This document shows, one piece after another, positions 1-32,672 of a DNA stretch of 32,672 nucleotides; positions within the stretch are counted from its first letter, which is position 1, and each line of letters begins with the position of its first letter. The stretch is taken from contig JAILQQ010000266.1 of the NCBI GenBank assembly GCA_024698885.1, positions 1 through 32,672 on the forward strand, read 5' to 3'. The position numbers and the translations under genes were made by a program. The notes beneath the pieces were generated by a model that saw nothing but the letters and a program-made list of their open reading frames with translations, searched no databases and was not told the DNA's origin. The DNA comes from Lachnospiraceae bacterium. Its GTDB lineage: Bacteria > Bacillota > Clostridia > Lachnospirales > Lachnospiraceae.

Positions 1-133
1 CTAGCAATCCTTTTTTACATAATGTGCTTAACTGCTGTGTAAGAGCAGATTTTGAAATCTCTCCGTTGTAAATATCGGAGAAGAATATCGGTTCGCCTTC
101 TTTGTATTTTTCAGTTAGCATTTCATAAATCAT
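1..133 (-). CDS. AbiEi-like / DUF6088 protein, N-terminal part only
   Basis: Minus-strand reading frame running off the left edge; the first 44 codons are visible, starting at ATG 133-131. The start is supported by an AGGTGG Shine-Dalgarno a few bases upstream. The peptide begins MIYEMLTEKYKEGEPIFFSD and continues into a small winged-helix-like segment (SKSALTQQLSTLCKKGLL). This resembles the N-terminal DNA-binding domain of DUF6088/AbiEi-type proteins, the antitoxin partners in type IV toxin-antitoxin abortive-infection loci; that assignment is by remembered family resemblance. The toxin partner (AbiEii-like nucleotidyltransferase), if present, would lie outside the window. The low GC and the neighbouring broken defence genes fit a defence island. 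Confidence 0.6.
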   Translation of the reverse strand, partial: MIYEMLTEKYKEGEPIFFSDIYNGEISKSALTQQLSTLCKKGLL

Positions 134-582
134 ATTATCACCACCTAAACGAAATGTAATCTATAATATAATTTGTTAAGTTGATTCTATCAAATACATC
201 GTAAATGTCAAGCCAGCGATTTTTTATTATCTGAGAAGGATTTATTTTTTGCGCAAATTTCTGCAGATTCATATTGAATCCTGCCCATATGTTTTTTGAC
301 CGGGTGGAAATAAATATTTTCACCCTGATTATGTGTCGTGACACAGTTGATCTCGCGAAGCGTGCGAAATAGAAACCACCCGTTGGACGGGTGGTCATGA
401 TTATACGGAAAAAATCATAAGGTCCTTGCCTGGCCGGAGCAGAAGATTAAGATACGGTGGAAATTTAAGAAGTGATGAAGCATCGGGGGCTGAGGGCATT
501 CCAATTTTTTTGTTTGAGGACTATTCAGGCGTTACATATTGCGGTAGCATATCTTATGTAATTCGTATAAGTTTATTATAGG
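134..582. other. Intergenic region with an IS200/IS605-like end
   Basis: About 450 bases with no credible gene. It holds three consecutive hairpins between 302 and 395 (described separately) and otherwise AT-rich sequence with no recognisable promoter for the downstream regulator. A minus-strand open frame over 138-398 is read through the hairpins and has no family resemblance, so it is not called. Confidence 0.6.
302..395 (+). mobile_element. Probable remnant end of an IS200/IS605-type element
   Basis: Three hairpins follow each other: 302-312 with 315-325 (GGGTGGAAATA / TATTTTCACCC, one G-T pair), 332-337 with 340-345 (TGTGTC / GACACA), and 375-382 with 388-395 (ACCACCCG / CGGGTGGT, loop TTGGA). 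A run of subterminal hairpins ending in an ACCACCCG...CGGGTGGT stem is reminiscent of the right ends of IS200/IS605 elements, where the same DNA can encode the TnpB-associated guide RNA. No transposase or tnpB is present here, so this would be a solo end or a non-autonomous remnant. Confidence 0.35.
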
Positions 583-825
583 GTGATTGAGGAAAGAACA
601 TGGTCACGAACAAGATTGAAATCGATTGAAATCGATATAAAGGTTAAATGTGTGGAAGAACAGATGACTCAGGCGAAACTGGCTGAAAAGGTTGGTACGC
701 CGGCTTCCTACGTGAATAAGCTGATAAAGCGGGAAGAAGGTGTAGTGAATAACACTTTCGTTAAGATGCTGGAGGCTCTGGGATATGACATAGAGCTTCA
801 TTATGTGAAGAGGGAAGAAAAATGA
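583..825 (+). CDS. Small XRE-family helix-turn-helix regulator
   Basis: An 80-residue protein read from a GTG start at 583; no strong Shine-Dalgarno is visible, so the start is uncertain. Residues 28-70 read as a Cro/C1-type helix-turn-helix (MTQAKLAEKVGTPASYVNKL, then VKMLEALGYDIELHYV), where the second part is the scaffold helix and strand typical of short XRE proteins. The stop codon overlaps the ATGATG start of the following helicase-like gene, so the two were probably co-transcribed and this protein is likely that gene's regulator. It appears intact although its partner is frameshifted. Confidence 0.7.
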   Translation: MIEERTWSRTRLKSIEIDIKVKCVEEQMTQAKLAEKVGTPASYVNKLIKREEGVVNNTFVKMLEALGYDIELHYVKREEK

Positions 826-2527
826 TGGATATTCAGTTAAAAGATTATCAGTTAGATTGTTTGGAAAAGGTTACGTCCAAAATAAGTGATGGGGCAAAGC
901 ATTTGAGTGTCGTAATGACTGCTGGATTTGGACAGAAAACAACTTCTTTGTTCCTTGCAAATAGACTTTACTCCGAAGAACAGACCATGATTGCTATGGT
1001 TTTCAAATATAAGGCTGCGTTAATGCAGACAAAATCAGATGCGGAAAAAATAGGAATAGATTCAGTGGAATTTTTTAGCGTGAATGAGTTCCTCAGTAAT
1101 GAAACGGACTATCAGTATGTCATTTTGCATGATCTATCCACTTATGAAAGAAAACAGATACAGGAATATATTGAATCCAAGGATAGTATTACCATATCGT
1201 TTTCAGCACCAGGGCAAGAAGTTGTTGGCGAAAATGTGAATCCGGCGATGAATCAGCGATTAATGGCTTATATGGAAAGACTCTCTCCGGTTGTATGCGT
1301 TTATGTCACAAATGAGGTCTTAGATATTAGGGATGCAAAATATGCTGGAAAGCTGAAAGCGTATATGTAAACAAAGAAAACCTGGCTACAGCCAATTGGC
1401 TTCAACAGGAAAAGATTCAAACTGTTAATGAACGAGATGAAGTAAAAAGGCGTAATGATCGTCTGCAAGCATATATGAAAGCTATCAAGCAGGCACAGGA
1501 TCAGCAAAAAATAAAAGAACAGGCTGCAGAGATAGAGCGATTAAAAGCGTTGCTTCAAGCAGATGAAAGAAACAAGAAAATTGAAGAACTTGAAGCTCGC
1601 GAAGTAGAGTATCAAGAGCAGTTGAGGGAAAAAGATGCCAGAATTGCACAGCAGGATCAGATGATTGCATTTCAACAGGATATTCTGTCAGGATTTGGAA
1701 TTGATGCTTTTATTATTCAGGACTCTTTTAACCAGATTCAAATGGCAAGAGTGTCGCTAAAAAATGATTTGGAAAGTAGCGATGATGCTGCTAAAGAGAG
1801 TGCGCTAAAAAAGCTTCAGGATAAAGTGGCAGAAATAGTAAGCAATCTGACGCAATCGGCGTTATCCACGAAAGACCACCAGTATTTTGAAGATTATCTC
1901 ATTGGTGAGCTAACGGAAGAAGTGTGGAGACGGCTTGATGATAAGAGCAAGGCTTTCTTGATTACGGCAAAGAGTAATTACGAAAGCATGATAAAAATGA
2001 AAGACAGTGAAACCTTTGATTACTCTGGAGTGTGCCTGCTTGTAACGAAGGCTTTAGAAGTAGAAACAACCAAACGGTTCTTTATAAGCTATAAAAATTT
2101 CCTGGAACAAAAATACAGTTCTGTATCTCGATGGCCTTTCGCTCTTAGACAACGGGATAGAGGACAGATTACTGAAACTGTAATATCTGATAGCGAGTTT
2201 ACGCTGGGATCTGTAGTTTCTGTGATAGGTCTGAAGCGTGATTATGATACAGATGGGAATATAACTGGCTACCAGATAGCGCATGTAGGTACTAAAAATG
2301 AATTCCTTGATTATGCAAGGAACAACCTATTTAAGTTCTCTGAACGGCGTAGAGTTGAGGCTGAAATAGATAAAGATTATCACTTTATAGAAAAGGTGCG
2401 TCTGGATTATAGAAATCCTTCAGCTCATAGGGATAGGCTGACAATAACATCAGCCAGAGGTTGCTTGGAATATGTAATAGATGTTCAGCACATGCTTAAG
2501 GAAATGCTGAGTACAATGAAAATCTGA
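822..2527 (+). pseudogene. Frameshifted helicase-like / coiled-coil / HEPN-like defence protein
   Basis: Two open segments (822-1370 and 1331-2527) overlap and together make one gene of about 568 codons. The first ends ...GKLKAYM-stop, but the other frame continues VNKENLATANWLQQEK without a break; removing an extra AT in GCGTATATGTAAAC (about 1360-1373) restores a single frame. The N-terminal 180 residues resemble the first helicase domain of HsdR/ResIII proteins, with degenerate motifs (TAGFGQKTT for Walker A, VILHDLS at the motif II position). Then follows a coiled coil (codons 1475-1690) and a C-terminal helical domain with RNPSAH (R-N-x3-H), the catalytic signature of HEPN ribonucleases. 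With the XRE regulator it looks like a defence cassette. The domain calls are by motif; the frameshift is seen directly. Confidence 0.65.
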
Positions 2528-2547
2528 CAAAGCAGGAGGAAAGTTTT

Positions 2548-2943
2548 TTGGCATATGAGACACCGCTCACAATAGCAGTGGTAATGAAGGATATTTCTGC
2601 GAATAAATATGTTCTTCCATCAATCCAAAGGGAGTATGTGTGGGATACGACTCAGATTGAAACTCTGTTTGACAGTTTGATGTAGGATTATCCCATCGGA
2701 GCGTCCCTTTTCTGGGAGATCAGTAAGGATAAACTGGGGGACTATGATTTTTATGAGTTCCTGAAGAACTATCATGAAAAGAACTCTGTCCATAATAAGA
2801 AGGCAGACCTTAAAGGGGCAGATGGTGTGACAGCTGTTCAGGATGGACAACAGCGTCTCACTTCATTTTATATTGAATTAAAGGGGACATATGCCTATAG
2901 GTTAAAGTATAAGCAGAAGAAAAATGATAACGCTTATCCTGAT
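2548..2943 (+). pseudogene. DUF262 (GmrSD-type) N-terminal fragment
   Basis: Read from TTG 2548 behind a strong GGAGG. The peptide carries DUF262 hallmarks: IQREYVW near residue 28 and DGQQRLTS near residue 100, the conserved nucleotide-handling motifs of GmrSD-type restriction enzymes and related defence proteins. An in-frame TAG at 2683-2685 interrupts the frame at ...FDSLM-stop-DYPIGASLFW, and both sides clearly belong to one DUF262 domain. After about codon 130 the DUF262 similarity stops and the frame runs straight into an HsdM-like C-terminus, so the rest of the gene has been deleted. Only 20 bases separate it from the end of the helicase/HEPN gene, suggesting one former operon. Confidence 0.7.
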
Positions 2944-3134
2944 ATTAATGCTTACTTTGAGCGAGAAGTACTTCCTTTTGCGCCTGATGCATGGATTGAT
3001 GAAAAGAAGTCCAAGGTGGGATAGAGATTCCATTCACAAGATATTTTTACAAATATGAAGCACCGAGACCATCAGAGGAAATTATGGAGCTTGAAAAAGA
3101 ATTGTCCGGTAGTCTGGAGGAGGTATTTCGCTAA
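2944..3134 (+). pseudogene. HsdM C-terminal stub fused to DUF262
   Basis: The frame continues from DUF262 into YFEREVLPFAPDAWIDEKKS and, after a one-base deletion around 3021-3025 (GGATAGAG where GGATATGAG is expected), into EIPFTRYFYKYEAPRPSEEI and a short terminal helix ending at TAA 3132-3134. This matches the C-terminus of type I restriction-modification methyltransferase subunits (HsdM), which end in a [EN]IPF-x-R-x-FY-x-Y segment and a charged helix. About 60 codons remain; the methyltransferase catalytic domain is gone. The junction with DUF262 (about 2943) indicates an internal deletion that joined two defence genes. Confidence 0.6.
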
Positions 3135-4141
3135 TGGCTAAGAAAAAAGAGATTAATATTATATCCTCTGCAGCAGAGTATCTGACGTTTATTACTGCTA
3201 CCGGTGAAGGTGGGATAGAGGCAATTTATGCAGATGAGAATGTTTGGTTAAGTCAAAAAATGATGGGTGTTCTTTATGATGTTGGAAAGAGCACAATTAA
3301 TTATCATTTACATAAGCTGTATGCAGATGGCGAAATAGAAGAGAATTCAGTTGTTCGAAAATTTCGAACAACTGCCGATGACGGAAAAGATTACGATACG
3401 TTGCATTATAATCTTAAGGCTATCATTGCAGTTGGTCATAAAGTGGACTCGGAAAAAGCAGTCCAATTTCGTAAATGGGTAAATACAATAATCAAATAAT
3501 ATACGATTAAAGGCTATGCCATGGATGATGATAGGCTCAAAAAAGGCGGTAGTATTTTAACTAAGGAGTATTTTGAGCAGTTATTGGAACGTAAATTCTA
3601 TCAGAAGATAACGGATATTTACGCGACTTCAATTGATTATGATTCTACAGCAAAGGAAACAAAGCGATTTTTTGCAGCTGTATAGAACAAGCTTCACTAT
3701 GCTGTTCATGGTCAGACCGTAGCAGAAGTGATTTATAACAGGGCGGATGTTGAGAAAGAGCATATGGGACTCACAACCTGGGAAGGGTCTCCGAATAGCA
3801 AGATTCATAAGTATGATGTTACCGTGGCAAAGAATTATTTGACGGAAGAAGAGTTAGCTATCCTTAGTAGAATGGTTACGGCCTATCTGGATTTGGCAGA
3901 AAGTATGGCAATGCGAAATATTCCTATGACTATGGCAGATTGGGAAATAAGATTGGATGGTTTTCTTACTCTGATGGATCATGAGGTTCTTAAGGATAAG
4001 GGGAAAATTAGTGCAGAGCAAGCTAAGATTCATGCGGAAACGGAGTTCGAAAAATATAGAGTGATTCAGGATCGATTATTCCAAAGCGATTTTGATCGAT
4101 TCATTGAGTTGGAAGAACATTTAAAAGATGAACGTAAATAA
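3134..4141 (+). pseudogene. RhuM-family protein with two in-frame stops
   Basis: One continuous reading frame of 335 codons from ATG 3134 (GGAGGAGG upstream; the ATG overlaps the HsdM stop as TAATG) to TAA 4139-4141, interrupted by TAA at 3497-3499 and TAG at 3683-3685. Both flanks remain in frame and recognisable: VWLSQKMMGVLYDVGKSTIN near the N-terminus, TTADDGKDYDTLHYNLKAII, then YTIKGYAMDDDRLKKGG after the first stop and NKLHYAVHGQTVAEVIYNRA after the second. These are RhuM features; RhuM genes are often found inside type I restriction-modification loci, in line with the HsdM stub just upstream. The length matches the family. The second stop replaces a usually conserved Gln (CAG to TAG). 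The biochemical function of RhuM is not established. Confidence 0.75.
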
Positions 4142-4470
4142 AAGAAAAGGAAGAATACTCTAAATGAAAGAGTTCTTCGATGTTGTTGATTGGTAAAACA
4201 AGGCGCTGTTTAGCTATGGACATCCATTCCGATTTTGATTATTCTATTCATAGGTGACCTCCTTTTGTATGCGGTAATCCCTGTTACCATTGATCTTGAC
4301 AATCATCAGTATACAGGTAAATCCACGTTGCTACAAATGTGAGGTCACTTCATATTATCTAAGGATTACCTGCAATCTATTATCATTATTTGTACCAGAT
4401 GAACAAGTTAGCAAAAATGTATTATTCAAATTCAATAGTTCCTGAATATCCCCTTCCCCGGGCCCGCACC
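4142..4470. other. Gene-free boundary between the AT-rich island and the chromosome
   Basis: About 330 AT-rich bases with no credible coding frame. It contains a bulged hairpin just after the RhuM stop (GAAGAA..CTCT with AGAGTTCTTC), an inverted repeat AGGTGACCTC (4252-4261) and GAGGTCACTT (4341-4350, 9 of 10 matching), and a small GGTAA/TTACC hairpin near 4270-4287. Base composition changes sharply at about 4450, where sequence turns GC-rich and the first copy of the dispersed chromosomal repeat appears. The inverted repeat might mark the end of the inserted DNA. Confidence 0.5.
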
Positions 4471-4503
4471 GATCCGGTCTGCCTGCTGACCGGATCATTT
4501 CAT
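4471..4503 (+). repeat. Dispersed repeat, hairpin-3 part only
   Basis: GATCCGGTC (4471-4479), loop TGCCTGCT, GACCGGATC (4488-4496), followed by ATTTCATT. This is the third hairpin plus tail of the dispersed repeat (compare GATTCGGTC...GACCGAATCATTTCCT at 16552-16580) with a compensated T-to-C / A-to-G change in the stem. It overlaps the 3' end of the DUF6449-like permease gene. Confidence 0.6.
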
Positions 4504-6740
4504 TATTCCTTGCTCTCCTCAAGCACCTCCATCACAAAGGGCGGGCACTCGCCGTTGCGGATCCGGTAGGACACCATGAAATAAGTTCTGCTGCTGCCGC
4601 TGTTATTTCCGTTCCGGTAATACGCGTCCAGATATACGACCGGTTCGGTCTGTTTTAACTGATCCTCCTGCAGGATCCAGTTCATCGAATAATATTCATC
4701 ATAGATGACATGCGGCATGATCTCCCGGATCTCGTCCTTTTCTTCAAAGGTCGCGTTCATCGAGTAATCGTCCATATAGCAGTATGCGTCGATCTGCTCG
4801 ACCTCATCGCTCTCGTAGGTCGTAAGCGGTGAAAAGCCGGCCTGCTCAAGCAGCGCGATCGTCTTTTCAAAGGACGGATAAATATACATGTAATACTGGC
4901 TGTCGTAATAATGGTACTCCTGATTATAGACTCTCGATACCAGGCAGCCTACCGGATATTCCTCCTTTAATGATTCCAGGGTCTGCGCCCTGAGTTCGCT
5001 CCTGTAGGTATCGAGGATATTGTCGATCTGCTGCGGCGTTTCGTCAAAGGGGATACTGTTTCTCGGATCCTCATAGTAGAGCGTGCCGATCGTATCGTTT
5101 TTCGCCGTCAGCTCGGGGAAGACTGCTTCCTTGAAGGCGTCCTCCGCATAAATCTCCGAAAGGGCGGAAAGCATCTCCTCGTCACAGTAGTTGACCAGGT
5201 ACTGTCTGTATATTTCCCGGCCGTTATTCATACGGTAATGATAATAGGTCGTGCCGTAGGTGGCAAGCTCGTCATACAGTGCACTGTCTTCATAGGTTAC
5301 GGGGGGCGTGAACTCGGTGTTTCCCGCATGCAGGATCATATCCATCCGAAGGCTTTTCGCGTTTTCGATCCCGGAGCCCGCAAGCTTCTGAACAGCCTCA
5401 CTGTCAGACAGCGCCATCCGTTCCATCCTGACCTCAAAATTTGACGGATAATACCGGAACATATCCAGTCCCAGATCCGCCGTGTCCATGCCGTACTCCA
5501 GACGGCTCTGCAAGCCGTTCACGGACAATCCCACCGAGGCGACCTGATCGGCCCGGGGCAGGTAACTGTCATAGCCGAAGACGTCAAAGATAAAGCAAAG
5601 CGCGATCACAGCCGCAATCCCCGCGCCGGCACACAGCGATACAGGTCTTTTGAAGCAGGCCTTAAAATCAAACTCAAAGATGATCTCTGCCACAGCATGG
5701 GTGATCAGTAATCCGCCGAAGAAGCCGAAGACGAACCAGCTCATTTTTCCGTTTGTGATCGTACGGAAGGCTAACGCGCCAAATAACGCCGCCGGGATCA
5801 GAAGGAAGACCTTAATAAAGGGCTTGGATGCCGGAAAGGCGATCGCCTTGCCTGCTGCTTCCGAGGGCCGTTTCATGATCAGCTTCCGGCATAATATATA
5901 CAATATAACGGTCACTATTAAGTAGACAATCGTCGTGGCGGCAACATCACCCGGGATCCCTAACGTCTCCAGGATCGTAAAGTCCTTCATGAGCCGGTTC
6001 TCGGAGGAAATGATCGTGCCCAGCGCGGCAAAGGGCGAGGTAAACGCAAATTCCTTAAGGAAGGAATAATGCCCTGGTTCATAATAGGTGACAAAGAAGA
6101 CCGTCCGGCAGATATACAGCAGGGTACCGTACACCAGGCCGCCGATCGTCAGGACGAAGGCTCCCATCAGGGCTACGACCGTATTTCCCGTTCCGACGGA
6201 AGCAAGAACCACCAGGGTATACATACAGGTATAGAATACGATCACGATCAGCGCGCAGAGCAGTCCGTATGCGAAGGTACCACCGGTCACAAAACCGCGG
6301 CTTGCGCCGATACCGGCGCTTAAAAGATGCGCCGCGAGATAGGGAATGGCAAAGATCAGGATCCCGTTCACATACGCAGCGTCAAACAGACTGACCCGTT
6401 TCACCGGGAGCGCGCCGTACATATCCCCCTTTACCCTGCTGTGCAGGTAAAGCATGCCCTGAAGGCCGTTCACCAGTGCCAGGCCGGCGCTTAAAAGCAG
6501 AACCGGTATATTGGCAAAGCTCAGGATATTCCCGAAGAATTGCGCCTGCACCTCGGGAAGCGTTGTCAAAAGCAGCGCCAGGTCCTCCTGAAAAGAACCG
6601 ATATTCAGCAATGTATAGATCGGCAGTGCGAAAAGGCAGCCGAGGATCGAAAGCGCGATCGGCCAGAGGCGTCTTTTCAGATTTTCCCGCATGAGCGTGA
6701 AGAGCCCAGCAAAATCAGAAGATGATTTTTTTGATGTCAT
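4503..6740 (-). CDS. ABC transporter permease, DUF6449-like
   Basis: A 745-residue membrane protein. The N-terminal half (about residues 25-390) carries multiple hydrophobic segments in the style of ABC-2 type permeases. The C-terminal half is a large soluble, Tyr- and Glu-rich domain, probably extracytoplasmic, resembling the DUF6449 region of Clostridial permeases found in YtrA-type operons. ATG 6740 overlaps the last 26 bases of the ATPase gene, so translation is coupled. The gene order regulator-ATPase-permease matches Ytr-like ABC operons, which respond to cell-envelope stress or antibiotics; the substrate cannot be read from sequence. A copy of the dispersed repeat overlaps its 3' end. 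Confidence 0.75.
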   Translation of the reverse strand: MTSKKSSSDFAGLFTLMRENLKRRLWPIALSILGCLFALPIYTLLNIGSFQEDLALLLTTLPEVQAQFFGNILSFANIPVLLLSAGLALVNGLQGMLYLHSRVKGDMYGALPVKRVSLFDAAYVNGILIFAIPYLAAHLLSAGIGASRGFVTGGTFAYGLLCALIVIVFYTCMYTLVVLASVGTGNTVVALMGAFVLTIGGLVYGTLLYICRTVFFVTYYEPGHYSFLKEFAFTSPFAALGTIISSENRLMKDFTILETLGIPGDVAATTIVYLIVTVILYILCRKLIMKRPSEAAGKAIAFPASKPFIKVFLLIPAALFGALAFRTITNGKMSWFVFGFFGGLLITHAVAEIIFEFDFKACFKRPVSLCAGAGIAAVIALCFIFDVFGYDSYLPRADQVASVGLSVNGLQSRLEYGMDTADLGLDMFRYYPSNFEVRMERMALSDSEAVQKLAGSGIENAKSLRMDMILHAGNTEFTPPVTYEDSALYDELATYGTTYYHYRMNNGREIYRQYLVNYCDEEMLSALSEIYAEDAFKEAVFPELTAKNDTIGTLYYEDPRNSIPFDETPQQIDNILDTYRSELRAQTLESLKEEYPVGCLVSRVYNQEYHYYDSQYYMYIYPSFEKTIALLEQAGFSPLTTYESDEVEQIDAYCYMDDYSMNATFEEKDEIREIMPHVIYDEYYSMNWILQEDQLKQTEPVVYLDAYYRNGNNSGSSRTYFMVSYRIRNGECPPFVMEVLEESKE

Positions 6741-7614
6741 AGCCTTCTACCCCCGTTTCACTGATAAATATTTCTTCTAAGGAAAGCGGCAGAACCTCTA
6801 AAAAGACGGGTTCGCTTTTATTCAGAAGATCGACGATCTCATCCCTGTTCCCCTTCACCGTCAGCGTGATCAGGGAACCGCGGGTCTCCTCGTTTAAGAT
6901 ATGAAGCCTGTCCCGCAAAGACGCGATCCCGTCCTGCCCGGGAACCAGCTGTATCTTATGGATATCGCTCTTCATATGGTCGATATCCTCGGAAAGCAGC
7001 ACGCCGCCCTGATGCAGCAGTCCCACCGAATCGCAGATATCCTCCAGTTCCCGGAGGTTATGGGACGCAATAACAGGCGTAAACCCTCTTTCCGCGATAT
7101 CCGACGCGAACAGGCTCTTCACGCCCTGGCGCATGACCGGATCCAGTCCGTCAAAGGTTTCGTCGCAGTACATGTACTTCGTCATGGCGGACAGTCCCAG
7201 AATGATCGCAAGCTGCTTTTTCATTCCCTTTGAAAAGGTATTGATCTTTCTTTTCGGATTCAGTTCAAAGCGCCTCATCAGATCCGCATAGCGGGAAAGA
7301 TCATACCGGGGATAGATCTTTGCGTAAAACTGCGCCATGTCATCGGGCGTCCCGTTGGAAAAGAAATACGGGTCATCCGAAATATAAAAGAAACTCCCCT
7401 TCACCGACGGATTTTCAAATACCTCTCTTCCGTCTATTAACAGATGCCCGTCATCCTGCTTAAGTACACCGGCCGCGATCCGTAAAAATGTGCTTTTCCC
7501 GGCGCCGTTGGTGCCGATCAGCCCGAAGACCTTCGCTTCCTCGATCGTAAGGGAAACGTCATCCACGGCCCGGACCTCATCAAAGTTTTTTGTGATATGC
7601 GATGCCGTTATCAT
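6715..7614 (-). CDS. ABC transporter ATP-binding protein (YtrB-like)
   Basis: A 299-residue cytoplasmic ATPase. The start is ATG 7614-7612, overlapping the GntR stop as TGATG with GGGAGGAAAGC upstream; an open extension to 7662 has no such site. Visible motifs are Walker A GTNGAGKST (about residues 34-42), signature SKGMKKQ, Walker B YMYCDETFDGLDP and switch histidine ASHNLRE. About 90 C-terminal residues form the accessory domain usual in ABC-2 type ATPases. Its 3' end overlaps the permease gene. It energises the DUF6449-like permease; the signature SKGMKKQ is a variant of the LSGGQ motif common in this subfamily. Confidence 0.88.
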   Translation of the reverse strand: MITASHITKNFDEVRAVDDVSLTIEEAKVFGLIGTNGAGKSTFLRIAAGVLKQDDGHLLIDGREVFENPSVKGSFFYISDDPYFFSNGTPDDMAQFYAKIYPRYDLSRYADLMRRFELNPKRKINTFSKGMKKQLAIILGLSAMTKYMYCDETFDGLDPVMRQGVKSLFASDIAERGFTPVIASHNLRELEDICDSVGLLHQGGVLLSEDIDHMKSDIHKIQLVPGQDGIASLRDRLHILNEETRGSLITLTVKGNRDEIVDLLNKSEPVFLEVLPLSLEEIFISETGVEGYDIKKIIF

Positions 7615-8012
7615 CAGCTTTCCTCCCCCTTTCCTATCTCTTTCCCGGTCTTCCCCCGGCATTCCCTGATCCGCTCGATCAGCCGCTCCCGCGAAAGGCC
7701 GATGGCCTCGGCTCTGTTAGCCAAAGAATCCTGCTCAAGCAACAGCTCCTCCTGCTTCTTTGGCAGGAGCTGTTCCAGACCTCCGGCAAAGCTTCCCCGG
7801 CCGGAAACCGAGTAGATCAATCCCTTCTGTTCCAGAACGCCATACGCCTTCTGTACCGTATTCGGGTTGATCGAAAGTTCAACCGCAAGCGCCCGCACCG
7901 AGGGCAATGCCTCATTCTGCGCGATCACGCCCGCTAACATCAGTTCCTCCAGACGGTCGCTGACCTGCTCATACAGCGGTCTCTTATCCCTGAAATCAAT
8001 ATCGATCAGCAT
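7614..8012 (-). CDS. GntR-family regulator, YtrA type
   Basis: A 132-residue transcription factor. Residues 10-75 form a GntR winged helix-turn-helix (RPLYEQVSDRLEELMLAG, then LPSVRALAVELSINPNTVQK, then GLIYSVSGRGSFA). The C-terminal part is only a short helical tail, typical of the YtrA subfamily, which lacks a large effector domain. It is the first gene of the operon with the ABC ATPase and permease and very probably autoregulates it through the palindrome at 8087-8113, just downstream of the -10 box. The 5' leader contains a copy of repeat hairpin 1 (8030-8060). Confidence 0.88.
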   Translation of the reverse strand: MLIDIDFRDKRPLYEQVSDRLEELMLAGVIAQNEALPSVRALAVELSINPNTVQKAYGVLEQKGLIYSVSGRGSFAGGLEQLLPKKQEELLLEQDSLANRAEAIGLSRERLIERIRECRGKTGKEIGKGEES

Positions 8013-8029
8013 TTTTTTCTCCCAAATTC

Positions 8030-8060
8030 TGCGCCGGCCTGCTTTGCGGCCGTATGCTTA
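8030..8060 (+). repeat. Dispersed repeat, hairpin-1 only, in the ytrA-like leader
   Basis: TGCGCCGGCC...GCGGCCGTATGC followed by TTA corresponds to hairpin 1 of the dispersed repeat (consensus TGCGCC-stem-GTGCGCTTAGG) with altered stem bases. It lies in the untranslated leader between the predicted promoter (8111-8139) and the GntR start at 8012. Hairpins 2 and 3 are absent. Confidence 0.5.
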
Positions 8061-8086
8061 CAGTTCCTTATTGTTCTATGGGTTTT

Positions 8087-8113
8087 AAGTGTACTAATAT
8101 CATTAATACACTT
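8087..8113 (-). promoter_or_regulatory. Operator-like palindrome of the YtrA-type operon
   Basis: A 27-base near-perfect palindrome: AAGTGTA (8087-8093), 13-base centre CTAATATCATTAA, TACACTT (8107-8113). It overlaps the downstream edge of the -10 box and the expected transcription start. YtrA/GntR proteins bind inverted repeats of this form, so it is the natural operator for the regulator encoded immediately downstream. Repression by occlusion of RNA polymerase is inferred. Confidence 0.75.
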
Positions 8114-8139
8114 ATAGCATAAAAAATATGGTCTGTCAA
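8111..8139 (-). promoter_or_regulatory. Sigma-A-type promoter of the YtrA-type operon
   Basis: On the minus strand, a consensus -35 TTGACA (complement of 8134-8139), 17-base spacer and -10 TATAAG (complement of 8111-8116). Transcription would begin at about 8104, inside the operator palindrome, and run through the leader repeat to the GntR start. Confidence 0.8.
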
Positions 8140-8160
8140 CCATACTTTTTATTATTTCCC

Positions 8161-8213
8161 TGCGCCAATTTGCATTGCAAATTGTGCGCTTAGGCATGAA
8201 CCCTGGTTCATGC
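8161..8213 (+). repeat. Dispersed repeat, hairpins 1 and 2
   Basis: TGCGCC, AATTTGC/GCAAATT stem, GTGCGCTTA, then GGCATGAACC/GGTTCATGC stem. Relative to other copies the hairpin-1 stem shows G-to-A with the paired C-to-T. Hairpin 3 is missing. It lies between the end of the RsbW-like gene and the promoter of the YtrA-type operon and may also act as a transcript end. Confidence 0.8.
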
Positions 8214-8215
8214 GT

Positions 8216-8623
8216 TTAAAGTTCTTTATATAAGGTAAGGATATTCTGCCCGTCCTCATGGCGGTAGAGCACCTTGTCCATACTCTTTTTCACCATGAAA
8301 ATACCGAGGCCTCCGATCTGGCGCTCCTCTGCGGACAGCGTAACATCCGGATCCTCTTTCTCCAGAGGATTATAGGGAATCCCCTCGTCTATAAAGGTGA
8401 TCGAGACAGCGCGCGGTGAATCATACGTTTCGAGCTGGATCGTTGCCGACCCGACCTGCGGCGTATAGGCATAATGCGCTATATTGACATATATCTCCTC
8501 TACCGCTATATCAATCTGCGTCTGCAGTTTCATGGAGCAATCCATTGCTTCCAGCGTTTCATCCATAAAGGCAAGTACCTGATCCAGATTTTCTACTCTG
8601 GCCTCCAGCTTGAGTTCACGCAA
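8216..8623 (-). CDS. RsbW-like ATP-binding protein (HATPase_c_2)
   Basis: A 135-residue protein starting at TTG 8623, with AGGGAG eight bases upstream. It is a single GHKL ATPase domain: N-box EEIYVNIAHYAY (residues 42-53, Asn47), G1 box DEGIPYNP (79-86) and G2 box GGLGIFMVKKSMD (104-116). This is the layout of RsbW/SpoIIAB-type anti-sigma factors and serine kinases, which phosphorylate STAS antagonists. No sigma factor, STAS protein or PP2C phosphatase is in the window. It starts 37 bases after the chemoreceptor gene and is probably co-transcribed with it, which suggests a link between the receptor and partner switching; that link is inference. Confidence 0.85.
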   Translation of the reverse strand: MRELKLEARVENLDQVLAFMDETLEAMDCSMKLQTQIDIAVEEIYVNIAHYAYTPQVGSATIQLETYDSPRAVSITFIDEGIPYNPLEKEDPDVTLSAEERQIGGLGIFMVKKSMDKVLYRHEDGQNILTLYKEL

Positions 8624-8660
8624 ACCAGTTTCTCCCTTCTACTATTGTGATCATTACAAA

Positions 8661-10757
8661 TTATCCCTGCCGCCAATGGAATTTTTCGGTGATCCGCACC
8701 AACTCCTTGACCGCCTCTCTGGCATCCTGCAGCTTCTGATAGCCCTGCTCATTCGCGGAACGCATCTCGTCGGAATGGGAGGCGATATCATTGACACGTT
8801 CGGAGGAATTTCCGGTCATGCTGTTGATATCATCCGCTGCTGTGACGATCTCTTCGATATGGTGCTCAAGGGTATCGGTACCCATTCTGACGCGGGACAT
8901 CACATCGATAAAGAAGTCCGCGTCCTCCCTGTATCTGGCGCCCGATTCCTGGAACATCCTGTAATCGATCAGGACCGTTTCCTCTAAGAAGGACATCAGC
9001 TCCGCGATACACTCGTTCATATGATCGACCGCATCGCTCACCTCGTCGACGATACCGCTGATATTGTCAACGGTCTTTAAGGTCTGGGCCGCGAGGGACC
9101 CGATCTCGTCTGCCACGACGGCAAAGCCTCTGCCCGCGTCACCGGCTCTGGCCGCCTCGATACTGGCGTTTAAGGCAAGAAGATTCGTCTGTGAGGAAAT
9201 ATTCTTGATATCATCCGTCAGCTCATGGATCCGCTCCACAGCCTTGGATTTTTCAATGGCTTCATTGCTCTTGACCTTCATCACGTCATACATCTGATGG
9301 GTCTTGTCACTGGAAAGCGTACTGCGTTTTTCCATGTTCTCAGCCCGGTTCTGGATCTCCTTCGAGTCAGCCTCGCTCTGTACCGCCAGATCAAAGATCT
9401 CCTGGGTCTGGTTACGCACCTCTTCGACATTGTGCACGATCTGCTCGGTATTGGCCGTAGCCTGCTGCATGCCTGCCGCCAGATGCCCGGTTTCCTCATT
9501 ATTATCGTCAAGCTTCGCGTTATTGTCCCGCATAATACCGTCCAGATCATCGATACTGCCGCTGATCGTCCGCTCCACATCCGTAAAGGAGTCCACCATA
9601 TCCCTAAAGGCCGAGCGCATATCATGCACACCGGTTGCCATCTTTCCGATCTCATCCTTGTGGCCCATCAGATCCTGTCCGCCCTGAGAGGAGGTCAGAT
9701 CCAGTCTCGCCGTCTGGTCAATGATATCCGTCAGCGCATGGATCGGCTTCGACAATCCGCTTCCCACGATAAAGCCCACAACAGCGCTGACCAAAATGGC
9801 AAGAGCTACCGCCCCGAGGATGATATAAAGCAGTGTATAGGCTTCCGCGAAGATCTCCGATTTCGGTGCCGTTAAAAACATCAGCATCCCGTTATGGAGT
9901 TCATTGAACACGAGCAGCTTATCAACGCCCTTATAGCTGTAATCGAAGGCTTTATTGCTGTTTGCCGGATCGGAAATATAGCTGTTAATACCGGAAAGCG
10001 AAGCATCGAGGCTCGAAACAGCGGTTCCGCTCTCCTGTCCCTTATGATAAAGGATATCGCCGGTCTGGCTCGTAATGAAGCCATAACCCGTCTGGAACAG
10101 GGAAACAGAGTCTACCATGGCCGTCAGCATGTCGAAGGAGATGTCCATCCCCACGATACCGATGGAGGTTCCGTCCTCGGCATATAACGGCACTACATAA
10201 GAGATCATATAGACATTGATATTGGCGTTCAGATAGGGATCCATCCAGATCGGAGCTCCGTTGTTGACCGGAATATAGTACCAGCCCACATGCTCAAGAT
10301 CCGAGGGATCATACATCGTAAAGTCCGTCGGCGTAACCGAATCGAAGGGCTCCGACAGGGAATTACGGGTCAGAAAGCACCCGGAGGTCGGGTTTGAGTA
10401 GTCGGGATTATAACGGATATAGCTTGTGATGGCGCCGTCCGTATGCTCGGCAAAGCGGTACACCTGATCGAGCACCTCATAAGTATAGGAATCCGCGTAA
10501 TTACGATCCGAAAAGAACCGCCGCTCGCTCAGTCCGCTCTGGACAATATCCGCCAGAATATTAACAGAGAGCTCCACCCGCTTGATCACGGAATCCACCT
10601 CATTGGAAACGGAGACAGCCTTATAGATCATATTTTCCGTGGAATCCTGCTCCGAGATCCGCATCGTGCTGCGGATAGAAAGCGTTCCCACGATAACCGC
10701 CGTCAGCAGAGAGCAGAGCAGGATGCCCAGAATGATTTTCAAGCGAATCGTTTTCAT
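8661..10757 (-). CDS. Methyl-accepting chemotaxis protein with dCache-like sensor
   Basis: A 698-residue receptor. There is a transmembrane helix at about residues 7-29, a large extracellular dCache-like domain (about 35-300, including [20 protein letters not shown] and GIVGMDISF), a second membrane helix at about 307-332 and a HAMP region after it ([15 protein letters not shown]). The cytoplasmic coiled coil carries the conserved hairpin tip near 525-560 ([20 protein letters not shown], then [10 protein letters not shown]), which binds CheA and CheW. No CheR-docking pentapeptide is visible at the C-terminus. The region WYYIP...W.DPY is typical of receptors for small amines or amino acids, but the ligand cannot be assigned. 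The ATG has AAAGGA upstream. A repeat-derived hairpin lies in the leader. Confidence 0.9.
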
Positions 10758-10779
10758 AACCGTAAATCCTTTCTATGTC

Positions 10780-10808
10780 TGCGCAGCCTCGCTCTGCGGG
10801 GCGTGCAC
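10780..10808 (+). repeat. Degenerate repeat hairpin 1 in the chemoreceptor leader
   Basis: TGCGCAGCCTCGC, loop TCT, GCGGGGCGTGCA: two stacked stems (GCCTCGC with GCGGGGC, one G-T pair; TGCGC with GTGCA) in the same order as hairpin 1 of the dispersed repeat. It lies between the likely promoter and the chemoreceptor start. The match to the family is by layout and flanking bases and is weaker than for other copies. Confidence 0.4.
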
Positions 10809-10818
10809 CATTGCTTAT

Positions 10819-10848
10819 AGTATACCACGATGTAAGACAGGAGAACAA
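10819..10848 (-). promoter_or_regulatory. Possible promoter of the chemoreceptor gene
   Basis: On the minus strand, TTGTTC (complement of 10843-10848), an 18-base spacer and TATACT (complement of 10819-10824), giving a leader of about 55 bases. The -35 is only a moderate match. Confidence 0.45.
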
Positions 10849-10873
10849 TTAATATTCAAATTTCTTGACCGGC

Positions 10874-13066
10874 TTAACCCGCGGCCTCGTCCAGCTGCTG
10901 TCTGGCCACTAGCTCGGCAAAGAAACCGTTTTGCGCGATAAGCCCCTCGTAGGTGCCGTCCTCGATGATCTTGCCCTGGTCGAGCACGATGATGCGGTCG
11001 CAATGCCTTATCGTCGAAAGTCTGTGGGCGATCACGATCCTGGTGCATTTCAGCTCGTTCAGGGACTCGGATACCTTTTTCTGGGTCAGGTTATCAAGTG
11101 CGCTTGTCGCCTCGTCAAACATTAAGATCTTCGGCTTCGGCGCGATCGCGCGGGCGATCATCAGCCGCTGGCGCTGTCCGCCGGAAATACCGCCCTGTCC
11201 TTCGGAAATGATCGTAAACATCCCCATGGGCATCGCCTTGATATCCTCCGCCATGCCGGCAAGCTCCGCGGCCTCCCAGGCTGCCTGCAGATTAAGATGG
11301 GGCGCGGATATCACGATATTGGAAAAAATATCGCCCTGGAAAAGCTTCCCGTTCTGCAGCACGGTCCCGACCTTCCCGCGAAGTGATTTCAGATCGATCT
11401 GTTTCAGATCCCGTCCGTCATAGTAGACCGCTCCCTTCTGCGGCTCCTCAAAGCCTAACAGGATACGCATCAGTGTGGATTTCCCGCAGCCCGTCTTCCC
11501 GACGATCGCTACATACTGACCCGGCCGGATCTTCATCGAAAGGTCATCGATCACAAGAGGCATATTCTCCGAATAGCGGAACGAAACATTGCTTAACTCT
11601 ATGCCGCCGGACAGCTTCTCGATGATCACCTTGTCCTCGGATACCTCGGGCACCGTTTCCATGATCGGCTGCGCCATGGTCAGGATCGGCTTGATATTGG
11701 CTACGGACGTCGCGATCCCCGCCATCGACATAAACGCGCCGCTGACCATGCTGTAGGCCGAGTTAAACGCAAAGTAATCCGATACGCTCACCCCGCTTTT
11801 AACGGCAAGATAATACATCACAATGGTTCCGATCATGGAAACCGCCGAAGTCAGCACGGCATTGAGTTTTAAGAAAAGCGGCGGATTATACTGATACGCG
11901 GCCTCCTCCGCATACAGCCTGCCCCAGCGGGCAAAGGCTCTTTTTTCGGCGCCTGCGAGACGGATCTTCTGTATCCCGGAGATCAGGGCATAGCTCATGC
12001 CTTTTTCCAGAGAGGCCGCCTGCATCATCTCCCGGGAGACCTTTACCTGTATTAAGGAGGTTGTCACGGTAATAATGAGCGTGATCAGCGTGATCAGTAA
12101 AGCGGGCGCTGCCAGTTCCCTCGCGTAATGAAATACCTGTCCGATATAGATCAGAGAGAACAGTGAGGTAACCCCGGTCGACAGGCCGATATTGATCAGC
12201 TCATTCACGAGCGTCCCCATATATTCCGTCCGGTTGCTCAGGTCACCGGCGCTGTAATTCTGGAAAAAGGGTGCCGGCAGTGAAAAAACACGCATCATCG
12301 TAGCTGCCTGTACGTTCTGGCTCACCCGCATCGTGACCCTCTTCAGGAACAGATCCTGTACGGTGCCAAAGAGCATGGAGCTGATGGAGGTACAGATCAG
12401 GAACGACGCCACCGCGGATAATACCCGGTAGCTCCCGGAATCCACCACATCCGAAAACAGAATACTGTTGATCCTCGGCGTCAGCATCCCGACAAGCGTT
12501 ACCACGAGGCCAAAGATCAGATACCAGACCAGACTGATCTTATCCACATTCTCCCAGATATACGCCAGAATATCGGAGACCTTTAACGCCTTGGTCGGAA
12601 ACGGCTTGTAAAACGCGTATGCTTCCTCTGAAAACAGCTTTTCAGACTGCTTATCCACTCTTTTCCTGTCGCCGCTGCGGGGATCCGTATAGATATAGCC
12701 GGAAATGCCGGAAGGAATTAACGCCACCGGCTCTCCGTCCGCCTTAAAGGTGGTCAGCATCGCGCCGGCTGCGTCGCGGTGCCATCCCTCCGTCAGCTCC
12801 ACGATACGGAACATGATCCCGCTGGGGCGCAGAAGGTAATCTAATATCTCCTCGATGTTTTCGAGCTTTTCCGGTATATCCCGTGATTTGACCCGGTAAT
12901 ACTTCAGGATCTCATCCACCGCGTCCTTCGCACGAATCCTCTCATCCTGCAGGATCGCGGACAGGTGCTTCCCCATAACGGAACCGGCAATACGCAGGAA
13001 AGAATCCTCAAACGTATTATTGTCAGCCTTTTTTCTTATCTCTATCTGTTCATCAAACCAGCCCAT
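10874..13066 (-). CDS. NHLP-type export ABC transporter, permease/ATPase without peptidase
   Basis: A 730-residue half-transporter. The first ~165 residues form a soluble N-terminal domain without C39 catalytic residues. A six-helix ABC membrane domain follows (about 175-450), then a nucleotide-binding domain with Walker A GKTGCGKST (about 520-528), signature ISGGQRQR (about 628), Walker B ILMFDEATSALD and switch region IAHRLST. The layout matches the second transporter of NHLP (nitrile-hydratase-leader-peptide) bacteriocin export systems, which works with a C39-peptidase ABC transporter. The gene lies 22 bases after the C39 transporter gene with GAGGAG upstream. The two proteins probably form a heteromeric exporter. 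Confidence 0.85.
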   Translation of the reverse strand: MGWFDEQIEIRKKADNNTFEDSFLRIAGSVMGKHLSAILQDERIRAKDAVDEILKYYRVKSRDIPEKLENIEEILDYLLRPSGIMFRIVELTEGWHRDAAGAMLTTFKADGEPVALIPSGISGYIYTDPRSGDRKRVDKQSEKLFSEEAYAFYKPFPTKALKVSDILAYIWENVDKISLVWYLIFGLVVTLVGMLTPRINSILFSDVVDSGSYRVLSAVASFLICTSISSMLFGTVQDLFLKRVTMRVSQNVQAATMMRVFSLPAPFFQNYSAGDLSNRTEYMGTLVNELINIGLSTGVTSLFSLIYIGQVFHYARELAAPALLITLITLIITVTTSLIQVKVSREMMQAASLEKGMSYALISGIQKIRLAGAEKRAFARWGRLYAEEAAYQYNPPLFLKLNAVLTSAVSMIGTIVMYYLAVKSGVSVSDYFAFNSAYSMVSGAFMSMAGIATSVANIKPILTMAQPIMETVPEVSEDKVIIEKLSGGIELSNVSFRYSENMPLVIDDLSMKIRPGQYVAIVGKTGCGKSTLMRILLGFEEPQKGAVYYDGRDLKQIDLKSLRGKVGTVLQNGKLFQGDIFSNIVISAPHLNLQAAWEAAELAGMAEDIKAMPMGMFTIISEGQGGISGGQRQRLMIARAIAPKPKILMFDEATSALDNLTQKKVSESLNELKCTRIVIAHRLSTIRHCDRIIVLDQGKIIEDGTYEGLIAQNGFFAELVARQQLDEAAG

Positions 13067-13088
13067 AAACTGTCAGCACTCCTCTTTC

Positions 13089-15314
13089 CTATTCCGCCGT
13101 CACAAGCTCCATGTACAGGCCCTTCTTTTTGATCAGCTCGTCATGCGTGCCTCTTTCCATTACCTTGCCGTGATCCAGTACGATGATCTCGTCGCAGTCC
13201 CTGATCGTCGAAAGGCGGTGGGCGATCACCACGCAGGTAATCCCTCTGTCCCGGATGGAGCGCACCACCTCGTATTCTGTCTTGGCATCCAGCGCGCTCG
13301 TTGCTTCATCCATAATGATCAGCGTCGGATCCTGCGCCAGGACTCTCGCGATCTCCATCCTCTGCCGCTGTCCGCCGGAGAAATCCCTGCCTCCCTCTGT
13401 CAGCTTATACTGATAGCCGCCGTCACGCTGCATGATATCTTCATGAAGCTGCGCGTCTCTGGCAGCAAGGATCATTTCAAAATCCTCGATGGAATTGTCC
13501 CACATCTTGATATTATTGGCGATCGTGTCCTCAAACAGGATGATATCCTGGTCGACCACCGCCACGGAAGCGGTGAATACGCTCCGGTCGATCTGTTCCA
13601 TCGGTCTGTCGTCAAAGACGATCTCTCCGCTCCAGGGACTGTAAAGCCCGGAGAGCAGTTTGCTCAGCGTGGATTTTCCGCAGCCGGAAGCGCCGACAAA
13701 GGCGACGCTCTGGCCCTGCTTCAGCTCCATGTTGAAATCCTCGATCAAAGGCTCCGCAAGACTGGAATAGCCAAAGGTGACATGGCGCATACTGACGCTT
13801 CCGGAGAGTTTCCGCTCGCTTTCCTTTTCCGCGGCGGGCTGTTCATCCGAACCATCCGCAGCCGTCGTTTCCGTCTCCTCCTGTGCCGGGATCACCGCCT
13901 TGTAGGACATCACGTCCTCGATCCGTTCCATCTGGGTCCGCATTTCCTGAATTGTCTGCCCCGCGGAGATCAGCGACTGCGCCGGCATCAGGAATCGTGA
14001 CAGGAAGCCCTGAAAGGCCAGTACCATACCGGGGGTGAACTGACCCCGCATGACCAGGAAAACGCCCATGATCAGCACGATATTATTGACAAGCACCCCG
14101 ACAAGGCCCGGGATGATCCCGAGATAGGCATTGAGCTTCGTGAAGCGGACCTGCTGCGCATTGACACTGGCCTGATAACCGGCCCATTTCCGGAAATAGC
14201 CGTTCTCGGCGCCGCTTGCCTTGATCGTCTCGATCATATCAATACCGGAGACCGTCGCCGAATACAGCTTGCCCTGATCCCGCATCATGACTCTGGTCAC
14301 ATTCACGCGCTTTGAGGAAACGATCCTGGATACGACGATATTTGTCAGAACACTGGTAAGACCTACCGTTGTCAGAAGTAATGAATACCGGATCATAACA
14401 ACGAGATAGAAAAACATCATGATCGTATTTAAAAATAAAGGCGCCAGGGTATTCACGAGAGAACTTGCGATCGAAGCGTTGGTCTCCCGTCTCTGCTCGA
14501 TATCTCCGGCCATGCGCTGGGAAAAGAATTTCATCGGCAGCCTTAAAACGTGCCAGAAATACGAGGTATTGCCCACCACCGCCAGTTTTCCGTTGATGCG
14601 GTAGGTATAGATGGCCTGGATCCACGCGGCCACGATCTGTATAAAGGAAAAAAAGCTGATCGCGACAATAAAGGAGATCAGATAATGACTGTCCCGTCCG
14701 GTCAGCAGCTGATCCATAAAGATCCGGGAAAACCCGGTGCTGATGATCGCCGAAACAGAGGCAATGCAGGTGGTAAGCACCACAAACAGAACGGCGCTGC
14801 CTGTTCCCTGCATGCGTTTTGCCGCAAATTCCAGAACACTTTTTTTCTGCCCGGAGGGCTTAAAGCTCTCTCCCGGCTCGAACATCAGGCAGATGCCGGT
14901 AAAGCCTTTGTCAAAGGCCTCCTCAGTCATCGTGTAATTACCTCTGGCCGGGTCGTTGACATAGACCTTTCCGTTGCGGAAGCCGTTTACCACAATAAAA
15001 TGATTGAATTCCCAGTGCACGATGCAGGGGAACTCTCCCTCGTCCCGCAGATCCTGCGGTTCCAGCCGGAATCCCTGCGCCTCAAAGCCGTAGCTTCTGG
15101 CCGCTTTCAGGATATTGGCCGCCTTGGAGCCGTCCCGGGAAACGCCGCAGTCTTCTCTGGCCTGCTCAAGCGGCACCCATTTCTGGTAATAGGCCATCAC
15201 CATGGCCAGACAGGCCGCGCCGCACTCAAGCGCCTCCATCTGCATGACGACCGGCACATGCTTGGCTAAGCCCTTAACCGGTTGCTTTACCGGCGCATTA
15301 CTGGTTAAATGCAT
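13089..15314 (-). CDS. NHLP-type peptidase/ABC export transporter (C39 domain)
   Basis: A 741-residue transporter that should both cleave and export leader-bearing peptides. The N-terminal C39 peptidase has a complete triad: Cys31 in ECGAACLAM, His105 in HWEFNHF and Asp121 in NDPARG. A six-helix membrane domain follows (about 165-455). The ATPase domain carries GASGCGKST (about 540), FSGGQRQR (about 645), LIIMDEATSALD and IAHRLST. An acidic, low-complexity insert (EETETTAADGSDEQPAAEKE) links the membrane and ATPase domains. C39 domains cut after double-glycine-type leader ends; no such precursor is encoded nearby. The ATG has GGGAGGG upstream, 15 bases after the stub gene. Confidence 0.9.
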   Translation of the reverse strand: MHLTSNAPVKQPVKGLAKHVPVVMQMEALECGAACLAMVMAYYQKWVPLEQAREDCGVSRDGSKAANILKAARSYGFEAQGFRLEPQDLRDEGEFPCIVHWEFNHFIVVNGFRNGKVYVNDPARGNYTMTEEAFDKGFTGICLMFEPGESFKPSGQKKSVLEFAAKRMQGTGSAVLFVVLTTCIASVSAIISTGFSRIFMDQLLTGRDSHYLISFIVAISFFSFIQIVAAWIQAIYTYRINGKLAVVGNTSYFWHVLRLPMKFFSQRMAGDIEQRRETNASIASSLVNTLAPLFLNTIMMFFYLVVMIRYSLLLTTVGLTSVLTNIVVSRIVSSKRVNVTRVMMRDQGKLYSATVSGIDMIETIKASGAENGYFRKWAGYQASVNAQQVRFTKLNAYLGIIPGLVGVLVNNIVLIMGVFLVMRGQFTPGMVLAFQGFLSRFLMPAQSLISAGQTIQEMRTQMERIEDVMSYKAVIPAQEETETTAADGSDEQPAAEKESERKLSGSVSMRHVTFGYSSLAEPLIEDFNMELKQGQSVAFVGASGCGKSTLSKLLSGLYSPWSGEIVFDDRPMEQIDRSVFTASVAVVDQDIILFEDTIANNIKMWDNSIEDFEMILAARDAQLHEDIMQRDGGYQYKLTEGGRDFSGGQRQRMEIARVLAQDPTLIIMDEATSALDAKTEYEVVRSIRDRGITCVVIAHRLSTIRDCDEIIVLDHGKVMERGTHDELIKKKGLYMELVTAE

Positions 15315-15329
15315 ACCCGTCCCTCCCGG

Positions 15330-15554
15330 TCAATTCGTTACAAAGGTGATCGGCGCGACACTTTTTACGTTGCCGTTCTGATCGTGAATATCGATCCTTC
15401 CAAACACCGCCCATACAAGCAGTCCGAGCAGCAAAAAAACGACGGCCGCCAGTATGATCCAGACTGAGGGGGTCGTGACCCGGATATAATCGTTGAGTTC
15501 CTCCGGCGACGAAACCCTTTCCAGGCTTTTTTCTCTGAAGATCTGATTTTCCAT
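15330..15554 (-). CDS. Membrane stub resembling the N-terminus of the NHLP HlyD-like secretion protein
   Basis: A 74-residue single-pass membrane protein: a cytoplasmic segment FREKSLERVSSPEELNDYIR, a hydrophobic helix at about residues 33-53 and a 20-residue tail ending FVTN. The N-terminus and helix match the start of NHLP-system secretion proteins (HlyD-like membrane-fusion adaptors), which normally continue for well over 100 more residues with lipoyl/barrel domains. Here the frame stops naturally 15 bases before the C39 transporter start, and no remnant of the missing part is seen in other frames because the transporter begins at once. The start has GAGGAG upstream. Either a truncated adaptor or a minimal version suited to a single-membrane cell. 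Confidence 0.65.
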   Translation of the reverse strand: MENQIFREKSLERVSSPEELNDYIRVTTPSVWIILAAVVFLLLGLLVWAVFGRIDIHDQNGNVKSVAPITFVTN

Positions 15555-15753
15555 TTCGTCCTACTCTCCTCTATATTATCTTTAAAATTTTACTCAATAT
15601 CTTCGATATCGTATCTGTTCAGAACCCTTTGGCTTCTGAACAGATACGCGGCCCGTCATTGAAAGATTTTGCTTTGCAAAAGGACGGGCCGCATCGCAAA
15701 ACTTACATTTTGGTACGCCCCAAACAGCAAGTGCTTCGGGCTGTCCTGAACAG
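15555..15753. other. Highly structured intergenic region upstream of the export genes
   Basis: A perfect 15-base inverted repeat (15610-15624 with 15634-15648; CGTATCTGTTCAGAA / TTCTGAACAGATACG) abuts a second stem GCGGCCCGTC / GACGGGCCGC (15648-15657 with 15683-15692), which encloses a small TTTTGC/GCAAAA hairpin. A further CTGAACAG lies at 15746-15753. TACTCAATATCTTC (15591-15604) is repeated as TACTCGATATCTTC (15755-15768), flanking the structured part like a target-site duplication. No open frame longer than a dozen codons with a start was found in the transcript direction. It could be a small non-autonomous insertion, a leader/attenuator or a small RNA. Confidence 0.55.
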
Positions 15754-16248
15754 TTACTCGATATCTTCTTCGGTTTCGGTCTCCTGCACCGCGTTCTGGT
15801 ACCAGTATTCGTATCTCGCGTTATCCCTGCTGACAGAGGCCATTAATATGAAAAAAACAAGCAGCAGGATATCGAGGATAACAGCCATCGCGACCCAGAA
15901 GCCCGTTCTGTCCCTAAGGCGTTTTTTCGGCCTTGCTTCCTCCAAAGGCTCCGCCGGAACAAAACCCGCGGAATCCGTCATCTTCTGCGCAGAGGTTTTC
16001 TTCTTCGCCAGACTCTGGTCGGTCTTTGCGGCAGGCTTCTTCCCGTTTCCGGCAGGTTTTTTTCCGCCTGCTGCCGCCTGCTTTCCGTTTGCGGCAGGCT
16101 TTTTCTCAGTTGCGGCAGCCTTTTTCTCGCTTGCGGCAGCCTTTCCCGTTCCTGTCCCCGTCTGCTGTTTCACAGTCTTTGCGGCAGGCTTCTCGGATGC
16201 TTTTTTCACCGGCTTCTTTCCCGTACTCTTTTCCGTACTCTTTGCCAT
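15754..16248 (-). CDS. Lys/Ala/Pro-rich single-pass membrane protein
   Basis: A 164-residue protein of unknown function. Residues 1-90 are a low-complexity, strongly basic tract of repeated (A)KKPA(A)-, GKKPA- and EKKAAA-like units resembling histone H1-type tails. Then comes a linker, a transmembrane helix (about 117-138, WVAMAVILDILLLVFFILMA) and a short acidic tail ending ETETEEDIE. The positive-inside rule puts the basic tail in the cytoplasm, where it could contact nucleic acid or acidic protein. The ATG has AGGGAG upstream. It lies upstream of, and on the same strand as, the export transporter genes. The tail codons at the stop are part of a near-perfect direct repeat with 15591-15604. 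Confidence 0.7.
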   Translation of the reverse strand: MAKSTEKSTGKKPVKKASEKPAAKTVKQQTGTGTGKAAASEKKAAATEKKPAANGKQAAAGGKKPAGNGKKPAAKTDQSLAKKKTSAQKMTDSAGFVPAEPLEEARPKKRLRDRTGFWVAMAVILDILLLVFFILMASVSRDNARYEYWYQNAVQETETEEDIE

Positions 16249-16291
16249 GTTTCTCTCCCTGCGCTGACGGAACTTCTCTATCCCTTCCGCA

Positions 16292-16333
16292 CTGCGCCGA
16301 TCCGCTTGCGGATCGTGCGTTCGGGCATGAGCC
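16292..16333 (+). repeat. Dispersed repeat, hairpin 1 and half of hairpin 2
   Basis: CTGCGCC, GATCCGC/GCGGATC stem with TT loop, GTGCG, then GGGCATGAGCC without the second arm. The hairpin-1 stem shows compensated changes against other copies (TTTG/CAAA becomes TCCG/CGGA). It lies in the leader of the Lys/Ala-rich protein, directly after the predicted transcription start. Confidence 0.75.
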
Positions 16334-16341
16334 TTTTATTC

Positions 16342-16370
16342 CTTATAGAATTATATACTGTATCCGTCAA
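16342..16370 (-). promoter_or_regulatory. Promoter of the Lys/Ala-rich protein gene
   Basis: On the minus strand, TTGACG (complement of 16365-16370), a 17-base spacer and TATAAG (complement of 16342-16347). The transcript would start at about 16335, run through the repeat at 16292-16333 and may also reach the export genes. Confidence 0.7.
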
Positions 16371-16417
16371 AAAGAAAAGAGGGGTGTTACGGTTCAGGAT
16401 CAAGAAAGGTGGCATGC

Positions 16418-16446
16418 AAAAAAATCCCTCCATCAACTGGAGGGAT
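16418..16446 (-). terminator. Rho-independent terminator after the acidic membrane protein
   Basis: On the minus strand, ATCCCTCCA / TGGAGGGAT (complement of 16438-16446 and 16424-16432, 5-base loop) followed by a run of seven T. It ends transcription from the 120-residue membrane protein gene before the next promoter. Confidence 0.85.
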
Positions 16447-16471
16447 CTTCTGTCTCTGTAAAAAATTCTCA

Positions 16472-16498
16472 AGTCTTCAGACCGAATCATTTCCTTTC
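16472..16498 (+). repeat. Tail fragment of the dispersed repeat
   Basis: GTCTTCAGACCGAATCATTTCCT: the loop, second arm and tail of hairpin 3, identical to 16559-16581, directly joined to the complete copy that starts at 16499. It shows that copies occur head to tail. Confidence 0.75.
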
Positions 16499-16581
16499 TG
16501 CGCCGGTTTGTTCACAAACCGTGCGCTTAGGCATGATCATCGGATCATGCCGATTCGGTCTTCAGACCGAATCATTTCCTT
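16499..16581 (+). repeat. Dispersed repeat, complete three-hairpin copy
   Basis: TGCGCC; hairpin 1 GGTTTGT (16505-16511) with ACAAACC (16514-16520); GTGCGCTTA; hairpin 2 GGCATGATC (16530-16538) with GATCATGCC (16543-16551); hairpin 3 GATTCGGTC (16552-16560) with GACCGAATC (16565-16573); tail ATTTCCT. All three stems are perfect. Hairpin 3 and the tail supply the last codons and stop of the 120-residue membrane protein. Confidence 0.9.
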
Positions 16582-16924
16582 TATTCTCTTCTTCTTCAAA
16601 GAAATCATCATCAAAGCCGTCCTCTTCATCGTCGACCTCGTCATCGAAATCATCGAGATAATCCGGCGTAAAATAGCAGTACAGGCCGTATACCACAACA
16701 GCAAAAACGATCACGAAGACCACCGCTCCGACGATCAGTCCGACACGGCTTTTCTTCTTTTCCTCGGCGTCGATCTCTTCTTTTCTCTTTAACAGCTCGC
16801 CGACCTTTACGGCGTTGAGCACCTCGCCCGCCTTCGCACGGCCAAGCTCCTCCTGCGCCTTGATGGTCTTCAGGATATCGTCCAGTCTGTCAAAATTTAA
16901 TTTATCTATATTGATCCGTTCCAT
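16562..16924 (-). CDS. Single-pass membrane protein with acidic C-terminal tail
   Basis: A 120-residue protein of unknown function. Residues 1-60 form a charged helical region (DRLDDILKTIKAQEELGRAK, then EEIDAEEKKK), residues 62-84 a transmembrane helix (GLIVGAVVFVIVFAVVVYGL), and residues 88-115 an extremely acidic tail (DDFDDEVDDEEDGFDDDFFE). The last seven codons (NKGNDSV) and the stop lie in a dispersed repeat copy, so the original C-terminus may have been altered by repeat insertion. The ATG has AAAGGA upstream, and an extended -10 (TGCTAAACT, complement of 16957-16965) lies 33 bases upstream with no good -35. Topology by charge leaves the acidic tail outside, opposite to the basic tail of the neighbouring protein. 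Confidence 0.7.
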   Translation of the reverse strand: MERINIDKLNFDRLDDILKTIKAQEELGRAKAGEVLNAVKVGELLKRKEEIDAEEKKKSRVGLIVGAVVFVIVFAVVVYGLYCYFTPDYLDDFDDEVDDEEDGFDDDFFEEEENKGNDSV

Positions 16925-17031
16925 CTCAAGTCCTTTCCTTTCTCTAGGCTGTTCTCAGTTTAGCACAAAGGAGCGCTTTTTTCTATCCCTTTCGGAAATA
17001 TTTTTTCCATCTGTGCGGTTGCCGTGTATGA

Positions 17032-19377
17032 TCATATCCGCACGAGTTTCGCAAAGCCCGCAAACATCTTCTTGACGCCGGCCGTATCAAAGTCCACCGT
17101 CACCTCATAGTCTCTGGCGCCCTTCACGATGCTCTTAACCTCGCCTTCTCCGAATTTGACATGGCGCACGCGGTCGCCGGCCTTGTAATCCGGCGTTACC
17201 CCCGTCTGCAGCTCGCTGCCCTTTGTTAACGGCAGCGGGAAGGCCTTTTTCTTTACCGGCGCCGCCTGGGTAAAGCTGTAGGGCTTCTGCCTGAAGGCGC
17301 TTTGCCCTGACGAAGCGGCCGGACGGCTCTCACGGGAGATCTGCGCGGTCTTTTGCGCGCGGATACGGTTCCCTGCCTGATCGGAAAACAGCCCGGAGGG
17401 GATCTCATCTAAAAAGCGGGAGGGCGCGTGGTACTGGGTTTCTCCCCGCAGCATGCGGGATCTGGCCGTGACAAAGGTCAGTTCGTCCTTTGCCCGCGTG
17501 ATCCCGACATAGCAAAGCCTCCGCTCCTCCTCAAGCTCCATCGGGTCGTTCGAAGCGACGGCCCCAAAGCCCGGAAACAGTCCTTCCTCCATACCGGTCA
17601 TAAAAACGATCGGAAATTCCAAGCCCTTGGCGCTGTGAAGCGTCATGAGCAGCACCCTGTTGTCATCCTCCGAAACCGTATCGATATCCGCGACTAACGC
17701 TACCTCCTCGAGAAACCGGGATAAAATGCTTCTCTGCCGCACCGCGCTCCCGTTTTCGTCTGGCCCGTCTCCCGGCAAAGACAGCGTCTCATCCTCTGTA
17801 CGTATTTCCTCCTCTTCCTCCTCAAAGGAAACGACCTTGTTGATAAATTCCTCGATATTCTCTACCCGCGTCTTCGCTTCCGTCTCATCCGCCGCATCCA
17901 TCTTTTCGACGTATTCCGTTTCATCCAGGATCTCGTTCACCAGATCCTCCAGATTTGCCTCGGTCAGGAACCGCCGGAAGCGCTCGATCATGCTGACAAA
18001 GCCCGCGATCTTCTCCGCCGTCTTTCCGAGCCCGATCTTCTCCGCGCTCTGCAGGGCTTCATAAAAGGTCAGGCCGTGATTCAGCGCATAGTTTTCTATC
18101 TTATTGATCGTCGTCTGCCCGATCCCGCGTCTCGGCACGTTGATGATCCGCCTCACGGCCAGGTCATCCCTGGCATTGTCGATTGTTTTCAGGTACGCGA
18201 GCAGATCCTTGATCTCTCTTCTGGCATAGAAATTGACGCCGCCCACGATCGTATAGGGGATCCCCGCCATCAGAAGTTTTTCCTCCAGCAGCCGCGACTG
18301 GGCATTGGTGCGGTACAGAACCGCGGCATCCCGCCAGGCGATCCCCTCCCTCAGCTTTTTGCTTTTTATCCTGTCGGCGACAAATTCCGCCTCTTCATAC
18401 GCCGTGTCGCACCGGCGGATCTGAAGGCCTTCTCCCTTTCCGCGGTCCGACCAGAGGCTCTTGTCCTTTCGTCCTCTGTTGTTCTTGATCACCGCGTTTG
18501 CGGCATCGAGGATCGTCTGTGTGGAACGGTAATTCTGTTCCAGACGGATCACGGCCGCGTCCGGATATACCGACTCAAAATCCAGAATATTGCGGATATT
18601 CGCACCGCGGAATTTATAGATGGACTGATCGTCATCCCCGACGACGCAGATATTGCGGTAGCGGGAAGCAAGCAGCCGCACCAGTTCGAACTGCGCGGTA
18701 TTGGTATCCTGATATTCGTCCACCATGATATAGCGGAAGCGTTCCTGATAGGACGACAGCACATCGGGAGCCGCCCGGAAAAGGTCCACCGTCCGAAAGA
18801 GCAGATCGTCAAAGTCCAGCGCGTTGTTCTTTCGGAGCGTTTCCTGATACGCCTTATATACCCTCGCAAGCTCTTTCATGGCGTAATCGTCTGCCGCTTC
18901 TCTCTCCGTATCGGAAACGGTCAACAGCTCGTCCTTCTGATGGGAGATCATGGATAAAAGCGCCCGCTCCGGCATCTGCTTCGTATCGATGTTCAGCCGC
19001 TTGCAGACCTCCTTCATGACCGTCTTCTGGTCATCGGCGTCATAGATCGTAAAGGTGTTTTCATACCCGATCCGGTCGATATAACGCCTGAGGATCCTGA
19101 CGCACAGGGAATGAAAGGTGGAAACCCAGATCCCGGCCGCGTCGGAGCCGGCCATCCGGTCTACCCGGTTTCGCATCTCATCCGCCGCCTTGTTCGTGAA
19201 GGTGATCGCAAGAATATTGAACGGATTGACACCGCAGTCCTTTACCATATGCGCCGCCCGGCACGTGATCACCCTTGTCTTGCCGGATCCCGCGCCCGCA
19301 AGGATCAAAAGCGGCCCGTCGATCTGCTTCACGGCACGCTCCTGTTCCGGATTCAGTTTGCTCCAAAAATCATCCAT
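17032..19377 (-). CDS. pcrA: ATP-dependent DNA helicase PcrA (UvrD family)
   Basis: A 781-residue superfamily 1A 3'-5' helicase for repair, replication restart and removal of RecA and blocked RNA polymerase. Motifs in order: Q-motif LNPEQERAV (8-16), Walker A AGAGSGKT (27-34), motif Ia ITFTNKAADEM, motif II VDEYQDTN (about 220), motif III VGDDDQSIYKFRGA, motif IV RLEQNYRS, motif V TLHSAKGLEFPIVF, motif VI ITRAKDELTF. The C-terminus has the Tudor-like RNA-polymerase-contacting domain (GDRVRHVKFGEGEVKSIVKG). Slightly longer than typical PcrA because of an acidic insert near residues 510-540. ATG 19377 has GAGGAAAT upstream. It appears transcribed alone. Confidence 0.95.
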   Translation of the reverse strand: MDDFWSKLNPEQERAVKQIDGPLLILAGAGSGKTRVITCRAAHMVKDCGVNPFNILAITFTNKAADEMRNRVDRMAGSDAAGIWVSTFHSLCVRILRRYIDRIGYENTFTIYDADDQKTVMKEVCKRLNIDTKQMPERALLSMISHQKDELLTVSDTEREAADDYAMKELARVYKAYQETLRKNNALDFDDLLFRTVDLFRAAPDVLSSYQERFRYIMVDEYQDTNTAQFELVRLLASRYRNICVVGDDDQSIYKFRGANIRNILDFESVYPDAAVIRLEQNYRSTQTILDAANAVIKNNRGRKDKSLWSDRGKGEGLQIRRCDTAYEEAEFVADRIKSKKLREGIAWRDAAVLYRTNAQSRLLEEKLLMAGIPYTIVGGVNFYARREIKDLLAYLKTIDNARDDLAVRRIINVPRRGIGQTTINKIENYALNHGLTFYEALQSAEKIGLGKTAEKIAGFVSMIERFRRFLTEANLEDLVNEILDETEYVEKMDAADETEAKTRVENIEEFINKVVSFEEEEEEIRTEDETLSLPGDGPDENGSAVRQRSILSRFLEEVALVADIDTVSEDDNRVLLMTLHSAKGLEFPIVFMTGMEEGLFPGFGAVASNDPMELEEERRLCYVGITRAKDELTFVTARSRMLRGETQYHAPSRFLDEIPSGLFSDQAGNRIRAQKTAQISRESRPAASSGQSAFRQKPYSFTQAAPVKKKAFPLPLTKGSELQTGVTPDYKAGDRVRHVKFGEGEVKSIVKGARDYEVTVDFDTAGVKKMFAGFAKLVRI

Positions 19378-19392
19378 ATCTCATTTCCTCAT

Positions 19393-19423
19393 AAAGAAAC
19401 CGCTCCGAAGAGCGGTTTCTTTT
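19393..19423 (-). terminator. Terminator hairpin with a UUCG loop, before pcrA
   Basis: A perfect 13-base stem AAAGAAACCGCTC / GAGCGGTTTCTTT (19393-19405 with 19410-19422). On the minus strand the loop is C(TTCG)G, a very stable tetraloop, and the 3' arm ends in CTTT. It follows the 199-residue secreted protein gene and precedes the pcrA start by only about 15 bases. Confidence 0.7.
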
Positions 19424-19450
19424 GCGTTTAGGCATGAACCTCAGTGCCCT
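19423..19450 (+). repeat. Degenerate fragment of the dispersed repeat
   Basis: TGCGTTTAGGCATGAACC followed by TCAGTGCCC: matches the linker and first arm of hairpin 2 (GTGCGCTTAGGCATGAACC), with a shortened second arm. It lies directly downstream of the 199-residue protein gene on the minus strand. Confidence 0.55.
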
Positions 19451-19464
19451 TAAATATTACTGAA

Positions 19465-20064
19465 TCAGTATACCACGGGAACGCCGATCGACTTCATGAC
19501 AAAGCTGCCTGCGTCCTGCGGGCCGCGATACGTATTCACGGCTGCTTTTGCGTAAGCGTCGATGAACGGTCCGTTGACAAACATCTTCGCCGCGTTGGCC
19601 ACTGCCTGCGCATAAGTCTCCTCATACAACGCCTTCTGATAGTCTGCCGTAGCAGCCGGGATCAGAGCCGCATACTGCGCACTGGTTTTCGAAAGATTCG
19701 TATAATTATTCAGTACTTCCTTCTTGACACGCGTCGTCTCGGCGACAACCTTGATCCTCTGCTGCAGATAATCCGCGTAATTACGCGCATCCATTTTTAT
19801 ATTATTTACTCTCTGCTGAAAATACTCCGCCTCATGCGCAGCCTGGTCCGCTTTGGCTTTGGCTACGTAACTGTCTATCTGTCCGAGCAGATAGTTCTTC
19901 TGCGCATCCAGTACCGCCGGATTGATCGTCGTCGTATAGCTGTTGATCTGCCCCACCAGATACTGCTTCTGCGCATCAAGGTCATCCGCTCTCGCCGGCA
20001 GGGTCAGAATACCTGCCAGAACAGCCGCCGAGCACGCAGCCAGAACCTTAAATCCACGCCTCAT
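19465..20064 (-). CDS. Secreted coiled-coil protein, larger paralogue
   Basis: A 199-residue protein of unknown function. It has a Sec signal peptide (MRRGFKV, hydrophobic core, cleavage after ARA at residue 26), then an almost wholly helical, Ala/Gln/Lys/Tyr-rich chain. LDAQKQYLVGQINSY (29-43) is repeated as LDAQKNYLLGQIDSY (52-66). A segment AKAKADQAAHEAEY..QR is shared with the next upstream gene (AKTDQANQEAKF..QR), so the two are probably paralogues. There is no Cys in the mature part, no lipobox and no sorting signal, so it should be released or loosely wall-bound. The start has AGGAGG upstream; its own terminator follows at 19393-19423. It probably forms an extended secreted or surface rod. 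Confidence 0.75.
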   Translation of the reverse strand: MRRGFKVLAACSAAVLAGILTLPARADDLDAQKQYLVGQINSYTTTINPAVLDAQKNYLLGQIDSYVAKAKADQAAHEAEYFQQRVNNIKMDARNYADYLQQRIKVVAETTRVKKEVLNNYTNLSKTSAQYAALIPAATADYQKALYEETYAQAVANAAKMFVNGPFIDAYAKAAVNTYRGPQDAGSFVMKSIGVPVVY

Positions 20065-20102
20065 AAAATAATCCTCCTGAAAGTTCTTATGTTAACAATC
20101 CC

Positions 20103-20131
20103 AAAAAGAAAGACCGATCAAATGACCGGTC
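20103..20131 (-). terminator. Terminator between the two secreted coiled-coil genes
   Basis: On the minus strand GACCGGTC-ATTT-GATCGGTC (complement of 20124-20131 and 20112-20119; one G-T pair) followed by TTTCTTTTT. It lies 47 bases after the stop of the 175-residue gene and 38 bases before the next start. Partial readthrough would set the ratio of the two proteins, as no separate promoter for the second is evident. Confidence 0.85.
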
Positions 20132-20178
20132 CCCCTCATAATATTCATTTTTTCTTTGTGCTTTTGTACCTTCACTTC

Positions 20179-20706
20179 TTACTTGGAAGCGTCAAGAGCA
20201 GCCTTAGCGTTTGCACTGTCGTTCTGTGCGCATGCAAGAGAATCCTTCGCAGCATCAACTCCGCTTGCGAATGAAGGATTAGCCTTGGTCAGATCCTGGA
20301 TGCTGCCAAGAAGCTGATTCTTAATCCTTACGTTCTCAACGGAAGACTTGTAGATCTCGTTCAGGAAACTTGTGTTGTAGTTCTTCTGATCGGTCTCAAC
20401 TCTCTTCTTAAGTCTGTCAAGCTCGTTTGCCCAAGCGGCCTGCTGTCTCTGCTCCAGAGCAAGCTGATTGTTGTAATCGATCTCAGCTCTCTTAGCATAG
20501 CCTGCCAGCTCATTTGCCAGAGCCTGTCTCTGAGCCGCGAACTTAGCTTCCTGATTAGCCTGATCCGTCTTAGCTCTTGCGATGTTGCTCTCAACCAGGT
20601 TCCTTAACCAGTTAGCCTGATCGTCGATTGCGTCCGCCTTAACCGGCGTCACAATTGCTACCGCTGCGATAGCGAAGGTAGCTAAAAATTTGAAAATCCC
20701 TTTCAT
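20179..20706 (-). CDS. Secreted coiled-coil protein, smaller paralogue
   Basis: A 175-residue protein of unknown function. Start at ATG 20706, seven bases after GGAGG; an in-frame TTG at 20712 touches the Shine-Dalgarno and is unlikely. It has a Sec signal peptide (MKGIFKFLATFAIAAVAIVT, cleavage near VKA at residue 24). The mature chain is a long charged coiled coil (WLRNLVESNIARAKTDQANQ, then LAGYAKRAEIDYNNQLALEQ) with a less regular Ala/Ser-rich C-terminus containing one Cys. It shares the AKxDQAxxEAxx..QR segment with the next gene. A strong promoter with a stem in the leader, and both genes having good ribosome-binding sites and terminators, suggest high expression. Confidence 0.75.
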   Translation of the reverse strand: MKGIFKFLATFAIAAVAIVTPVKADAIDDQANWLRNLVESNIARAKTDQANQEAKFAAQRQALANELAGYAKRAEIDYNNQLALEQRQQAAWANELDRLKKRVETDQKNYNTSFLNEIYKSSVENVRIKNQLLGSIQDLTKANPSFASGVDAAKDSLACAQNDSANAKAALDASK

Positions 20707-20745
20707 CTCCAAACCTCCTATTAATATGTGTTAAAATTTGTTTCA

Positions 20746-20774
20746 GGATCAAAGCAAAATTACACACTTGATCC
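20746..20774 (-). other. Leader hairpin of the secreted-protein transcript
   Basis: GGATCAA (20746-20752) pairs with TTGATCC (20768-20774) across a 15-base loop, immediately downstream of the predicted transcription start. A 5'-terminal stem like this often stabilises abundant mRNAs; that role is inferred. Confidence 0.5.
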
Positions 20775-20786
20775 CGTGCTCCAATT

Positions 20787-20815
20787 ATTGTACTCCATAA
20801 CTATGGAATTTTCAA
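20787..20815 (-). promoter_or_regulatory. Promoter of the secreted coiled-coil genes
   Basis: On the minus strand TTGAAA (complement of 20810-20815), a 17-base spacer and TACAAT (complement of 20787-20792). The transcript would begin near 20780, leaving a leader of about 75 bases with the 20746-20774 stem. Confidence 0.75.
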
Positions 20816-20845
20816 CCCCAAAAATAAACTATTTGATGTCAGGCA

Positions 20846-21463
20846 TCATACCGGCGGAAGTCCGATCCTTTCGAAAACCTTGTTCAGGGAGGAGCCTTCC
20901 AGGATCATAAACAGGTGGCTGCTCAGCTCCGTCCGCTCGACCTTAAACTCCTCATCGATCACGACGACCTTTCCCCCGTCCTGGGAGTAGGTCTCCACCG
21001 GCTGCTTCAGCAGGCCGCTGATGGAGCTCGGCGTTGCTTCCGGCGCGGTAATGTCAACGACCATTCCGGTCAACGTTGCCAGCGCATTGGCGCACGAGCC
21101 CGACGTGATATTGCCCATCTCGCACAGCACAGACCGATCCATATCGTCCAGATCGCTGAGGACCTTGAATTCCTTCGGGTAATACACATTGATCAGTCTC
21201 GTGGCAAACTCCATGCTGACGATATTGATCAGCATGCCGGTCACATCCTCCTTCACGCCGACCTTGATACCAAGCACCAGTCCCTTGTCAACAGCGGACA
21301 TCTTGGCGATCATGGCGGGATCCATCATCCTTACATTCGGAACCGTCATGTCTACCATGGTATTCATAAAGGTGGCCAGCGCGGTGCAGGCGTTGCCGGC
21401 GCCGATATTTCCGATTTCCTTCAGTGCGGAAATATGCATTTCGGTTAAAGAGCTGCTATCCAT
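20846..21463 (-). CDS. cheC: CheC-family CheY-P phosphatase
   Basis: A 205-residue chemotaxis phosphatase. Both active-site signatures of the form [DS]-x3-E-x2-N-x22-P are intact: Ser12, Glu16, Asn19, Pro42 (in EIGNIGAGNACTALA) and Ser111, Glu115, Asn118, Pro141 (in EMGNITSGSCANALA). CheC dephosphorylates CheY-P and in Bacillus also partners CheD; neither is encoded here, so it is a stand-alone gene. The length is typical. ATG 21463 has AAAGG upstream. The 66-base gap to the preceding gene holds a hairpin with arms TCCTGTAT (21489-21496) and ATACAGGA (21517-21524). Confidence 0.92.
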   Translation of the reverse strand: MDSSSLTEMHISALKEIGNIGAGNACTALATFMNTMVDMTVPNVRMMDPAMIAKMSAVDKGLVLGIKVGVKEDVTGMLINIVSMEFATRLINVYYPKEFKVLSDLDDMDRSVLCEMGNITSGSCANALATLTGMVVDITAPEATPSSISGLLKQPVETYSQDGGKVVVIDEEFKVERTELSSHLFMILEGSSLNKVFERIGLPPV

Positions 21464-21488
21464 TCATACCTTTTCCGTTTCTGATTTC

Positions 21489-21524
21489 TCCTGTATCATT
21501 GTTATTATACATAATAATACAGGA
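21489..21524 (-). other. Hairpin between the PilX-like gene and cheC
   Basis: TCCTGTAT (21489-21496) pairs with ATACAGGA (21517-21524), with an inner TTATTAT/ATAATAA stem. It follows the stop of the PilX-like gene by a few bases and lacks a clean T-run, so it could be a weak terminator, a processing site or part of the cheC leader. Confidence 0.45.
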
Positions 21525-21529
21525 AATTC

Positions 21530-22909
21530 CTAGTCTAATTTTTCGGTTTCGATCCCCCGGAAGCGAATATCGCCGATATAATCCTTCATATCGTGGGAAA
21601 CCGCGAATTCATCCTCTTCTTTTCCCGACTCCTGCTGCCCCTTTTCGTATTCCTCGTCGATCAGGGTACGAAGCAGCTCCTCATTGGAGACGATATTATT
21701 GTTCCCCTGGACGTAGATCCTGTCGCCGGCGATGATAATGCCCTCCACGTTCACCCCCGATTCCACGATCACATTGCCCGAGGTCACGGCGGCGCCCACA
21801 AAATCCCGGGACAGAATGATATCATAGTTTGAAAGGATCTTGCGGCAGCTCCCGGTATAGGAGCGGTCATTGTCCGAATCATAGTAATCGTAAAGCTCCG
21901 AAAGGCGACTCATGCCGCTTTCGATCTCTGACAGCAGAGAAAGATAGGCCGGGTCATTCCGGTCAAAGACCGTCTCGCCGTAAACAGTCACCTGCCTGAG
22001 GCTTTCAAAGCCCGCCGGCCGGTTGATGGCGTCCGCGTAGATCGTGACCGGCTTGTCCTCGAGGCCGAACAGGACAAAGGAATCCTTGACATTGATATTG
22101 CCGGTCGTGATGATCGTATCGGCCTCTACCCCGAGCTGCGTCGCCAGGATATTGATGCCGCCGAAGCTTCCTTTTTCGCCGTATCGGAGCTCCGCCTGCC
22201 GGTATTCCTCCACAGGATGCGTCCCGGCGTAAATATCCCCCATCACAGAGCTCGTCCGCCCGGTCATATAGATCCCCTTTCCGGCTAACATCGCAAAGCC
22301 GAAGATCGTGTCGTTGCCGCTGTAGAACTGCACCCCGGGAACCGGGATCGAAAGGTCGAAGTTTTCTTCCGCCATCAGGCTGAAATCTTTGTAATACTGG
22401 AGCGCCACGTTCTCAAGCACGCATTCCTTCAGCATATGCGACGGCGTATAGGAAAGCTTTAACACCGGTCTGCAGCCGTTTGCGAGGCGGATCGCCTGCA
22501 GGCTCTGTTTGCCGGAGGCGGAAGCGTTCTGATCTAGCCTGCTGACATCGTGGATGATCTCCTGGGCTGTCTGTTCGGAATCCCCGAACCGCTTTTGCAC
22601 AAAGGCCTCATAAGCGTCGTAAAAGGCCTCTTCCGCCTGTTCTTCCGGTTTCTCCCCGTCTCTTTTCATCTCATCGTTTATATCCTGAAATATCTCCTCG
22701 GCGCCCAGAAGAGCTTCTTTGCCAAGCTGCCCCGCCAGAGAATCGTTTACGTCCGCTAAAAACTCCTGCGCTTTCAGTCTCTCCCGTTTTTCCATCACTA
22801 ACATCGCAAAGGAAACGCCGCGCTCCATGAGTAACAGCACCATCACGAAGAACAGAAACAGGAGCAGAACCGATATCATCGTTGTGAAAAATCGTTCCCG
22901 CTTCATCAT
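21530..22909 (-). CDS. PilX-like membrane-anchored protein with C-terminal beta-rich domain
   Basis: A 459-residue protein of unknown function. The N-terminus (MMKRERFFTT, then a hydrophobic helix at about 10-33) resembles pilus-assembly PilX-type or minor-pilin-like anchors, though no prepilin-peptidase site is evident. A coiled-coil/helical region spans about 40-130. The rest is rich in short beta strands with Gly turns (GIYMTGRTSSVMGDIYAG; AVTSGNVIVESGVNVEGIII), suggesting a beta-solenoid like that of bactofilins. The acidic C-terminus contains EKGQQESGKEEDE. The ATG directly follows the GspF stop (TAGATGATG), so translation is coupled. Last gene of the bactofilin operon. Confidence 0.6.
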   Translation of the reverse strand: MMKRERFFTTMISVLLLFLFFVMVLLLMERGVSFAMLVMEKRERLKAQEFLADVNDSLAGQLGKEALLGAEEIFQDINDEMKRDGEKPEEQAEEAFYDAYEAFVQKRFGDSEQTAQEIIHDVSRLDQNASASGKQSLQAIRLANGCRPVLKLSYTPSHMLKECVLENVALQYYKDFSLMAEENFDLSIPVPGVQFYSGNDTIFGFAMLAGKGIYMTGRTSSVMGDIYAGTHPVEEYRQAELRYGEKGSFGGINILATQLGVEADTIITTGNINVKDSFVLFGLEDKPVTIYADAINRPAGFESLRQVTVYGETVFDRNDPAYLSLLSEIESGMSRLSELYDYYDSDNDRSYTGSCRKILSNYDIILSRDFVGAAVTSGNVIVESGVNVEGIIIAGDRIYVQGNNNIVSNEELLRTLIDEEYEKGQQESGKEEDEFAVSHDMKDYIGDIRFRGIETEKLD

Positions 22910-23956
22910 CTATATATGGCTCACTTCATCAAACAGCGTGATCATCGGTGTCGTCAAGGCCGTCATAAGCAGGATCAGCACAAAGGCAAGCAGAAGGATC
23001 AGAACAGGCTCCCATACCGAGAGTCTCCTCTGGGCGATCCGCTCCGCGTCCTCCAGATAAAACAGCGCGTTGTCATCCAGGTATCCGTTCACGTCCCCGA
23101 GCTCCTCGCCGAGTGACAAAAGCTCCGTGAAGGCCTCGGGGAAGGCCTCGCTCTCCTGTAAGACCCGGGACAGTCTGACGTTTTCGTTACACTGCTCAGC
23201 CGCCTGAAGCAGAAGCCCGGAAAAAAAGATATCCCGGTCAAAGCTTTCCGCTAAGGCGTTCAGTGCCTCCTGATCGGCGATCTCCTGTTTTTTCATGACC
23301 CAGAGGAGTCTGGCAAAACGGGAATAGAGGATCCGGCGGCGGATATGGCCGAATATCCCGGACTCCATGAAGAGCCTCGATATACTGCGGCGGCCGAAAG
23401 CACTGTTTTTTGCGAGATGAACGAGCACGGAAACGGCGATCAGGGACAGAACGAGGATCTCCCAGTAATCCTGTAAAAATCCTGACAGGGAAAGAAATGA
23501 CTTCGTAAGCGCGGGCATTTCCAGATCAAGGTTATTGAACATACCGATAAAATGCGGATATACGAACATTACAAGAAGCGTCAGCATAAAAAGAACCGCA
23601 AAGGATACCACCGCCGGGAAATAGACGCTGCCCTTAAGGACCCGGTCGCGCCTGATCTCCTCCTCAAAGATCGCGGTATACTCTGTCAGACACTCCGGCA
23701 GTCTGTTCTGTTCCTCCGCCGCCCGGACGCACGCAAGAAAGCAGGGATCGAAGGCCTCGCAGATATAGGCACTTTCCGCGAAAGTCTCTCCCCGCTTCAT
23801 TTCCCGAATCATTCTGTGAATCACACGTCTTAACGGCTTGCCGCTCACATGCGTCTCGATGATCTCAAGCGCGTTTAACGGACTCAGATTTCCCTTCAGA
23901 ATTCTGGATAGTCTTCCGCAGAGCAGAGCCGCGTCTTTCGGATCGATCCTCGTCAA
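22910..23956 (-). CDS. GspF/PilC-type inner-membrane platform protein
   Basis: A 348-residue protein with the type II secretion / type IV pilus F-domain architecture: a cytoplasmic helical domain, a membrane helix (about 112-135), a second (about 165-183), a second helical domain and a C-terminal membrane helix (about 315-337, VLILLLAFVLILLMTALTTP). The first domain retains the GETFAES segment characteristic of the family. No GspE ATPase, pilin or prepilin peptidase is in the window, so the platform either works with distant genes or has been recruited to another role. The start is TTG 23956, overlapping the GH25 stop as TTGA, with AAGGAGA upstream. Confidence 0.8.
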   Translation of the reverse strand: MTRIDPKDAALLCGRLSRILKGNLSPLNALEIIETHVSGKPLRRVIHRMIREMKRGETFAESAYICEAFDPCFLACVRAAEEQNRLPECLTEYTAIFEEEIRRDRVLKGSVYFPAVVSFAVLFMLTLLVMFVYPHFIGMFNNLDLEMPALTKSFLSLSGFLQDYWEILVLSLIAVSVLVHLAKNSAFGRRSISRLFMESGIFGHIRRRILYSRFARLLWVMKKQEIADQEALNALAESFDRDIFFSGLLLQAAEQCNENVRLSRVLQESEAFPEAFTELLSLGEELGDVNGYLDDNALFYLEDAERIAQRRLSVWEPVLILLLAFVLILLMTALTTPMITLFDEVSHI

Positions 23957-25035
23957 GGCCGTTCTCCTTGTTCTCTCTGCGCCGATTCGTTCTCCCCGTC
24001 CCCTTCATTCATTACAATGGAAATATCTGCCTGCCCCTCTTCTGCTTCGTAGGTCTCAAGAACCGCGTTATCAAGCGCCGCCTCCCTGAGAGCCGGCACA
24101 AAGGAAGCATAGTCGACCATGCTGATATCTAAGTCCACCACCGTATCGATGCCCGGGATATTCCCTGAATCCGTATACTGCCAGATCGTAAAATCAAAAA
24201 GGAAATCGTTCTCCTCGAGATACTGCGGCGCCCAGAAATCGTAGTCCTGCAGCTTTTCAAAATCCATATTCCGTCTGATCCAGCTCTCCGAGGCATAGAC
24301 CATCGGATAATAGCCCGCTTCCTTTATCTTTTCGCAGAAGGCCACGATGATATCCGTCCTGAGTTCATCGGAAATCTCCTCCAGATTGCTGCGTGCCTCA
24401 GGATCCGCCACATACTCGGTATCAAAAGCCACCGGATAGGATATCTCGTAATCCTTGATCAGGTCAAGCGTAAAGGCGGCCTCAGCCTCGGCCTCCTCGA
24501 CCGTCAGCGCCTGGGTAAAAAAATAAACACCTAAGGGGATATCATATTCATTGCACTTCTGGGCATATTCCCGGAATTTTTCATCCGCCACGAGACCGCC
24601 CTCGGAATAGCCCCGGAAGCCGCAGCGCAGCATGACAAATTCTATCTGCGACGCCTTCAGCTCATCCCAGTTGACGCTTTTCTGGTGGTAACTCAGGTCA
24701 ACGCCGAGACGCGACTGTTTCTCGCCGTTTTCATCAAAATAGGCCATAAAGCCGTTGTCCAGCCGAAACGTTCCCTTCTTCGCCCAGGCATTTAACGGGA
24801 CCTGACCGTAGACCCGCTTTCTGTCGGGAACGTATACTCTCATCCTGTCATCGATGATCTCTTCCTCTTCCTCTTGCAGGGCTTTGATCTTTTCTTCGTA
24901 TTCCGCGACAAGCTCTTCTCTGCGCTTCTCGTCATTCAGATGGACGATCAGCATCCCCATCACGAGACCGACGAGGAACAGCGTCAGAACCAGCGCGATA
25001 AACAGCGCGTTTGACTGTCTTCTTTTCTTCTTCAA
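23953..25035 (-). CDS. Membrane-anchored GH25 muramidase
   Basis: A 360-residue peptidoglycan hydrolase. A basic N-terminus and a transmembrane helix (about 11-32) are followed by a coiled coil (about 35-62) and a GH25 lysozyme domain (about 108-320). Catalytic acids are visible: Asp113 in GVDLSYHQ and Asp205/Glu207 in PVAFDTEYV; WAPQYL and WQYTDSG strands also fit. GH25 enzymes cleave the MurNAc-GlcNAc bond. A Glu/Asp-rich tail of about 25 residues ends the protein. The start is TTG 25035, overlapping the bactofilin stop as TTGA. An anchored hydrolase between a bactofilin and a GspF protein points to local wall opening. Confidence 0.88.
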   Translation of the reverse strand: MKKKRRQSNALFIALVLTLFLVGLVMGMLIVHLNDEKRREELVAEYEEKIKALQEEEEEIIDDRMRVYVPDRKRVYGQVPLNAWAKKGTFRLDNGFMAYFDENGEKQSRLGVDLSYHQKSVNWDELKASQIEFVMLRCGFRGYSEGGLVADEKFREYAQKCNEYDIPLGVYFFTQALTVEEAEAEAAFTLDLIKDYEISYPVAFDTEYVADPEARSNLEEISDELRTDIIVAFCEKIKEAGYYPMVYASESWIRRNMDFEKLQDYDFWAPQYLEENDFLFDFTIWQYTDSGNIPGIDTVVDLDISMVDYASFVPALREAALDNAVLETYEAEEGQADISIVMNEGDGENESAQREQGERP

Positions 25036-25610
25036 CGCTTCCTTTTCTTCCCCCGTTTCGTATCGATGCTGTCCATGTCAATATAGGAGATCTCGGCGGG
25101 CTCCTCTTCTGCCGCTTCCGTCTCCGTTTCCACGGGCATCTCCCCTTCCTTCGGTTCCTTCTTCTCCCCGCTTTTCTGTCTTGCCCGTTCATTGGCCGCC
25201 TTTACGTCCTTCTCAGCCTTTTCGATGGCGGCATTGTCCTTTTTGGAGCCGTCTCCCCGCTTCATCGTGCATTTTCCGGAAAAAATAGAATCTTCGTCGA
25301 TCAGCAGGCGTTTGGTCACGATGTCCCCGTAAACCTCGCCGGTCGACTCGATATTCACCTTATCGGCAATATTCAGATCGCCCTCGACCCTTCCGGCAAC
25401 GATCACGCTCTCCGCGGTGATATTGCCCGTCACCGAGGCCCCGTTTCCCACGATCAAAAACCCCTTCGTGCTCACATTTCCGTTCACCGTTCCGCTTAAA
25501 CGGATCGAATTTTCCGTGGTCACCGAGCCGTCTATCCTTGTATCGGCACTGATGATCGTTCTGATCGAACTCTCCTTTATCCGGATCGTATCATCATCTT
25601 TAAATAACAT
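25032..25610 (-). CDS. Bactofilin (polymer-forming cytoskeletal protein)
   Basis: A 192-residue protein. Residues 15-115 form the bactofilin right-handed beta-helix, with regular Gly-turn repeats (ADTRIDGSVTTENSIRLSG; VTGNITAESVIVAGRVEGDL; STGEVYGDIVTKRLLIDE). The remaining 75 residues are a disordered, highly charged tail (KKDNAAIEKAEKDVKAANER, acidic run, then basic KRGKKRKR end). Bactofilins self-assemble into membrane-associated filaments and in several bacteria position cell-wall enzymes, often from operons with M23 peptidases, as here. The start lies one base after the LytM-like gene stop, and the stop overlaps the GH25 start. Confidence 0.9.
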   Translation of the reverse strand: MLFKDDDTIRIKESSIRTIISADTRIDGSVTTENSIRLSGTVNGNVSTKGFLIVGNGASVTGNITAESVIVAGRVEGDLNIADKVNIESTGEVYGDIVTKRLLIDEDSIFSGKCTMKRGDGSKKDNAAIEKAEKDVKAANERARQKSGEKKEPKEGEMPVETETEAAEEEPAEISYIDMDSIDTKRGKKRKR

Positions 25611-25611
25611 C

Positions 25612-26340
25612 TCATGAACCCCCGTTCAGAAGCTTTGCCGGGTCCAGGCTGCTCCCTCCGTAGAGGATATCATACCCGACGATCGTCTCGTCCTCCCGGA
25701 TCTCAGCCAGCAGATCCTCCTTTTTCAACCGGGTACCCTTCTGCACCTTTACCTCCGGATCTCCCGATACCAGATACACCGTCTCATATCCGTTGCGGTG
25801 GTCGACCATCACGGCGACACGGTAATCATTGTCGGAGGGCTCGTAATAATAGACCTCCTCCACCACGCCGTCCGCGGCCGCAATCACTTCACTGTCCTTC
25901 AGCGCAAGCAGTACCAGCCGGTCCGGATATCGCGAGGCCTGCTTCGTCGGATCCTTCACGATCGTAGCCGTGCCGCGCACCGGCAGGATCGACGGCATGT
26001 CCTCGGTCTGCGGTATTTCCTGCGTTTCTTCCTCTCCGTTTTCCGGGGTGCCTTCCGCCTTCTGCCCTGTGGCCCCGCCGGCCAGTTCCCTGCGAAGGCT
26101 CTCGTTCTCCTCCTTTAAGGCGCTCAACTGCTCAACATATCCGTTTTCACCGTAGATCTCCCGCTGGTTTCTTATGATCACAGAAATAAACAGGCACACG
26201 ACGATCGCGATAAGCGCGAAAAAAAGCGCGATCCAGCGCGCGAGCCTGTCGAAGGTCAGCTCATAGGATTTAGTATCATCCGTCGTATCAGGGATAAACA
26301 TCACCGTATAACGGCTGATCCCCCTTTTCCTTTTCTTCAT
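25612..26340 (-). CDS. LytM/M23-like membrane protein lacking zinc ligands
   Basis: A 242-residue protein. It has a cytoplasmic N-terminus, a transmembrane helix (about 35-57), a coiled coil (about 64-90), a Glu/Thr-rich linker and a C-terminal LytM-like domain (about 120-235; EVIAAADGVVEEVYYY, VMVDHRNGYETVYLV, VKVQKGTRLKKEDLLAEI, SLDPAKLL). The fold is clear, but the H-x(n)-D pair and the final HLHFE motif are replaced (VGYDIL at the HxH position; VYLVSG for YxHL), so zinc binding is very unlikely. Such dead LytM domains (EnvC, NlpD) activate other hydrolases, here plausibly the GH25 enzyme. First gene of the operon. ATG 26340 lacks a Shine-Dalgarno. Confidence 0.82.
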   Translation of the reverse strand: MKKRKRGISRYTVMFIPDTTDDTKSYELTFDRLARWIALFFALIAIVVCLFISVIIRNQREIYGENGYVEQLSALKEENESLRRELAGGATGQKAEGTPENGEEETQEIPQTEDMPSILPVRGTATIVKDPTKQASRYPDRLVLLALKDSEVIAAADGVVEEVYYYEPSDNDYRVAVMVDHRNGYETVYLVSGDPEVKVQKGTRLKKEDLLAEIREDETIVGYDILYGGSSLDPAKLLNGGS

Positions 26341-26346
26341 GGAAGA

Positions 26347-26375
26347 ATACTATCATAATTTTAAATGTTATGCAA
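26347..26375 (-). promoter_or_regulatory. Promoter of the bactofilin operon, implying a leaderless mRNA
   Basis: On the minus strand TTGCAT (complement of 26370-26375), a 17-base spacer and TAGTAT (complement of 26347-26352). The -10 box ends six bases before the ATG at 26340, so the first transcribed base would be at or next to the start codon, and the ATG has no Shine-Dalgarno. Confidence 0.55.
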
Positions 26376-26394
26376 ATTAGTTCCCGGATATGCC

Positions 26395-26423
26395 TTTACA
26401 TTTGTTTTTTCTTGTGCTACTAT
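26395..26423 (+). promoter_or_regulatory. Promoter of the cold-shock protein gene
   Basis: TTTACA (26395-26400), a 17-base spacer and an extended -10 TGCTACTAT (-10 at 26418-26423). The leader would be about 40 bases, much shorter than the long thermosensing leader of E. coli cspA. It diverges from the bactofilin operon promoter, with 19 bases between the two -35 boxes. Confidence 0.7.
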
Positions 26424-26468
26424 GTATTAGATGTTTTGCATCAATTATTTTTTCGGAGGTTTCAGTAA

Positions 26469-26669
26469 ATGAAGGGTAAAGTGAAGTGGTTCAATAATCA
26501 GAAAGGATACGGCTTTATTTCCGACGACGAGAGCGGTCAGGATGTATTTGTTCATTATTCCGGATTAAACATGGAAGGCTTCAAGTCCTTGGACGAGGGA
26601 CAGGAAGTTGAGTACGATGTGATCCAGGGTGAGAAGGGTCCTCAGGCTACTAACGTTACCAAGCTTTAA
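26469..26669 (+). CDS. Cold-shock protein, single-stranded nucleic-acid chaperone
   Basis: A 66-residue cold-shock domain protein with both nucleic-acid-binding motifs intact: KGYGFIS (RNP1, residues 13-19) and VFVHY (RNP2, about 26-30), preceded by the conserved [11 protein letters not shown] start. It binds single-stranded RNA/DNA and melts mRNA structure. Full family length. GGAGG lies before the ATG and a strong terminator follows. It is the only plus-strand gene in the chromosomal part of the window. Confidence 0.97.
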
Positions 26670-26761
26670 TCCCTGTCCGTGAGCGTATTCTGCTACATGT
26701 TCTATATAGATTTGAAACAGTAAAACGCGAGAGTATGATATCGAACTGGATATTTATCTAA

Positions 26762-26789
26762 AAAAAGATGCGCCAAAGCGCATCTTTTT
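26762..26789 (+). terminator. Bidirectional terminator between the cold-shock and HD-GYP genes
   Basis: AAAAAGATGCGC (26762-26773), loop CAAA, GCGCATCTTTTT (26778-26789): a 12-base perfect stem with A-tract and T-tract. It serves the cold-shock gene on the plus strand and, by symmetry, can end the HD-GYP transcript on the minus strand. Confidence 0.9.
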
Positions 26790-26791
26790 AT

Positions 26792-26820
26792 GTGCCGGTC
26801 TGCCTGCAGACCGCGCTTTT
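26792..26820 (+). repeat. Dispersed repeat hairpin 1 forming a second terminator
   Basis: GTGCC, GGTCTGC/GCAGACC stem, GCGC and then TTTTTT. The order TGYGCC-stem-GCGC is that of hairpin 1 of the dispersed repeat, with a different stem sequence, and the T-run makes it terminator-like on the plus strand. It abuts the stop of the HD-GYP gene. Confidence 0.55.
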
Positions 26821-27990
26821 TTATTGTCTCGTTCCGCCGCCGTACTGGCGTGTCATCTGCTGCGACTGGGTCATCAGGCTCGGCGCCGCCTGGATCTGGG
26901 CCGCCTGCTGGGCCTGCTGCTCCTGGATCTGCCTTGCCATATTATAGAACAGCATATGGCTGCGCTGGAAGGACTGCACCACAGCCGGGTCGAACTGGGT
27001 ACCGGCGCCCTGCAGAAGGATCGTACAGGCGTGCTCATGGGTCTTGGCCTGCTTATAGGAACGGTTTGCCGTCAGCGCGTCATAAACATCGGCTACCGCC
27101 AGGATCCGTGCCAGCACCGGGATATTATAGCCGGCCAGCCTGTCGGGATACCCGTTGCCGTCCCATCTCTCATGATGGTAGCGGGCCATCTGGTACATAT
27201 AGATCACAAATTTATTGTCCGGGAGCAGGTACGAATACTTCTGGATCGCGTCTGCCGCATAGACCGGATGATTTTTCATCGCCCTGAATTCTTCATCGGT
27301 ATATTTGCCCTCCTTCATCAGGACGCTGTCCGGCACGCCCATTTTTCCCATATCATGCAGCTGCGCGGAAAGCACGATGATCTCATAGTCCTCGCTCGGG
27401 ATACCGTAATTGATCCCGCTCATCAGGATATCCTGCAGCAGTATTCCCATATAGCGGGAAACCGAAACGCAGTGGGTTCCGGTAAAACCGTCCTTCTTGG
27501 AGAGGAGGTCCGTGATCATGCCGATCAGGAAATACTCAAGCCGCAGAGAATTCTGGGCATGAAAGGTCACGTTTTTCTGCAGCTGTGAAACATAATTATC
27601 GAGCTGCCTTTTATTCGACAGCATCTCCATCTGGATATCGATGCGGCGTTTTAAGATCGACGCGTTGATCGGCTTGAACACGACCTCCGATGCGCCGAGG
27701 CGGTACCCCTCCATCTCGGTGGCGCCCTCCTTATCCGCGGAAAGCAGGACAACCTTGATCCCCTTCAGCTTTTCGTGCATCTTCACCGAGCTGAGCAGGC
27801 TGAAGCCCCCGCCCGGGCCCGCGTGCTCGAGATCGATCACCATCATCTCGGGAACAACGCTGGCCTTGGCCAGCCGGCCGAGCGCCTGCTTGGCATTGCT
27901 CATCGGGATCAGGGAATAATCCTTTTCAAGCGATTTCTGCATCAGCTTCATTTCAATTTCACTGGAGTTAACCAGCATGATTGTACTCAT
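26821..27990 (-). CDS. Response-regulator-like HD-GYP domain protein
   Basis: A 389-residue protein. The start is ATG 27990 behind GAGGAGG; the upstream ATG at 28005 overlaps that site. Residues 1-120 are a receiver domain with Asp53 (VIDLEH), Ser84 and Lys106 (FKPIN), but the acidic pair that binds Mg is replaced by NSS (residues 8-10), so phosphorylation is doubtful. Residues 150-345 are an HD-GYP phosphodiesterase with HDMGK (212-216) and HHERWDGNGYP (272-282), the cyclic-di-GMP-hydrolysing signature. A Gln-rich tail (about 355-389) ends the protein. Its 5' end overlaps hisA by 23 bases, so it is translated from the same transcript. Confidence 0.88.
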   Translation of the reverse strand: MSTIMLVNSSEIEMKLMQKSLEKDYSLIPMSNAKQALGRLAKASVVPEMMVIDLEHAGPGGGFSLLSSVKMHEKLKGIKVVLLSADKEGATEMEGYRLGASEVVFKPINASILKRRIDIQMEMLSNKRQLDNYVSQLQKNVTFHAQNSLRLEYFLIGMITDLLSKKDGFTGTHCVSVSRYMGILLQDILMSGINYGIPSEDYEIIVLSAQLHDMGKMGVPDSVLMKEGKYTDEEFRAMKNHPVYAADAIQKYSYLLPDNKFVIYMYQMARYHHERWDGNGYPDRLAGYNIPVLARILAVADVYDALTANRSYKQAKTHEHACTILLQGAGTQFDPAVVQSFQRSHMLFYNMARQIQEQQAQQAAQIQAAPSLMTQSQQMTRQYGGGTRQ

Positions 27991-28750
27991 GACATACCTC
28001 CTCAAAGGAAAGGGAACCCCCGAACAAACTCAGCGCACTGCCGACCGTAAAGTCAAGCCGTCCGTTTCCGGCTATCCTCAACCGCTCAATATCCGCAAGC
28101 GAAGCGATCCCTCCCGCATAGGTTACCGTATAAGGGAAAGAAGCCAAAAGGGTCACGAGCTCTTCATCAAGCCCTCCCTTTTTTCCTTCCACATCAACGC
28201 CGTGTACCAGAAATTCATCGCAATACGGTGCCAGCCCGTCAAAAAGCGCCCTGCTCACCTGTTCCTTCGTAAATTCCTGCCAGCGTTTCGTCACTACAAA
28301 ATAATGCCCGTCCTTCTTCCGGCAGCTTAAGTCGATCACGACATGCTCCCTGCCTGCTTCCCTCTTTAAAGACGTAAGGCGCGAAAGATCGGGTTCACCA
28401 TCTGTAAAAATATAAGACGTCACGATCACATGGGAAGCCCCCATGGCAAGATATTCCGCCGCGTTCTCCGCCGTAACGCCGCCGCCGAGCTGCAGCCCGC
28501 CCGGAAAAGCCGCAAGCGCCTTTCCCGCCTGGAGCCGGTCCTTCTCGTAGGCTTCCGTTCCTGCCGCATTGAGCAGCGCGATATGGCCTCCCTGCAGTCC
28601 CTCTTTGCGGTAAAGCGCCGCGTACCAGGCCGCGTCTTTTTCGGAAACAAAATTCTGCACCGGCAGGTCTTTGCCGTTTTCCGAAAGCGAACCGCCGACT
28701 AACTGCTTCACGAGACCGTCATGAATATCAATACAGGGTCTGAACCGCAA
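27968..28750 (-). CDS. hisA: ProFAR isomerase HisA, eukaryotic type
   Basis: A 260-residue (beta-alpha)8 enzyme of histidine biosynthesis that converts N'-5'-ProFAR to PRFAR. The start RFRPCIDIHDG..KQLVGGSL and length match the eukaryotic-like HisA family (as in yeast HIS6) rather than the usual bacterial HisA. Catalytic Asp8 (CIDIH) and Asp140 (VVIDLSCRKKDG) are present; phosphate-binding GG motifs occur (QLGGGVTAENA, TYAGGIAS). The start is TTG 28750 with AGGAGA upstream, two bases after the fbp stop. It is outside any his operon, which is unusual for an amino-acid gene and suggests it supplies a separately encoded pathway. Confidence 0.88.
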   Translation of the reverse strand: MRFRPCIDIHDGLVKQLVGGSLSENGKDLPVQNFVSEKDAAWYAALYRKEGLQGGHIALLNAAGTEAYEKDRLQAGKALAAFPGGLQLGGGVTAENAAEYLAMGASHVIVTSYIFTDGEPDLSRLTSLKREAGREHVVIDLSCRKKDGHYFVVTKRWQEFTKEQVSRALFDGLAPYCDEFLVHGVDVEGKKGGLDEELVTLLASFPYTVTYAGGIASLADIERLRIAGNGRLDFTVGSALSLFGGSLSFEEVCHEYNHAG

Positions 28751-28752
28751 GA

Positions 28753-30708
28753 CTACTCTCCTTTTTCCACTAACACCCCTTCCCGGTAAGCGCGAAGAAG
28801 TTTTTCCAGCTGGGAGATCGAGTCTCTGATTTCATAGCCCGTATCGGTATCCGCAACCCTTAAGCGAAGAGACGAGGTCTCCACGATAAAAGCATCGGAA
28901 TAGATATCCGTTTCGTTTAATATCGCGGACTCTTTGGATTCAAAGGGTTCATGCGCTGCCAACCACAGCCCGTGGGAATTGAACACGAGCGTATAGCCCG
29001 CGATCCCGGTCTTGCTCTGATAGGCCTTGGAGAAGCCGCCGTCGATGATCATCAGCTTTCCGCCGCATTTGATCGGCGTCTCTCCCTTTTTCTGCTCGAT
29101 CGGCACATGCCCGTTTATGATGTGGGAAAAACGCTCGTCAAGCCCGAATTCCCGGAGTATCCGGTTGATCGTCTCCACATCGTCCAAAAGCTCATAGTAT
29201 TTGTTTTTCTTTTCCTCGTGGGTCCGGCTGTCTTCGATGAAGTAACGCTCAAAGGTGGTCATCTTCTCCTTGCCGAAAACCGGGGAATTCGGACTGGCCC
29301 AGATATAATAGAGGATATCAAGGCCCTTTCGCTTTTCCTCTTCGTCCGTCGCGTAGTAGCCGCGTCTGGCATAATGCTCCAAAATATCATAGAGCGCCTT
29401 ACCGCTGTAGTCCCTGTCAAAGATCCGGACGTTCCGGAAATCGCCGTTATCGTCAAGAGGCACGCAGCCGTGATAAAGGAGATTGGAATTATAAACCTTA
29501 TAGAGGCTCCCCTTCGCGAACAGAAAGCGCACATGCTTCTGCAGCTTTTCGCAGTTGACAAAGGCGTGCACTAACCGCTCCATCACCTGCTGCTCCTCCG
29601 GATTCAGGGCGTAAGGGTCGGCCGGGTCGATCGTCGGAAAGGCCATATCAAGCATCGGGTAGGTCTTCCCTTCCACGGTGACTGTTCCCGCGTGAAAATC
29701 GATCTTGTCAAGTAACAGTCTGTCCTCCATCATAAAGAAGGGATTCCGCCTGATGCACTGCCCCTCGAGCTTGAACTGGATCACCGAGATAGCCTTGTGG
29801 ATCTTCGTATCTAACTCCAGATCCTTGGTATTATACCCTTTATTATAGTGAATGTTAAATAATTCACAATCCTCGTCCTGGTAGGTATTCAGGGCAAAGG
29901 TCGCAAGCGGCACCAGGTTGATGCCGTAGCCCTCCTCGAGCGTATCGAGGTTCCCGTAACGGGCCGCGATCCTTAAAACAGTCGCGATGCAGGCTTCACT
30001 CCCTGCTGCCGCGCCCATCCAGAGCACATCATGATTGCCCCACTCGATATCCACCGAATGGTACTGTCTTAAGGTATCCATCACGATATGCGGGCCGGGG
30101 CCTCTGTCAAACACATCCCCGATGATATGCAGATGGTCGATCACGAGCCGCCTGATCAGGTCGCAGAGCGCGATGATGAATTCCGGCGCCCGCTCGATCC
30201 GGATGATCGTATGGATGATCTCATTATAATAGGCTTCCTTATCCTCGACCTCAACCTTTTCGGTGATGAGCTCCTCGATCACATAGGCAAAATCCTTCGG
30301 GAGTGCCTTCCTGACCTTGGAACGGGTATATTTCGAGGCAACCCGCTTCGTGATATGCACGAGACGGTTTAGTGTGATCTTGTACCAGTCGCTCAGATTA
30401 TCCTCGGTCTTTCGGATGATCTCAAGCTTTTCCTTCGGATAATAGATAAGCGTCGCCAGGCTCTTCTTATCCCGGATGCTTAAGGTATTGCCGAACTCCT
30501 CGTCGATCTTTCGCTTGATCGAGCCCGACCCGTTGTTCAGAACGTGGATAAACTGCTCGTATTCCCCGTGGATATCCGTCATGAAATGCTCGGTCGGCTT
30601 CGGCAGATTCAAAATAGACTGCAGATTGATGATCTCCGTGGAGGCCGATGCGATGGTCGGATACTGCTCCGCCAGAATTTTCAGATAAGTAAGCTCCATC
30701 CCGTCCAT
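28753..30708 (-). CDS. fbp: Fructose-1,6-bisphosphatase, class III
   Basis: A 651-residue Firmicutes-type gluconeogenic enzyme that hydrolyses fructose-1,6-bisphosphate to fructose-6-phosphate. It is built on a calcineurin-like metallophosphatase core: TDIHGEY (44-50), GDVFDRGPG (about 199), GNHDVLW (about 224) and a later INGHVPIEQKKGE. The size fits the B. subtilis enzyme (about 670 residues). I take ATG 30708 (GGTGAAG upstream) rather than the TTG at 30726, which lies inside dapB. It starts seven bases after the dapB stop and ends two bases before hisA. Confidence 0.95.
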   Translation of the reverse strand: MDGMELTYLKILAEQYPTIASASTEIINLQSILNLPKPTEHFMTDIHGEYEQFIHVLNNGSGSIKRKIDEEFGNTLSIRDKKSLATLIYYPKEKLEIIRKTEDNLSDWYKITLNRLVHITKRVASKYTRSKVRKALPKDFAYVIEELITEKVEVEDKEAYYNEIIHTIIRIERAPEFIIALCDLIRRLVIDHLHIIGDVFDRGPGPHIVMDTLRQYHSVDIEWGNHDVLWMGAAAGSEACIATVLRIAARYGNLDTLEEGYGINLVPLATFALNTYQDEDCELFNIHYNKGYNTKDLELDTKIHKAISVIQFKLEGQCIRRNPFFMMEDRLLLDKIDFHAGTVTVEGKTYPMLDMAFPTIDPADPYALNPEEQQVMERLVHAFVNCEKLQKHVRFLFAKGSLYKVYNSNLLYHGCVPLDDNGDFRNVRIFDRDYSGKALYDILEHYARRGYYATDEEEKRKGLDILYYIWASPNSPVFGKEKMTTFERYFIEDSRTHEEKKNKYYELLDDVETINRILREFGLDERFSHIINGHVPIEQKKGETPIKCGGKLMIIDGGFSKAYQSKTGIAGYTLVFNSHGLWLAAHEPFESKESAILNETDIYSDAFIVETSSLRLRVADTDTGYEIRDSISQLEKLLRAYREGVLVEKGE

Positions 30709-30715
30709 ACGTACT

Positions 30716-31471
30716 TCACCCGACAACGTCTGACATCGAATAATAGCCGGGGGCCTTTCCCTTCAGGTATCCGGCTGCCGCAAGCGCCCCTTTTGCAAAG
30801 ATGGCTCTCGAATACGCGCGGTGGGAAAAGGTGATGACCTCGTCCTGTCCCGCGAAGATCACGTCATGATCGCCGACGATGGTACCGCCCCGTACGGCCG
30901 ATATGCCGATCTCCGTTTTGCCGCGCTTTTGCCGGACCTTGCTTCTGTCATACACATAGTCCATATCCGCGTCAAGGGCCTCATGGATCGTATCCGCAAG
31001 CGCAAGCGCCGTTCCGCTTGGCGCGTCCAGTTTCGTCCTGTGATGCTTTTCCACGATCTCGATATCAAAGCCCGATCCGTAGAGCACCCGGCTGACTTCC
31101 TTAAGGGCCTTCTGAAGGACATTCACACCAAGCGACATATTGGCGGACTTAAGCACCGCTATCTCCTTCGAAGCCTCCGTTAACGCCGAAAGCTGTTCCT
31201 CGGACAGTCCCGTCGTGCATTCCACAAGCGGGAGCTTACGGCGTACGCTGTAGGCGATGACCGCGTCAACCGCGGCTGCGTTGCCGAAATCGATGATCAC
31301 GTCGGCTTCCTCTTTGCAGTCCTCGATCTTCTCATATACCGGGAAATCGGAAAGCTGCCCCCCCGCGATATCCACGCCCGCAACGATCCGCATCTCGGGA
31401 TCAGTCCCTGCGGTCTCCGTCACCATGCGTCCCATGCGCCCGTTGCAGCCGTGCAGAATAATATTTACCAT
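30716..31471 (-). CDS. dapB: 4-hydroxy-tetrahydrodipicolinate reductase
   Basis: A 251-residue NAD(P)H-dependent reductase, the second committed step of lysine and diaminopimelate synthesis. It has a Rossmann motif GCNGRMG (8-14), the catalytic HH at 143-144 and Lys147 in EKHHRTKLDAPSGTA. Diaminopimelate feeds peptidoglycan synthesis. ATG 31471 lies one base after the dapA stop. Length and motifs are normal. Confidence 0.95.
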   Translation of the reverse strand: MVNIILHGCNGRMGRMVTETAGTDPEMRIVAGVDIAGGQLSDFPVYEKIEDCKEEADVIIDFGNAAAVDAVIAYSVRRKLPLVECTTGLSEEQLSALTEASKEIAVLKSANMSLGVNVLQKALKEVSRVLYGSGFDIEIVEKHHRTKLDAPSGTALALADTIHEALDADMDYVYDRSKVRQKRGKTEIGISAVRGGTIVGDHDVIFAGQDEVITFSHRAYSRAIFAKGALAAAGYLKGKAPGYYSMSDVVG

Positions 31472-31472
31472 A

Positions 31473-32357
31473 TTACAATACCCCGTATTCCTTCATGGCC
31501 TTTTTAAGCAGCTCCGTATGCTCCGGTTCGATCTCACAGAGCGGATGGCGAAGGACGCCCGAATCCCTTCCCTGCAGCTCAAGAGCCTTCTTCACAGGCA
31601 TCGGGTTCACTTCGCAGAACAGCGCGCTGCAAAGAGCCAGCGCCTTCAGCTGAAGCGCACAGCATTTCTGTATATCGCCCGCAAAATAAGCCTCTGTGAT
31701 ATCATGCGTCTGTTTCGGCGCGATATTCGAAAGGACCGAGATCACGCCAAGGCCGCCTAAGGACATGATGGGCGTGATCTGATCATCATTGCCCGAATAC
31801 AGATCAACGCATCCCTCCGCTAAGCTCATAAGCTTTGCGATCTGGGAAATATTGCCGCTGGCTTCCTTGATCCCGACGATATTCTCAACGTTCCGGCAGA
31901 GATAGACCGCCGTTTCCGGGGCAATGTTAAGGCCCGTGCGGCTCGGCACGTTGTACAGGATGATCGGGAGCTTCGTGCTCTCCGCTACGATCCGATAATG
32001 CTCGATCAGCCCCTTCTGCGTCGCCTTGTTATAATAGGGCGTCACCAAAAGCAATCCGTCCGCCCCGCATTTTTCCGCTTCCTGCGCCCGGAATACCGCT
32101 TCGTCCGTGCTGTTTGAGCCGGCCCCGGCGATCACAGGGATCCTGTGGTTCACCACATCCACGCAGTGCTTTACGACCTTCGTATGCTCCTCGTGGCTTA
32201 AGCAGGAGGATTCCCCTGTCGTGCCGCATACAATGATCGCGTCCGTTTTTCCCTCTATCTGATACTCTATCTGCTCCGTAAATCTCTCGTAATCGACCGC
32301 CCCGTCCTTTTTAAACGGCGTACAGATCGCAACGCCAGCACCCTTAAAAATCGCCAT
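31473..32357 (-). CDS. dapA: 4-hydroxy-tetrahydrodipicolinate synthase
   Basis: A 294-residue class I aldolase that condenses pyruvate with aspartate semialdehyde. Schiff-base Lys164 (GIKEASG), Tyr135 and Arg140 (YNVPSRTG) and Thr46-Thr47 (GTTGES) are all present. The start is ATG 32357 with AGGAGGAACC upstream; an open extension to 32399 would begin inside a repeat and lacks a ribosome-binding site. It is the first gene of a dapA-dapB-fbp-hisA-HD-GYP string with gaps of 1-7 bases or overlaps, driven by the promoter at 32486-32514. The leader contains a complete three-hairpin repeat. Confidence 0.95.
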   Translation of the reverse strand: MAIFKGAGVAICTPFKKDGAVDYERFTEQIEYQIEGKTDAIIVCGTTGESSCLSHEEHTKVVKHCVDVVNHRIPVIAGAGSNSTDEAVFRAQEAEKCGADGLLLVTPYYNKATQKGLIEHYRIVAESTKLPIILYNVPSRTGLNIAPETAVYLCRNVENIVGIKEASGNISQIAKLMSLAEGCVDLYSGNDDQITPIMSLGGLGVISVLSNIAPKQTHDITEAYFAGDIQKCCALQLKALALCSALFCEVNPMPVKKALELQGRDSGVLRHPLCEIEPEHTELLKKAMKEYGVL

Positions 32358-32378
32358 TCCGGTTCCTCCTCTCTGAAT

Positions 32379-32465
32379 CTGCGCCGACTTGCCCTGCAAG
32401 TCGTGCGCTTAGGCATGATCTTCGGATCATGCCGATTCGGTCTGCCCGCAGACCGAATCATTTCC
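32379..32465 (+). repeat. Dispersed repeat, complete copy in the dapA leader
   Basis: TGCGCC (32380-32385); hairpin 1 GACTTGC/GCAAGTC (32386-32392 with 32396-32402); GTGCGCTTA; hairpin 2 GGCATGATC-TTCG-GATCATGCC (32412-32433) with a stable UUCG loop on the plus strand; hairpin 3 GATTCGGTCTGC...GCAGACCGAATC (32434-32459); tail ATTTCCT. It lies wholly within the untranslated leader between the dapA promoter and its start. Confidence 0.9.
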
Positions 32466-32485
32466 TATATCAACCCATCACTCGA

Positions 32486-32514
32486 ATCATATCATCTCGG
32501 AATTGTCATGTCAA
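32486..32514 (-). promoter_or_regulatory. Promoter of the dapA operon
   Basis: On the minus strand a consensus -35 TTGACA (complement of 32509-32514), 17-base spacer and -10 TATGAT (complement of 32486-32491). The start would be near 32479, giving a leader of about 120 bases that is mostly the repeat at 32379-32465. No lysine-riboswitch-like sequence is apparent. Confidence 0.8.
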
Positions 32515-32517
32515 TTA

Positions 32518-32606
32518 CGCGCCAATTTGCGCAGCAAATTGTGCGCTTAGGCATGATCCTTGGTTCATGCCGATTCGGTCAGGTTCCCTGACCGAATCAT
32601 TTCCTT
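32518..32606 (+). repeat. Dispersed repeat, complete copy, first of a tandem pair
   Basis: CGCGCC; hairpin 1 AATTTGC/GCAAATT (32524-32530 with 32534-32540); GTGCGCTTA; hairpin 2 GGCATGATCC/GGTTCATGCC (32550-32571, one mismatch); hairpin 3 GATTCGGTCAGG/CCTGACCGAATC (32572-32598, 12 pairs); tail ATTTCCTT. The hairpin-3 stem is extended by paired bases not found in other copies. Confidence 0.9.
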
Positions 32607-32608
32607 AT

Positions 32609-32672
32609 CTGCGCCGATTTGCTCCGCAAATCGTGCGCTTAGGCATGAACCTTGGTTCATGCCGATTCGGTC
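32609..32672 (+). repeat. Dispersed repeat, copy cut by the window end
   Basis: TGCGCC (32610-32615), hairpin 1 GATTTGC/GCAAATC, GTGCGCTTA, hairpin 2 GGCATGAACC-TT-GGTTCATGCC (perfect), then GATTCGGTC at the right edge. It follows the previous copy after a few bases, in the same orientation. Confidence 0.85.

Follow-up and report, generated by a model that had tools for sequence, protein, structure and literature searches.

A dispersed three-hairpin repeat of Lachnospiraceae with paired stem changes and frequent placement beside start codons

What kind of element recurs, always in one orientation, along a 32,672-nt contig of a Lachnospiraceae bacterium (JAILQQ010000266.1; the window), with hairpin arms that change in pairs? 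The original prediction gave it the plan TGCGCC-stem1-stem2-stem3-ATTTCCT, counted at least twelve copies, and suggested either REP elements moved by a RAYT (Y1) transposase or a structured RNA family. The plan was confirmed in the window copies: the repeat unit is about 86 nt long and reads CTGCGCC-h1-GTGCGC-TTA-h2-h3-ATTTCC. Its hairpin 1 contains a one-base bulge, which is a T in 59/59 and 20/20 pattern matches. A search with the covariance model R1 (E <= 0.01) located seven copies or remnants and three more were identified by eye, for a total of ten rather than twelve, all on the plus strand and so in the single orientation predicted. Weak minus-strand matches at 32427-32548 and 32565-32640 were left out, because they arise from these palindromes as seen on the opposite strand.

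The left end of one complete copy with all three hairpins (32379..32466, 106.4 bits) lies 21 nt upstream of where dapA starts, and this copy sits between a promoter-like hexamer pair and the dapA ribosome-binding site. It is followed by a second complete copy (32517..32605, 93.8 bits) and by a third tandem copy that is truncated by the contig end at 32672 (32609..32672, 71.2 bits, model positions 1-64). Another complete copy lies at 16498..16580 (90.7 bits), and the minus-strand gene 16562-16924 terminates within its tail. Partial copies consist of hairpins 1 and 2 with hairpin 3 lost (8160..8226, 53.3 bits), of hairpin 1 with a degenerate remainder (16292..16359, 30.1 bits) and of a remnant whose hairpin 3 (4471-4502) stands behind GCACC (4442..4503, 24.6 bits, E 0.0026). 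The pieces recognised by eye are a degenerate hairpin 1 upstream of a GntR-family gene at 7614-8012 (8029..8060, no model match), the right arm of hairpin 3 with the tail (16473..16497, repeat family D4) and a doubtful piece resembling hairpin 1, with a run of T after it (26794..26816, no model match).

Copy number and stem pairing

The family is dispersed well beyond the window, as had been proposed. We found 140 exact copies of GTGCGCTTAGGCATGA in the window genome, compared to none for the reversed control, and a pattern with GGNATGA sets the copy number at 163 or more. In an alignment of 28 copies made from sequence only, 99.0% of 894 cells are paired, compared to 21-38% in slid controls, and double changes occur at 14 of 32 pairs. 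None of 500 shuffles matched the alignment in cells paired, in pairs or cells with double changes, or in covariation score, while 133 of 500 did as well on the fifth measure, further pair types. The predicted paired stem changes are therefore borne out by strong covariation, with pairing that beats shuffles on all but one measure.

We employed the two linkers alone to pick sites for a test of the hairpin 1 stem. A perfect 7/7 stem was present at 89 of 111 such sites in the window genome (shuffled mean 15), with 26 different left arms, and at 34 of 69 sites in a second genome, Lachnospiraceae bacterium UBA3814 (shuffled mean 2.3), where 40 left arms were recorded; three or more mismatches were found at 5 and 20 linker-picked sites, respectively. 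A further pairing analysis of both genomes placed the border between hairpins 2 and 3 to maximise pairing and dropped 21 of 127 complete copies for low pairing (18 and 3). Many of the dropped copies were mis-ended by the search pattern. Across 64 copies from the window genome, both bases depart from the commonest pair in 144 Watson-Crick cells, another 34 cells lack Watson-Crick pairing, and forty stem combinations occur; among 82 copies, only three equal-length pairs have at most two differences. The conservation of the linkers and right end is in part by construction, because copies were chosen with few mismatches there.

On both counts that the original prediction had set against itself, an absence of further copies and chance-level pairing, the data went the other way. 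They support hairpins that are maintained by selection or by the copying process. We also considered wobble asymmetry as an indicator of the folding strand and found it not decisive: one-sided G-T and A-C cells number 16:8 in the window genome and 23:11 in UBA3814, or 10:11 when one shared wobble is removed.

Placement beside start codons and the insertion motif

Gene context was determined for 104 of the at least 163 copies in the window genome, for 47 copies in 40 stretches of UBA3814 and for 8 copies in a third carrier, G205, using stretches chosen around copies and a home-made gene caller. Clusters of copies begin 7-23 nt upstream of a start codon in 28 of 55 cases in the window genome (5.1% expected) and in 23 of 43 cases in UBA3814 (4.1% expected). 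Between co-directional genes, clusters are almost always antisense (antisense:sense 29:2 and 29:1, 58 of 61 in the two genomes together). Copies inside called genes are rare (0/104 and 4/47), and the upstream gene's stop codon falls within the element's tail in 15/38 and 6/32 clusters.

A YTCC-like motif stands 3-4 nt before the left end of the element and, in tandem copies, the element's own right end (ATTTCC) occupies the same register. At offsets 6/5 before the unit, the frequency of CC is 0.52/0.30 at 56 start sites, 0.29/0.36 at 58 sites classed as tandem by a loose rule, and 0.28/0.26 at 39 other sites, where other offsets average 0.08. The preference for CC 5-6 nt before the unit over other offsets holds also away from starts, which suggests the complement of the Shine-Dalgarno sequence as an insertion target. 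Intergenic CTCC and CTCCT sites lie at starts in 49% and 71% of cases in the window genome and in 31% and 43% in UBA3814, while looser YTCC sites do so in 27% and 20%. Therefore, unless the true motif is CTCC(T), the choice of target does not account for all of the excess at starts, to which selection may contribute. Left flanks vary, with nothing beyond YTCC in common, and the sequence at the right end belongs to the element itself; consequently, no target duplication is visible in these flanks.

In 48/55 and 37/43 clusters (7 of 8 between convergent genes), the strand that carries the element is the C-rich, lagging one, and its reverse complement would accordingly lie on the lagging-strand template. 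The bias follows gene orientation, with 266 of 308 and 481 of 551 genes on the leading strand. This placement runs against expectation if the written strand is the one used, as in IS608.

Turnover of sites and the search for a mobilising enzyme

Only 3 of 37 genus genomes carry the element: the window genome, UBA3814 and G205. All three are drafts, 97.7, 85 and 94% complete, respectively (97.72% complete and 4.78% contaminated for the window genome), and they share the same linkers with different favoured stems. UBA3814 yields 94 model matches at E <= 0.1, weak and opposite-strand matches included. Of 22 window-genome sites comparable with the retrieved portion of UBA3814, 19 gave no model match close to the orthologue there and 3 are common to both. 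We prefer this comparison to an earlier, less sensitive one (33 of 34 copies without the element; in the reverse direction, 2 with and 3 without, n = 5), because the earlier test missed degenerate copies. Among 13 inspected dapA loci, only that of the window genome has the element; the dapA leaders of UBA3814 and G205 lack it and keep the SD. The cross-species alignments of filled and empty sites included no clean empty site and did not fix the element's ends, and with one genome per species no insertion between near-identical strains was caught. Carriage by phages or plasmids was considered and set aside, as the pattern gave no match in viral contigs; a blastn search with a single copy found nothing in plasmids or phages either.

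Y1_Tnp (PF01797) has no match in the three draft carriers and is present in 18 of 34 non-carrier genomes. R1 found no element near Y1 matches in 15 sister genomes (17 retrieved stretches) or in four further Y1 loci, making 21 in all. Thus, the REP-like, dispersed character of the original prediction stands, while movement by a RAYT/Y1 enzyme is unsupported as tested. A Y2_Tnp gene occurs once in the window genome, with no R1 match in the fetched 3.6 kb around it, and is absent from UBA3814 and G205, so a Y2/IS91 mobiliser was rejected. No transposase gene was seen in or near the units, no half-copies bracket one among the matches listed, and no transposase-like repeated family was recognised by eye among the genes beside copies. 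A hairpin near a Y1 gene of a sister species (L208), GGCATGAA..TTCATGCC, resembles hairpin 2; it has no linkers and no model match, and its likeness is taken as coincidence.

Competing explanations and proposed mechanism

The repeat could be a genuine REP/RAYT family or one derived from IS200/IS605, with a Y1 transposase that was lost or is absent from the draft assemblies. This explanation would account for hairpins and a target motif with the logic of IS608 (PMC5934647, in the accessible text), and it draws further support from the Y1 genes of sister genomes and from the draft state of the carriers, whose assemblies are interrupted at repeats, the window contig among them. We nevertheless regard it as unlikely, given that Y1_Tnp is missing from all three carriers, that the sister Y1 loci have no element, and that the 28-copy consensus has none of the GTAG, GTGG or CGTC tetranucleotides that define REPs at the hairpin foot (PMC6006769, PMC3733652, in the portions available). 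The element shares with REP/BIME sequences a high copy number, extragenic palindromes, conserved short tags, varying stems and a clustered as well as dispersed arrangement. It differs in its three hairpins with a fixed head-to-tail plan and in its position near starts, whereas REPs lie predominantly downstream of genes according to the accessible text of PMC3733652. CGTC-tagged REPs, including Rickettsia palindromic elements, are likewise palindromic repeats without a dedicated transposase (same source and portion), but they are distinct from a three-hairpin element aimed at YTCC. IS200/IS605 ends (IS608, ISDra2) also have hairpins near their ends and a short target motif in the left flank (PMC5934647, as far as its accessible text goes), while our units have no accompanying transposase gene, no identified guide sequence, and a replication-strand direction that is not as expected.

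Alternatively, the repeat could be a cis-acting RNA of leaders and intergenic regions, controlling processing, stability or translation and selected at each gene. Strong predicted folding (z -7.6 to -10.4, on both strands), a fixed place 5′ of the SD, the antisense orientation and the upstream stop codons within the tail all fit, but the turnover of 19 of 22 sites, the absence of the element from 34 of 37 genus genomes, including their inspected dapA genes, and one-sided G-T cells that are not clearly commoner than A-C make this explanation improbable. The related suggestion of a structured RNA family found no backing: neither the whole window at gathering score nor 32300-32672, taken to E = 10, had an Rfam match, and the majority of compared sites are unshared between species. 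The open-access literature consulted, in its accessible part, contained no description of the three-hairpin family. A classical MITE, dependent on a DDE transposase, would likewise be short, non-coding, dispersed and intergenic, yet it would be expected to have terminal inverted repeats, and the ends CTGCGCC and ATTTCC are not mutual inverted repeats; with no duplication seen either, it is very improbable. Intergenic repeats made of stem-loop modules also occur in a Gram-positive genome as the BOX elements of Streptococcus pneumoniae; in general outline they resemble our element, with a module plan that differs from the three-hairpin plan.

We therefore favour, as the probable reading, a family of short mobile palindromes that are non-autonomous and work like REP elements or IS200/IS605 ends, with a hypothetical mobiliser. 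In the proposed mechanism, a trans-acting enzyme would recognise the linkers on a folded single strand, cut at TTTCC/YTCC motifs and join the element to the 3′ side of a new YTCC. The SD sequence on the opposite strand (CTCCT) would be a frequent intergenic match, and insertion beside it would leave the element antisense to the gene and immediately 5′ of the ribosome-binding site; the element could also add on behind its own right end, creating tandem copies. By its sequence, the candidate enzyme would be no detectable Y1_Tnp protein. More tentatively, and doubtful at present, the family could form an orphan class of mobile DNA hairpins, with an enzyme outside Y1 and Y2, that targets the Shine-Dalgarno complement, homes to starts genome-wide while sparing genes, and retains the enzyme-read linkers as its stems are renewed through paired changes.

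In the accessible text of PMC3733652, the REP families studied are linked to RAYT enzymes and belong to Proteobacteria, Cyanobacteria, Chloroflexi and the PVC group. A large Lachnospiraceae hairpin family that is aimed at ribosome-binding sites, with no RAYT enzyme found, would offer a case in which to study both the spread of palindromic repeats and the way in which a selfish element can exploit a general gene-expression signal as a gene-sparing landing site. The element may also alter the expression of core genes such as dapA.

A three-hairpin unit with covarying stems

The contig that forms the window (G000:C220, 32,672 bp) carries mainly minus-strand genes in a row, with dapB-dapA last (gene calls and Pfam), and its plus strand holds 7 copies or fragments of a three-hairpin element matched by R1, a covariance model that we built from 28 copies. 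Three further pieces were recognized by eye. The repeat noted originally is real, although the original count of at least twelve copies was somewhat too high. Three copies lie upstream of dapA (32379-32672, plus strand), the third interrupted by the contig end.

The unit is ~86 nt long and reads, in order, CTGCGCC, hairpin 1, TTA, hairpin 2, hairpin 3 and ATTTCC. At the foot of hairpin 1, GCGC pairs with a following GCGC while one T is bulged out; a pattern leaving that base free returned T in 59 of 59 matches in the window's genome (G000) and in 20 of 20 in Lachnospiraceae bacterium UBA3814 (G200). The arms of hairpin 2 are GGCATGAAC/GTTCATGCC or relatives and those of hairpin 3 are GATTCGGTCTGC/GCAGACCGAATC or relatives. 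The right end is exactly ATTTCC in 95 of 127 copies, all chosen with at most one mismatch there. Two copies were folded, giving z of -7.6 to -10.4 on either strand, both as DNA and as RNA. Short forms consisting of TGCGCC, hairpin 3 and ATTTCC also occur (L127 5833-5864; L142, minus strand, 12352-12383; L166, near 300-374), as if hairpin 1, linker and hairpin 2 had been lost between the unit's two GCCGAT direct repeats.

In an alignment of 28 copies made on sequence only, 99.0% of 894 stem cells were paired, 63 cells had both sides changed (shuffled mean 13.7) and 14 pairs showed double changes (6.4 in shuffles); the count of further pair types was not exceptional, with 133 of 500 shuffles equally high. 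The 64 usable complete G000 copies yielded 1635 Watson-Crick, 16 G-T, 8 A-C and 10 other cells, and the 34 from G200 yielded 857, 23, 11 and 12, respectively. One-sided intermediates are therefore rare in G000, where 144 Watson-Crick cells differ on both sides from the commonest pair, compared to only 34 non-Watson-Crick cells. The hairpins combine freely with one another (64 copies show 40 combinations), and only 3 equal-length copy pairs among 82 copies have two or fewer differences. Linkers are shared by three species, among copies selected by those very linkers, while the favoured stems are different. These data fit a mechanism whereby something recognizes the linkers and requires of the stems merely that they pair.

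Distribution and turnover

We found 163 matches to GTGCGCTTAGGNATGA in G000 and none in 199 other family genomes; a hairpin-1 pattern with its inner stem free was positive in 1 of 397 family genomes. R1 detected the element in 3 of 37 genomes of the genus, with 94 matches in G200 and 8 in the third carrier, G205 (E <= 0.1, opposite-strand matches counted). A pattern scan of an 84,980-species contig collection, which may omit records near the window's genome, returned only UBA3814, and viral contigs, phages and plasmids gave no match.

We compared 34 G000 copies at 22 sites whose neighbouring gene has an orthologue in the 0.95 Mb examined from G200. No R1 match (E <= 0.01) occurs up to 300 nt from this orthologue at 19 of the sites; consequently, the majority of these copies arose or disappeared after the species split. 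Matches were present at the other 3 sites: L178/L156, where the same two genes flank units with differing stems, L005/L136, and the degenerate L173/L134. At dapA, both G200 and G205 retain the Shine-Dalgarno (SD) sequence and start while lacking the element, indicating that the SD there was not brought by it; promoter-like hexamers are also retained in G200.

This turnover argues against a conserved role. Transcription of leader copies would yield their reverse complement, itself able to fold, and copies may have effects at single genes. The upstream gene's stop codon falls inside the element's tail in 15 of 38 G000 and 6 of 32 G200 clusters (copies within 300 nt of one another). In the window, gene 16562-16924 runs into an element, overlapping it at 16562-16580, and stops at a TGA within it, its tail residues being GNDSV.

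Position, orientation and a target-like motif

Clusters have their left end 7-23 nt upstream of a start codon in 28 of 55 cases in G000 and 23 of 43 in G200, compared to 5.1% and 4.1% for random intergenic placement. Between co-directional genes, antisense outnumbers sense by 29:2 (G000) and 29:1 (G200); 15 clusters lie between divergent and 8 between convergent genes. CC precedes the unit at offsets 6 and 5 with frequencies of 0.52 and 0.30 at 56 start sites, and 0.29 and 0.36 at 58 "tandem" sites (classed by a loose rule that also admits a number of SD sites); at 39 other sites the frequencies are 0.28 and 0.26, and the remaining offsets there average 0.08. Of intergenic CTCC and CTCCT, 49% and 71% lie at starts in G000 (31% and 43% in G200); for the looser YTCC, the values are 27% and 20%. 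A CTCC(T) preference could explain most of the start bias and a YTCC preference part of it, while selection may add the remainder. In tandems, the element's own right end, ATTTCC, precedes the next unit in the same register as the target-like motif, which would explain tandem growth.

Proposed mobilization and a second repeat

The unit's anatomy, its covariation, its turnover and the target-like motif are observed directly. We infer a non-autonomous element that would be processed by an enzyme in folded, single-stranded form, with cleavage at TTTCC-like sites and insertion 3' of YTCC. The model is IS608, in which hairpins lie near the ends and the target tetranucleotide is kept in the left flank (PMC5934647). 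Strand placement, however, is evidence against a mere copy of IS608. In the orientation given here, the unit belongs to the lagging, C-rich strand in 48 of 55 G000 and 37 of 43 G200 clusters, 7 of the 8 between convergent genes among them, and its reverse complement is therefore on the lagging-strand template; the placement is largely tied to gene orientation.

The original suggestion of a RAYT transposase was not borne out, as Y1_Tnp (PF01797) was found in 0 of 3 carriers and in 18 of 34 other species of the genus. Its absence from the carriers is not proven: at 97.7, 85 and 94% completeness these genomes are drafts, and assembly may lose a transposase gene that has repeats on both sides. Y2_Tnp occurs among carriers only in G000, with no three-hairpin element around the gene; by eye, it lies behind a tyrosine-recombinase-like gene (L225, G000:C209, match 1936-2496). 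The element represents a new REP-like repeat family, distinguished by its unusual unit of three hairpins and by a target-like motif where ribosomes bind, and lacking a known mobilizer. In sister species, Y1 genes have ~210-300 codons, a RAYT-like size (L208-L223), and the one in L222 is flanked by short identical hairpins (TAACGGTG..CACCGTTA).

Another repeat rich in hairpins, ~147 nt long, reads GTATCTGTTCAG...CTGAACAGATAC, then GCGGCCCGTC...GACGGGCCGC, and ends near CTGAACAGTTAC. The G000 stretches examined hold 3 long copies (window 15611-15757; L169 from 15086 and L172 from 10423, both minus strand), together with several shorter occurrences that are mixed or consist of the hairpin alone. 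A hairpin related to this second repeat is present in the dapA leader of G200.
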